This document shows, piece after piece, positions 1 through 64,000 of a DNA stretch of 64,000 nucleotides. A program made the position numbers and the translations under genes. A model generated the notes under the pieces. It saw only the letters and a list, made by a program, of their open reading frames with translations. It did not search any database and had not been told where the DNA came from. The stretch comes from Bolinopsis microptera (taxonomy: Eukaryota > Ctenophora > Tentaculata > Lobata > Bolinopsidae), in contig NC_087077.1 of the NCBI RefSeq assembly GCF_026151205.1, positions 6,906,483 through 6,970,482 of the forward strand, in the 5' to 3' direction. Position 1 is the first letter of the stretch. The number at the start of each line of letters is the position of its first letter.

Positions 1-140
1 GTGTCACGGATATTGGATATCAGTCCCGTCAATACAATTAATTACATGCTAATTGGAAATAGGGAACCTGTTCAAATAACAACATTTCACTAACATGAAA
101 GAGATATGGTGGTAGTAGGGAAACATACGAGTTAACATAC

Positions 141-3100
141 CTAGCCTACTTCTCAGTTTCTCCAGATCATTCTTTACTTCTTGGAAATCTTCTGCCTGTC
201 TTAGCTTCCTGAAATGGAAAGAACATAGTTTACGCTGATTACTAACCAACAAACATATAATGTACACTCAAAACGGAACAATTTGAACCATGATATGACC
301 ATTAAATTGGAATACTAATACAAGGAGTCACTTTCTGCTTATTTTGCTGTAACGTCATATTAACATATAGTGTATTGGCTATGCCCCGCTTACTAGTTTA
401 GCTCTTTCTAGTCCCCTGCTACACGGCATGTAAACAGGGATTGGCTAGTTAGAGGCGGTCCGTGTAGGCCTTACACTGTGCTTTCAGCAATACTCATACA
501 TCGGTGTCAGTCTTATGCTTTAAATGCCTTACAAGCATAATCACAATATGAAATGCAATTTAAAAACGAATCAAATTGCGATCATAACTCTACTCGTTTG
601 ACACTTATATTGCACTCATCAGTCGCCAAATGACAAAATGAATGCTGTCACCCGTTAAAAACGGTTATCCAAAGGCATGTCTTTCTAGCTTCATCTTATT
701 GAGCTACATCACTTACGGTATCAGATATGTGATGTGACAGTATGTTGTGACAGGCTCCCAATAGACAATAAACTTTAACAAAGATTACTTCATATAACAT
801 CATAAGTATATCAGCTGACAGTTTAAACCATATATTACATTGATAGTAATGGGACAATAATGATGGAGTATAACACCAAACAATCACTCTATTGTGTTAT
901 TTACAGCCGGATAAAAGTTGGTACCAGGTTTTCTTGGCTGCCAGCCAGCGGCTAGTCATATGATTTTCTTGCAAGTCACGGAGACTTATTCTTTTGTGTC
1001 AAGGTAAACTGTGGAATCCACAGTTTACCTTGTGTCTGTTGAACACTGTTTATACGTGACACGTGAAAATTAAGACAAAGAAACTGTATCGTCTCATTTC
1101 TCAAGTACTATATTACCTCATTTCTCAATCAACCGTTTATAGTTTGTGCGAATTTGTAGCAATAACACCATGAAAAGCTCGATCTTATTCAAAAGATTGC
1201 TATGTGTAATAATACTGGTACAAGTACAAACTCGGTTCCGGTTTTATACGACAGCATCATTTCATACGACCATATCACCGCCTCTAACAACGAATAATTC
1301 AGACAACAATTCGGAAGACCCGAATTCACATCTTAGAGAAGTAAGTGAGTCAACCAAAAACTTACAAAATCCCACAATGGATGCCAAAACACCGACAAAC
1401 TGGACCGCAAAACCAGGGAGGGATGTAGAAAAGAACACAACATCTGGAGGTCCAGTCTTAGAGCAGCACACATCTCCAACACAAACTGAAAACTCCGCAG
1501 CCGAGCAATCGACAACACCCAAAATATTTGAAAAAAATTCAGAAAAGTTTGCACTTCATCTTCTTCTCCTCATTATTCTCATTGCTGGAACTGGTTGTCT
1601 TGTCTATACTTGGATTGGGCTATTGGTAAACAGATGCTATTCAATTGAAAATGTGTATGATTCCGAAATTGGGTCTGCCAAAGTTTCAAATTGGAAATAT
1701 AGTATTTGATACTCCACTCATATTATGGGGCAAAGAATTAATAATTCTGCATGAAATTAACTGATTAAAGATAAACGAAACTGTGTCCATTTAGATGCCA
1801 AAGCGGTTTAATATTAAGTTTTCATCTTGACTAACTACAACTTATTTTAATTTCTTTATGTTATAAACGTTGTCTGCACAAGATCAAACAATTTTTGTTA
1901 TGAACTAATCATTTGAGGGCTTTTTTGCTGAGCCAAATTTGATTTACATCCCTTAAACACTTTATACGAACACTTAATACTGGAAACTAAGAATAATTTG
2001 TTAAATACATCAGGAACATCCTCGTCGTCTCTGACTGTAATAATGTGTTCATTCCTATTTTGGTTTGTGATCACTTGAAATGCTGTCACAAACTGATAAT
2101 GTTCAGTGCTCCAAGTTTTAATTAACACAATTTGGTCTCACGATATAAAATAAACAGGGAAGACGATCACCGAATTTGATTGATGCCTTGCGTCAAGGAT
2201 ATCAATCTTGCTAAATCTACGAAATAACAAAGTAACAACAATATAATATATTACGAGACTTACCCGTTATCCACGTCTTTTCTTATAGATGACAGCTCCT
2301 TCTCAATATATCCACCAGAGCCTGTGGAGTTTCCAGCATCTTGTTTAACACGTCTCAATTCTGCCATCACTTCGTTTTTGAACTGAAACAGTGTCAGAGA
2401 ATAAAAAATAATACCATTTATATTTATATTTCCAGATCCCCAAGTTTTTAACGCGTTCATTTTTTAAATCAGGAAAGTTAGTAAACATTGATTTACACTA
2501 AAAACTCAAATCAGTAATTGACAGCAATTTTAAAATTCTGATGATGAACCTTATCAAACTCCCTCCCCACATCTCGACCGGAGACAGGCGAAGCGGTCTG
2601 CTTATTTTTCAGGGACTGAACTTGTGATTTCAGCAGCTTAGTTTCTTGCTCGTAGTGAACGTTGGATTGCTGGAGTAATCCGATCTGTTTTCTAAGGGTC
2701 AGAATCTCGCTTTCCTGCTGCCACAACTGTAAAAATATCAAGTACAATTGGATATCAAGTACAATATCAGAGTATAAGAATTAATCTCATCGACAGTCGA
2801 CACAATTTATCTGTCTGACAATTTAAATCTATTAAAGTATTAAGAAACGTCGCCTAAAAATAAAACCGATAGATTCTTGCCTAAATCTAATGTTAGTTAT
2901 TTTGTCCTTACCTCTTTGTGACAGCCAGCATCAATAGAAGGGCTGGAAAACTTGACAGCCTTTCCTCCTCCGCTCCCATTCTCTCTACTGTACCCAGAGA
3001 GTGAGTGGTTAGCAGTATTACGAGTAGGTGTTCTGTAGTTTGTAGAGTTTGAGGACAATTTGTAGGGAGTACTGTTTGTGGGTTTGTAGGGCGAGGAAAG

Positions 3101-3450
3101 TTCTAGAAGAATGTTCCGTTCTGGTGGTTTGTTTTCTGTAGCTGTTGGGGTGCAGGTGGTCACGTGATCATTATATGGTCATTAAACTATCAAACAGGAT
3201 AAATTGAGATCGCTCGAAAGCATGCCTTATCTATTTTCTTTACTGATATCTCATTTCGTTACAAGACCTGTTAATGAATATCAGTTTTACAATTTGTCTT
3301 ATTATGCAATTAATACTACAATAGGTAAGAAAGCAACTTACCTTTATATTTAGTTGGTGTTTGTTGGAGTGTACCCTTAACTTTAGCCAAGTTTCTCTCC
3401 GTCTCCCTGACAACAGCCTCGAACCGTTGCTCCCAATCCTCAGTACTCAT
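141..3450 (-). CDS. Coiled-coil protein, 5' five exons (gene runs off left edge)
   Basis: Five exons on the minus strand: 3450-3342, 3141-2912, 2726-2550, 2382-2264 and 208-141. All have GT/AG ends and the phases join without a stop. The start is the ATG at 3450, giving an N-terminus beginning MSTEDWEQRFEAVVRETE. The first 36 residues look helical. A Ser/Thr/Asn-rich linker of about 75 residues follows (exon 2), then heptad-like coiled coil (exon 3 LWQQESEILTLRKQIGLL; exon 4 FKNEVMAELRRVKQ; exon 5 EDFQEVKNDLEKLRSRL). The visible part is about 234 aa and ends in phase 1 at 141, so at least one more exon lies left of the window. I do not recognise the family; a structural protein of cilia or centrosomes would fit the neighbours but is only a guess. 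The donor after exon 3 (GTTCAT) is weak. The 2.1-kb intron between exons 4 and 5 contains another gene on the opposite strand. Confidence 0.65.
1000..1032. repeat. Perfect 33-bp palindrome with 1-nt loop
   Basis: Arms of 16 bp (1000-1015 and 1017-1032) are exact reverse complements separated by one A. It lies 138 bp upstream of the ATG of the mucin-like gene and inside the intron of the coiled-coil gene. It could be a hairpin or cruciform element, or the trace of a templated replication error. Confidence 0.9.
1170..1709 (+). CDS. Small mucin-like single-pass membrane protein
   Basis: A single open exon of 179 aa. The start chosen is the ATG at 1170, because the frame upstream opens only from a GTG. 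Residues 1-22 (MKSSILFKRLLCVIILVQVQ) look like a signal peptide. Residues of about 25-130 are rich in Thr, Ser, Asn and Pro with several N-x-S/T sites, typical of a glycosylated stalk. One hydrophobic helix of about 20 residues (LHLLLLIILIAGTGCLVYTW) is followed by a 30-residue tail containing NVYDSEIGS. The predicted topology is type I with a short cytoplasmic tail. No family was recognised. The gene lies wholly within an intron of the minus-strand coiled-coil gene. It could have an unseen upstream non-coding exon. Confidence 0.55.
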   Translation: MKSSILFKRLLCVIILVQVQTRFRFYTTASFHTTISPPLTTNNSDNNSEDPNSHLREVSESTKNLQNPTMDAKTPTNWTAKPGRDVEKNTTSGGPVLEQHTSPTQTENSAAEQSTTPKIFEKNSEKFALHLLLLIILIAGTGCLVYTWIGLLVNRCYSIENVYDSEIGSAKVSNWKYSI

Positions 3451-4244
3451 CAGTAATAAGTAATTATATAATTACATAATTAGTCTAAGAAAGTGTGAGG
3501 TGTCAGGTGCTGGGTTGCTAATAGGTCCTGTCACTAGTAACTTGTCAATATGCTAACATTATGCATTATACGTGAACATTTGTCCCGATCTGAGATCAGT
3601 GCAAGATAAAAGCATGGTTTAGTCGCACGAACTGCGATGGTAGCTGTTTCTTCACAAATAAATCCACTCTACCCGTGAAAATACAGTTGGTTTTATTGTA
3701 ACATAAAAATATTATAAATTACATTTCACTAGAAATAGATTTCAAAACTTCTGTCAAAACGACAATTTTATTTACAAGTATAATTTAACGAGAAAATATG
3801 CATCAGAAATACATCAAAAATTGGAATGAAATAAAATACATCGTTTATACCTCACTTATATCATGAACCAATATTATGAACAACAAAATTTGCTGATGTC
3901 AAAGCCGCAGTCCAGGTGAAAAAATAAATATTAGAACGCACACGAAATAAATAATGAAAAGCATCACATTTAGCCATATTAAAATAACGACAAAATAAAT
4001 CAATTCCAAGAACTTTCTTATATAGAGACAAGTCCTATAAATCCATATGATAACAGCAAATTAATTCAAAAATGAATAAAAAGATTACGTGCCTTTTTTC
4101 AGCACAAATATTCTTGAATTGGTTAAATTCTCCATATCATTATGTTTTCTCTTAAATTCTAGATAACAGATTCTCAAACGATCGGTTCTAGAGGTGAAAT
4201 AGATTTATGGAGAATCGAGATAGATCCTGCAACAGGTCCCCAGA
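3451..4244. other. Intergenic, mostly 3' flank of the RIIa-like gene
   Basis: Non-coding AT-rich sequence between two co-oriented minus-strand genes. TTTATT at 3692-3697, which is AATAAA on the minus strand, is a candidate polyadenylation signal for the gene ending at 4245. I see nothing else. Confidence 0.5.
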
Positions 4245-4560
4245 TTAAGCGTCTGATGGCTCCTCTTCTGACTTCTCTGGAATTGGTTCTTCTGAAGGTA
4301 CTTCTTCTGACTTCTCTGGAAGAGGTTCTTTTAACGGTTCCTCTTCTGACTTCTCTGGAAGAGGAACATCTGATGGTTTCTCTTCGGACTTCTCTGGAAG
4401 AGGTTCTTCTGAAGGTACTTCTTCTGACTTCTCTGGAAGAGGTTCTTCTAAAGGTACTTCTTCTGACTTCTCTGGAAGAGGTTCTTTTAAAGGTTCCTCT
4501 TCTGACTTCTCCGGAAGAGGAACATCTGATGGTTTCTCTTCTGACTTCTCTAGGGATGGC
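4245..4560 (-). repeat. 39-bp coding minisatellite (eight units)
   Basis: Eight 39-bp units encode PEKSEE-type 13-mers. The unit variants run KPSDV, EPLKE, VPLEE, VPSEE and then KPSDV, EPLKE, VPSEE, EPSDA. This shows a higher-order duplication of a four-unit (156-bp) block. Because of the repeat, the opposite strand is also open over 107 codons; I regard that as a shadow. Confidence 0.85.
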
Positions 4561-5732
4561 TGAGACTGTTGTAAGCTAGTGACACTTGCTGGAAGATCAG
4601 TACCATCGCTCTCTGGCTGAACTACTGGTTTGTTTTCAGCAAGTTGAGATTTCTCAGCAGATTTTTGGCTTTCCAAGCTGGATTGAGAATTAGCGTTTGC
4701 ACTCTTCGTTAAGCTCGCTATACTTGATATTGTGGGATCAGGTTTAGTTGAACTGGTGTAGTCAGATTCTGTGATATGTAGATCAATAAAATCTCCTTGG
4801 TCCTCAAATTCCTCAATATCGACTGTCATTTCAAGCGGGTTCTGAAATAGACGTCTTGTAAAGACTGTGACAGTGTAATGATAAAAAATTTAAATTAAAT
4901 TGTTGTTACAGGAAGCTGCGACTGCGTTAGAAACAACCGCAGCATACAAGAAAGTACAATTGGGAGGAATGAATTAGAAGTCACATGCAAGGATTATATT
5001 AGTACCTTATTGTGTTCAATTTGTTATTAAGATGTGCAGTGTATTGGGGTCCGTGCATTGTATTATTCATGGGACCGAATGTACCTCGAAGAAAGTATTT
5101 TTGTACTGTGATATTTAGAATTTTGGCTGCTCTATATTATACAAGTGTACATGTAGTTTTATCTTCAGAGTTAACAGAGGCACGTTCTTAGATCGAAAAC
5201 TACATGCTCCACGACAAAGCTCTTGGGGTTCGGATTACATCATCTAGACTTACTAACCATACGTTTATTTATAAGTGACACCTGTATTTCTTTATATTCA
5301 AATTGGCTGCTGAATTAGTCCATAATAGGCCCCAGTATACACGTTCAGTGTATATTAATAGGCATTGGTAAGGCACACAGGCTCGGACCTAATCTATTCC
5401 TCACCGCTGTGTTAGATTTAGCGATCATAAAATCTGTGTTCAAGTCATCAACCACATTCGACATTCCAATATTCAAAATTGATGAAGTTGAAACAATTTC
5501 GTTTCTCACAACTATTTCGTTGCAACTCAATCGGCAGCTAATTATTACTCACCTCGCCAGTGCTGTCTCTTAACCTCGACATAGTATTAAGGTACACTGC
5601 CAGGAACTCCACTATTTCGTCGTGAGTCATGATTTTGTCTGGGTCTTCAAACGAAGACTGCGCTTTTAGCACTGCCTTGTTTATCTCTTTCAGGATGTTT
5701 TTCATCAGCGGTGGAACTTCTATTCTCAACAT
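4245..5732 (-). CDS. RIIa/DPY-30-like docking-domain protein with PEKSEE repeat tail
   Basis: Two exons on the minus strand, 5732-5553 (60 aa) and 4841-4245, joined in phase 0 across a GTGAGT...CAG intron; total 258 aa. Residues of about 4-52 (IEVPPLMKNILKEINKAVL ... IVEFLAVYLNTM) match the pattern of RIIa-type dimerisation/docking domains (SPA17, CABYR, ropporin class). Those domains bind AKAP-type amphipathic helices, often in sperm or ciliary axonemes. An acidic stretch follows. The C-terminal third is eight 13-residue units of the form PEKSEExPxxxPL. The docking assignment is inferred from pattern only; the insert SSFEDPDKIMTH between the two helices is longer than usual. PACRG and CFAP57 in the same window fit a ciliary role. 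Confidence 0.6.
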
Positions 5733-6352
5733 TTTGTTAAACTAGGAGGAGAGGGATGAGATTTTTGAAGACCTAATGAATAAATTTTCAATTTGCAGAT
5801 AATTCAATTCAATTATATAATTTTGCAACAGGAATAAACATTCGATTATTTAGATATATAAAATGGTGCTTCTAATGTGTTGCAGGATGCTTCCTATAAG
5901 AATCCTGTTCTTTTGGTGGGGTAACCTAATTAAAGCAAACATTTATATTGTAATCATATATTGGGATGAGATCAATATCAGGGTGAGCAAAACACATTTT
6001 TACTCAAAAAATTGAATGATGTTACAATGTACACTTCAGCTTGCAATAACTCTGCTATAATACACATTTTTGTAGGTACATGTAGTGTGTAACATGGTAA
6101 TTCTGCAGAACCTAAACCTGGTTTGTGGTGTACGGATGGAATTTTATATTTGCAGAAATTCTGATTGAGTAGCAAACAGGAAGAAAAATATAGAATAGTA
6201 CTATTAGCATAGTACTACTACTGTAAACATAGTCAGTCTATACTATACTACCCTATTTTGATCAAACTCTTCACATTTGTTCAGTCAAGAGCCGTTTGTT
6301 CAATTTCTCTAGAATTTCGATAATTGCTGGTACCCTCAACTTTTGAAGTATC
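5733..6352. other. Divergent intergenic region
   Basis: About 620 bp between the start of the RIIa-like gene (minus) and the GPCR start (plus). It is AT-rich and non-coding, and presumably holds both promoters. No clear motif seen. Confidence 0.5.
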
Positions 6353-7369
6353 ATGTTTGCAAACAACAATATTACTCTGTATGGAATACAGAATCAGACG
6401 GAGAAGAACTTTTGGATATGCTATCTCATAACAATATTGATGTCAGCTTTATTTGGAGACACCATCATATTGATTGCCTCGGCAAAGTATGATGCCTTCA
6501 AACTTCACAAAGTCATTATTGTAGTGCTTCAACATATGGCAGTTTGTGACTTGATCCTCAGCGTTTCCTATGTCCTTCCTACAATAATCTCGATGATAGC
6601 AGATAAGTGGATCCTGGGCGAATTCTTGGCCTACACTGTTAAAGGTTTCATATATTTAACTTACCCTATGAGCACCCTTTTAATTTGTGTTCTGACAACA
6701 AGTAAGCTCCTGATCTTGCGCTATCCTTTAAAATTCAAGACTTGGTCAAAAAAGAAGGCTCATTTGATCTGCACACTTTGTTGGTTACTGTCAGCTGTGA
6801 ACCCCTTGATTGTTTTCATTAAGTCATATTATGACAATCATAATTTTATTTTCAACTATCAGACTTATGATGTCTACTACAAGAAAGGTAAGGTGACAGG
6901 TCTTATTCTTGGCTCTCTTTACTGCTTGGTAACTATAATCATAATTCTGGCAACAATTTTCACCCTTCGGTTTCTTCATAAGGCAAAAAGACTATCACAG
7001 AAAGTAAGGAGAGGAGGCACGATTCGCTGGCAAGGCATCTTTACTGTTGTGCTCACTGCAACAATCTTCTGCATCTCTACTATTCCATGGATAGTGTATG
7101 AAATGATGGAACCCTATGTGGAGGAGAACCTGACTGAACATATTCAGAGTCAACTTAAGAGAATTACTACTTATATAACAATGATCAATGTAATGGCCAA
7201 CTTCTACATTTACATTTTTTCAGCTCCAAGTTTTCGTAATTTTCTTCACTCAATTATATGGTTAATATTTTCGAATTTTTCTTCATTAATGTCATGTAAA
7301 CAAAACTCGGTAGCAATTCATCCAGAAAATGATCATGTTTGCAAGAAAACTGAACAGCATTCAGTTTGA
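6353..7369 (+). CDS. Intronless rhodopsin-class GPCR
   Basis: 338 aa in one exon, with seven hydrophobic helices at about 20-43, 53-79, 93-117, 134-156, 182-206, 228-250 and 272-290. Class A traces are clear but altered. TM1 has FGDTII in place of the GN motif. TM2 keeps MAVCDL. The DRY position at the end of TM3 reads SKL (117-119), followed by ILRYPL. TM4 has W144. TM6 has CISTIPWIVY in place of CWLP. TM7 has NFYIYIF in place of NPxxY, then FRNFL, where helix 8 usually begins. No cysteine is visible at the top of TM3, so the usual TM3-ECL2 disulfide may be absent. An asparagine in NIT (6-8) could be glycosylated. Ligand unknown; it could belong to a lineage-specific orphan expansion. A polyadenylation signal follows at 7489-7494. 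Confidence 0.85.
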   Translation: MFANNNITLYGIQNQTEKNFWICYLITILMSALFGDTIILIASAKYDAFKLHKVIIVVLQHMAVCDLILSVSYVLPTIISMIADKWILGEFLAYTVKGFIYLTYPMSTLLICVLTTSKLLILRYPLKFKTWSKKKAHLICTLCWLLSAVNPLIVFIKSYYDNHNFIFNYQTYDVYYKKGKVTGLILGSLYCLVTIIIILATIFTLRFLHKAKRLSQKVRRGGTIRWQGIFTVVLTATIFCISTIPWIVYEMMEPYVEENLTEHIQSQLKRITTYITMINVMANFYIYIFSAPSFRNFLHSIIWLIFSNFSSLMSCKQNSVAIHPENDHVCKKTEQHSV

Positions 7370-7488
7370 TATGCATTTAGTAGACAAATGAACAATGTGA
7401 AAATAATTGTTGTTATTGATGTATTGTGATTGACTAGTTATTAGTATTTCTTGGATGATGTTGAATTCAATTATTGTTTTTTAGATAA

Positions 7489-7494
7489 AATAAA
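7489..7494 (+). promoter_or_regulatory. Polyadenylation signal of the GPCR gene
   Basis: AATAAA inside an (ATAAA) run, 120 bp after the stop codon. Confidence 0.5.
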
Positions 7495-7599
7495 ATAAAA
7501 TGGAATAATGTCACAACAAAACCGATCGAATAATCAACAATTACTCTTTATTATTTCCCCTTAAATTTTATTTGTCCCAGAATTGGAGCATCACACGTT

Positions 7600-8720
7600 T
7601 TGTCATACGTTGTATGTCCCGCCTTCACATAGCCATGTGTTGATTCACGATGTCAATCCTTCGCAGCTCGGTGAGGCACAGTGGTGCATCTCGCCGATCT
7701 ACCGAGAAGCATTATTGGATGCGCGCGCGCGACCCAGTAGTGCATCGCGCTACAAAGCCATGTGTATATATGCGTACTGCGTGACGCATACTGCGGTCGC
7801 GCGCTACTGCAAGCGAGAGGGCTCTGGTTAGAGCAATGTCCCGCCTGTATCGTACAAACACTAGACACTATAGTGAAACGACAATGGGGGTCACGACGTG
7901 ATACAACACAAATTATGTGACACAATGTCGCATTTAACTTAATTAGCCAATATAGCATTTTAATCATTAATGGTTAACAAAAATAATGTTATAATTGTAA
8001 TTGTTACAGATCAGTAATCCAAATTCCAATCGATCAAATCCAGTTCAAATCCATTTAAAAATTGAAGCAATTAAAACAACTGGTGCAATAAAACTTGTAG
8101 CACGATACACTACTGGGCCGCGCCGCGCATCTTCTCGCAACCACAGTATTGATACATGTTTCGTATCCCAATATCAGAGATAATATTCGGCGGCGCGCGC
8201 TTTGCGCGCGAAAAGTGGCATGCAACGTATGTCAACCACAGTAGATCGGCAAAATGCACTACTGGGCCTTGCCGAGCTGCGAAGGATTTGTAGGTTTACA
8301 ACCTACCAGGACGCGCGCCGAGTTGGACTCCTCGACGGTGCTCGTAATAATTGGAACAAATATTTTACTAGTATCACCCGTTAACGAAGGATTGACATCG
8401 TGAATCAACATTTCACATAGCCATGTGTCTACGCGTACTTCGGTGGTGGCGCGCTACTGCAAGCGAAAGGGCTCTGGTTAGAGCAAAATCAACATGAACA
8501 ATAAAACCAATTTGAGCAATTACTTACCTGGGGACCCCTTGGAGGACTTCGCCGCTTCGACGCGCCGCGCGAACTAGCATTCTTGCTTCGCATCGAATCG
8601 TTGCTCTGCGAAGCAGAGCAACGATCTCGACGGATTGACATCGTCAATCAAGGAGACCCAGGCTATTATGTTCATTAATAGAGATTAGGCGGAATGACAG
8701 GCTGAGCGCGGCCCAGTAAA
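7600..8720. repeat. GC-rich dispersed repeat block, left side
   Basis: Much richer in GCGCGC than the surroundings. It holds a module running from a CACATAGCCATGTG-like end to GGCTCTGGTTAGAGCA, found at about 7760-7837 and again at 8412-8487. The same module occurs inverted at 13689-13768 and, diverged, at 14190-14240. A second module (GGCTATTATGTTCA ... GAGCGCGGCCCAGTAA, 8670-8718) recurs in direct orientation at about 14297-14365. The open frames here are low-complexity products of the repeat and not genes. It is probably a non-autonomous DNA element, or the ends of the element that surrounds the Penelope-like copy. Confidence 0.7.
8597..8625. repeat. 13-bp perfect hairpin
   Basis: Arms 8597-8609 (ATCGTTGCTCTGC) and 8613-8625 are exact reverse complements around GAA. 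It sits inside the GC-rich repeat block. Confidence 0.9.
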
Positions 8721-8819
8721 TAATTACATGTTTTAAAGTAATCGGAGGTTGTAAAACAGTAACAATTTGAATTGAAACAATTAATACAATTATAATTAAA
8801 AACAATTATAATTAAACAA

Positions 8820-9206
8820 GAGGAAACTGAGTGGAAGAGGTGGCCAAGAAAAACATTAAAAACTCTTCAACTCATTGAGGGAAATAAGAAGCGTGTGAAT
8901 TTTAAGAACCGACAGCAGATAAACAGAAGACGAACTGAGAAAGAAGCCAAAAGACTCATAAAGGACGGAAGTGTTGTCATCCTTGTGAATGAACCTGTCC
9001 CACCCGGGGCTGTGTGTGTACTTGGAAAAGGGTTGGGCTTTGTACCTACACCTTCTCTTGATGTTGAAGGAACAAGATTGGACATGCGTTTAACAACGAA
9101 CAGGATCCTTCAGTCTTCAAATCAGTCACTTAACAGCAATGACCAGTTTGAAACCCCGAATCTGCCCCAAATACCACCAAACTCTACCAAAAATCATACT
9201 CAATGA
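8820..9206 (+). pseudogene. Penelope-like element, N-terminal fragment
   Basis: The open frame reads ETEWKRWPRKTLKTLQLI, then basic residues, then LGKGLGFVPTPSLDVEGTRLD. A lone LxKGLxFxPTP motif is typical of the N-terminal part of Penelope-like proteins ahead of the reverse transcriptase. The frame has no ATG at a sensible position and ends at 9206. The rest of the same element resumes at about 10861 on the same strand, after an inserted LINE. Basis: motif recognition plus order and orientation. Confidence 0.6.
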
Positions 9207-9238
9207 AACTAATAAATCAATGAAACTAATAAATCAAT
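9202..9238. repeat. Short tandem duplication (18 bp x 2)
   Basis: CAATGAAACTAATAAAT occurs twice in a row at the end of the N-terminal Penelope fragment. It may be a slippage product. Confidence 0.8.
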
Positions 9239-9779
9239 GTTTTAGCTCATTTTACAAAGTCAAATATTTAAAACAGTTAAAATTGTATAGTGCTCAATTT
9301 GTAAATGACTAGTTGATCTTTGCTATTGGAAGTTTGTCAAGGACTGGCAGCTAGCGGGGCAAGGAATGCACGGGCTTAGGGGCTTTTGTGCACACCAGAA
9401 CACTAGCTCGGTAGATTTTTGGAAACTAGAAGGACTGAAAACTAAAATTGTTTTTGATGGAGGCTGAGGCATGTTTTTGAGAGGGACGGTATAATAGCTT
9501 GTGGTAACAACTGGCCTTTACTTTAATAGGATGAAGTTTTAGTTTTAGGACAGGAAGAAGGCATTAAGAAGATTTGCTCTTTGTTTACAAGGCAGAATAT
9601 AAGCAATGTTGGTTATAATATGTATCAATATCTAGATCTTCGTTTATCAATTTTCACTAAATGGGTTTAAAATTTTAATAGGGAGGGAAATTCATCAACT
9701 TTATTAAGTACCTATCAAAAATAAATCTTATATCAATGTAATATATTAAAAATCATAATCCTAAGTCTAATAATAAATC

Positions 9780-10860
9780 TGTTAAAAACACTTTCTCACT
9801 ACACTGCGCTCACACACGTTAGTAAGACAAAGGAAAATGCACACCCAGCTAATTTTCAATTTCAAGATAATCATTTTGGATGTGTGGACCCTAGGGTAGA
9901 CTTAATGTCAAAATTTAGATTAGAGCATTCGAAATCTTTGTTTGTCCAATCAAGATCAGCATGGTTATGCTGGTTGACGAGCAGTGATTGCTTCATCCTA
10001 GACTTCAGGCAGGCCACACTTAGACAGTAGTCACGTATACCAAGCTTAGGCACAATTACGTTCCAAATACGAGTCATTCTGCTATTGAAGTTGTCAGGGG
10101 GGTCTGCTTGGCTTAGTATAAGGGTGGGTTTCCTACTTGAGCAGGTGAAATTTTCATGGAGGGAAATCGGAGCACGGAATTTCATGATTTTATAGAGCTC
10201 AAGGAAACAATGGTAAGTGTACAGGTTTTGGACGGCAAGTATTCCGTGTTCCTTGAACAAAGGTTTCGTGTGCTCTTTCAAGAAAAATTTTTTGTTCAGA
10301 TTTTGGTTGCCAAACGGTCGAGCACGAGCACAGGTCTTAAATTTATCTAGGTATGCCTCCCTATCGCCAAACAGTACCCTGAGACAATATTTTTGTGCTT
10401 TGAATACAGAACTTATACGAGTTTTGGCTGCCCCACCCCAAACCGTGATACAATAGGAGAGGTGTGATTCAAATAGAGTGTAATACAACTGGCGGTGTAA
10501 GAAATCTGGGAGGGAGCAGCGTAGGCGGCAGAGAGTTGATGTTGCATGGCTGAGAGAACGCCTAAGTGATTTTATATGTTCTTCCCAGGTTAGCTTTTCA
10601 TCGATGACGACTCCCAGAAACTTAGCAGATGCAACTTGTTTTATTGGAAAGTTATCAATGGTTAGAGTATATTCAGAATTATTGTCAGTCTGGGAGGACG
10701 ATGCTGGTTTAAAGTGAATGAAACAGCATTTAGACAAGTTGACATGGAGTTTGTTTGCTCGCATGTAGGAATATAAACTAGCTAAAAGAGAATTACCACG
10801 CATATATGCCTCCTTTTTAGATTTCCCAGTCACAAATATATTGGTGTCATCAGCGAATAC
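9780..10860 (-). mobile_element. 5'-truncated non-LTR retrotransposon (LINE) inserted in the Penelope-like element
   Basis: The minus strand is open from 10860 to 9871. It begins exactly at the reverse transcriptase catalytic box (FADDTNIF, about 10833-10860). It continues with the RT thumb and tail typical of Jockey/CR1-type elements (VASAKFLGVVIDEKLTW, HLSYCITVWGG, KAQKYCLRVLFG). Everything upstream of the FADD box is missing, the usual 5' truncation of LINE insertions. It splits the Penelope-like element. I could not place its 3' end exactly; it lies somewhere in 9207-9870, and 9780 is only an estimate. Confidence 0.75.
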
Positions 10861-13096
10861 TATTCATCACAGTCATCAGATGACAGTAGTGTTAATGATA
10901 TTGTGAAGAGTATGGAGGCGGACCTTGACCAGAGATTGACCATTCAGAAAACTACAAGAGGCGACACAAAGAAGAACTTGTCAAAGGAAGAGACTGAGGG
11001 CCTAAAATGGCTTGAGTGCATGAACAATGAGGGAAAACTATCCGTTGTTCAAGCTGATAAAGGAGGTGCAGTGATCATTATCAACCCAGAGACACTAAGG
11101 AAGAAGACACTTGAGAAGCTCCAAAACCCGAATATCTATACTGAACTGAAGGAAGATCTCACCCAAACATTACACCATGAGTTATTCCTCAAATGGGTTG
11201 AAGGTAAAGAGAAAGGTTTTATCCATCCGATGACTGCAAAAAGTGTCATGGGTGTTTCTGATAATGATAGCACAAAAGAGGGGAAAGATAAGACCAATGC
11301 AAAGAGCACTTCTTCACATTTCAAGCCAGGAAAAGCCTACTTTTACCCGAGTTTGAAGATCCACAAATTGAAGAGAAAAGACCTTGTGCCAGGCATAGAG
11401 CCCCCTGTGAGACTAGTCACTGCACTACAGGAAGGAATAGCAAAAAGGAGTGATGTCTTCTTGGCCAGTGAGTACTTCAAAAATCTTGAAAAGGACTATT
11501 GCGAAGACTTACTGACTGACTCAACGGACGCACTGAGATGGCTTGAAGTATGCAATGAAGTTGAAACAGACAAACGAGCCCTCCGAGCTTTCACTTTCGA
11601 CTTCAAAGCTCTCTACGACTCATTAAACCCTGAACTTGTCAAGGAAGCCGTTCATCATGCAATGAATACCACCAGACCAGACTGGACAGTGGACACCAGC
11701 ACTCTGTGATTGGCTGGTCGACCTCGTTGATATCAGTCTAAGATCCTCTATTGGATGCTTCGAAGACAAGTGGTACGTCCAAAAGAACGGAGTGCCTACA
11801 GGTGGAAGTCTGTGTGTGCAGTTGGCCAACATAACTGTATTTTATGTAATGAACAAATGCGTTTACAGTAACACTGACATGATGAAGAGAGTCAGGACTG
11901 TAAGACGGTACATTGACGATGGTGCAGGTTTCTTCTACAGCACTGAAAGGAAATTTGACCAGTGGATTTCCGATGTAAACAAATCCTTGAAAGAATATGG
12001 GCTACTCATTGACGAATCCCAATGGAAGGAAGTTGGCACGCCTGTGGCTTTTCTAGATATCGAGTTTTGTTTCGACCCTGAGGGAAACTTACAAACTGAC
12101 CTCCATATCAAGGAAACAGATTCAAGGAGCTATCTACATTTTAGCAGTGCACATCCAAACCACATTTATAGTGGAATAGTTTACAGCCAGTGTATCAGAC
12201 TCAGGAGAATAATCAACTCACAAGAACGACTGGAAACCAGATTGAGTGAATTAAGCCAAGCATTCAAGGCAGCTGCTTATCCCTCAAAAATGGTGAACAA
12301 CATTAGCAAAAAAGTTCTCAACTCCGAAAGAAACCTTGAACGAAGACCTCCCAAGGACAACACACTGAAGCCAGAGATCCTACCAATAAGGGTTGTCTCA
12401 ACCTACGGAAGTGACTCTGACATTGTCACCACAGTGAAAAAGTATGAGGAGAACTTAAAGAAGACCAGAAGTTTTTGTAACCTGAGTGACTCAAAACAAC
12501 AGAGTAACACCCTTGAAGAAAAGAAGAATGGCAAAAAGTTCTTCCAATTTGTCAAGAAAACAGGAAGCAACCTCAAAAGCCGGTTGGTTAAGGTGAAAGA
12601 AATAGCTCTGGGGAATAAGCATGGTCAAACAAGGCCGTGTAGAAAGAAGAACTGTGCAACGTGTGAGTCTATTGATAGTGCTACACAAATCAGCATCAAT
12701 GGGAAACGGGTAAAACCAGCACCAGGTACATGCATCACTTACAACATCATATATTTGATCAGATGTAAACTGTGTGAGAAACCATACGTAGGCAAATCCA
12801 CCAGAATGCTACGGGTAAGGTTTGGCGAACACAGAAGAGCATTCTACAAGATCATCAGTGGGCAAAAGGTTGACACGGATGATGACTCAAACTGCGTAGG
12901 ACTCCACCTCCATATAGAGCATGGACTGACTCAGAAGGAAAATTTTAACAATAGTGTTTCAGTGTGTATCCTAGAAAATTCAAGTCCTAGTAGTTTAGAT
13001 GTTAAGGAGCACCGATATATACATGCCTTAAATTCCCTCCGCCCCTCAGGAATGAATAGTACAAACCCTTTTAAGATTCCTTTATTGCATAATTGA
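10861..13096 (+). pseudogene. Penelope-like retroelement, RT plus GIY-YIG endonuclease, frameshifted
   Basis: Two overlapping frames make one protein. The first (to 11709) carries KLSVVQADKGGAVIIINPET and later FTFDFKALYDSL. The second, open from about 11690, has VPTGGSLCVQLANI, RRYIDDGAGFF (the YIDD catalytic box, about 11906-11932) and FLDIEF. Near its C-terminus are CRKKNCATCES (a Cys knuckle) and YNIIYLIRCKLCEKPYVGKS with FGEHRR, a GIY-YIG nuclease. This order (RT then GIY-YIG) defines Penelope-like elements. A single frame change at about 11690-11709 separates the frames, and the N-terminal part is cut off by a LINE. The copy is therefore dead unless the frame change is a sequencing error. 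Confidence 0.85.
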
Positions 13097-13680
13097 TTTT
13101 TATTTTGTCTGAGGGGCTTTCCATAAATTATTTTTTTTAAATAAATGGTCCTTTTATTGATGTTTCATATTTCACGGCAGTTTCCTTTTCAGAGTTTGAG
13201 TTTATATTTAGAAACTAACCATACTATCTTTTAGATTTATGTCACTTATGATGGCTCCGGCTGAAAGTACTATGACTCATTTTATCTAGAAGATTGTAGT
13301 TTCATTGCTTCTGAAGTAGCTATCAGTTCGCCGGTCAATGTTGGGTATAATACTCTTATAATTAAAGCATTTGAACTAAATCTTTGTTCTACTTAAAGCA
13401 AATTTAACGAATTGCGAATGAAACAAAATTATTCAAAAACTAGAGCAACTAAAACTAAAAATACATTTTAAAACCCATAATTCAGTGTGAATAAAATTTA
13501 ATTATTTTACTTTACTTTATTACGTCGTCGCTTCGATACGCTAGGTAAACTATTAACCTTGCTTCGGCTCGGAAAACGTTGCTTTTTGTATCACGTCTTG
13601 ACCCACTCTGTCGGATTTCACTGTAGAGTTTCAACGATACACTATATATACAGGGGGAGCCGCGCACTCGTGCGCGTCGG
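13097..13680. other. 3' flank of the Penelope-like element
   Basis: AT-rich, no coding signal. AAATAAATGG at about 13140 may be the element's polyadenylation region. Confidence 0.35.
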
Positions 13681-13684
13681 GTCA

Positions 13685-14365
13685 ACGTTGCTCTAACCAG
13701 AGCCCTCTCGCTTGCAGTAGCGCGCGACCACCGTCACGCAGTACGCGTAGGCACATGGCTATGTGAAGGGTCAACGTATGACAAGTTGCTTCAGCTTTGG
13801 CCTTTGCTTCGCCCGCATGGCAAATGGCAGAGCAATATTATAATATTATTTTAAAAGGTTGACATTTTCCTTGACGGATGTTACTCGTCTAAATTTCTTC
13901 GAAGTAGCGCGCGCCGCTTTCTTCTCGGCGGCACGAGCTACGAAGTAGCGCGCGCCGGGCCAGATCATTAACAATGGTCAACATTTCCGCGTCAATCAAG
14001 CTCAAGCCAAGTACAATCTTTATTTTAATTTTGCAACGCTGGCATGAAAAATGTACTGTACATTGTTATGTTAATTTTAGCGCTGACGGATGTTACTTGT
14101 TTGTCGTCTAAATTTCAATTGTAGCGCAATGCATTACTGGTCCGCGCCGCGCATCCAATAATTTACTTACTACAACTATTACATATTATTTGCTCTAATC
14201 AGAGCCCTATTGCTTGTATGTTGTAGTAGCGCGCGACCGCTGATATATTCTACTTGTGAAACTTAAACGCGTCACGCAGTTTACCTGGGGACCTCAGGCT
14301 ATTATGTTCATAAACATAACCGAATAGAGATTAGGCGGAATGACAGGCTGAGCGCGGCCCAGTAA
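13685..14365. repeat. GC-rich dispersed repeat block, right side
   Basis: It carries the inverted copy of the left block's module (13689-13768, starting GCTCTAACCAGAGCCCTCTC and ending CACATGGCTATGTGAA), a diverged second copy (14190-14240) and the direct module ending GAGCGCGGCCCAGTAA (to 14365). Together with 7600-8720 it brackets the Penelope/LINE nest. Confidence 0.7.
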
Positions 14366-15348
14366 CACGCAGTACGCGTATACACGTACATGGCTATGTA
14401 AAAACTTGTATATCAATTATCATATATTCAATTAATTATCATTTATTCAATTATCATATATTCATGCATTTGGGGTAGAACTTAAATCCTATCAAGATCA
14501 TAATATAAGTGAAATTATAAATTGTATGCTACTTGGACAATGGTAAAATATTGCTCTTATACAATTACACATTGTACACATAATACATCAAGATAATATG
14601 ATCTGGCGGGTAAGCCGCGCAATTATATGAGCTGAGCTTTGATTCGTCCGCAAGCGTTTGAACTCGCGCGCGCCGTCAGTAGAGATCGAAAATTATATCC
14701 ATGGTAACCTTGATATAAGTGCAATCGAATAGTTTTCATGTGTTTGTTATCGTCTTTTGCTACTCTTGCTCGCATTGACCTGTAACATGCAGTGCTCCGA
14801 ACTTCTTCCACTAGTTACTTTATTTCAACATACTTATAGGCTATCAACTACCCAACAATATAGTCCTATTAACATTTAACAACCACCTGCACCTGCACCA
14901 GCAGTAATCACCGCATTTATTGATATCTGTAAATGGGTAATGTCTGTTCGATGTAAAAACAAGCTATAAAATTTTCCCGTAGCTTACTCATTAAATAATC
15001 CGTTTTCTTAAACCAGCTACTTTGGAAATCGTTATTTGCTTTGTTTTCGTGTATTTCATTAAAACTCTATGTCACAACATATCGCATTCTTGATTTCGAA
15101 TGAGTGAGGCAGTACAGATTACAGAACAGTACAGATTACAGAACATCTCCAGCAGGTTTCTTTTGTGCTGTTATTGCAAACTTATACTCTTTTTGACGAC
15201 CAATGGATTGAAATTGTGTATTTGAATGGAGTTTCATTTGTGCGATCCGTTTGCTGTGCTTGGCAATAATATCAGTTTAATTGATGATGGATGACTGTAA
15301 TTTTATGATTCAACGGTTCTAACTTTTCACCCACATAGGATCTACCAA
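14366..15348. other. Intergenic, upstream of PACRG
   Basis: Non-coding. An 18-bp direct repeat (CAGTACAGATTACAGAA) lies at 15111-15145. CATAG at 15335-15339 just before the coding exon looks like a splice acceptor, so the first PACRG exon is probably non-coding and lies within this stretch. Confidence 0.45.
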
Positions 15349-16068
15349 ATGGCTTCACAAGTTCTGGTACCGGTCAATAGAACCCTTAAGAAATCCAAGG
15401 ATGAGGAAGCAGAAGGTTTCACCCTCAAAGCTGGTATGAAAAATACCAAAGTAAGAGGTCCCCCAAGTGCTAATGCTTTCAAGGAGCGGCCAGCCAAACC
15501 CACATCTTTCAGAAAATTCTACGAAAGGGGAGACTTTCCCATCCAGTTAGAGCACGATACCAAAGGTAACAAGATCGCATGGAAAGTAGAAATTGAGAAG
15601 CTAGATTTCCATCATTATCTCCCACTTTTCTTCGACGGACTTTGTGAGGTGACTCACCCTTACGAGTTCTTCTCCCGACAAGGAGTCCACGATATGCTGG
15701 AACATGGTTCCCACAAAGTTCTTCCAGTAATCCCTCAACTTATCATCCCGATAAAGAATGCCCTGAACACGAGAAAGAAGTCAAGCGTTTGTACTTCTCT
15801 CAAGATCCTCCAGCACCTTGTTATATCTGCTAACTGCATCGGAGAAGCTCTAGTTCCATACTACCGACAGATTCTTCCCATCCTCAACATCTTCAAAAAC
15901 AAGAACATCAACAAAGGAGATGGGATCGACTACAGCCAACAGAGACGTGAAAATGTCGGCGACCTGATCCAGGAAACTCTGGAAGCCTTCGAGACGCACG
16001 GAGGACCTGATGCTTTCATCAACATAAAATACATGGTGCCAACCTACGAGAGCTGCGTGAACAACTGA
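15349..16068 (+). CDS. PACRG: Parkin co-regulated gene protein homologue (PACRG)
   Basis: 239 aa in one coding exon. From about residue 35 it is nearly collinear with animal PACRG (e.g. [86 protein letters not shown], and a C-terminus ending [11 protein letters not shown]). PACRG is a microtubule inner protein with an armadillo-like fold, located at the junction of the A and B tubules of axonemal doublets, where it pairs with FAP20/CFAP20. The first 30 residues are lineage-specific. The start is the first ATG after a probable splice acceptor at 15339. It lies directly upstream of CFAP57 on the same strand. Confidence 0.95.
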
Positions 16069-16426
16069 GAATACAGATCCTTGGTAGACTGTTAAATTAT
16101 TTGGTTCAGGCTTCCGTGTGGATTTTTTAAGATACTGTGAAAACATGTACATAAACAAAATTGATTGTGATATTGAAATGGACAAAACGTAAGGTGAGAG
16201 AGCTTATAATGTTATTTTGAGAGGGTAGAACTGTGGATCCACAAAGCAAATCCTGTGCTCTCCAAACTATTAACTTTCAATCTTAATCTTTTATAGTCTC
16301 ATACCTTGGAAATAATTTTTCGATTTTACATTATGTAGACATTATTTGAGTGTAAATATTATCTGATTTTTTTCATGCACAATGCACATTCATATGTAAC
16401 AGAATTATCATATCATTACTTATCAA

Positions 16427-16432
16427 AATAAA
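16427..16432 (+). promoter_or_regulatory. Polyadenylation signal of PACRG
   Basis: AATAAA 359 bp after the PACRG stop. A 14-bp palindrome (GAGTCGATCGACTC) follows at 16433-16446. Confidence 0.5.
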
Positions 16433-16446
16433 GAGTCGATCGACTC

Positions 16447-17001
16447 AAGATCGACATATGAATAAGAGACCTAAAAAGTACAAATCTTTATTCCATTAGG
16501 AATATCTCGTCTGATCCTATGAACCCAACCTGTGAGTCTCGAGTAAGCTGTAAGAAGAATTCACAATCAAATTATAAGCCATGGCAACCGTTTGTCTCTC
16601 ATATCCATATATATTTAAAACACAGCTCGAGTTACACTACTGAGTCCTGCACTACTTGATGATTCCTCTGCAAATAAGTGTACAGCGTCATGCACCAGTC
16701 AGATCCTCCACAAAATTATATTTAGCTTTTTTGAAGTGCAAATTTTATATTATGTGCATGTGATACTTTGGCGATTTTATGAGACTCAATACATGTTAAA
16801 GTCGAAATGTTGTTTCATTGGACGGTCATATGATTACCACATAAATACAATATCAATTATAATTTGCAACCAAATACATCGGTTTTTGAATCAAAAACAA
16901 TAATAATATATATGTTTAAAATTGTGTAACTTACTAATAACTCACTCAACTAACTACTTTTATAGGAAAGTGTTCGGATGTAGAGGAGTAACTCAGAAGT
17001 C
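16447..17001. other. Intergenic, PACRG to CFAP57
   Basis: AT-rich and non-coding. TTTATAG at about 16960 before the CFAP57 start may be an acceptor for a 5'-UTR intron. Nothing else seen. Confidence 0.4.
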
Positions 17002-20000
17002 ATGTCTATCGCAATCGCCAACTTGAGGCATGTCTTCGGTCTCAAGGGAGACGTCGCGAACAACGTAGCTTTCCAAGATGAGCAGACCATCATCTACCCT
17101 TCGGGGTCCAACTGTATCCTCTACAACATCGAGACCAAGACCCAGAAATTCATCTCAAGTATTGAGAAAAGTGGGGGCATGACAGCGATGGCTCTGACAC
17201 CCAACAAGAGATACATTGCTGTCGCAGAGAAAGGAGAAAAGGCTACCATCACCATCTATGATCTGCAGACACTCCGAAAGAAGAAAGTGCTGACAACAAC
17301 CGATGTTCAGTCCCAGCAGTATGTCAGTCTGGCTTTCTCTCCTGACTCCAAGTATCTAGTGTCTCAAGGTGCCCGACCTGATTGGACGCTGCTTTATTGG
17401 GCTTGGGAGAAGCCAAAACCCATGGCTTCTATCAGGACATCCACTAATGTCAGCAATGAAGTTTACCAGGTTGGTGATTATAATGTTGTCCTTGAATTTG
17501 TCATGTTTAGACATTCAGTGTTGTAGTGCCAATGTTAGTGCTGCAAAATAATAATTTTGTAATGTGTCATCTATCAGCTACCTGCCTAGATTATGTTATA
17601 ACTTGTATTCGTAAGAAATGATATTGAATGAAACCTCCCTTTTCCAGGTATCCTTCAACCCCAACGACAACGCCCAATTCTGTGTGGTAGGTAACGGTGT
17701 CTTCAAAACTTACAAGTTCAACGATGGCACTCTCAAAGCGAACCCTATCCAAAAGATTGAACCCCAGAACTTCTTGTGCCACAGCTGGCTATCCGAGGAC
17801 CGTATCATAGTTGGTACAGATACAGGGAGAATGCTGCTGTTCGAGGGACAAGAACACAAGAAGGACTTCCATGTCAGTTCCCCTGTTGCTCCAGACAGCA
17901 CTGGTGGTGAGAGGTAGGTTCTCAGTTTAGATTTACAAATGCCCAACAAGCCCTAATCTTGACAGATTTTTATAAAATTTACTGAAATTCGTGAAGGATT
18001 AAAATGATTTAGATAACTTTATGGTATAAAATACTTAAATTTGGGGGAATCGGACCCTAGGTTGGAAAGTTGGAATAATAAATATGTGGTTGCATTAGCA
18101 TGGAGTTAAAGTTGTGAGTGAAACATTTGCTTGGTTGCATATATACGACGTGGTGTGTGGACAGTTCAGTAGTCTGTCTTTTCAGTTTCATACGTAACCA
18201 ACAGGATAGAAATTAAACCTTTTACACATTGGGAGAAGTTGCTTAATTTCTATATATATTTTCAGTCGTTTTCCACTAAATATTTCGAGTGGTGGGTAAG
18301 TGCAAATTCTCAGATAAACCAATCCGTGTATGGCCAAAATATAAGTGTGGTGGATGCTACACTATATGACGTTTTTGGCAATTGGCACATTTTCGGGCAC
18401 GCATGAAAGTTATTCCATTTGACAATTATTGTCGTTAGATTATACAGTGAATCTCCATCTGCATCCCATTGGTTCGTCCGGTCAAATCTCTGACAAGCCG
18501 AGTTGAGGTCTTTAAAATCTGGCAGGATCGCTCCACTTTCTGCTAACTGATAGAACTTTGATCTTGAAGTAGCCAAGAAGCTTTAAAATCTGACAGGATC
18601 GCACCACTTTCTCCTACTTATAGAACTTTGGTCTTGAAATAGCCAATTTAATGCAATAGCAGTATTAGCACAATTCAAGAATAATATATTATCATAATTT
18701 GCCTTAATTCTCCGCACATTTTCTACATATTTCATTGAGAAACACCGCACCTAAACTACATTTTTCATAATAAATACCGCCCATAACTCGCACAGTTAGC
18801 ATCTTTCGACAGCCACGTTACATTACTTTTCACTTATGCAAGAATATCACTGCGCTTCAATGCAACTCAGTATGCTAGCCTCTATCAAAATGAGGACTAA
18901 CACAAAAATTGTAAATAAATCCACCTACTGACATGATACAGCTTAATATAGGAAGGCGAATGAAGCTTTGACTGAATTAGGCATGCATCTATTTAGTTTT
19001 TGGTTGAATTTCAATACTTACAAGTGTAAAGGTGATGAGGAATGGGATGTCGGGGATGCAAACGATTTGGAGAATGTTACCAGTTATGCCTTGAAGAAAT
19101 AATGTCGGTTTGAAAATTGAAGTTATACCGACAGTCTTGTGCAATAATTCAACCATAAGAACAGATGATTGTCGTGACGTAGTGTGCGGTTACATATGCA
19201 ATCTGCTTCATAAGCAACCACTGTCCCCCGCATAGTGCAAAACGTGCACATGAAAACACCGAGGAATCATAACTTATATCGTCTGGCGTCTGTGGCCGCC
19301 CGAAAAATTTACACATCGTAGAGCTGGAGCCGCTTGAGTGCTTCAAGTCGATAATAACGAACTGATTTTTCAGGAGTGGTACAGCAGGACAAAGTGAGAC
19401 AAGTGAGAGTGCGATGAGGGCACAGACTCCCGTCCTCTGTGTAACTAAATACTCCAAGGGATTCCTGTGCAGTGCGGGTAACGGTGTGGTCTACATGTAC
19501 GAGAAGACCGATGAGAGGGAGCTGTACAAGAAAGCAAGGGAAATTAGGATTCCTATTTCTGCTGACTCCGCTCAGGCTACTGCCAATATGAAGGTAAACA
19601 CAGTTCTTATATTGTGATCATAATCAGCTTTTTAAAAGAATTGACTATAGTTGTATACCTGTTCTTGATTTATGTGACTTGGTAAGAGAGAAAAGTAATC
19701 TTAATAATCAGTATTGTACACACATTAAGAAATAACAGAGAGGCCTTGTTGTTATTGTTAAATTCTCCTATGATTAGCTAGAAACTTTCACTCCCAAAGA
19801 AACTGCCCTCAATCCTCACCATGTTCACATGCCCTCATAATACGTTCCATTTAATGCCGTGTCCTGCTTACTGTAAGGTGACAGATCTAGCTAATGGGTA
19901 CCCAGGGAAGCCCATCACGCAAGAACAGCAGATTCTACAATGCCCGATCTAGGTGGTCGACATAGTCCACAATCCATATACATCGGGAAAAGAACATATT

Positions 20001-23000
20001 TTAGGGAATCGTGGACAACATAACTGTTGTAAAGCAAGAAGATAATTTAAGTGGAGTTTTTACTAACAGAACTTTGCCCAGGGTGCGCTACACGAGATAA
20101 TGCATATGACCATCAGTCCGTCTGAAGAGACCATCATCGCCGGAACTCGCAACAACCAGCTCTACACCATTGGACTGACTGGAGCAGAGATCTCTAAAGG
20201 AGAGCAGTCTCTGTTTGAGACCCTGTCTCAGCCTTTCCATTACGATCAGATAACTGGTCTAGATGTGTGTATCAGGAAGCCGCTTGTCTCTACTTGCTCA
20301 CTCGATAGGACTGTGAGGATTTGGAATTACGAGAACAAGTAAGTAGCTCATCAGAAATTGATAATTTTTATTGCCGCTTTTAATTATTTACAAGAGTGGA
20401 TCATTGCAAATCGCACTTTGTTGAACACTGTTATATTGGTACATGATAATAAGGAGGGAAACATTTACAGTTCTCTGGACCTGACAAAGGAATTCCAAGA
20501 GGAAGCATTCAGTGTCGCCCTGCATCCATCTGGACTGTACGTTCTAGTTGGGTTCAGTGACAAACTCCGACTTATGAACATCCTCATCGACGATATTCAA
20601 CCTTTCAAAGAGTTCACTATTCGTGGCTGTCGCGAGGTATGTGGTTCTTAATCATGTTTATTGTCCTGTTGTGTAGTGTGTACTCATTTTTATGGGAATT
20701 ATACCTTATTGAGAAAAACTGGTTCAGGTAATTAAATAGTTCAAAATGGTGATCAAATCCCAAATAATCAAAACATCAAAGAAGTTCATTATTACTGTAC
20801 GCTTTAAGAGTTCATCGGATCAAGATACTGGATGTGCCCATTTTATAGTCTTGATTTGTTTGTACATTTTTATGTCACTGACGACTTTAACATCTCAATT
20901 AACAAAAAACTAATTTTTTCAAATATTTAAATTGTCCACCTAATTATAATAGCTAGTAACTCAATCTCTTATGATCGGAATGAGTACAAAGTCAGTGACT
21001 GATCAATGGTATCAAGTCTGTGATTCAACTCTTTCAGTATCTTGTTGTCAAGATGTCTCTCTAACTTTTCAAATTTCTTGGCCAAACCTTCAACCGTCTC
21101 CTCAATGACGCTTACTTTGTCTCTATCACAAACGGGATCAAATGAAACTATCTGAGGTGAATCCATTCTGATCGCATCATTGAATTCACCCATCCGTTTG
21201 CTTGGAATTGTGCGCTCGTACTCCATGATGAATCTGCCGCGCTCGATTCGCGCATATAACTCCGCCGTCTCAAAGATTCTAGAGTAGCTGTCAGCCATCA
21301 GAGCAATCAATAAGTTGAGAACAATGACCGATGAGACCACGATCCATCCCATGGAGAGAATCATCCACCAAATTTTTACGGAGCTGTCGTCGACCCCTTT
21401 ATCATAGTCGTAATCAATCAAAACCATTCTGAGAACTAGGAACATTCCTTCGTACCAGCTATCATTAGTGTACGTGGTTTTCAGGAAGACACAGAAAGCT
21501 GGAATGTAGAGAGCTATAAACATGGTTGCTATGGTGCTGAGATCCTTGCCACAGTACCTCATGTACACAACGAAGGGGCCTACTTTTTTTGTTATCTGCA
21601 GTTTAAAGAAGCAGGTAATCCACAGTGCCATGATGGAAATGGCTCCGTAAATGTCCACCCAAGTGACGTAACTAGTTGGTCCTTTCCAGGGTCGTTCAGC
21701 TTCGTTCATCTGTCCCAACACGTTGGGATCTGTGTGGAGGTTGCCAAAGATTGAGCAGGAAATGTTGAGAATCAGGTATATCATGAGCAGGTTGTCCACC
21801 ACAAAGTCAAGCAATACAGCTGGAGAAGACTTGACGTCGTCAAATATCGTGATCTGTTTCCGGCCATACTTCCTTGTCAAGAACAGGTCCATTCTTTTAC
21901 CTTTGAAGTGGAGATTAGAGAGTTCCTGTTGATATGTGGTCTCAAACAGATCATTTAGGAACGCAGTGTATCCGTACCTCTGACGAAGAAGGCTGATATT
22001 CTGCCTTGATCTCCAGACATATGCCCCAGTTGATGCAATGAGCATCAACAAGTAAAACCCATCACCAAACGTGAACTTGAAATCGCTCTTCAGGAAATCC
22101 CTGTAGTCCATAACATAAAGCAAGCTCCAAATAAACAGGTACAGCCCCACAAATGACAGTTTGATGTTTGCCCGAGCTTTTCCGTACATCTCCCACTTAG
22201 CAGCTGTGAGCCTCTCAAACATTGGATGCTCAATGAGGCCCATGTTAGACAGCCAGACCAGGTAGTGGTAGAAGGAGGTGTTGGTGTCAGGGCAACTTCC
22301 CAGCATCCTATCCAGTTTGTAGTACCGTTCACCCTGGTATAAATCCTCCGTTACAAACTGGTTGAACACTTCTCTTGTGATTGTCGGCATGGTATAAGCT
22401 ATTCTCATCGCACCCATGATACCGGATTTGTCCTCAATGCAAGGATTTGCCCCTTCTTCCAATAGAAAAGCTGAGATTTCAGAGTGGGAATAGTAGGATG
22501 ATATTACGATTGGGGTATGATAATTCTCGTCAGGACAGTCAATACTTGCTCCGTAATCCAGCAGCATTTTCATGGCATCAAGGCAGCCATACTGGGCGGC
22601 AATATGAATAGCTTGGCGCCCGAGTTCACCTGAGGCATGGTTAATAAAAGCACCATTCCTAATCAGGATGTTAATAGTGTCTGTGTTGTTTATCATTACT
22701 GCGTAGAAAAGGGGTGTGTATCCTCTGGAATCCTCTAAGTTTAAATCATAGCCGCTATCTATCATCCAATTCAAAGTGCTTCGGTTGCAATACTGAGCTG
22801 CCAAATGAATTATACCTTGTCCCAGTTCATCTTTCTCCTCTGGGTCAACTATGTCAAGAATGTTTTGTAGTCTTGATTCGTCGTACTCGATCGGAACGAA
22901 TTCTTCTGTGTACATTCCTATGCCTTGCTCTGCTGCCATTTGATCGAGATACCTGAAAGCTGCGTGAGGGTCTGGCGTGTCGTCGCTGACAAACTTTGGA

Positions 23001-26000
23001 ATTCCTGTGATTGGGTGTCTTCTATCGTCTATGTCTTTCAGAATGTCCCCAAACATCGAGTAGGCCTTCCCAAGAACAGCTTGACCTCCCTTTTGTTTGA
23101 TTCCGGTTGCCGTATCCCTCAGTTTCCTCCAAACTATCAACCGAGCGTCGTCTATTGCATCACCCGTGTCTTCGACTCCATCGGAAATTTTCAGACACAA
23201 AATATCCAATTTAACCCTGATCTGTCCTTGTAATGTTGACGTGTCTCTCTCGGGGAGTCTTTGTTTGAATCTATTCTGTTTTCCCTTCTTCAAGATGTAT
23301 TCTTCATTCATCTCCACCAGTTTCCGGAACCGCACCAACGGTTCGTATGCGTAAATGGAATTTTCTCGATCAACAGGAACTCTGACAGATTCATCGTCGC
23401 TGGAACACAGAGATACCTCATCCATCTCAATGTTTGTTCTCTCGTTAAACCTATCACGTGCATTTATTGTGTCTACAACTTCTTCCATAAAGTTCTCAAC
23501 AAGGCGAGTAACTCGAGTTTGGTTTCTCTCCAACAATTTGGCTAAAGTCTGTCTTCGTGTGAGCCTGGGTGATTCTTTACTTGACTGTGGTTTGTCATCT
23601 TGTTTGGAAGTGTCCTTCGATGGACCAGGTTTAATCTCCTCCGTAGATTTCATACTTTCCTTAGGCTTTTCATTTGAAGGTCCCTGGTCTTGTTCAGAGG
23701 GAGTTGATTGGGGTGGAGGAAATATTGCCGAGGAAGCCGGTGTTGGAATTGGGTTTCGTTTGGGTTTCTTGCCTGAATCATCCTTCTTTCTACGTCGAGT
23801 CGGTATTGCAGGGGGAAGTGGAGGACCCTCATCTTCCCCTGGGCCTGGCATTCCACTATTCAGAAATCAGGGAGTCAGCTGATTGCTGAATGAAATTATC
23901 GAGTCAGCGAAATTTGAGCAAAAACACGGCTAAATCAATGCGTATTAGCGGAATATAAAAGTCAAGAGAAATTATTGCATTATCAAATTATAATTAAAAA
24001 AGATAGCAATTTAACTGGCATCAATTTTAGGGCTGGCAACTCAAAAGCTAAACTTCAAACGCACCGGTGTGTCACACTAATTCATTGTCATTGGGTAATG
24101 AGTATTTGGCTTAGTTTCTACACCGCAAATAGAAAATTTCTATAAGTCACGTGGCTCTCTAAGGAAATACAAAATTTATGCAGGCTACACGGCGCTATAC
24201 CTGAAGCCTAGTAAACTCCTTTTTCAGGTCTTACTTTGTAGTAGGATCACTTATTAAACAAAATCTAATAAAAAGGGCCAAGATAATGAACGACTGCAAA
24301 AAAATGTAAGCGCTCGCATTCGGTTTGATCCCGGTCAACGAGGCCAATGTTTTTTATTGACGAAGCGTGTTATAAATACTAATATCTATAAATTCCTGAA
24401 TACTAATATGTGTAATTAGTTCACCACAATTGAATTTTACAATTTGTCAGTCCAGAACAAAACCAACAATGCATCATGAATTGTTTGTTAATTGATTGAT
24501 ACCAGAATATTTAAGGATGTATTTGACACAATAACTTAACAAAAACTCGAACTATAACGGATATTTCCACAAATGTTAGGCTTAAAACTTTAAAAGTAAA
24601 TCAATTACCTTTGTAAACCTTTCATTAGATTACAAAATTGCCAATAGCCTTGAAATGATTTGTACTGTTTCATAACATAATGAGGTTAAATAACTAATAC
24701 CATTACTAAACATCATAGAAAAATTCACTAACAAAGTGTATTATTGGTTTAAAAAAGTACAAACTAGGTTAAAAGATAATTGGTCAGTATGGTGGTGGAA
24801 GTGCCAGTGGTTAACCACTGCTAAGCTATTTCAAGAAAATGGGTGAATTAACTTAAGAGTCCATTATTCAGCATTCTATTCAAATCTGGGATTATCGATT
24901 AATGCATTAAGAAAAAAGTCATAATATACTAATATGATTAAAGAATTTTGACATAATCAGTCAACAATATCATATTTTTATTCCTTCGATAAAATACATT
25001 TCTCGTGGTGGCTGGTGCTGATAAACAACAATATAATATATAAATTCGGCTTTAAAATAGTAAAACTAAATTAAGCGTATTTGAGAACTTGAAATGGAAG
25101 ATTCTCCAGGTACCTGATTTACTAAATTTGTACCATTTCAGTGCCAGTTCAGTAACGGAGGACACTTGTTCGCAGCCGTGCACGGCAACGTTATTCAACT
25201 CTACGCTACCTACACCTTCGAGAACGTGGGCAACCTCAAGGGCCACAACGGCAAAGTGCGCAGCATCGTCTGGTCGCAGGACGACAGCAAGATCATTTCT
25301 TGTGGTGTTGACGGTGCGGTCTACGAATGGAGTGTGTACACGAGCAAGCGTGAGGGTGAGAGTGTTCTGAAGACATGTTCCTACACTTGTGCTGCTGTCT
25401 CGCCCGAGGGAGGCACTACTTTTGCTGTTGGTTCTGATAAGACACTCAAAGAGATTTCTGACTCCCAGGTAAATGGAATGTCTTTAAATTTTTCGATAGA
25501 ACTGTAATAATGATATCTCGTGGTATCTGAAATTATCTCATTTTCAACATTGATGACTTCTATTTATTGTAAATCTAACTACATAAAAAGATTCTGTTCA
25601 ATTTTATACCCTTTTTAATTTATCTAACCCAGTAAACTATTCCCAGATACAAAGAGAAGTTCCCGCTGCTGACACTGTTCTAACTCAAGTCGCCATATCA
25701 CGGTCCGGTCGCATGCTCTTCGTGGGTACTGCTCAGGGTTCTATCAGAGCCATGAAGTTCCCTCTCACTGTACCAGGAGAATGGACTGAACATCAGTGCC
25801 ATGCTTCTTCTATCACTAAAATGAGGATATCATACGATGACGGGTTCCTCTTTACTGTTGGAGAGGATGCTTGTCTATACACCTTCAAGATCATGGACAA
25901 AGAGGGCCGTGGTCTGAAAGCGAAGGATATTACTTACGCTGAGGAGATTTTAATTTCTAAGTCTGATCTTCAAGAGAAAGACACTGCGATGAAAGAGTTG

Positions 26001-28745
26001 AAGACCCGTGTTTATGAGTTGAACATGGAGAATGAATATCAGCTTAGGTTGAAGGATATGAACCATCACGAGAAGACTAAAGAGCTCACTGAGAAGTTCA
26101 TCCAGGAAATGGAATCATTGAAAACAAAGAACCAAGTTTTGAAAACTGACAAGGACAAAGAAGAAGCTAAGCATGAGGAGGAGAGACAGGAGCTGATTGA
26201 GCGACAACATCAAGAGCTCCAGGATCTTGAGTCAGCTAACAATCAGAAACTAATGGCAGAATACGAGAAATACCAGGAATTGCAAGCCAAGAGTCAGAGA
26301 ATGCAGGAAGAGTATGAACGTCAACTTTCTGCCAAGTCCGAGTCACACAAGCAGGCCCTTCGCGAGCAAACGGAACAGTATGAGACAAAACTTCATGAGA
26401 AGATTGGACAATTGGAAGCTGCTCACGACGAAATGAGGCAGACTATGAGGATACACGAGGAAACGAAGAAACAGATCGAAGAAGATGCGGATCGTGAAAT
26501 TCTGGATATAAAGAACATGTACGAAAGAAGATTGAGGGAAGAAAAGGAGGGTAACATGCGACTCACCGGGGAAACTGGCATCATGAAGAAGAAGTTCAAG
26601 TCTCAAGAACAAGAGATTGAGGCTCTGAAATCAGATATTAATAACCTGAATACTGAGAAGAACAAATTGAATGGTGTGATCAAATCTCTTGAGAAGGATA
26701 TTTTGGGACTGAAGAAAGAAATCCAAGAACGTGACGAAACTATCCAGGACAAAGAAAAGAGGATCTATGATTTGAAGAAGAAGAACCAAGAGCTCGAGAA
26801 ATTCAAATTTGTCTTGGACTACAAGATTCGAGAACTGAAGAAGCAGATTGAGCCACGTGAAAATGATATCAAGGCAATGAAAGATCAGATCCAGGAAATG
26901 GACACAGAGCTTGAAAGATACAACAAGAATAATACTGCTCTTGATCTGAAGATTGAAGAATCCAAACAGAAGCTGAAGGCTAATAAAGAAGAGATGGCAG
27001 TACAGAGACAGAAAGTTCATGATATGGAAGCTGAGCTCAAGAGGTTCAGAACTGATGTCAGCAATTGTGTTCAGTACATCCAAGATCCACAGAAACTGAA
27101 GACTAAGATTGTGGAATTAAACAAGAAATACGTCCAGAGTGAACAGGTATTGTTCTTTCCGTGCTGATTGTTTTCTTCAAATCGATTAATATTACAGTAA
27201 AACCCCGATTTACTGCAGTATGTAACAATACACCACTTATTCTCAAAGAACCTTCCAGCTAAATCCATAAAACAATAATGCAGCGCGTTTGTTTTGTTAC
27301 CATGGTCATGGCACATTACTTTTTTTGAAATTTGTTTGTACGGCGGACGTCACAAATTTGAAATATGATAACTTTATAATCATGTTTGTTTTACACGCAC
27401 CTTTTATAGGCAGTTGAAGCTGCTGGTATGGATGTGGACATCCAGAAAGAGTACGCTCGACAGAGAGATCACTTGGAACGAAGTGTGGCCTCATTCAGAA
27501 AGAAACTTACCAAAGATCAGCAAATTCATAGAGCTGACAACGTCAGAATCATGCAGGTGTGTGCAATTGTTTATATTGTTGTTCATGGTTTCAATTTTTT
27601 CGTCATCATTTTGATCATTTCATTAAAGCTCTCAAAGCTCTTGATAATACAGTCTAAAAGAATCGGTAATTTTCTAAAATGACTCTTGTTATTGTTAATA
27701 AATTTATGTTTATATTCAAAACAAGCATTTGTTTTTCAGGAGAATGTGTCTCTTATCAAAGAAATCAATGATCTTCGCCGCGAACTGAAAATAGCTAGAA
27801 CTCAGGTAACCGCATTATTTCATTTTATTCGGTTTTGAAGCTAGTGACGATATTATTTTCTTTGGGAAGAATCAGAGCGCAACAAAAACTAGCAAATTTT
27901 AACGTCGCGCGCGTCTAAAGTATACATTTTCAGCGTACTATGTGCGCGTTGTCATAGCAACCAGAGTTTTCCTTCACCAAACAAATCGTCATAACACGGT
28001 TTTGAATTATCTGAAGAAATGCCATATATCGGCTGAAGCATTCAAATAAAACACAGCTGACTGATCGAATGCACCTGCTGGAGTTTTAACAGCATTCTAG
28101 AGACTTGTGGAATGACTCCTTTGCACAAACCACAGTTACAAGCCACGTTCGTCGATTAAAGCGGCCATTATCGAATTACTGGTTTTATAAGTTAGACTGT
28201 GCCATGAATTCTTAGCGAACCGCATTGAACGAAACCAAATTAATTTCCTAATGTGTTTGTACTAACCACGTATCAACAGATATCATCCCTAAAATATGCT
28301 CTGAATTTGGATCAGAACAAGAAGGTCTGATTTGTATAAAACTGTGTCGTGCACATTTTTCTAAGTCATATGTATATTGTATAGTGTGAACGTGTCTGTA
28401 AACTGAAATTTAATATTTTGATTCATAATTCTTTACACGCCATCGATCGAGTTTATTACGGATGAGCAACTGCTTGATACCGATTATGAGAAAAATAATT
28501 ATTGAAATCCAATTATTTAACACCACGAATCCCAGGTTCACGACTTGGAAGCAAACAGCAATGTCTTGAAGAAAGGAGCCCTACCAATCGGCCCTATAAT
28601 ATCTCCTGAAGAGCTTGACCAGACGAAGAAAATAGTCGACATTCAGAAGTCCGAGATAAAGAGACTGAGAGATGAGTTGAGGCACTCAATTAACAGACCA
28701 CTGTCAAATGGACAAAGACTACCGCCACTCGAAGTGGCACAATGA
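17002..28745 (+). CDS. CFAP57: Cilia- and flagella-associated protein 57 (WD repeats plus coiled coil)
   Basis: Ten coding exons with GT-AG borders and matching phases: 17002-17469, 17648-17913, 19374-19593, 20082-20338, 20471-20636, 25142-25468, 25647-27146, 27410-27556, 27740-27805 and 28536-28745; 1208 aa. It aligns end to end with vertebrate CFAP57 (WDR65). The N-terminal two thirds holds WD-type beta-propeller repeats ([53 protein letters not shown]). From about residue 640 it is a long coiled coil with the highly conserved stretch [24 protein letters not shown]57 is an axonemal protein needed for assembly of a subset of inner dynein arms and for ciliary beating. Start: the first ATG, giving [20 protein letters not shown]. 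Intron 5 (4.5 kb) contains a complete TRP channel gene on the other strand. Confidence 0.95.
18510..18645. repeat. Two-copy 71-bp tandem repeat in CFAP57 intron 2
   Basis: CTTTAAAATCTGGCAGGATC and the following ~45 bp (18510-18576) recur with a few changes at 18581-18645. The rest of this 1.46-kb intron shows no feature. Confidence 0.8.
20969..23851 (-). CDS. Intronless TRP-type cation channel with ankyrin repeats, nested in CFAP57
   Basis: 960 aa in a single open frame from the ATG at 23851. Residues 1-110 are Pro/Lys/Ser-rich and disordered. Residues of about 340-480 hold ankyrin repeats ([46 protein letters not shown]). Six membrane segments follow, with S1 at about 562-582 ([17 protein letters not shown]). 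The pre-S5 stretch [17 protein letters not shown] and S6 (about 832-855, [20 protein letters not shown]) match TRP superfamily channels. The pore loop is in the [18 protein letters not shown] region. The C-terminus has a coiled coil (about 910-945). It probably forms a tetrameric cation channel of the plasma membrane. I cannot fix the subfamily: [10 protein letters not shown] resembles both TRPC and TRPV S6. A 960-aa gene without introns suggests retroposition or extreme intron loss. Confidence 0.85.
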   Translation of the reverse strand: MPGPGEDEGPPLPPAIPTRRRKKDDSGKKPKRNPIPTPASSAIFPPPQSTPSEQDQGPSNEKPKESMKSTEEIKPGPSKDTSKQDDKPQSSKESPRLTRRQTLAKLLERNQTRVTRLVENFMEEVVDTINARDRFNERTNIEMDEVSLCSSDDESVRVPVDRENSIYAYEPLVRFRKLVEMNEEYILKKGKQNRFKQRLPERDTSTLQGQIRVKLDILCLKISDGVEDTGDAIDDARLIVWRKLRDTATGIKQKGGQAVLGKAYSMFGDILKDIDDRRHPITGIPKFVSDDTPDPHAAFRYLDQMAAEQGIGMYTEEFVPIEYDESRLQNILDIVDPEEKDELGQGIIHLAAQYCNRSTLNWMIDSGYDLNLEDSRGYTPLFYAVMINNTDTINILIRNGAFINHASGELGRQAIHIAAQYGCLDAMKMLLDYGASIDCPDENYHTPIVISSYYSHSEISAFLLEEGANPCIEDKSGIMGAMRIAYTMPTITREVFNQFVTEDLYQGERYYKLDRMLGSCPDTNTSFYHYLVWLSNMGLIEHPMFERLTAAKWEMYGKARANIKLSFVGLYLFIWSLLYVMDYRDFLKSDFKFTFGDGFYLLMLIASTGAYVWRSRQNISLLRQRYGYTAFLNDLFETTYQQELSNLHFKGKRMDLFLTRKYGRKQITIFDDVKSSPAVLLDFVVDNLLMIYLILNISCSIFGNLHTDPNVLGQMNEAERPWKGPTSYVTWVDIYGAISIMALWITCFFKLQITKKVGPFVVYMRYCGKDLSTIATMFIALYIPAFCVFLKTTYTNDSWYEGMFLVLRMVLIDYDYDKGVDDSSVKIWWMILSMGWIVVSSVIVLNLLIALMADSYSRIFETAELYARIERGRFIMEYERTIPSKRMGEFNDAIRMDSPQIVSFDPVCDRDKVSVIEETVEGLAKKFEKLERHLDNKILKELNHRLDTIDQSLTLYSFRS
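23852..25141. other. Upstream of the TRP gene, still inside CFAP57 intron 5
   Basis: About 1.3 kb of AT-rich sequence. It must include the TRP promoter. No coding exon, repeat or other feature recognised. Confidence 0.4.
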
Positions 28746-30383
28746 GTCGTTTGATTAATATGTGAATTTAAGTTATTTGTTTTTGAAGTGGTAACATTAG
28801 ATAAAGTGTAACTTACATGGACCATCAGTGTTAAAAACATTTGACTCCAAACATTGTGGGTCAGGTGCCTTGAGGTTTGTTGTGATGGGTAGTTCTTTTA
28901 TTTCCACAAATGTTGAGTTAACGAGATGAACGTTGTTCCGGGATACAATGTATAAAATGTAAATATGAAGAGTTTTTATGATATTATCGTAGATTTTGCT
29001 CTATTTTTTATGTTTATATGAAATTCCTTTAGATAAATCAATTAATGAAATTTTAACTGAATCCACGCCCTTTTATGACCAAGAAATAAAAAACAAAACT
29101 TTGAAAGAAATAGTTCAATACTTGAATTCTACAAATAATTGGAATAATAGCCACACAAAAATATAATAATCCAAAAATAAAACATACACTTCAATAAAAT
29201 GAGCTAGATAATTAACGTATTTAACTGCGGTATTCCCTCGTATTGTAAGGAAATTTGTATTGCGAGGAAATTTGTATTGTAAGAATATTTTATGTTTTAG
29301 TTTCCCAGATGCACTATAGTTAATATTTGCTGCACCACGACCTAGACACGTAAGGATCGCTGGTTTTACCAATTTGAGGGAACGACACTGCCCAACTACG
29401 ATGTAATATTGTACCAACAAAAAAATACTTTAAAAAAGTAAATACAGACTAAATATAAATGAAACAGTGCAAATGCAATGTGTTCATTCCTCGTTACAAT
29501 AACGAAATTGATAGTACATACATAGTTCACTAACTGTCTTCAGACTCAATGAGATTTAATCCTAGAAATTTTAAACAAAACCTCAACTAGTAATGTACTC
29601 ATTGTCAAAGATTAAAATAAATAAATGTTACTACGTTAATATGATCACTGCTCTACATATGGAATCGTTCACATAATATTATGTAAGTTAGCCTCTTGGG
29701 GTAGTCGTATGCTAGACGCTAGTGTAATATGCAATGTAAACTGCCATGAATTACGGATTGGGGTTGTAAAATTGCTTACATAATATTTGAACGATCCCAT
29801 GTGAAGATAATATCTTCATATGGGATCGTTAATATTATGAAAATATTGACAATATAAATTAATAATTATACGATAGTGTTATAAGTAGTAAGTATTAATG
29901 CAAAATTTACAGAAAATTCCATCAAATAACTTTTAAAGAAGCTCTGATTGGAAACAACTTAAAATATAGCCTTCACAAATTAAAGTACAGTTACTGGCAA
30001 AGAAAATTTTAATAATTCAAAACAATCGAGAAATTTGTTGAGAATGCGACAATAAAGAATTTTAAAGAAGTCCCATAAATAAATTAACTTGTTGCACAGC
30101 AACATACACAAGTAAATGATTCTCAGATTCTGGTAATATTTCTTTAATATAATATGTTCAAAAACAGTCTAGATCCACGATATAATACAAGCAACACTAT
30201 CCTTCCTACCTCTACATTAACCTGTTAACCATTCAAACAAATCTCAAATCTGCGATGGATGACAACCTCCACTTCATGCGAGTATGACACAAGTTTGTTG
30301 GAACACGTGACACCGATTAACCAATCAACATGCATCAGCGCCCAATCATATTCATTATGCTATCACGTGACCACAAATTGTGT
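28746..30383. other. Convergent 3' intergenic region
   Basis: Between the CFAP57 stop (plus) and the transporter stop (minus). An AATAAA near 29085 could end CFAP57. It contains the inverted-repeat element at about 29660-29840. No coding signal. Confidence 0.45.
29660..29840. repeat. Foldback/MITE-like inverted repeat
   Basis: The core is a 41-bp near-palindrome with arms 29790-29809 and 29811-29830 (20 bp, one mismatch, 1-nt loop). An ATGGAATCGTTCACATAATA-like stretch at about 29660 also recurs inverted around 29775-29800 (ACATAATATTTGAACGATCC). Confidence 0.7.
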
Positions 30384-32202
30384 TCAGATATGGGAGTCCT
30401 GCAAAGTAGCGTAAGTTAGCCCGGCTTGTTGTTCTCTCGTATCTTGTAGAACTTGGTTTCTTGTCTCTTTCTTCAACAGGAAGGTAGCCGCCAACAGTAT
30501 AAACCCTAATGCAATAAAAGTCCCCAGACTTCCTCGAATATCCTTTGCATCCAAAGTTTCGACGACGAAAGTACCAGAAGCAGCTCCCAGTTTTCCGAGA
30601 GCATTCAGTGTGCCAACCGCTGTGTTTCGGATATAAGTGGGATAACTTTCGGGAGTGTAGATCCATAAGATCTGGTTGAAGGTGGTGGATGAAATGATCA
30701 TTGCCCCAAGGGCCATGTAAAGAAACCAGGTGCCCCAGCAGGGTAACGCTAGGCAGAAACAAATGATTTGTGCGAACGCTGTGACGACGAATGCTTTCCT
30801 TCGTCCCAGTTTCTCAACCAAAACAGTACCCAATAAGAACCCGGGAACCGAAAGCAGGGCTGAAACAAGAAGAATTTCATAATCACCCTGGGTAAGAACT
30901 TCACAGCCCTTAGCATTAGTTTCACTCCCGAGGAATGAAGAAGCGGAGCAGTAGTTGTTTAGAAGAACATCTGGCAGAAGGATGACAATAGAAAATACGT
31001 GATACATGTTAATGAAGAAAATGAGGATCAGAATTAAGGAGTGTCGTAGTAATTCTGGGGCAAAAACTGAGGACATTTTTCCACGTTCCTCGAGAGTAAC
31101 TCTCAGCTCTCCTGAAATAAATATCAGTGATTGGGAGGGTACATACATCTGTGTGTCAAAGTATACAAAGGATGTAGTATGGTCTAAGTATTCAATGGGT
31201 GTATTAACGAGGCTAATTTCAGATCAACTCCCCTGCCATTTCTTTTACTGATTAGCCTTTTAAAAGCTTACGCGCATAAGATATAAACGCGCGTGCTGCG
31301 CGACTAACACCACTAATTTGTGGTTTGGCTTTTGCGCCTATATACCCTGAACATTATCGGATCGATTAACATCGATACATATTCATGCTGAGTGAGCATT
31401 GAACAGTGGTGTGTAAAATGTATAATCAGTTGTATAATGTATGTGTTTGTCAATGGAACTCACCCTCAGGTAATTTGCGGCGATTACGACGACAGATCTT
31501 GGTGCAGACTTGGAGCGCTTTGTCGTGCTGACCTGAAATTATCTTTGCATAAGAGACATAATGACTTGCATCGGCTTGTCGTATTGGATTATCAGCTTAC
31601 TATAACAACACTTGTTCTTGTCTTTGAATAATGGATCAGAGACATGAAAACGTTCTACGTTTCCATGATTGTGCGAAATCTAGGCAGCCCTAATTAAATG
31701 TTAAATCGCAGGAATATAATATGCTCCAGACTAATTTAGTCTGGAATCGAGTCATGTCGCCCACTCCTTTATTCAAAAGGCCAGGCAGAATGGCACTGTT
31801 TGAGGAAGAATCCATTAGCAATGGTAACTATTGCCATAGTTGTAGCATGCTTTGATTGTAAAGCTTTATGTTGCATTAAATCGAAATTGTCAGAGTTGGG
31901 ACAAAGATTTCAATCCGATTAAGGTAACCACCAAAAAGCGTTAATTATGACGTCACAACCTCAACATTCTTCCATCTCCATGCTAAAAGTCAAGAAACAT
32001 GAACGTTTTTTCTTCTAAACTAAACTTAAATTTTAGATTTTGCTTAAATACTCACCAGATATTGCGTAGTATCTAGCACTTTCGTCACAAAATGGTAGGA
32101 GGATGAGCGCAAATAAGCAGGGTACTACTGTTATCCCAACTTGTGCCCGCCAACCGTACTTTTTCATAACACTCATACCAACCACACATTCAAACACTGA
32201 AC
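30384..32202 (-). CDS. SVOP/SV2-like major facilitator transporter, three 3' exons
   Basis: Exons on the minus strand: 32202-32056, 31532-31464 (23 codons) and 31111-30384, all joined in phase 1. The small middle exon encodes GQHDKALQVCTKICRRNRRK and fills the gap seen against vertebrate SVOP. Domain evidence: MKKYGWRAQVGITVVPCLFA, LLPFCDESARYYAISG, then LEERGKMSSVFAPELLRHSL and the last six membrane helices. The MFS signature VEKLGRRKAF and the TPESYPTYIRNTAVG motif are the conserved marks of the SVOP/SV2/SLC22-like group. The protein probably moves an organic solute across a vesicle or plasma membrane; the substrate is unknown. The next upstream exon is at 58099-58197, so a single intron of 25.9 kb separates it from these exons and contains a whole gene cluster. 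Confidence 0.9.
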
Positions 32203-34350
32203 CTGGGGATAAAAGAGATATGAGGTAATGTCTGATCATGGTATACTGGGCGGGCCATAATTAACTTTATTCAAACCAGGGTACTCTAATTTGCTCCAAT
32301 ATGGCACCCCACCATGTATGCTTCTGTCATCTGTGTTACTTATTAATGAGCACTGTGACGTAAATGTGCGCACATTGCCTCAATTCTGGTCCAGACAGTA
32401 CAACATAGTAGCCGGATTGCTTTTTAATATTTTGGATTTATAAGCCAAACGCTGTCACGTGTCAAAACGAGCTTAATTATGAGCACTTACTGTAAATATT
32501 TAAACCCATTTCATACACATGATGATACACAGTGGTCACATGGTACATTAAAATTAAATGCACAGGGGTCGGGGGAGCAAAAGTCAGTACACATACGTTG
32601 GGGATTATTTCTCAGTGACTGAGTTCCTGATTGAAATAATTTAAGTATGACTTGGTATTATCACTCATTTTTCGAATGAACGTTCATTTTCGCGGTTTTT
32701 AGATATTTTGACTGATAATAATTGGATTAAATTGTAATGCTTTGAGTTAAAAAAAAACACTTGTCTAGAAAAGTGGGAGCTCCAGCTACTCAGATGACCT
32801 AGATATCTAGCATGAAGAGCTTATTCATTACGCAGATCAGGTGATTGGGTTGACAGTGTCGTAGCACGCTATTACATGATTTCTCAACCAATTTTGCTAA
32901 TGAGATAAACAAATTGCTTGATAACTTTGTCATTTTACATCCGTTTTACGCCATCGTTTTAGATCATAATCCGGATTTAATGACCTTTGCAATATGTTAC
33001 AATGTAGTATCTAAAATGTTCGCAAACACGAGTATAAGTAATTCAATGTTGACTGGGTGTGGCCATAAAAATCGAATTTTAAAATTGTTCCGACGGAATC
33101 CTCGAATGAGTAGTTACAGTATACCATCTGCAAAGTTACAGGTCTATAAACTATAAAACATGGCCATGTCATAAGAGCTAACGTATGTGTACTGACTTTT
33201 GCCCTGTACATCCCTGTATTTATTACTCCTAGTATTTACCAGTTCTGTTTATGATGTTTATTGTATTTCCTGTTTGGATCAAGGTATAGCACTTTCTACT
33301 CAAATACCGGGTTCATATTATATATATAACAAAAGGTACATTAATGTATGAAAATGTTAGGTCTTATTTTATTAGAAAGATAAAGAGACAATATTTTGCT
33401 GCTATAATATTAGACACAATCCGCACTCCACAGCTGCTGCAAGACGTAGCGGAGAAGCTGGTAGACGGTGAGCAAGTAATGACAGAGCACGTCGACAGTG
33501 CAGAACACTGGAAGTTGTGGAGAAAGATGGTGAAGCACGGTATGGAAGAGTCGGGATACTATGACCTTATGACCTGGCCGTGTTCATGTTCTGTATGCTC
33601 AACTAGTATAGTTACTAGTCAGTCAATAGACCGGAACTCTGTAGTTTGGACAGATGATGGGACTCGGACAGTGTTGTAAACTGTACCAATCAGTTTTTCT
33701 AAAACGAACTTTGACCTTTTTTAAGATTTTGAGGGACTGTTTTTTATTCACGTGGAAATTGTAGCATCGTGTTAAGTGTAAACGTTCGGTACAAATGAGT
33801 TCTAGTTTTCTTATACTTTATAACTTTATAACTGCTTGCTTTTATTGATGTTGGTCGCAAATGTGCAAAAACCATTTAATTTTATGAACTTATTTCACTT
33901 GTTAGATTTTAAATTCCGCATATTGTTTCAACCAAATTTCACACATTCGGAGGCAGAACTGTGTCTGAAATGTATGTATATAATATAATGTAAACAACAG
34001 TCACATTCTTATGAAGCAGTTTGGAAACCAATTCCACCGCTAAGGATCAGTACATTGCACATAGAGATGTGCATTGTACATACTGATGAGCATCGAGCAC
34101 GCACTTGGACTTTTCCTGAAGAGCTATTAAAAACGAAACAAAAACTGTGCTACCAATTTTTAACTCGTTCAAAAGGTGAGCCTAACATACCCAATATGTA
34201 CCAGTAAGTAAGTTACAAGACAACAAACAGAATGTAATCCGAAAGTCATCTGAAAAAAGTGAAAAGTCATAACTATGATTCTTTGAGCTCAAATAAGTTT
34301 CATATGACTGTCGGACAATGACGAAAAAGTAGAATTACGTTATGCAAGTA
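32203..34350. other. Giant transporter intron, 3' end, before the cysteine-rich cluster
   Basis: Mostly AT-rich non-coding DNA. One stretch at 33403-33679 is unusually GC-rich and open (separate entry). Nothing else recognised. Confidence 0.4.
33403..33679 (+). CDS. Possible orphan terminal exon
   Basis: After an ATTAG acceptor-like site at 33398-33402 the frame is open to a stop at 33677-33679. It encodes about 92 residues including LLQDVAEKLVDGEQVMTEHV and HWKLWRKMVKHGMEESGYYD. Base composition over 33420-33580 is clearly more GC-rich than the flanks, as in the true exons of this window. No family recognised and no upstream partner exon found. It may be the last exon of an unseen gene, a relic, or chance. 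Confidence 0.25.
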
Positions 34351-35219
34351 ATATGTGATAACATAATATATTTCTATGAGTTACTCCTTCGAATTGTGGT
34401 AAAGCTCAGCGACAAAGTCGCTAGTAAAGTCTGAAACACTTGAACTTGTATAGTGGCAGTCATTTTCGTTCAACTTCTGTTTTTTACCACTTTCTCGTCC
34501 GGCTTAGACTTAATTTAAAATATAGTATTTTTATTAGATTAAAACAAAAGGTTTATTTTTCTAGAGATGTAGGAACAGCATGTGCGCGAATGCATATTAT
34601 TAGTAGTATGTATAATGTATAGGCAATCTCAAGACTCTAAGTGCAATACATTGATCCTTAGCGTGGGACATGGTGATTGGTGCAGAAACCCCCTTACGAG
34701 TAGACACCCTATTTAGGTGCCTGAAAGGGTACAGATTACAATGGTTGGTGTATGTATGGATATTGAATGTATCTCAACAATGGAGGAAATAAGGCCACAC
34801 CTGATCTGAGTCTGTATTATTTGTAATGGTATTCTTAGTGAAAAATGTATACTGATCACGTGGCAGCAGCTATTGATGAGGTTATTTTGAGTGTTATAGG
34901 TGTAAATAGCACATGTATTCGACACGCTGGAGGTATTAATTAGGCTACCCCTCACTTACTGACTTACGCTCAGTTGTCAATTTCAAGAGAAGCATGTTAG
35001 TTGTATCTTGAAGAATGAAGATATCGTTTAAATAGTTATCATGAAATGATATCATGTATTGAAATATTGATGGAGAAGCGTGTCCAACTGCTTTAAAGGA
35101 GAGGAAACATTATGCGGCCGAACAAACAACGAGGATTGTGGCCACGATTGTTAACCTTACATTTTCATTCAATTAACTTATATATAAGGTAAATTGTATA
35201 CGTAATTATTACATACATG

Positions 35220-35259
35220 AATTAAATGAAACTGCAATAGATTGCAGTTTCATTTAATT
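35220..35259. repeat. 19-bp perfect palindrome upstream of the first C10 gene
   Basis: Arms 35220-35238 and 35241-35259 are exact reverse complements with a 2-nt loop. The matching site in the duplicate copy (about 38370-38409) has several mismatches. It lies 90 bp before the ATG. Confidence 0.9.
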
Positions 35260-35349
35260 TTTGGATAGTTCAAAGGTTTGAACATTTCAAATTTAACTAG
35301 TTTAAATGGTGGTAGTTGTTTAGATCCTCACCGCAGCAAACCGACAATC

Positions 35350-35990
35350 ATGAACTTTCTGAGTACACTAGCAATACTCCTCGTAACTACGACAGTATGC
35401 GATGGTAAGATAAATTGATGATATTATTTGTACTTCGGTTTTTCTGAAATTAATGTTTATTATTTTTAAATGAAATGTAAGTTATGCACGTCATGGTAAA
35501 TGAAGTCACAGCTGTTTTACCTGTTTACCTTGATACTTTGGAACACGATTTATGCTTACTGATTAGAAAATATTGAATATTATGATTATTAGAAATCATC
35601 AATAAATAAAAATTGACCAAAATTGCCCAAAATAAATCACAACAAGCAATTATTTCAAGGCACAAGAAATAGGTTGTGGACCTGCTCGGCAACGACTATG
35701 AACTACATGGGGTGCACGTGTCTAGCGAGTCTTTTTAACGTGAGGAAATGTGGAGCAAACATTAGATACTGTGAGTAGAATTGTAGACAAGAAAAGTCAA
35801 GATAGTACAAGATAAGATCATCATCTGACAAGAATACTGAGTACTTACTTTCGTCTCACAGTAGATATTTTCAGCCCAGAACAAATGCGCCACATACAGT
35901 CATTACTGCAACACAATGACAGAGAGTAACAGAAAAAACAGGATGTGCTGTAAGGCGATTATGTGCTACCAGACGAGATCTTCTTGCTGA
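35350..35990 (+). CDS. Secreted ten-cysteine (C10) protein, cluster gene 1
   Basis: Three exons, 35350-35404, 35660-35770 and 35875-35990, with both introns in phase 1; 93 aa. Exon 1 encodes a signal peptide (MNFLSTLAILLVTTTVCD). Exon 2 encodes the first half of the C10 domain (TCSATTMNYMGCTCLASL) and exon 3 the second half (KCATYSHYC ... MCCKAIMCYQTRSSC). Cysteine spacing is C-x9-C-x-C-x9-C-x10-C-x6-C-x12-CC-x4-C-x6-C, ten cysteines and so probably five disulfides. No known family matches by eye: the CC-x4-CY end superficially recalls phospholipase A2 and three-finger proteins, but the catalytic HD and the three-finger N-terminus are absent. It is probably a secreted defence, venom or signalling peptide. 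This is the shortest form in the cluster, with no extra domain. Confidence 0.75.
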
Positions 35991-36096
35991 TTTCATCGTT
36001 GTGAAAGCAGAAAAGATGGGTTTTTAGTACAAGCCTGCTCACAGTACTTTTTATCTTTTTTTGATTCATAAAATCTTATAAATCAAACAAATTAGC

Positions 36097-37510
36097 GACC
36101 AATGCAATAGTCTATATTCTACATATGCCAGTTGAACAATTTTTCTGAATGAATTATTACGGTTCTTTACTACCTTGCCGACGCTCGTATCTAAATCTTA
36201 TCCTTGCCCGTATGTTACCCTTGTTGATTTTACTTTTAGCCGACCCTGACATATGGGGGTGATTTTATACCGCATAGCAAATGAAGCGGTATGCAGTACA
36301 ATACAAAACAAGTCACAGTAGATGTTGGAAGGTGTATTAACACTTGCTTCCTGGATCTGGCTGTTCCTTAGTTTCCCTGGTCTGTTCTTGCCTTCTTCGA
36401 ACTGTAAATGAGCCATGAGGCCAAGTATACGTTTTCGTGATAAACTGTAAAACGTCTCTATACCGGGTTTCTCACGGTATTAAGCGTTTCATAAACCTCA
36501 TTAAGAGCCATATAATATACACGTATTGTGTCGTATTGTGATTGAATACAGCTCGATAAGTACTTACATCGCCCACCAAATACTATATGAACAACTTGGT
36601 TTGATTGTTGAGGAAAAGAAGAGGTCTGGTAATCCAGGTAGGCCGGTTTAGATTAGCACAATTGACGGTACAGAGAGGTTTTATTTATTACAAATGTGAT
36701 TATCTTAACCCCACTGATTCATCATTGAAATCAATAAAATGATAGTACAGCAGGCTATCGTTTCGTCTTTCAATCTTGACTGTGCCATTGGTGCAGTTTC
36801 TGTGAAAATTGATCAGGCTGTATTGTAATTAGTTATGAAACTCTTATATCGTATGGTTAACGTTTTTCAGTTTCAGACCTTTCCACTTATTAATTCCTGA
36901 TTACTAAAATCTGCCGCGATTTACTGAACTCCAATTACAAATATTGGTGATTTAAGTATTCTTAAAACGAAAAATTCACTAAGTTTTTTTTGAAAAGCAT
37001 TTTTCTCCGCGTTTCATGCGATTTGATCACTTTTGGCGGAAAATTTTTTTTTGAATTTTCGAAATTTTTATAAGTCTCGAAAAAAAATGTAAGTGAAAAA
37101 TTTTCAAAGTTTTTCTAAAAACTACTTTTCTCCGTGTTTTAAGCTATTCCGATCATTTTGAGCCAATAAAAAATTTTTAGAATTTTGCTAATTAGCTAAT
37201 TGATAATTATCCAATTAAATGATTATCTGACGTAAAAATTGCTAGAACAAAAGTTTTTCTTCATGATAATCTGAACACACTCGATTGATCCGCAACCTTT
37301 TACGATGTTCACAACTAAAGATATTCGACAAACAAGAAAGGTGGTAAAAAGTGGTAAAGTGGCAAAAAGTGGCCTTAAGACACGTGGAAAAGTTTGGAAA
37401 AGTTGGTCAGCCATAAAGGACATCTATTAGGACTCAAAAACGTCAAAAATCCTTTGTAAGCTTTGTGTGTCGGCAGATCGATTTTTTCAGACGGATCTGT
37501 CTGTACTATA
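36097..37510. other. Spacer between the duplicated copies
   Basis: Non-coding. At about 36980-37190 it holds two diverged ~75-bp tandem units, each with a TTTTTCTCCG core and AATTTTT tracts, in extreme AT-rich context. Confidence 0.5.
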
Positions 37511-39236
37511 ATATGTGATAACATAATATATTTCTATGAGTTACTCCTTCGAATTGTGGTAAAGCTCAGCGACAAAGTCGCTAGTAAAGTCTGAAACACT
37601 TGAACTTGTATAGTGGCAGTGATTTTCGTTCAACTTCTGTTTTTTACCACTTTCTCGTCCGGCTTAGACTTAATTTAAAATATAGTATTTTTATTAGAAG
37701 AAAACAAAAGGTTCGTTTTTCTAGAGATGTAGGAACAGCATGTGCGGGAATGCATATTATTAGTAGTATGTATAATGTATATGCAATCTCTAGACTCTAA
37801 GTGCAATACTTTGATCCTTAGCGTGGGACATGGTGCAGGAACTCCCTTACGAGTAGACACCCTATTTAGGTGCCTGAAAGGGTACAGATTACAATGGTTG
37901 GTGTATGTATGGATATTGAATGTATCTCAACAATGGAGGAAATAAGGCCACACCTGATCTGAGTCTGTATTATTTGTAATGGTATTCTTAGTGGGAAATG
38001 TATACTGATCACGTGGCAGCAGCTATTGATGAGGTTATTTTGAGTGTTATAGGTGTAAATAGCACATGTACTCGACACGCTGGAGGTATTAATGAGGCTA
38101 CCCCTCACTTACTGACTTACGCTCAGTTGTCAATTTCAAGAGAAGCATGTTAGTTGTATCTTGAGGATATCGTTTAAATAGTTATCATGAAATGATATCA
38201 TGTATTGAAATATTGATGGAGAAGCGTGTCCAACTGCTTTAAAGGAGAGGAAACATTATGCGGCCGAACAAACAACGAGGATTGTGGCCACGATTGTTAA
38301 CCTTACATTTTCATTAAATTAACTTATATATAAGGTCAATTATATAATATGCAAATATTACATACATAAATTAGATGAAACTGCAATAGATAGCAGTTTC
38401 TTTTAATTTTCGGATAGTTCAAAGTTTTGAACATTTCAAATTTAACTAGTTTAAATGGTGGTAATTGTTTAGATCCTTACCGCAGCAAACCGACAATCAT
38501 GAATTTTCTGAGTACACTAGCAATACTCCTCGTAACTACGACAGTATGCGATGGTAAGATAAATTTATATTATTTGTACTTCGGTTTTTCTGAAATTAAT
38601 GCATATTATTTTTTAATGAAATGTAAGTTATGTACATGGTAAATGAAGTCACAGCTGTTTTACCTGTTTACCTTGATACTTTGAAACACGATTTATGCTT
38701 ACTGATTAGAAAATATCAAATATTATGATTATTAGATATCATCAATAAATCAAAATTGACCAAAATTGCCCAAAATAAATCACAACAAGCAATTATTTCC
38801 AAGGCACAAGAAATAGGTTGTGGACCTGCTCGGCAACGACTATGAACTACATGGGGTGCACGTGTCTAGCGAGTCTTTTTAACGTGAGGAAATGTGGAGC
38901 AAACATTAGATACTGTGAGTAGGATTGTAGACAAGAAAAGTCAAGATAGTATAAGATAAGATCATCATCTGACAAGAATACTGAGTACTTTCGTCTCACA
39001 GTAGATATTTTCAGCCCAGAACAAATGTGCCACATACAGTCATTACTGCAACACAATGACGGAGAGTAACAGAAAAAACAGGATGTGTTGTAAGGCGATT
39101 ATGTGCTATCAGACGAGATCTTCTTGCTGAGTTCATCGTTGTGAAAGCAGAAAAGATGGGTTTTTAGTACAAGCCTGTTCACAGTACTTTTTATCTTTTT
39201 TTGATTCATAAAATCTTATAAATCAAACAAATTAGT
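37511..39236. repeat. Segmental duplication, copy 2 (1.73 kb)
   Basis: Partner of 34351-36096, offset close to 3.16 kb, same orientation. Confidence 0.95.
38499..39130 (+). CDS. Secreted C10 protein, cluster gene 2
   Basis: Exons 38499-38553, 38804-38914 and 39015-39130, phase-1 introns, 93 aa. The product is identical to cluster gene 1 although the exons differ at five positions, all silent (for example AAC/AAT in codon 2 and ACA/ACG in exon 3). The two copies thus seem to be held by purifying selection, or evened out by conversion acting unequally. Signal peptide and C10 domain are as in gene 1. Confidence 0.75.
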
Positions 39237-40429
39237 GATCGCTGTTTATTGTCTTTTATTGTCTACATAATATAATAAATAAATTGAAATTTAATAACAC
39301 CGCTTTTAAGATAAAACTTACACTCAGCAGTGTTTGAACTAATCATCCCAGAAAATATCATGAATACTGAGCTAAAAGATAACTTATGCTTGAAAATATA
39401 ACGTCAATACTAAAGCCCGAAAATGATAATTAAATTTATTATGCAAAGACCGAATATAAAGTATGACCAGAATAGTTATCGATAAAGTTTTTCAAGTTCA
39501 TCTGGGGACAGTTTGAAAAGGTACGTTTTAAGAAAAGCTTTAAAACATTCCAAAGATTGAGCTGAGGTGATGGTAACAGGCAACATGATACAAGTTTGTT
39601 TAAAAATTATGATACAAGTTTGTTTAAAAATTATAACATGCGCTGAACATACAACTTTAAATAAGATATTTATAATAAATATACCAGAAATCCCAAATCT
39701 TACTATAAATTTAGCGATATGTATATCTGTTGCCATTTTACTGACACCACGACAGTCGCGACACCACGCGTCGCAATCACTTCTGTCCACGACACCACGA
39801 CACCACGAAAATCACTTCTGTCTTCTGATTATCACCTCCGACGCTGATTTGAATTCCCGAATAGATTTCTTCGTCAGGTCTGTTCCACACCGTACACCCG
39901 GAATAAACCACCCAGATCTATCCAAATATTATCGGTTCTTTACCACCAGAGAAATGTTATGTTTCAATGGCGTGATCTTGGTTATTTAATGCTCTATAGA
40001 AAATAGGAAATCGTTAGTTTCTTTTCCTAGCCAGAATAAGCTAGATGTGCTCCTGAAGACGTTTAATGGGCTCATCTTTAGTATTTTACTAAACTTCTTA
40101 CCAAAAACAAATTCTAATAAAATCAGAACTAAAGCACAATACGGTGAAATACCCCTGTGGTTTACCTGAAAATCATCTAAATGAAACAAGGACGAAGAAT
40201 TGCTAAATGATTCGAGAATGTTCGCGTTTGTCACAAATCGAAGTGATATAATCATGTTAAACAAACTATTTTTGTCGAATCGCGCTTCAATCGATAAATT
40301 TTATTATTTTAATACCAGTTTGTTTCTTTTCGTTAAGTTTCAGATTTTTTATCTTATTAAGTGGTACAATTCCTGTCGAATCACGACATTGTTAACATTA
40401 GTGTTATAACTTTTCGCTGTATTTTTGGA
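39237..40429. other. Spacer with short tandem repeats and a possible LINE tail
   Basis: A 24-bp unit occurs twice at 39585-39632, and CACGACACCAC-type short repeats lie at about 39741-39805. On the minus strand 39476-39560 reads SAQSLECFKAFLKTYLFKL, which resembles the extreme C-terminus of CR1-type LINE proteins; the resemblance is weak and short. Confidence 0.4.
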
Positions 40430-42025
40430 ATGCGTTATTCAGTTGTGGTCACATTGGCTGCAATACTCGTTTTTACAACTACAGCAACAAAAGCCTCTGG
40501 TAAGTCACCAGAAGAAAGCAACAGAATCAGAACTAGATAGATGATGTGGGGTCATGGGAGATCCTGAGCAGCAAAACTTATGGGAAATATTGTGATCATC
40601 ACTCTTACGAGAGTAACTTCCAAATCTTATGGTTCATCCTTAAAGTTTTTGATCTTTCCATTCTGTTTATATCATATATGACTTATGAAACGTCAGATTG
40701 TATACAGCAAGGAGGAGACATGACCGGAGTCACATACAGAGGAACTCTAGCAGTCACCAAATCAGGACGATCTTGCCAGAAATGGGCGGCACAATCTCCC
40801 AACAGGCATAAGTTCACTGCTGGAAGGTCTAGGTAAGTGGCCTGATTTTGATTGGCTCATTTTTGGAAAATACAGTATTTAAAATCACATTATAATAGGA
40901 AATTTGTCAGTAATTTAACTAATTCTGGCGAACGAACTGACTATTTTTGTTGGAATTTTTAGTTTGTTGTAATTTAAAAATGTGGGTTCCTGTCATATCA
41001 ACATATTTTCAGATTCCCTAATTATAATGGAGGTTTGGACGAAAACTTCTGTCGAAACCCAAGCGGGTACGTTTTCCACCAAATTTGTCCAAATCTTACT
41101 TAGTCGAATGAAATACAATTTTTTTCCCGAAAAGAACTACGTAAAATACTAAAATATGTATATTTATTATTACGATTCAATGACCTACAAAGCGCTTCCT
41201 TCAGACATACTGGTATATGGTGTTACAACGGCGAAGGCACTTTTCCAAGATGGGAGGACTGTGTGATGCCCCCACCATGCTGGGTGTTTTACTGTGAGAT
41301 AATTTAATTTGTTTTCACGTCCCCAAATAGCTAATTATCATTCCCAAAGTAATGAACTATTCCCAATATTTTTCATCTGACTATGTAGGAGTCCTGAATT
41401 TACAAAGAAACCCGAGTTCGGATCTCCATACACCGTAGCCAACCCTCTGGTCCGCCATAAAATCAGAATGACATGCACGATCATGCCAAAAATCAAGTTT
41501 GATGGCGCTAAACTTTTAGCTATTACTCTACTGATTTTTTGAGCAACTATTTAATTTTATCCAAATCAGACACAATTATAGTAAATAATACAGAAAGGTC
41601 ACAATATAGCCTAATTGAATCACTATGCCTTGGACCATATTTTATTTTTCAGCAAGACCAGATAATAGAATTGGAACTACGACATGCTCTGGAGTGGATA
41701 TAAACGGAATGGGATGCTCTTGTCTAGCAAATTACTACAACATGAGAGATTGCGGATCAGGCCTTAGCTACGGTAGATATTGCAATAGTTTTCTCATAAT
41801 TTAAATTGCGGTTTTGATTTTATGAATAATTCAACCACTTATAGTTATCGGGTAGCCAGACACATCTGAGCAATGAGAACCGTGATAAAAAGTGACAAAA
41901 TCACTTCAGATCCTCAGAGATGTGCAACGTATAACCACCACTGTCTTAAGCTGAAAAGTGGCAAAAAGAAGGAGAAGACTTGTTGCAGAGCTATCTTGTG
42001 CTTCGGCAACAAACTGAACTGCTGA
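40430..42025 (+). CDS. Secreted kringle plus C10 protein, cluster gene 3
   Basis: Six exons: 40430-40499, 40697-40832, 41013-41066, 41205-41293, 41653-41772 and 41910-42025; 194 aa. Exon 1 is the signal peptide (MRYSVVVTLAAILVFTTTAT). Exons 2-4 encode one complete kringle (VTYRGTLAVTKSGRSCQKW, GGLDENFCRNPSG, TGIWCYNGEG, RWEDCVMPPPC) with all six cysteines in the 1-6, 2-4, 3-5 pattern order. Exons 5-6 encode C10 (TCSGVDINGMGCSCLANYYN; CATYNHHC, KTCCRAILC). The kringle block enters and leaves in phase 1 (its inner introns are phase 2), so it was inserted as a symmetrical module. Kringles bind proteins, often through lysine. I know of no kringle joined to this ten-cysteine domain. Function unknown. 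Confidence 0.85.
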
Positions 42026-42680
42026 GTTTAGAACCTAAACACGACCGGATTGAAAATTTAGACATGAGAAAAGGAAGTAGTGTGTCTGATCACTCAGCTG
42101 TACTTGCTGAACTGGGGCTGAAATCAAAAATTCTTTTTTATATTACATAATAATACTTATCTGGAACTCCAGACAAATTAATTTTAATTTGGAACGTGGT
42201 CGGACAATTTTATTAAGATTCCAGGACGAATCGCGGACTATTTAACTTAATGTTATGATCCCCTTGATTAGCTCACATGAAAAATTGTATTTACTCAATT
42301 TTATCTTAAAATTACGTAAGAACCGTGTTTGTACTATGTTGTGAGACATCTTTACTCGCATAAAACATAACTTCTTGGATGGAGACGAAGATTTCAAAAA
42401 ATAATCATTGAATTTTAGAAGACATAATGATGGATCTACTACAAAATAAGCACTATGGACTCCGGTCAAGGTTTGGTATCAAACCCAAAAAATAAAATTG
42501 TCCGCTTTCCTACAAAAAATTGTGGATACAAATCAATGGTTCGAATTCCGATTGAATATTATTGTGGCCTTAATAAGAAGGTCGATTTCTCGGTTATTTT
42601 TGAGCTTTCGTTCAGAAAATAATTCGGGGCCTTCAAAGGGGGGGTAACAAGAAAGCGTTACAAGTGTTACAAACCTTCTA
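42026..42680. other. Non-coding spacer
   Basis: Between cluster gene 3 and a repeat-rich stretch. No feature seen. Confidence 0.4.
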
Positions 42681-42686
42681 TAATAC

Positions 42687-42820
42687 AAAATGTGTATCAC
42701 CTCTTCAACCCGCCGAACATGTGCTTACCCTAAAAATGTAAACAAATGTGTTTCATCTCCTCAACCCGCCGAACATGTGCTCACTATTAAATTAAACAAA
42801 TGTGTTTCACCTCCCCGCCA
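42687..42820. repeat. Tandem repeat, unit about 55 bp, 2.4 copies
   Basis: Each unit contains CAACCCGCCGAACATGTGCT preceded by an AATGTGT(A/T)TCA motif. The third copy is partial. It abuts a LINE remnant and may be its internal repeat. Confidence 0.8.
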
Positions 42821-42848
42821 GTATCCACATCTATATTACTGTCCATTA

Positions 42849-43359
42849 TGGCATCCCTCAAAAATCAGCGATATCAAAGGACTGGAGAGTGTACACTGTA
42901 CAGAAAGCATTTACCGCCAGAATATCAGGAATGCGCGATCTCCACTACTGGGATCGCCTGGTCTATCTATCTCTGATGTCTCTTCAACGAAGGCGGGAGC
43001 GATCATTCTTCATATTATGCGGAAAATCCTCCACGGAAAGACCAGCAATGATCTGAACGTTCTATTTGTTTGGAAACCTTGAAGTAATTCCATCGAAACG
43101 TAGAACCAGTTCAACAACAGACCTCACCTTGTTTGACAACTCATTTGCAGTTCAGGGACCTAAATTGTGGAATGCAATCCCCTACCATCTGAATGTCATT
43201 CAAGATCTAGAGCACTTCAAAGATAAGCTCACAAAGTTCATGTTGTCTCTCCCTGATAAGCCGCCGATCAGGGGATATACTCCTCCAAATACGAACTCTC
43301 TGCTGTGCTGGCGCAACGAGCGAGACTTTACTTCGCTATGGGGTGGTCAGAAGATGTGA
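42849..43359 (+). pseudogene. Relic of a CR1/Jockey-type LINE (reverse transcriptase tail)
   Basis: Two frames joined by a frame change near 43060. The first reads VQKAFTARISGMRDLHYWDR and LMSLQRRRERSFFILC. The second reads LFDNSFAVQGPKLWNAIPYH and LEHFKDKLTKFM. These are the well-known C-terminal motifs of CR1-like LINE reverse transcriptases. It is truncated and frameshifted, hence dead. Confidence 0.7.
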
Positions 43360-43605
43360 TGACCCCGTCAAGTTTTGACGAAACTCAACATAGGACATAG
43401 GTAGGTCATATTAACACTCATCACTTATTCACTTAAACCTTTAAACATATCAGAATTATCACGATACGTATTGAATGAGCACTATCGATGACTTCACTAG
43501 TCTTTCTCTCATTGTTCAATTTTCAGCTGTTGCCAGTTTTATCATTGAGTGTCCTTCGTGTCTGGCTTTTTCTTTGTGTTGGTTACAGTTGTTGGTTACA
43601 GTCTA

Positions 43606-43947
43606 CTGTCTGGTTGTAACTTTTGTAGTCTATTGGTAACTTTTAAAGTCTGCTAGGTAGATCGTTAGCTATTATTGTTTCGTTGTTGGGTTTAAGAACG
43701 TTCTGTTCTTTTCTTGCGGAGTTATTCTTTTCTTTTCTAGTGAAGCGCATAAACCTGTGTCACCTTTAGAGGTAGGTACTGAATCTTGCAGAGTTGCAGC
43801 GTCTTTCGTGGGGTTTTGCTGTTGTTTCGCTTTCTGTCTGATTGTAACTTTTGTAGTCTGTTGTTAACTTTTGTATCTATTATGTAGATCTCTAGCTTTT
43901 TGTGTTCGATGTCGCCTTTCATGTTGGGTCTTAGGGCGTTCTGTTCT
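43606..43947. repeat. Direct repeat pair of about 110 bp
   Basis: A T-rich stretch starting CTGTCTGGTTGTAACTTTTG (43606-43710) recurs diverged at 43834-43947, ending in a shared CGTTCTGTTCT. Confidence 0.7.
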
Positions 43948-44475
43948 CCCGTTCGTTTCTTATTATCCCGTATAGCATATTATCTTCTAGGACTAGTTCA
44001 CTTTCAGTTCACTCGCAGACAGTTCGTGTTTCGTCGCCAGTTCACATTTTTACAGACGACGGTGGCAGAAGTAAGGCTCTCTCATTATGTTTTTATTTTG
44101 CGGCTCGTTGCCAAATGGAACCACGTCTACTAGGCAGACATTAAATTTTATCACTCGCAAGGTTTTGTCCATTTTCGTACCCACTTCGTCTATTTTTATC
44201 TGAATCGTTAGAGACTGTAACTCGGTAAATAATCGTATTATCATCATGTACAGAAAGCCATTCATTTCTATACAATTTTACGGCCAATCCCACCTGTCTT
44301 CATGGCCTAGTAACACCAACCTCAGCAAGTGTAACCGGTAACGATTCATAACGATACTGGATACCTCTGGAGTTTACAAGTTATTATTCTGTATCCTTAA
44401 TTTCAGAAAATTGAAGATCTTACACTTTTTCGTAAGGGCTCTGATCACCTTAGAATTGTTTTTTACCGTAGCGTA

Positions 44476-45886
44476 GGGCCTGTCGTGATATCATGGATCG
44501 CTTAGGTTCCACCAGGATCTGGTAGTCCTCATAATTCTGCGGCCTCTATGTATCGTTATCTCGCACAACTCCGTAAGACCCTTGTACGACCGAAAAAGTA
44601 TTTCCGGCTCATAATGCTCAGGGAAGCATGAACATGAACAAAAGTAGTTTCAAGAAAAGTGCCTCAATATGTAAACTTACTCTCCTTGTTTCCATATAAA
44701 CATAACTTTTATAATAATTCTTACGTAATAATTATGATAATTTTCTATTATCACTAGAAGCCGCACATACCTACTATCTACACACAAACCTGAAACCAAC
44801 TAGTAATTTTCATTACCCTATTCGTGTAACAACATCACGAAGAAGAGTCTGTTTAGATCTTAACACTTAAGATTATTAATATAGATGCTATTGTTTTGCC
44901 TGACGAGCCTGTTGCTACCTATTTTGCAAGCTAACAAGCTAGTTCTCTAGTTAACGAATTTATGACATCTAACTTAGCTCTGCAAATACATTATCTTTCG
45001 CTGCAAATTCACCGCGATTTTGCCTAGTTTGACTTGTCCCGGCGCCTGTGAGCGTGTAGACCGCTCCTCTATCATTGTTTTGAGTGTCCGATCCAAAACC
45101 AAATCCTAGGGTACACGAGACGTGGAAGCCTGTGAGCGTGTTTGAGTCTGTTAAGTGTTAGAGTCCTAGGGTTACACGAGACGTGGTAGCCTGTGAGCGT
45201 ATCATCACGTTGATTATTGATCACTCAAAATCGATCCATTTAAGAATGCAATGTAGGTGTGATGGTTGTTTCTGCGTATTTGTTACCTGTTACTAATTAA
45301 TCAACAGGATCATAATGTTGATTTTATCGATAAAACATGGATTTTAAGTCATGAGGAAGCATCGTTGAGCTCTGAAACCAAGTTTAATCGATTTCTCGTG
45401 CAATTTTAGGTCAGTGATGTTCATAAAAATTAGTTTATAACAATGTCGATATTTTGGTAAATTTCTAGCTTTCTGTCAGAAAATAAATTAACGGTTTCTA
45501 TAATAGGGGGCAATTAGATATAAACTACAGTACAGCTGTACTTACACCCACATTCACAAGCATGCAAGCTCACTTGGTCCAATGAGCGGGAAACGGAGAA
45601 CAAGCTCTGGTGACGTCACAGTCACGTGACCTCAGGCTCATAATCACGTGACCTCAGACCCAATCAATTGGGTTCTGGACTGGTGAGCCCCCTGTCACCC
45701 AATCTTGAGGTGACGTACGACACCTTGTTAACCCAATCAATATCTGGAAGGCTGCAAATTTTCACATGCCTAACTCACAAGGGTCTTACGGAGTTGTGCG
45801 AGATGACGATACATAGAGGCCGCAGAATTATGAGGACTACCAGATCCTGGTGGAACCTAAGCGATCCATGATATCATGACAAGCCC
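44476..45886. mobile_element. Foldback-like element with ~109-bp inverted ends
   Basis: 44476-44584 (starting GGGCCTGTCGTGATATCATG) is the reverse complement, with very few changes, of 45778-45886. The 1.2 kb between is non-coding. It includes a short direct repeat around 45045-45195 (CCTGTGAGCGT and ACACGAGACGTGG in two to three copies). No transposase. This looks like a non-autonomous DNA transposon with long terminal inverted repeats; I could not identify target duplications. Confidence 0.6.
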
Positions 45887-46737
45887 TATTTTCACCGTCG
45901 TCGAGTTGGAAAAGTGCAAGAGATCACCAACTCTGCGATAGCATCTGATACTACCACTACTATACATATTATAACATATTCCATAATATTATACTCGTAT
46001 AGTACCAATATTGCGTACTAATATTACGTAAACTACTTGTTAAATGTTTATTGTTTAATGGGTTGTTACGTTAATTCGTCACCGTAGTCTAAACAATTCA
46101 TTCATCTGGGGACCGATACGACATGTTTCGATGTTGACCGGCGGCGACATGAGAATAAAATGATACTTTATCATCAAGAGTCAAGACGTACAATTACCTC
46201 TAATTAATATTTAAGAACTTTGCTTTAAGAACTTTGCTTTGAGGACCACATTAAATGTTAGTAAAGTTCCTTTCTCCTCATCATAGGACTGAAGTTAAAG
46301 GATTGAACTTAATGCGAAGAGTTTTTTTCAATAATTCTATCATAGCAGGTTGAAGGTGTCTGTTAGGTTGCCATGAGATAATTTAATAATTATCGATGGA
46401 GTCAAGGACCGATCAAATAGTCCTTTAGCCATTTAGTCCGCATATATTAATTAGATTTTAGTGGAACATTATTTTTTGATAAACAATTTAATGTTTTCCT
46501 AAGCTTACAAATAAGTCTAAAAGTTAATCTGATAGAAATGAAGTTTATAGCTAACGAAAATAGCCACGGAGCTTTTGTTTGTTATATTTTAAAATGTTTA
46601 GAAATTCGCCTTTTGTAATAACTGAGTTTTTTTTCTGCCATATCAAGATACATCATGACGTCAGGATCATTGTTTGATCAATGATCATTAATCATACAAA
46701 TTCAATCTAAACGAAACTTATTTCATGTTTAAAAGTG
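45887..46737. other. Non-coding spacer
   Basis: AT-rich, nothing recognised before the leader of cluster gene 4. Confidence 0.4.
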
Positions 46738-46755
46738 TTTCGCTGTAGTTAAGAA
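46738..46755 (+). promoter_or_regulatory. Conserved TTTCGCTG leader of C10 genes
   Basis: TTTCGCTG(T/C)AGT directly before the ATG of cluster gene 4 is shared with gene 5 (48642-48652) and gene 3 (40412-40420), and in part with gene 6 (TTTCGGAACAGT, 50762-50773). The spacing to the ATG is about 10-20 bp in all. It may be a transcription-start or translation-leader element. Confidence 0.45.
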
Positions 46756-47618
46756 ATGCGTTCCTTCATCACATTGGCTGTGATACTTGTTGTTTCGACG
46801 GCTGAATCTGGTAAGTAACCAAAAGACATTTTTCGAGTCAGAACTTAAATCTGATCATACTCGTCAAAGTTCTCAGTAATTAATTCAGCGGGTGTTACAT
46901 AGTGTGTGTTACATAGTGCTGAATGTATTAAATATTTGTCCACATTTTGTAAAGGTGGAATCTTATGTTCCATTATGATTCAATCCTTCATCCATTGTGT
47001 GATTGATTTATATAATTTAAATTATCGACGAATCTTGCATGGACTGTTCTTTAGTGGGTTGTGTTACATCTGAAAAACTTCAGGTATCTCGGAGGAACTG
47101 AGACTTAGTTCCAGAGGAGACATGAGCAATAACAGAGTTATAACATGCTCTGGGTTACAGATAAGCAGAATGGGTTGCAATTGTCTAGCTGATCTCTACA
47201 ATGAAAGAGGATGCAGTAGAAGCCTTAGCTACAGTAAGTGACTTAAATGGATAAACATTTTAAATGGTCCACAGCCCCATAATTTCTCTCTTTTGCAGCA
47301 CTTACAAGTTTAAAGTATCAAACTTGGATACTGGTGAGTGGTGGGGAGGTGAAACATATCCTTCCTGACCTGTGACAACGATTTACCAAGCATCTTTCAG
47401 AATTGGCCAATCAAATCCCAGAACCACCGTCACGTGTCAAAACAAGTATATAAGTTTCTCCTCGAAACCAGAAGATCTATCATCTGACAACTTAATTTTC
47501 AGATACCGGCAGTTGTGCCACGTACAACCACCATTGTAAGCATCTAAAGGACGGGAAGAAGAAGGAGAAGACTTGTTGCAGAGCTATCATGTGCTACATC
47601 AATAAACACGGATGCTAA
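46756..47618 (+). CDS. Secreted C10 protein, cluster gene 4
   Basis: Exons 46756-46810, 47084-47233 and 47503-47618, phase-1 introns, 106 aa. Signal peptide MRSFITLAVILVVSTAES. A short Ser/Arg/Glu-rich spacer of about 20 residues leads into C10 (TCSGLQISRMGCNCLADLYN; SCATYNHHC; KTCCRAIMCYINKHGC). The last exon is almost identical to those of cluster genes 5 and 6, more so than the rest, which points to gene conversion or recent exon duplication. The long Lys run between cysteines 6 and 7 makes the domain strongly basic. Confidence 0.75.
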
Positions 47619-48640
47619 GCTGTGGATTTATGTAACCCTTGAAAGATGGTTGAGATTGTCATTTCTTGATGTTGAACTGTTGAACTATAATTACTGTATG
47701 TCGTATGATTCAAAATTTTGAACAACGTCAGTAATTTAAAGATAGCATTATTCTAATTGAATACCAGTTACCGTTATAAACAGCACTCAGAGTTAATTTA
47801 TGACTAAATTATTGTCGTTAATTTCAATAAATAATTGTGTTTGTTTTTTCTACCATGACTGTCCAACTGCTCGAACAGAAACAAGTTAAAACAGTTGCGC
47901 AAAACAAGGCTGTCTGATTCGGTGACTTTAGTTTCCTGCAGAGTAAGAGCGCAAATGTCGACATTGTACTTTTCACAGTCTAATCCTAGTAACCCACGTT
48001 TACTATGTATGTTGGCTGCCATCTTGCTGAACACCGAGCCCACGGTTGTTGAACGTGGCGAAGCTGATCATTAATGTACTGGTTATTGATACAAATGATT
48101 TTTTCTTTGGGTTAAATATGTTGGAGTTGGCGTCACCACCGTCTCCACCGCTGACATTACTCGAACGGACCATCTAAAAATTAATTTCTACAAATAATTG
48201 TGTTTGTTTTTTAAACCATATACGGGTGAGGAGAGGAGGTTCAGATGGCCTGATTCCATTCATTAAGATCTTCAGTGATCATGTCAGGATCATTAGCATC
48301 AAATTAAATCAATAATCTCTAACAAAAAATAAAATGTCTCAATGCAGAGCACCCCTTCAAATATTAAAAACGATAGTCTTGCATTTAGAAATGACCTTAA
48401 TGAAATTACAACACAAACATATTATATATAATCGGTATCGATGGGACTAAATAATTATGTGGCGCTGCTGGAAAAATGTTATCAGGGAGCCTTTTGATTA
48501 CCCGGATACATTTTTGTTCAATTATGCTTAATCGATTAGTGTGTGTTTATGGCCATTTTATTTTGAAAGTTTTCATTAAATAATAGACTGTTTGTTAGTT
48601 CCAATATTAGCTCGACTTTAGTTTAAATTATTGTTATACT
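47619..48640. other. Spacer containing a LINE endonuclease relic
   Basis: Apart from the relic at 47860-48043 the stretch is AT-rich and non-coding. Confidence 0.4.
47860..48043 (-). pseudogene. Relic of a LINE apurinic-type endonuclease
   Basis: The minus strand reads KRGLLGLDCEKYNVDICAL, then QETKVTESDSL. This is the start of the APE-type endonuclease domain of non-LTR retrotransposons (the DICALQETK box, here with one extra residue). Only about 60 codons remain. Confidence 0.6.
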
Positions 48641-48659
48641 GTTTCGCTGCAGTCGAGGA

Positions 48660-49890
48660 ATGCGTTCTCTGGTGACATTCGCTGCAATACTTGTTGCTGT
48701 AACAGCAGACTCCAGTAAGAAAACATTTTAAATTTCTAGAGTTAGAAGTATAACTTAATTGTGATAATATTCGTCAAGGTCCTCCTCAGTGCGTCCTTCA
48801 ACGGGGTCTAAATATTTCCAGGAATCTGGGAGAAACACCGCGGAAAAGTTTTAAGGGGTAAATACAGTTCTGGAGTGTCCGAGTACAACTATCTAGAAGA
48901 AGCACAGATTGAGTGTATGATGCGATCTGGTTAGTTTAAATCTGCATGTAGAAAATTACTTTAATTTGCAGTTCAACAAATACTGATGTAATTGAGGTCA
49001 GAAATGAGGGACAAACTTGATAATCATGTCAAAGAACAACTTTTTATTATCTTTGATCAATTTGATCCTCGCCAATGATACTGTACGTTTTATTTCTTAT
49101 AATGTTGATCCTTTGTCTACATCTGTTTCACCAGATTGTGGTGGTATCACCTACATCAAGTCCTCTCAAAAGTACTCTCTGAGAAGCGGTGTCAACCTCG
49201 TGGACGCTCCCAAGGGCAAGAAAGCAACCTCCTGGCTCCTCATGATACCGATCCGTGAAACAGGTACAGAATGCACTTCACCTTCATGAAATTGTATGTA
49301 CAGTTTCAGCTTTCTTTCATCTGAGATCTTTAGACTTAAAATAGCTGATTCCATTTAAAAATACATGGCTGTTGGAGTGAAATATAGATACAGCTAATAC
49401 TATAATAGATCATGAGTACACTATTTGATTAATGCACTGTTTAGAATAAAGTGTTATCAATTAATATCGCGATTCTTCCAACACACTTCTTATTTTCCAG
49501 AATTTGAGACAGATTTAGCGGAAGGCAGGGTTATGTCATGCTCTGGAAAGGAGATAAACGAAATGGGTTGTTCTTGTCTCGCGGATCTCTACAATGTAAA
49601 TGGATGCGCTTCAAACCTTAGCTATGGTACATGATGCTAAATGCAAATCATAATATAATATATTATATCTAATATGTTTCACAATTCACGGCCACATCAT
49701 ACCTTTTTCATTGCACATATTAGTTTGAAAGGTGTCTCCAAATTATTATAATATTATAACAACTTAATTTTCAGATACTGGCAGTTGTGCCACGTACAAC
49801 CACCATTGTAAGCATCTAAAGGACGGGAAGAAGAAGGAGAAGACTTGTTGCAGAGCTATCATGTGCTACATCAATAAACACGGATGCTAA
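48660..49890 (+). CDS. Secreted CGGITY-domain plus C10 protein, cluster gene 5
   Basis: Five exons: 48660-48714, 48822-48929, 49135-49263, 49501-49626 and 49775-49890, all introns phase 1; 177 aa. Signal peptide MRSLVTFAAILVAVTADS. Exons 2-3 encode a module with YLEEAQIECMMRSGDCGGIT, YSLRSGVNLVDAPKGKKATS, then WLLMI. It has two cysteines, and the CGGITY ... YSLR ... SW pattern resembles a small domain seen in various secreted invertebrate proteins and may be PAN/apple-related; that link is tentative. Exons 4-5 encode C10 (SCSGKEINEMGCSCLADLYN; SCATYNHHC; CCRAIMC). Function unknown. Confidence 0.75.
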
Positions 49891-50779
49891 GTGCAGCTGT
49901 TAAACATGGATTGATGTAGTCTTAAAAACCTTGAAACATGATTGAAAAATTATTGAGACAGAGATTGATTGATGTTAACTATTGTATTTTAACTACTACT
50001 GCATTTTAAGAAACATCATTACTTTGAAGATGGCTTTTTATCTGAGTGGACACCAGTTACCAACAAACTGCAGTGAATCTGAATCAAATTATAGACATTT
50101 CAATAAATAATTGAGTTCGTTTTAAACTATTTTCACAATTAAATACATTTATTGAGGACGTTACAGAAGGAATTAATTTAATGTAGTTGGAGGAGTCCTA
50201 ACTCTCCTCACGTCCGAGAATGGCGTTTCTCTTGTATCAAATATGAAGGTACGAGTGGGGAAAGGAAGCTCTGATGGCCCGGTGCCATTCACCAAGATCA
50301 TCATGCCCGGATCATTGGCAACAAATTCAATCAACAATCTCTAACATAAGATACACTTTTAAGTTTTAGGTTTTAATCCAGACCACCCCTTCAAATTATA
50401 ATATCATCATCAAAAGTCCTGCAGTTCCGTTGAAAAGGACCTCAATCAAATTACGAAAATTGTATTAATTTGATTTGTTGATTTTCTCTGATCAGATCAG
50501 TACTGATGAGACTAAATAACTGTACGCCGCTGTTAGAAAAATATTATTAGGGAGCCTTTCGTTTACCCAGATATATTTTGGAGAGCTCCTTCGAAACCAT
50601 GTTATTCGTTCTAAACTATGTTTTGATCGATTAGTATTTGTTTAATGTTGATGGCCATTGCATCTTTGAAAGTTTCAAAAGTTGATCAATGATCAAATAA
50701 ATTATAGACTTATTTCCAATCTAAACGTCACTATGTTTAGATCATTGTATTTGTTATACTGTTTCGGAACAGTCAAGGA
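49891..50779. other. Spacer
   Basis: Contains CAATAAAT at about 50100, a likely polyadenylation signal of cluster gene 5. The 3' flank and the following upstream region repeat, in diverged form, those of cluster gene 4 (for example TCAGTGATC/ATCATGCCCGGATC AT near 48280 and 50300). The genes were therefore duplicated with their flanks. Confidence 0.5.
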
Positions 50780-51855
50780 ATGTGGTCTCTAGTTACTTTC
50801 ACCGCAATACTTGTTGCTGTAACTGCAGACTCTGGTAAGTAACCAAGCATCTCTAGAGTCAGAACTTAATTGTTATCATATATGTGAAGATCTTCGTCCG
50901 TGCGTCCTTCAACAGGGTGTAAATATTTTCAGGAATCTGGGAGAAACACCGCGGGAAATATCTGAGGGGTAGATATAGTTCCAGAGTTTCTGAGTACGAC
51001 GATTTAGAACAAGCACAGATTGAGTGTATCATGCGTTCTGGTTAGTAAACATCTGAACTTCCGTAAATAACTCTCATATAAAGTTTTACAAATTATAAAC
51101 CGTACGTTTTATTTGTACATATTATTAAAGTTGATCCCTTCACTTCATCTGTTTCACCAGATTGTGGTGGCATCACCTACATCAAGTCCTCCCAAATTTA
51201 CTCTCTGAGAAATGGTGCCAACCTCGTGGACGCTCCCAAGGGCAAGAAAGCAATCTCATGGGTTCTCAAGATAAGGTCCCTAGAACCACCTATAATAATA
51301 ATTGACGAGAAAAGTCCAGAGAGAAGTACAGAATGCAATTTACTTCGATAATATTTCATGGAGCGTCTGATGCTTACCACATTGCTGTTGAAATACCGGA
51401 ATAAAATAAGATAGATAAAAGTGCTCATTAATAAATGTTGCTTTTAGAATAGTGTTGAAATTGTAATTTTTACGAAACGACATCTTATTTTCAAGAACTT
51501 GAAGAGGATATCTTCATCGGCGTAGACAAGTTTTCAACATGTTCTGGGGCGGAGATAAACGAACTGGATTGCTCGTGTCTTGCGGATCTCTACGATATAA
51601 GAGAATGCAGTTCAAGCCTTAGCTACAGTAAATGACGCAAATGGATACAGATTTTGAATTGATACTCAGGTCCATCTTATCTTTCTGATCAACTTTAAAT
51701 ATTTCTATGAAGCATCAAATCTGACAATTTAATTTTCAGATACCGGCAGTTGTGTCACGTACAACCACCACTGTAAGCAGCTAAAGGACGGGAAGAAGAA
51801 GGAGAAGACTTGTTGCAGAGCTATCATGTGCTACATCAATAAATACAACTGCTAA
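50780..51855 (+). CDS. Secreted CGGITY-domain plus C10 protein, cluster gene 6
   Basis: Exons 50780-50834, 50933-51040, 51161-51325, 51496-51627 and 51740-51855, phase-1 introns, 191 aa. The architecture matches cluster gene 5: signal peptide MWSLVTFTAILVAVTADS, a CGGITY module (LEQAQIECIMRSGDCGGITY, YSLRNGANLVDAPKGKK), then C10 (TCSGAEINELDCSCLADLYD; SCVTYNHHC; CCRAIMC). The third exon is longer than in gene 5 by an insertion that adds an EPPIIIIDEKSPER stretch but keeps the donor GTACAG in frame. The frame also runs on through that donor to a stop, so intron retention would truncate the protein before C10. The exon-4 acceptor is TTTTCAAG, slightly unusual. Confidence 0.72.
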
Positions 51856-52857
51856 GTGCAGTCTTTTAACCTGTAAACTATAAAGTATATTATATGGATT
51901 TGGACCTTTACTTGAAATCTGAGTGAGACTGTTCTTTTTTGATATTAAACTTCATTATATAACTCAACTGTCGTTGAGATTAAAAACCATGATTTACCTT
52001 TTGAGGTCACCAAAAATGTCATTATTTAGTTTTTGTTTCTTACAGAACCAGGCTACATTTTTACTTAGACATTATATCAGTTAATTTGTTGTATATATTT
52101 CTTTTTAGAATCCACATTCCACTTGCAAGACGTAACTTTTGCCAGACAGAAAATTGACTGTATCAGATTGCATTAGATTCAGTAATGAATAGATAATTTC
52201 TTCTAAAAGACTTCCTTAATAATTTGTTGTTGAATTTTGTTAAAATGAGCTGAATTAAATTAAATTTAGAATTGTATCGCAAGGTAGGGTAAAGGGTGTG
52301 GTGAACCATATCAGTAATAACTAAATTATGATACAAGAGACGTTCTTTAATTCAAGTCATTGGTGAGAAAATTCAATATTGGACATTGTTAAATGATGCC
52401 GCCAGCATAAATGCTTAAGAACTTAAATAATAATATGGGAATCGATAGCCTAAAAGTCGCGCTGAAATCACTCATTGAAACATGATTTTAGACAAATTAC
52501 TTCGAGGGACTAATTTCCACAGAGTCTGTAGTTAAGCTGCTTTTAGTCTTCGAATTTTAAAACTTGAAACTTGAACGTGTTTTTCAGCTTTAGCGTATTT
52601 ATTAATTTGTTTTGGTCAGATTATTTTACACACTACAGTAATGTAGCTTAATGCAATAATTGTAGGGGTGTTTAATGCCAATTTCGAAATTTAAATTTTT
52701 AGGCAATTGTAACCAGTGAACAAATTCTCAGCATACTTTAAGAAATGTTCGTTAATGATGCTGAGATTATTTTCGCCATCGGTGTTAAATTGTTAAAGCA
52801 TTCTTTGATTTTTCGCTATGGCAACGCCTTATATTCTCAAAGTCTATAGTTTCAGAA
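51856..52857. other. Spacer
   Basis: AT-rich, no coding signal or clear repeat. Confidence 0.4.
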
Positions 52858-53607
52858 ATGCAAATGCGTTCTCTGATCACGTTGGCTGCAATACTTGTTG
52901 TCGTAACTTCTAGTAAGTATGGAATTCGAATTTAAATTTCCTTATCTAAAGATAAGAAACATAGTTGCTCTGTTGAAAAATGTTCCACTCGTCCTATGAT
53001 TGGTCCAGAAGATGTCCAGTAATAACAGTGATGGTCAATGATCAAAATCGCTGCATTCCTTGCGATATTAACTACATAATATCAATATTTATTTTCAGTT
53101 GAACCTAGTTATGTTGAAACTATTATGGAAAGTGTGTATTATGATGAACCTATTATGGAAACTGTGAATAATGATGAACCTATTCTGGAAAGTGTGGAAG
53201 CAGATATACTGCAAACATGTTCAGGAGCGGAGTATAACGAAATGGATTGCTCTTGTCTTGCAAGTGCTTACAACCTGAGAGAATGTCCTGAACGCCTTAA
53301 CTGTAAGTATAATTTGTTTGTTTCCTACACACGCCAAATCTTATTTTGGCATGTACCCAAGATTAGTTAAATTTAGATCGATTAATAATCATGGAATTTG
53401 ATAATGCAACAAATTATTTAATTTACTTATTTTATCAGCTTAGAAAGCACTGCTGATATCCGGAAAATCGTACAAAAAACCCCTTCAGATTCGGGTAGTT
53501 GTGCTACATACAGTCATCACTGTAAAAGGCTGACGGGCGGAAAAAGGGAGAAGAAGACTTGCTGCAAGGCTATCATGTGCTACAGAGAAGCAAGAAGCTG
53601 CTACTGA
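52858..53607 (+). CDS. Secreted acidic-prodomain plus C10 protein, cluster gene 7
   Basis: Exons 52858-52912, 53099-53302 and 53489-53607, phase-1 introns, 125 aa. The ATG at 52858 is followed by a second in-frame ATG at 52864; either could start the signal peptide (MRSLITLAAILVVVTS). Exon 2 begins with an acidic repeat (DEPIMETVNN, DEPILESV; a 36-bp unit about 2.5 times), then the first C10 half (TCSGAEYNEMDCSCLASAYN). Exon 3 gives SCATYSHHC, KTCCKAIMC and a final SCY. The acidic stretch before a Lys/Arg-rich cysteine domain resembles the charge-balancing propieces of many antimicrobial or venom peptides; that is inference. No dibasic cleavage site is obvious at the junction. Confidence 0.75.
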
Positions 53608-54441
53608 TCTGTACTTGAAGTTTCAACTGCATGTCTAGGATAAAACTGTGCGAACTTTGAAATCTGATTGAGACTGTTATTTTTTCATGGTGAAGTAAAT
53701 TATGACTTTACTTATTGAGAACAGTAAAAATTTCATTATTTAGTTTTTTCCTTAACACTTTTTGTTTTCTTTTGTCATAGTAAGTAGGGTGAATAACAGT
53801 TAAATTCGGCACTCTTTTGCAACGTAGATAAGAGGGCGTGCCTAATAATAATCCGATAACTAATTTAATGCTACATGATCATGAGGCGTTCTTGAACTGA
53901 AATTGGCAGGAAAATATTTAATGTTGTCAAATTTCATGCTGTCACGCCCACGCCCCACGAAAATGCTTGGTCATTTAAACATGAAATTTGATAGCCAAAA
54001 GTAACAATGAATTCCTCATCAAAAGAGGCTACTAAGGCTATTATTTGAAGTGTGTGTATTTGAGCTGCCTTCATTTGTCCAATTCGTATTTAGTTTAATC
54101 ACGAATTTGAAGATTTAATCGCGTATTACAATTGTACGGTAAAAGTCATTAAAGATTATTTCACATACACGCACGAATTTAATTTGCTTGATATGTGAGT
54201 TTTAAGTGCCATTAACGTAATTGGATTACTTAAGTCAATTGTTAAAATTGTCGGAATACTTTTCGAAGTGTTTCTTGATGATGCTCATTGCTCAGTTCTG
54301 GATTCTGCAATATAGATGGCGAGAATACTTTTGCCATCGAAATACCGCTATGTAAACGGGAGTGTTAGTGCTCCCTATGACAATTTAATGTTTAATTCCT
54401 GTTTAATTCCTGTTAAGGGTTCTCTTAGCTCGGGAATACAG

Positions 54442-55217
54442 ATGCGTTCATTGATCACGCTGGTTGCAATCCTTGTTGCTATAACCTCTAGTAAGTACAG
54501 TAGTTCCATAATGACATTCCATGATTATGGAACTTATGTTATTTTGTAATCCTCTTTACACATCTCTGTTTTCTAGTTATGGATTAGATGGCGTGGGACG
54601 TGGGTGGGTATCTGCTTCTGATTGATCATCATTATAGTTCAAATCATTAGTGTATCTCTATCATATACTAAAAAATATTAATATTTTTACTCAGTTTCAG
54701 AGGCTAAGGAATTAAGTTATCAAACATATGATTCAAGTCTTGAACTAAAAGTTGAGGAATTTGCAGTTAATGAGGATATGAATGTGAAAGTAAAGGAGGG
54801 TATACTACAAACATGTTCGGGAGTGGAGTATAACCAAATGACTTGCTCTTGTCTTGCAAATGCCTACAACCTGAGAGAATGTCCTGATCGCCTTAACTGT
54901 AAATATAATTTCATTGTTTCTTTTACGCGTCACATTTTATTTGGCATGTTCCCAAGGTTTGTAAATTTTAAATTGATTTAATAAAAGTATGGAATTTATG
55001 CGTACAGAATACATATTTTCATATATTTATGGTCTAACTTACTGATTTGTTCACCTTAGTTACTGTTGATATAATTCATCATACGAAATGGATTTCAGAT
55101 TCGGGTGGTTGTGCTACATACAGTCATCACTGTAAAAGGCTGACGGGCGGAAAAAGGGAGAAGAAGACTTGCTGCAAGGCTATCATGTGCTACAGAGAAG
55201 CACGGAACTGCTACTGA
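54442..55217 (+). CDS. Secreted acidic-prodomain plus C10 protein, cluster gene 8
   Basis: Exons 54442-54490, 54695-54898 and 55099-55217, phase-1 introns, 123 aa. Two in-frame acceptors six bases apart (after 54694 and after 54700) could both be used. Signal peptide MRSLITLVAILVAITS. Exon 2 starts with an acidic spacer (SSLELKVEEFAVNED) before the first half of C10 (TCSGVEYNQMTCSCLANAYN). Exon 3 has GCATYSHHC, TCCKAIMC and NCY. The upstream in-frame ATG at 54316 would put a non-signal stretch in front of the signal peptide, so I chose 54442. A silent or near-silent copy follows 1.6 kb downstream. Confidence 0.75.
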
Positions 55218-56051
55218 TCTGTACTTGAAGTTTCAACTGCATGTCTAGGATAAAACTGTGCGAACTTTGAAATCTGATTGAGACTGTTATTTTTTCATGG
55301 TGAAGTAAATTATGACTTTACTTATTGAGAACAGTAAAAATTTCATTATTTGGTTTTTTCCTTAACACTTTTTGTTTTCTTTTGTCATAGTAAGTAGGGT
55401 GAATAACAGTTAAATTCGGCACTCTTTTGCAACGTAGATAAGAGGGCGTGCCTAATAATAATCCGATAACTAATTTAATGCTACATGATCATGAGGCGTT
55501 CTTGAACTGAAATTGGCAGGAAAATATTTAATGTTGTCAAATTTCATGCTGTCACGCCCACGCCCCACGAAAATGCTTGGTCATTTAAACATGAAATTTG
55601 ATAGCCAAAAGTAACAATGAATTCCTCATCAAAAGAGGCTACTAAGGCTATTATTTGAAGTGTGTGTATTTGAGCTGCCTTCATTTGTCCAATTCGTATT
55701 TAGTTTAATCACGAATTTGAAGATTTAATCGCGTATTACAAATGTACGGTAAAAGTCATTAAAGATTATTTCACATACACGCACGAATTTAATTTGCTTG
55801 ATATGTGAGTCTTAAGTGCCATTAACGTAATTGGATTACTTAAGTCAATTGTTAAAATTGTCGGAATACTTTTCGAAGTGTTACTTGATGATACTCATTG
55901 CTCAGTTCTGGATTCTGCAATATAGATGGCGAGAATATTTTTGCCATCGAAATACCGCTATGTAAACGGGAGTGTTAGTGCTCCCTATGACAATTTAATG
56001 TTTAATTCCTGTTTAATTCCTGTTTAGGGTTCTCTTAGCTCGGGAATACAG

Positions 56052-57515
56052 ATGCGTTCATTGATCACGCTGGTTGCAATCCTTGTTGCTATAACCTCTA
56101 GTAAGTACAGTAGTTCCATAATGACATTATGGAACTAATGTTATTTTGTAATCCTCTTTACACATCTCTGTTTTCTAGTTATGGATTAGATGGCGTGGGA
56201 CGTGGGTGGGTATCTGCTTCTAATTGATCATCATTATAGTACAAATCATTAGTGTATCTCTATCATATACTAAAAAATATTAATATTTTTACTCAGTTTC
56301 AGAGGCTAAGGAATTACGTTATCAAACATATGATTCAAGTCTTGAACTAAAAGTTGAGGAATTTGCAGTTAATGAGGATATCATGAATGTGAAAGTAAAG
56401 GAGGGTATACTACAAACATGTTCGGGAGTGGAGTATAACCAAATGACTTGCTCTTGTCTTGCAAATGCCTACAACCTGAGAGAATGTCCTGATCGCCTTA
56501 ACTGTAAATATAATTTCATTGTTTCTTTTACGCGTCACATTTTATTTGGCATGTTCCCAAGGTTTGTAAATTTTAAATTGATTTAATAAAAGTATGGAAT
56601 TTATGCGTGTACTTGTACTTGATTAGGTCTCCTCAATCATTCGAGTGGCCTGCACCAATGAACTCCCGTTTGTGACGTATCATCTCCCTCCAAAGTTTGC
56701 GGTCACTAGCCATCTCGCTCGCTCCTTCTAGGTCTATGTCAGTGTTTCCTGTAAACGCTGCAGCATCTTCCAGCAAACATTTCCTCCAGTTCTTTCTTGG
56801 ACGGCCCCTAGATCTTCTCCCATGGGCAGGGGTCCAGTTAAGCAGGTACTTAGGAAGCCTAGTGTCTGGCATTCTGGTGACATGGCCAAACCAACGCAGG
56901 CGGTTTGCTCCTATGTACGTCTCTACTGGATTTATCTTTGCACGCTCCAGCACTTCAGTGTTTCTAACCCGATCGAGCCATCTTATCCTAAGTATTCTCC
57001 TCAAGCAACGCTGATGGAACACCTCAAAGCGATGTAGCTGCTTTTTGGTTGTGTTCCAAACCTCACTACCATATAACAATATTGTCAAAACCGCTGCCTT
57101 ATAAATCCTGATCTTTGTATAAGACTGGATGTTGCGGTTTTTCCATATATTACTCAGTTGATTGAAGGCTCCGGAAGCTTTCTGAATCCTAGCTGACAAC
57201 TCACGGTCGATAGTACCGTCGCTGGAAATAATTGTACCTAAGTACGTAAAATCACTAACTTGCTGCACTGGCGTGTCTTCAACAGTGATGTTCAGATGCG
57301 TACAGAATACATATTTTCATATATTTATGGTCTAACTTACTGATTTGTTCACCTTAGAGACTGTTGATATAATTCATCATACGAAATGGATTTCAGATTC
57401 GGGTAGTTGTGCTACATACAGTCATCACTGTAAAAGGCTGACGGGCGGAAAAAGGGAGAAGAAGACTTGCTGCAAGGCTATCATGTGCTTCAGAGAAGCA
57501 AGAAGCTGCTACTGA
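56052..57515 (+). CDS. Secreted acidic-prodomain plus C10 protein, cluster gene 9
   Basis: Exons 56052-56100, 56297-56503 and 57397-57515, phase-1 introns, 124 aa. It is a copy of cluster gene 8. The signal peptide is identical; the spacer differs by Ser to Arg (early exon 2) and an added Ile codon before MNVKVKEG. Exon 3 matches gene 7 except Tyr to Phe after the CC-x4-C motif. Its second intron has grown to 0.9 kb through a LINE insertion, but splice sites are unchanged, so the gene is probably still functional. CAATAAA at about 57619 is a likely polyadenylation signal. Confidence 0.75.
56609..57295 (-). mobile_element. 5'-truncated LINE with target-site duplication, in intron 2 of cluster gene 9
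   Basis: The duplicate copy at 54997 gives the empty site, so both ends are exact. ATGCGT (56603-56608 and 57296-57301) is the target duplication. On the minus strand the insert is open from its 5' end: VQQVSDFTYLGTIISSDGTI, KAAVLTILLYGSEVWN, RLRWFGHVTRMPDTRLPKY and GRPRKNWRKCL, the standard tail of RTE/CR1-like reverse transcriptases. Its 3' end is a short AAGTAC repeat, as in RTE and CR1 types. It postdates the 1.61-kb duplication. The frame is undamaged apart from 5' truncation, so it is young. Confidence 0.9.
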
Positions 57516-58098
57516 TCTGTACTTGTAGTTAGAACAGTTTGTAAACTGTACATTACTTTAGGTTACAGTACCTACTCTTCGATTAATTGAGTAATTAATC
57601 GAATTAATTGTACAACTTCAATAAATCAACAGAAAATTAAGTTTTTTGTTTTATTAATGTTTATTGAATCATCAAAGATATTTTTTCTGACTTTCAATCA
57701 AATCTAAAAGCGACTGATCTGGCCTTCATAATAGCAGCAGAAAAATTACGGATCTAATATGAGATGGCTACAACTCTGTATTTAGGCGGCGAAAGTCGGG
57801 GGATGAACCGATAGCCTTATATGGTATAAACTGAGTATTCTATAGTCTGGGAGGGATTGTTCTGTGAATATAACATCTCGGTATGAGATTTAGACGGTGT
57901 AGTGTCTTACTGTAAGCGAATACTAGTATTCTATTATAGTGCTATAATATGCTATTATTCACTAGATACACTATACATGTTAATTGTTAAAGTATTCTCT
58001 GATGCGGAGTGTTATTATGAGCAGCACCATTCGTCTAAATATATTATATATATCTGATTCCTCACATAGCTCAACTTTATAACAAACAATGGACGTAC
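57516..58098. other. Spacer between cluster gene 9 and the upstream transporter exon
   Basis: AT-rich non-coding DNA. Right end of the giant transporter intron. Confidence 0.5.
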
Positions 58099-58197
58099 CT
58101 ACTGTCCAAAAGAGCTCCATGCCCAGCATGGCAGATGAGCGGTGTTTCATAGGAACTATCTCGGTAAAGTACACCACTGACACCCCGTAGTTGGCAC
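58099..58197 (-). CDS. SVOP/SV2-like transporter, upstream internal exon
   Basis: A 99-bp exon between an acceptor (TTTTTTCAG, minus strand) and a donor (GTACGT). It encodes GANYGVSVVYFTEIVPMKHR and AMLGMELFWTVG in phase 1. In SVOP the same stretch (TEFLPMK ... FW-I-G followed by VFE) runs directly into the sequence encoded by the exon at 32202, whose phase also fits. These are therefore consecutive exons of one gene, 25.9 kb apart. Upstream exons for the first five or so membrane helices were not found between 58198 and 64000, so the gene probably extends beyond the right edge. Confidence 0.85.
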
Positions 58198-59826
58198 CTG
58201 AAAAAAATGGTGAAGATTAAAAACGGTTTAGACTGATTTCAGAATAATCTGAGATCTGCTCTATTTTACAATTTTCCTGCTTCTTAATCGCGAGGTACCA
58301 AGTTCAATTCCCAGCTACCAGCCATGGGGTGACCGTCGTTGACGCTCAGCTAAGGATTCCGAGTGATCTATGCAGCCCCCACCGGTCCACTCAGCCGAAT
58401 ACTCGAGAAATTAGGTGTGAGGGTTAAATGAGGAGCTGCCCATTGCAGCAAAGTCTCGGTCGAAGACAGTTTGGTACACACTACCTTAAAGCGATCATGA
58501 AGTGTAAATTTGCGACTTCTTCGAAAATACTCGAAACTTGGGTAGTGAGCTAGGCTTGGTAATTTTGCCGCAATCCCAAAATAGCTCCGTCATAATTGCT
58601 TCACAAACGGAGATAATACGGGACATTTTTTTTCCATGTTGCGGCAAGGTGACAGTATATCATATACGGTACCTATGTGTAAATACACCTGATTTTAATC
58701 GTCCATAACAAGTTTTCTGTTGGTTGTTTTTTTTTTTACCGACAAGATTACCATCGGATATAAACCATTATATTTCACATATCTTCCTTAATTTGGTGTA
58801 CAGCGATTAATCTAGTTCCTACAAGCAATTAAAGGCAGCTCACTTCATGAAACTTGAATGTAGCACGAAATCCTGGAATAATAGCTTAATTTTAATGCCA
58901 TCATGTGCGGCTGTGTTTCAGCTATCTTCATGCAAATTTTGCTGATATGCCAACGAAATTAACTTGCTCAAAAATTCAAAATTAATTCTACGGTCAAAAG
59001 TACGTCTAGAAAGGTGTATCTGGATTCTGGAGTCCCTAGCGTATCGAGCAGAAAATGGCCGTAAGAGCTTCTACTAGTAAACTTATAAGACAATTATTTG
59101 ACGCTTGTGTATATTATGCACATTATACAACAACAATGGTCGAAAGATAAAAGTCAAATCTATCAAGTGTCATTAATTTGAAGATTTTATCAATTAAATT
59201 AGCGCCACAGCACATGAATAAAAATGTGCATTTTAACACTGTTTCTATTGCAGTGTCTGACAGTTTGCCGCAATCCAACAAATTAGAGCGATCTTCCTGT
59301 ATCGATTTCACGCGATGAAATTGATTTCATAGTTGTTTCTGAAAGAGGGGAGTGATATCTGAAAAAAAAATTAGGTCCAAGATTTTCAAAATTGAATAAA
59401 AAATCTTCTAAGGCCTATCTCAAAATTCGGCTCAACAGATATCTTCTAAATGATCCATAGAACATATCCTGAAAGTTTCAGGGTGATTGCTCAAAAAATG
59501 TAGGAGAAGATACACTCGATTGTCAGGGCTCGCGATTGAAAATCGCTCGCGCAATTCAATTACACATTTAAGCGCTGACCTTTGACTGGCGATAATTTTG
59601 GCTAGGAACAATATTTTTCCATGGGACCAAAAGCCCCCCCCCCCCTCCCCCCGGCCCCCTTAACTGTCACTGGCCCAATGTATTATCCTTCGGCTTCCTG
59701 TAATCGGATGGTAACACTTGTGTATTTAATACACAAGTTACACAATGTGTAACAATGTGGCTGTTGGAATGACCGAAGTAAAATAAAGTGTGACATAAAA
59801 AAATGAATACACGAGTGATACACTGT
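58198..59826. other. Transporter intron, non-coding
   Basis: No exon recognised. A C-rich tract of about 20 bp lies at 59634-59653. Around 58290-58330 a stretch containing GTTCAATTCCC weakly resembles a tRNA-type B box and could be a decayed SINE; I do not call it. Confidence 0.4.
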
Positions 59827-59834
59827 CCTTAATA

Positions 59835-60955
59835 CTTAGTTGTAGTGAACGGTGGATTTTGACGTATTGAACGCACGTTCCAGTCACTTTGTAGTGAACG
59901 TTATTGAACGTTAGTGAACGTCAGTGATTATCAAAAACAAAAATTCATGAAAATAATCTTTTTGAAATCTCAATTTCTCCAACTGATAATTATCAATTTG
60001 TATTGTATTGTATTGTAGTAGTATTTATGCTACTGAAGGTACACGTATTCAAGTTCGACACGGACTCTAGCTCGACAAACCCTAAGGTTCGACTCTGTCG
60101 AACCAAAGCACGCTACCTGGATTCAAGTTCGACACGTACTAAAGTTCGACAAGATAACTTTGACTGTCGAACTAGAGTTTTGAAATCTCCGATCTCAAGC
60201 AACGATCCTTTACGAGCTTGTAATCTATTCGTTTGTTTGTTTTCCACTAGTCTCATGCTGTTCAATTATGTGTGAATGTAATCTCTATAATCCATGTCTA
60301 TAAACATTTAATTGTCCTCATACTCATAATTCAATTGTTTGCTAGCAGAATTGTAGACTTAGCGGAGAGATAAAAGACTAACGTAATAACTCGTACTCCG
60401 TTTTATAGATCTAGATTGTAAAGTACGCTTTATAAATATCTACCACGTACCACACTTTATATCATCACAAACGACTAGTAACCGAGTACCGGTCTAGAGA
60501 TTTGGCAGCTGAATCGAAATCAGTCGGATATCAATCTATTTCCCTGTTAACTAGACCAGAACTGAGTGGCAAACAGGAGAATTAAAACTATACTGAAAGG
60601 TTCTGGAATTTATAACCGCACATGGTTGCTAGATGTCAGAAAATATTTGTATCTGCCATTGAACCCTGTGATCCTATGATGAGGACCCAGCAATAGCCAT
60701 TGGATCATAAGCAGAAACTATTTGTCGGACTAGAGTACGCTACCTGGACTCTAGTTCGACACGTACCGAAGTACGACAGGGGTGATATCTGGCGAATTTA
60801 ATTTTTCGAACTATAGTGCGTGTCGAACTAGAGTACGTAAATCCTACTGAACACTACTAGTAATTTATCCATAACGTTCAGAACGTGAGATGCGTTTTAG
60901 TGAACATATGTACAGAACATTTTTAGTGAACGTTCCGTACATGCACTACAACTAA
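59835..60955. mobile_element. hAT-type non-autonomous DNA transposon (MITE)
   Basis: Terminal inverted repeats CTTAGTTGTAGTG (59835-59847) and its exact complement (60943-60955) are flanked by a perfect 8-bp target duplication CCTTAATA (59827-59834 and 60956-60963). Eight-base duplications are typical of hAT elements. Repeated AGTGAACG motifs near both ends look like subterminal transposase-binding sites. The 1121-bp interior has no transposase and contains direct repeats of a CGCTACCTGG ... TTCGACACGTAC segment (60111-60150 and 60738-60777). The short open frame inside is not a gene. Confidence 0.9.
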
Positions 60956-60963
60956 GCCTTAAT

Positions 60964-61255
60964 AACACAAAATAGATGGTCAAAGAAATTATATTATTAT
61001 TTTGATACACAAATTCAAGTTTGTCTCAAATCATTAAAAACTTTATAAACATTTCATCCAACAAAACAGCGCCAACTTTAGTATACCATCAAGTAAAAGA
61101 ATTGAAGCCAAAACAAATGTTCTTACAGCCGGATACCGAATATTAAACTTCCCCACTTTTTAGATATTATGTGTCCGAAATTTCCCAGTCTTTCGCATTC
61201 TGTTCGGATAAATGCTTTTAGCGTTTAGTCTAAACATTCCAGTCCCTACTAAATA
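60964..61255. other. 3' flank of a small membrane-protein gene
   Basis: Non-coding. Nothing recognised. Confidence 0.35.
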
Positions 61256-61525
61256 CTATTCAAGTGCATGTAAAAAAACTGCGTTACTTTTCATCCTCTG
61301 CTTGTTTACAACTATTTCCGGGTAAATTTCTCCAGTCTTCAGCTGTCTGTCCGGAAATTGTTTCACCGAAGCATCTCTGCATAGAGGGGGAAAAATCCTC
61401 AACAACGCCCAAAACAAAAAACCGAGGATTCCCAAAACGAAGAAGGATACCATGAATACTTTGTGAAGAGTTATGCCTTCCTGGTTATGATTCTCTGCAG
61501 TCTGGTTCAGCTCTTCTTCCGGCAT
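61256..61525 (-). CDS. Tiny single-pass membrane protein, paralogue 1
   Basis: 89 aa from the ATG at 61525. An acidic, hydrophilic N-terminus (MPEEELNQTAENHNQEG) is followed by one hydrophobic helix at about 23-48 (VFMVSFFVLGILGFLFWALL), then IFPPLCR and a tail with PDRQLKTGEIYP. There is no signal peptide, so orientation is uncertain. It is clearly paralogous to the gene at 62396-62641: the helix position, the LC-R pair and the PDRxxKTGEIY motif are shared, and even the sequence upstream of the ATG is alike. Family unknown. The conserved GEIY could be a phosphotyrosine or sorting site in a cytoplasmic tail. Confidence 0.55.
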   Translation of the reverse strand: MPEEELNQTAENHNQEGITLHKVFMVSFFVLGILGFLFWALLRIFPPLCRDASVKQFPDRQLKTGEIYPEIVVNKQRMKSNAVFLHALE

Positions 61526-62395
61526 GATATGATGGTGTTGGAAAAGTCTTACGAGGTATATTTAGAGAATAAGAGGGTAGCTATACCAGAACTATACAAA
61601 CAACTATACAAATAAAGAAACATTCGATGATAAGTTAAACTCACAGTCTGTGAGGTTGTATTGTAGCATTATATTCATCACCCTGGCAAAGTTGCAGAAC
61701 TGGTGGACATTTTGTGCATTCCCGCCTTGTTGGAAATGATAAATACTTCATCTTGATGACTGATAAACGTCTGGGCGAAACTTAAAAAGTTTTTAAACGG
61801 CGATGACTATGTTTGTTTTATTACGTTACCTTAATCTTCACTACCAACTATATTCAATACCTTACCCTCATTGAAGAGAGGGGCACATATTGTATAATTT
61901 GTATAATATTAGTTGTTTGTTGCTGGATATTTTCACCTTACCCTTTAGAACATGGTTAGTACCTGGCACTTGTGTCAGTTGCTAACCATATGAGCGGTAT
62001 ACAAGCACATTATTTCATTTCATTTCATTTCATTTCATTACATGTGGATGGGGCATATATCACAATTAGATTAGAACAGGCTGCTTATCATTAGTTTCAA
62101 CTTTAAAATGGACATTTCCCTTACTTCGAGGAATACTGGGATCCGTCAGCCGTGAAAAGTTCTACAATCTTTAGAGTTGAGACACACGACAATCTGCAAG
62201 CCATCCTTATAACAAATTACGTATAGTCCCTGACCCTTTTTATATTATAACGTAATTCGTAAACAGCTTTTTACGCACTCCTTTGAAAGTTAAACCAAAG
62301 CTATTATCTGAAATAATCGTAATAAAGCAGTCGTTCACACACACGGACCCTGGGTATCACAAATTCTCAGTTTTCTCAGCTGAGCCTGATAATTA
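61526..62395. other. Intergenic, with (TTTCA)n microsatellite
   Basis: A pentanucleotide run ATTTC/TTTCA of about six units lies at 62008-62039. Otherwise non-coding. Confidence 0.6.
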
Positions 62396-62641
62396 TCAAA
62401 ATTCTGCCTCCTTCGGTTGACTGTTCGAATAAATTTCCCCAGTCTTCTGTCGTCTGTCCGGACTTATTTGAGAATTGATGCTTTTTCTGCAGAGAGGGAG
62501 ACACATCTTCAACAGCAACCAAAGGCAAAAGAAGAGAATGAGGAGTCCCAAAGAAAACCAAGAGAACGTGAATACTTGCTGTGCAGTTTTACCATCGCCG
62601 AAGTTTTCCTCGGTAGACTGACTCGGCTCTTCTTTCGACAT
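62396..62641 (-). CDS. Tiny single-pass membrane protein, paralogue 2
   Basis: 81 aa from the ATG at 62641. The frame continues upstream, but this ATG aligns with the start of paralogue 1. N-terminus MSKEEPSQSTEENFGDGKTA, helix at about 24-46 (FTFSWFSLGLLILFFCLWLL), CLPLCRK, then PDRRQKTGEIY and a short end. The shared motif across an otherwise much-changed protein indicates that both genes are, or were, under selection. They are 0.9 kb apart in tandem, on the same strand. Confidence 0.55.
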   Translation of the reverse strand: MSKEEPSQSTEENFGDGKTAQQVFTFSWFSLGLLILFFCLWLLLKMCLPLCRKSINSQISPDRRQKTGEIYSNSQPKEAEF

Positions 62642-64000
62642 GATAAGATGGTGGTGGACAAGTTTTACGAAGTTTCTTGAGAGGATCACTACTATAACAA
62701 GACTAAACAACTTTACAGGTAAAGGAGTAAGGGAAATGTGTATTGTGTAACCACATTGACTGTAAACAGTTACTGAAAACAAAAGAAGTGTAAATTGTTG
62801 AATAATATTACGTTATTAATATTTTCATGTATAGTATTATGACCTAACTCACTGCAATGTTGGTCAATTGTTCATATTATGTGTTTGATTACTCTTGGAC
62901 TATACAAATTTCAGCATGTAAACGGACGGCCTCAGATGTAGGAAACAACTTATTCAGGAATTTTTGGCAGAACCAAACCGAACTACGATTTTCTTTTCGT
63001 CGAACCGAACCGAACAAACCGAAATAATAATAATTATAGGCAAGTTACTTATACTTCGAGACGTACAAACCTGCTGATCTAACTGTAATCTCGTACCGGA
63101 AAATGACTTAACTCAATTCTGAATGTAAATACGGATTACGGGTTGTAACTTGTGTCATCGTCATTGCCATTCAATGAGCTGGGTATAGTAATCGACCAAT
63201 GACTTGATATTAGGCTGGTAATCACTAGTCAATTATTACAAGCTTAATGTATAGGCTTGTGATCACTAGTCAATTATTACGAGCTTAATGTAGTATGAGC
63301 AAGAAAGAAAAACAAAGCTTTGTAGTTTTATTAAATGTAATGTAATTGTGAAGAAGACAGTTTTATAACTTTTAATAAATGCATTCCGTTCAAGGCCAGG
63401 TTAAGAGTATCAGTCACCATCTGAAGTTATTCAGTTCAGCAAAGAACAATGTTTAAAACCTTACCTGATAAAAAATAATAAATGACTTCACTTAGACTTA
63501 GAAATTTAAGATTCGTAGAAGATAATCAGAAGTCATAATCTGCAGACAAGGTCCTTTTCTTCTCATACCTCATTGGATTCAGACAAAAAGTTGTCATAAT
63601 TCAAATTGATTAGTCTTACAATTGAGGATTTCCGATGCATAGGTTCAAAAGCTCAACAAACACAAAAAGTTCAACAAACACAAAGATTGGACACACTATT
63701 AATCACTGATTCAACCAGCAAGTTTTGCTTTCTTCTTGGCCGTTTTTTACCGTCCCATATTGTCTACAGCTTGCTACGCACTTCAACGAAAACAGTTCCT
63801 CTGGAATAATTCCAACCAAAGGCAGTCGTGCACATCGGCGTTCACAAACCCGATAACGAAATCTGAAGTTTTCGGCTGATTGTTCAAATTATGCTGTTTG
63901 TTCGGATGTAAATCTTTAGGTTAACTGTTCGAATAAACTTCCTCAATCCAGCTGTTTTAATATTTCCTTAATCTCCAGTCTTGTTTACGAACTCCTCATA
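62642..64000. other. Right-edge region, repeats and possible third paralogue remnant
   Basis: A 41-bp tandem duplication lies at 63211-63292 (ending AGCTTAATGTA in each unit). At about 63905-63960 the sequence GTTAACTGTTCGAATAAACTTC resembles the 3' end of paralogue 2 (GTTGACTGTTCGAATAAATTTC at 62416), so a further copy may start here and leave the window. No complete gene is seen. Confidence 0.45.

Follow-up and report, generated by a model that had tools for sequence, protein, structure and literature searches.

A nine-gene array of predicted secreted ten-cysteine proteins in the ctenophore Bolinopsis microptera

The gene cluster

Nine plus-strand genes, g1 to g9, lie in the window, the 64,000-nucleotide stretch of Bolinopsis microptera DNA that was analysed, with coding exons from 35350 (the ATG of g1) to 57515 (the stop of g9). 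The last two exons of every gene, referred to here as the CxC exon and the terminal exon, encode the pattern C-x9-C-x-C-x9-C-x9/10-C-x6-C-x12-CC-x4-C-x6-C (C10). The gene models are:

g1, 35350..35990, plus strand: exons 35350-35404 (signal), 35660-35770 (CxC) and 35875-35990 (terminal); spliced model, 93 aa, signal and C10 only
g2, 38499..39130, plus strand: exons 38499-38553, 38804-38914 and 39015-39130; spliced model, 93 aa, protein identical to g1
g3, 40430..42025, plus strand: exons 40430-40499, 40697-40832, 41013-41066, 41205-41293, 41653-41772 and 41910-42025; 194 aa, signal, kringle and C10
g4, 46756..47618, plus strand: exons 46756-46810, 47084-47233 and 47503-47618; spliced model, 106 aa, signal, short linker and C10
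g5, 48660..49890, plus strand: exons 48660-48714, 48822-48929, 49135-49263, 49501-49626 and 49775-49890; 177 aa, signal, PAN-like module and C10
g6, 50780..51855, plus strand: exons 50780-50834, 50933-51040, 51161-51325, 51496-51627 and 51740-51855; 191 aa, signal, PAN-like module and C10
g7, 52858..53607, plus strand: exons 52858-52912, 53099-53302 and 53489-53607; spliced model, 125 aa, signal, acidic stretch (net -10) and C10
g8, 54442..55217, plus strand: exons 54442-54490, 54695-54898 and 55099-55217; spliced model, 123 aa, signal, acidic stretch (net -4) and C10
g9, 56052..57515, plus strand: exons 56052-56100, 56297-56503 and 57397-57515; spliced model, 124 aa, architecture as g8, N-region net -3

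The initial annotation had described nine plus-strand genes that share a two-exon ten-cysteine end and encode secreted, cysteine-rich proteins. All nine are present as spliced models, and their products look secreted, judging by the hydrophobic N-terminus of 9/9 models. A signal-peptide exon had been placed before C10; this is found in nine genes, but in three of them an extra module intervenes, a kringle in g3 and a PAN-like module in g5 and g6. Position 34351 lies at the edge of the g1/g2 flank that is duplicated and is no coding start. The 25 introns in the models are GT-AG throughout, which, as the splice sites were picked by eye, means that consistent sites exist, and 23 of the 25 are phase 1; the two others both lie inside the g3 kringle. 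The second intron of g9 (893 nt) contains an element-like fragment.

Transcripts that join the predicted exons had been named as a check on the models, and contig-derived proteins do join the exons of g6-, g5- and g8-like genes (P0003, P0002 and P0006). P0003, a 191-aa JGI protein from a 900-base contig, differs from g6 at 3 residues, and P0006 (123 aa, 1008-base contig) differs from g8 at 3 residues. The same search returned no contig-derived protein for g1, g2, g4, g7 or g9, though g1, g4 and g7 were in the query. The NCBI protein P0004 is identical to the g3 model. Isoform X2 of LOC134816504 (P0001, NCBI RefSeq) consists of exactly g5 exons 1-4 plus g6 exon 5 and thus gives no support for the last exon of g5 itself.

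Duplication and selection

The sequence shows tandem duplication as the way in which the array expanded. The block at 34349-36095 (g1) is 95.7% identical to 37509-39235 (g2) over 1751 aligned positions; between g1 and g2 there are 5 synonymous changes and no nonsynonymous ones. Probable copying between neighbours is also seen on a smaller scale:

47487..47619 (g4) and 49759-49891 (g5), plus strand: near-identical 133-nt tract found by local alignment, coinciding with the terminal exon

The terminal exons of g4 and g5 have 1 difference in 116 nt, and dS in this exon is 0.05 vs 0.42 in the part coded by the CxC exon. To judge from these alignments, recent copying between neighbours has probably affected the terminal exon of g4-g6.

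The earlier statement that most residues outside the cysteines are variable fits the CxC exon. It does not extend to the terminal exon of g4-g6 or to the identical g1 and g2 proteins. The comparison with fast-evolving effectors is only partly right and is not supported in its strong sense: whole-CDS dN/dS is 0-0.72 in the 6 pairs computed. The terminal exon of g7/g9, with 0 synonymous and 1 nonsynonymous change, is the only by-exon case without synonymous change. Nothing in the analysis ties the family to venom, stinging cells or self/non-self recognition.

The C10 module

Six of the nine genes have cysteine gaps of 9-1-9-10-6-12-0-4-6; the other three have 9-1-9-9-6-12-0-4-6. In the window there are 9 occurrences of the six-cysteine half (C-x6-C-x12-CC-x4-C-x6-C) and 9 of the four-cysteine half, vs 0 and 2 respectively in 40 Markov-1 simulated windows together. 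The genome has at least 15 C10 loci, six of them outside the cluster, which is the main but not the sole C10 site. The strict spacing reported earlier is kept within the nine cluster genes but is looser at loci outside. In P0007 x13 replaces x12; at the C9 locus x13 replaces the second x9 and x14 replaces x12. Three motifs had been called nearly invariant, which is correct for CCxAIxC (9/9 genes) but too strong for CSCLA and CATYxHHC, each present in 6/9: g1 and g2 have CTCLA and CATYSHYC, g4 has CNCLA and g6 has CVTYNHHC. Among 10 aligned C10 sequences 14 columns are invariant.

The loop between cysteines 6 and 7 contains 3-6 basic vs 0-2 acidic residues in 13/13 domains examined, many of them close paralogues, and the terminal-exon part of C10 has a net charge of +5 to +8 in all nine window genes. 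The charge of the whole C10 is +3 in g5 and only +1 in g6. BBxB, the consensus of heparin-type motifs, is found in 11 of 13 C10 domains (it is absent from P0007 and the C9 locus). The motif is mostly a matter of composition, because in 9 of these 11 domains shuffles of the same loop retain it about 65% of the time; the g1/g2 loop alone is unusual in this test (0.03-0.04).

These charges bear on a role in cationic host defence, in which C10 would be antimicrobial or microbe-agglutinating and the acidic stretch of g7-g9 would be a pro-piece that keeps the protein inactive until cleaved. The N-regions of g7, g8 and g9 (-10, -4 and -3) are opposite in charge to their C10 modules (+4, +6 and +6), and the basic terminal exon in 9/9 genes and the tandem array with its duplicates are in line with such a role. 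However, the N-regions of g1-g6 have a net charge of 0 to +5 and hold no acidic pro-piece, whole-CDS pairs are without diversifying selection, and typical defensins are smaller than C10 proteins. On balance this reading is rather unlikely. An antimicrobial-peptide screen of a Mnemiopsis library also recovered no such protein, as far as the available part of that source goes (PMC10537229).

Relationship to known domains

The profile search that had been suggested found no named family. None of the 10 alignment members matches Pfam at E<=10, NCBIfam gives a single chance-level match (E 0.032), and of the PDB matches, the best at E 0.34, none is credible; the original view that C10 is no known domain agrees with this. 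The C10 profile was built from 10-11 sequences, mostly close paralogues, with g1, g4 and g7 among the rows of the query. It retrieved nine proteins, three of them labelled Bolinopsis microptera, while 555 word-sharing candidates of the longer length class gave 0 matches at E<=10, within the sensitivity of a word-based search. Within that same limit, the cysteine frame and residues shared at several loci qualify C10 as a distinct ctenophore domain family, which appears to be restricted to ctenophores as far as the searches see.

Several families with related cysteine arrangements were rejected. Ly6/three-finger domains are marked by their spacing and by a C-terminal Cys-Asn after CC-x4-C; C10 runs six residues on to a tenth cysteine and has no Pfam match in 10/10 members. 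The insulin/relaxin A-chain has CC-x3-C-x8-C, C10 has CC-x4-C-x6-C, and no Pfam match was obtained. CHCH/twin CX9C proteins are small, have no signal peptide and contain a loop that connects two C-x9-C helices. C10 shares the pair of C-x9-C motifs and has a weak PDB match to this family (2lqt, E 0.34-0.4), but its motifs are one residue apart with no loop between them, and it has six further cysteines and a secretion-type N-terminus. With defensins, conotoxins and other toxin families the C10 genes have in common a signal exon, a fixed cysteine frame and tandem paralogues; they differ in having their own spacing, in placing C10 behind several N-terminal modules and in the absence of diversifying selection in whole-CDS pairs. 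Whichever function applies, C10 may be a diverged form of a known disulfide fold that is invisible to sequence profiles. This is a real possibility although the odds lean the other way: the profile has only 10-11 sequences, most of them close paralogues, but 0/10 members match Pfam at E<=10 and the sole PDB match is a CHCH protein (E 0.34-0.4) whose inter-motif loop C10 lacks.

Front modules

The family is modular, with a kringle in g3, a PAN-like module in g5 and g6 and an acidic stretch in g7-g9. The gene models show phase-1 introns at the module borders, which let C10 follow in frame on any of the front parts seen here: an acidic stretch, a PAN-like module, a kringle or the signal exon alone. 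The kringle and the PAN-like module are placed as follows:

40697..41293, plus strand: kringle of g3, three exons with both outer borders phase 1; Pfam PF00051
48822..49263, plus strand: PAN-like module of g5, two exons with phase-1 borders

The g3 kringle matches PF00051 with E 3.9e-17 and 62.8 bits vs a cut-off of 34.3 (in a preliminary model one residue longer), and P0004, whose sequence equals that of the final model, has this Pfam label too. By eye it has the six kringle cysteines, CQxW, FCRNP and WCY; it is a single kringle followed by C10. The NCBI name of the product is 'plasminogen-like'. The plasminogen family has a serine protease domain and multiple kringles. The 194-aa g3 protein shares the kringle, has no protease domain or further kringles, ends in C10 and has the kringle as its sole Pfam match at E<=10, and the family was rejected. 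By eye, the g3 kringle seems to lack the aspartates with which plasminogen kringles bind lysine: the two positions read Ser and His.

The PAN-like module has in common with PAN/apple domains (PF00024) the core C-x5-C-G-G-I-T-Y, but only two cysteines are present in g5 and g6. PAN_1 matches 3 of 7 module sequences, with a best E of 0.028 and 14.7 bits, below the cut-off of 21.4; full-length g5 has no PAN match at E<=10, and no PAN structure is among the PDB matches. Kringle-like exons have 151 matches in the genome at E<=1 (three are g3 itself), and PAN-like exons 83 at E<=10, 30 of them below 0.01 and six falling in g5, g6 and the C4 paralogue. Both modules are thus common add-ons in this genome. 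At one locus (L048) a PAN-like module precedes a beta-trefoil and ETX/MTX2-type (aerolysin-type) region in the same open frame; at another (L051) it precedes a beta/gamma-crystallin-like frame, by position only, and that frame is below the Pfam cut-off.

The aerolysin-type neighbour is one reason to consider that C10 proteins could be prey-capture effectors, that is, toxin-like proteins or glues made in gland cells or in the colloblasts of the tentacles. This is an unlikely proposal, although it would account for the secretion-type N-terminus, the richness in cysteine, the tandem expansion and the failure to see relatives outside ctenophore-type sequence. A Mnemiopsis study (PMC6278862) reports that colloblast candidates show an enrichment of signal peptides and of genes specific to ctenophores, and that toxin-like genes are above chance in some single-cell clusters, but also that colloblast/tentacle candidates have no significant overlap with known toxin Pfam domains. 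The constraint in whole-CDS comparisons also speaks against effectors of this kind.

The front modules could instead belong to secreted signalling or matrix ligands, with the C10 core binding a receptor and the kringle or PAN-like module giving heparan-sulfate or receptor co-binding. The model for such a ligand would be the N-terminal part of hepatocyte growth factor, with its kringle- and PAN-type co-binding domains. The presence of both module types in one family, the basic loop and the purifying selection in g1/g2 are consistent with this, but none of the nine genes combines a kringle with a PAN-like module, there is no receptor candidate, and a core ligand would not usually have expanded in tandem into divergent paralogues. 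A ligand function is considered improbable.

Proposed origin and function

The reading we favour, if tentatively, is that C10 is a ctenophore disulfide module spread by phase-1 exon shuffling and bearing a glycan-binding function in secreted mucus or adhesive. C10 would be a compact module stapled by disulfides, with one face, from the CxC exon, tolerant and variable, and the other, from the terminal exon, conserved and carrying the lysine/arginine-rich loop between cysteines 6 and 7. This putative binding loop would most likely bind microbial surfaces or anionic glycans, among them mucins and sulfated polysaccharides, and a kringle or PAN-like module would add a second binding site. In secreted mucus or adhesive, C10 proteins may thus serve as glycan anchors or as cross-linkers, and a role in barrier defence is possible.

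The single cysteine frame in nine intact genes, the phase-1 introns, the kringle and PAN-like modules, the contig-derived proteins that join predicted exons, the basic loop and terminal exon and the constraint on g1/g2 argue for this reading as a whole, and the enrichment mentioned above concerns colloblasts, which are adhesive cells. Against it stand the compositional nature of BBxB, the low whole-C10 charge of g5 and g6, the sub-threshold PAN-like match, the seeming absence of the lysine-binding aspartates in the g3 kringle and the missing transcript-like matches for g1, g2, g4, g7 and g9. None of the analyses connected the genes with mucus, gland or colloblast cells.

It is far less probable that the array acts as a bank of cassettes, in which the upstream exons of one gene are spliced to a neighbouring gene's terminal C10 exon. 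The phase-1 introns between all modules would keep such joins in frame, and a few genes would then give many secreted recognition proteins sharing an end domain of new fold. Isoform X2 of LOC134816504 fits cross-gene splicing; misplaced reads could also give such a model.

Implications

In this cluster a module whose exon borders are exactly defined occurs in several architectures side by side and has probable transcripts, which makes the producing cells and the binding partner directly testable. The array also points to shuffling of phase-1 exons in a ctenophore, with kringle and PAN-like modules taking part. Cross-gene splicing, if true, would be an unusual route to diversify secreted proteins.

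Structure of the ten-cysteine cluster

The cluster consists of nine genes, g1-g9, on the plus strand at 35350-57515 of the window, which occupies C6:6906483-6970482 in the assembly of the lobate ctenophore Bolinopsis microptera. The spliced models were built by hand from the sequence and then checked by script. The initial annotation had proposed nine genes for ten-cysteine proteins in this region, and the cluster is borne out and enlarged: every reading frame is open and all 25 introns are GT-AG. An N-terminal hydrophobic stretch of the signal-peptide type is found in 9/9 proteins (Kyte-Doolittle maximum 1.93-2.56, compared with no more than 1.17 beyond residue 25). The last two exons code for the ten-cysteine module, C10, with its four-cysteine half (C-x9-C-x-C-x9-C) in the CxC exon and its six-cysteine half in the terminal exon. 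The cysteine gaps are 9-1-9-10-6-12-0-4-6 in g1-g6 and 9-1-9-9-6-12-0-4-6 in g7-g9. Each half occurs nine times in the window; across 40 windows simulated with a Markov-1 model, the six-cysteine half turned up 0 times in total and the four-cysteine half twice.

Several of the ten database proteins matched by cluster queries (P0001-P0010) correspond to individual models. NCBI protein P0004 is the g3 model, with 194/194 residues the same. P0003, from a 900-base JGI contig, aligns over all 191 residues with g6 and differs at 3; because g6 measures 1076 bases from ATG to stop, this contig would be spliced, barring much shorter introns there. P0006 (123 residues, 1008-base contig) and g8 are the same except at 3 positions; P0002 (171 residues, 1294-base contig) has 87% identity to g5. 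Both contigs are long enough for an intron-bearing gene, therefore splicing is only probable in them. No near-identical protein was returned for g1, g2, g4, g7 or g9 in protein searches that had g1, g4 and g7 among the query rows. In three ENA proteins, P0008-P0010, the CxC exon is followed by intron-like sequence, and their forms are not identical to g7-g9, which suggests that they come from another ctenophore assembly. AATAAA lies within 250 nt past the stop in g2, g4, g5 and g9 and is absent there in g1, g3, g6, g7 and g8, but its base rate is 1.2 per kb, so this pattern decides nothing.

P0001, named by NCBI 'uncharacterized protein LOC134816504 isoform X2 [Bolinopsis microptera]', is exactly exons 1-4 of g5 joined to exon 5 of g6. 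Since the terminal exons of g5 and g6 differ at only 8/116 bases, misplaced reads could have produced it as an artefact. It could also reflect real read-through splicing between the two genes, which phase-1 introns would permit.

Other features in the window are:

6347-7369, plus strand: rhodopsin-type GPCR (3.6e-13)
9871-10863, minus strand: reverse-transcriptase-like region (RVT_1 below cut-off)
10786-13096, plus strand: reverse-transcriptase-like region (RVT_1 below cut-off) and a GIY-YIG-like end, presumably as in Penelope-like elements
15301-16068, plus strand: Parkin co-regulated protein (5.7e-83)
16984-27167, plus strand: frames joined by eye around the 965-residue frame of the next line, by look one WD-repeat/coiled-coil gene
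20969-23866, minus strand: one open frame, 965 residues long, resembling an ankyrin-repeat cation channel (Ank match above cut-off, PKD_channel match below it)
56633-57316, minus strand, in g9 intron 2: fragment that looks like the C-terminus of a protein from a non-LTR retrotransposon, which we take to be a LINE (in Pfam, only sub-threshold DUF6451)

The length of g9 intron 2, 893 nt, would follow from the retrotransposon-like fragment inside it.

Front modules and exon phases

The sequence ahead of C10 differs among the genes. It holds a kringle in g3 (Pfam PF00051, 62.8 bits; cut-off 34.3), a two-exon module with weak PAN likeness in g5 and g6, and an acidic stretch in g7, g8 and g9 (net -10, -4 and -3), and there is little of it in g1, g2 and g4. 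The PAN likeness consists of sub-cut-off PAN_1 matches in 3/7 module sequences (best E 0.028), and full-length g5 has no PAN match in Pfam. Module-border introns are all phase 1, the sole two exceptions (phase 2) lying inside the g3 kringle. Phase-1 introns at module borders are the classic exon-shuffling arrangement.

Searches of the Bolinopsis microptera genome (264.65 Mb searched; 265 Mb according to PMC11797021) gave 151 matches to kringle-like exons at E<=1, including three from g3, and 83 to PAN-like module exons at E<=10, 30 of these below 0.01. The PAN-like module precedes a beta-trefoil and an ETX/MTX2-type region in one open frame at locus L048 (PF06268 and PF03318 above cut-off). 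At locus L051, judged by position only, the module precedes a beta/gamma-crystallin-like frame, whose 22.3 bits fall short of the cut-off (25). Because it is common in the genome and precedes other domains at these two loci, the PAN-like module seems to serve generally as a front end for the secreted proteins of Bolinopsis microptera.

Loci elsewhere in the genome with such modules include:

C1:5160500-5162700, minus strand (L048): 390-residue frame with PAN-like N-terminus, beta-trefoil/fascin-like and ETX/MTX2-type regions
C7:8221500-8225800 (L052): two tandem open frames whose PAN-like modules have extra cysteines, with a dibasic pro-region ahead of them and a very lysine-rich tail behind
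C11:16207720-16212054, minus strand: open frame (1593 residues) rich in kringle-like repeats, such exons being abundant genome-wide

Among PDB sequences the nearest to L048 is LSLa, a hemolytic lectin from Laetiporus (E 2.8e-16), which would make L048 a comb-jelly protein resembling hemolytic lectins.

Duplication and selection

Genes g1 and g2 are duplicates (34349-36095 vs 37509-39235, 95.7% identity), and the g7-g9 units align at 94.3% identity (53205-55003 vs 54801-56608). These alignments indicate that the array has grown by tandem duplication. Selection was assessed by pairwise NG86. Between g1 and g2 there are 5 synonymous and 0 nonsynonymous changes, and five other pairs have dN/dS of 0.37-0.72 over the whole CDS. 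The g7/g9 terminal exon has 0 synonymous changes and 1 nonsynonymous, on a stretch short enough for the test to be noisy, and for g1/g2 vs the other genes dS is saturated in this exon. No positive selection was seen in whole-CDS pairs by this test; selection on the five other pairs is relaxed, not diversifying. The genes had been described as fast-evolving effectors, a description that is borne out only in part.

The two halves of C10 differ in their divergence between g4 and g5, with dN 0.29 and dS 0.42 in the CxC-exon part vs dN 0 and dS 0.05 in the terminal exon. The near-identical tract is 133 nt long and extends past the terminal exon by 16 nt on its upstream side and 1 nt on its downstream side; the g5/g6 and g4/g6 tracts are of similar extent. 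Gene conversion would be the simplest reading of these tracts, although it leaves their exon-tight border unaccounted for. Constraint on synonymous sites is another possible source of the likeness.

C10 loci across the genome

Protein searches of the genome with four terminal-exon queries and one CxC-exon query, whose counts are lower bounds, placed C10 at at least 15 loci, nine of them in the window cluster. The loci outside the cluster are:

C4 near 4.266 Mb: C10 locus with PAN-like exons
C4:4034666, C4:15046595, C4:15248523 and C7:2881644: four near-identical dispersed C10 genes
C9 near 10.705 Mb: divergent C10 locus, with reciprocal matches to the dispersed copies at E 0.006 and 0.02

NCBI LOC134814250 (P0007) is the protein form of the four dispersed copies. 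These have plus-strand blocks in common, the shortest several hundred bases and the longest 3.6 kb, at ~87-99% identity, and recent segmental duplication is enough to explain them. No mobile-element boundary was seen around the four copies, which may instead be cargo of an unrecognised element. The C9 locus has a C-x9-C-x-C exon upstream, but the gaps are wider both behind that exon (x13) and within the loop (x14). Across ten domain sequences 14 columns are invariant, made up of the ten cysteines and a Ser, a Leu, a Tyr and an Ala.

Other candidates were set aside. C4:3921869 (E 0.0057) would have been a sixteenth locus, but the adjacent frames listed include no C-x9-C-x-C exon. Three of the CCxAIxC-like pattern matches, at C4:10384221-10384835, C6:10227727 and C7:4195625, have no C10 exon pattern in the fetched sequence.

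Family status

Among 5.8 billion proteins the queries returned 5, 9 and 0 at E<=10, ten distinct proteins in all. One of these, P0005, has the PAN-like module only, without C10. With seven consecutive C10 units (496 residues) as the query, no larger C10-containing protein came up at E<=10, at word-match sensitivity. The named organism among the ten is Bolinopsis microptera (three proteins), and none is named from outside the ctenophores. The search detects only relatives with exact 5-residue words in common, so a distant homologue elsewhere is possible. Pfam matched 0/10 C10 members at E<=10, NCBIfam gave nothing credible (one member, E 0.032, to an unrelated enzyme) and neither did PDB (best E 0.34). 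The two LOC numbers and four C10 motifs appeared in no paper in a literature search covering few subscription-journal papers. The view that these proteins belong to no recognised family stands at the level of sequence, there being no credible Pfam, NCBIfam or PDB match. C10 is a new module of a familiar kind, apparently restricted to the phylum, and we hold the family and its modular anatomy as described here with high confidence.

Possible function

The loop between C6 and C7 is basic, with 3-6 Lys/Arg in 13/13 domains, many of them close paralogues. A heparin-type motif in the loop was rejected as a signal; lysine content accounts for most of it. A study of Mnemiopsis reports an enrichment of ctenophore-specific genes (79/189) and of signal peptides among its colloblast candidates, and no homologues of known adhesives (PMC6278862). 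These enrichments give reason to look for the cluster genes in secretory cells; they do not place them there. C10 would have five disulfides and a constrained basic face for anionic glycans or microbial surfaces. This glycan-anchoring role is a tentative reading, somewhat against the odds; if it holds, C10 proteins may be used in mucus or adhesive secretion.
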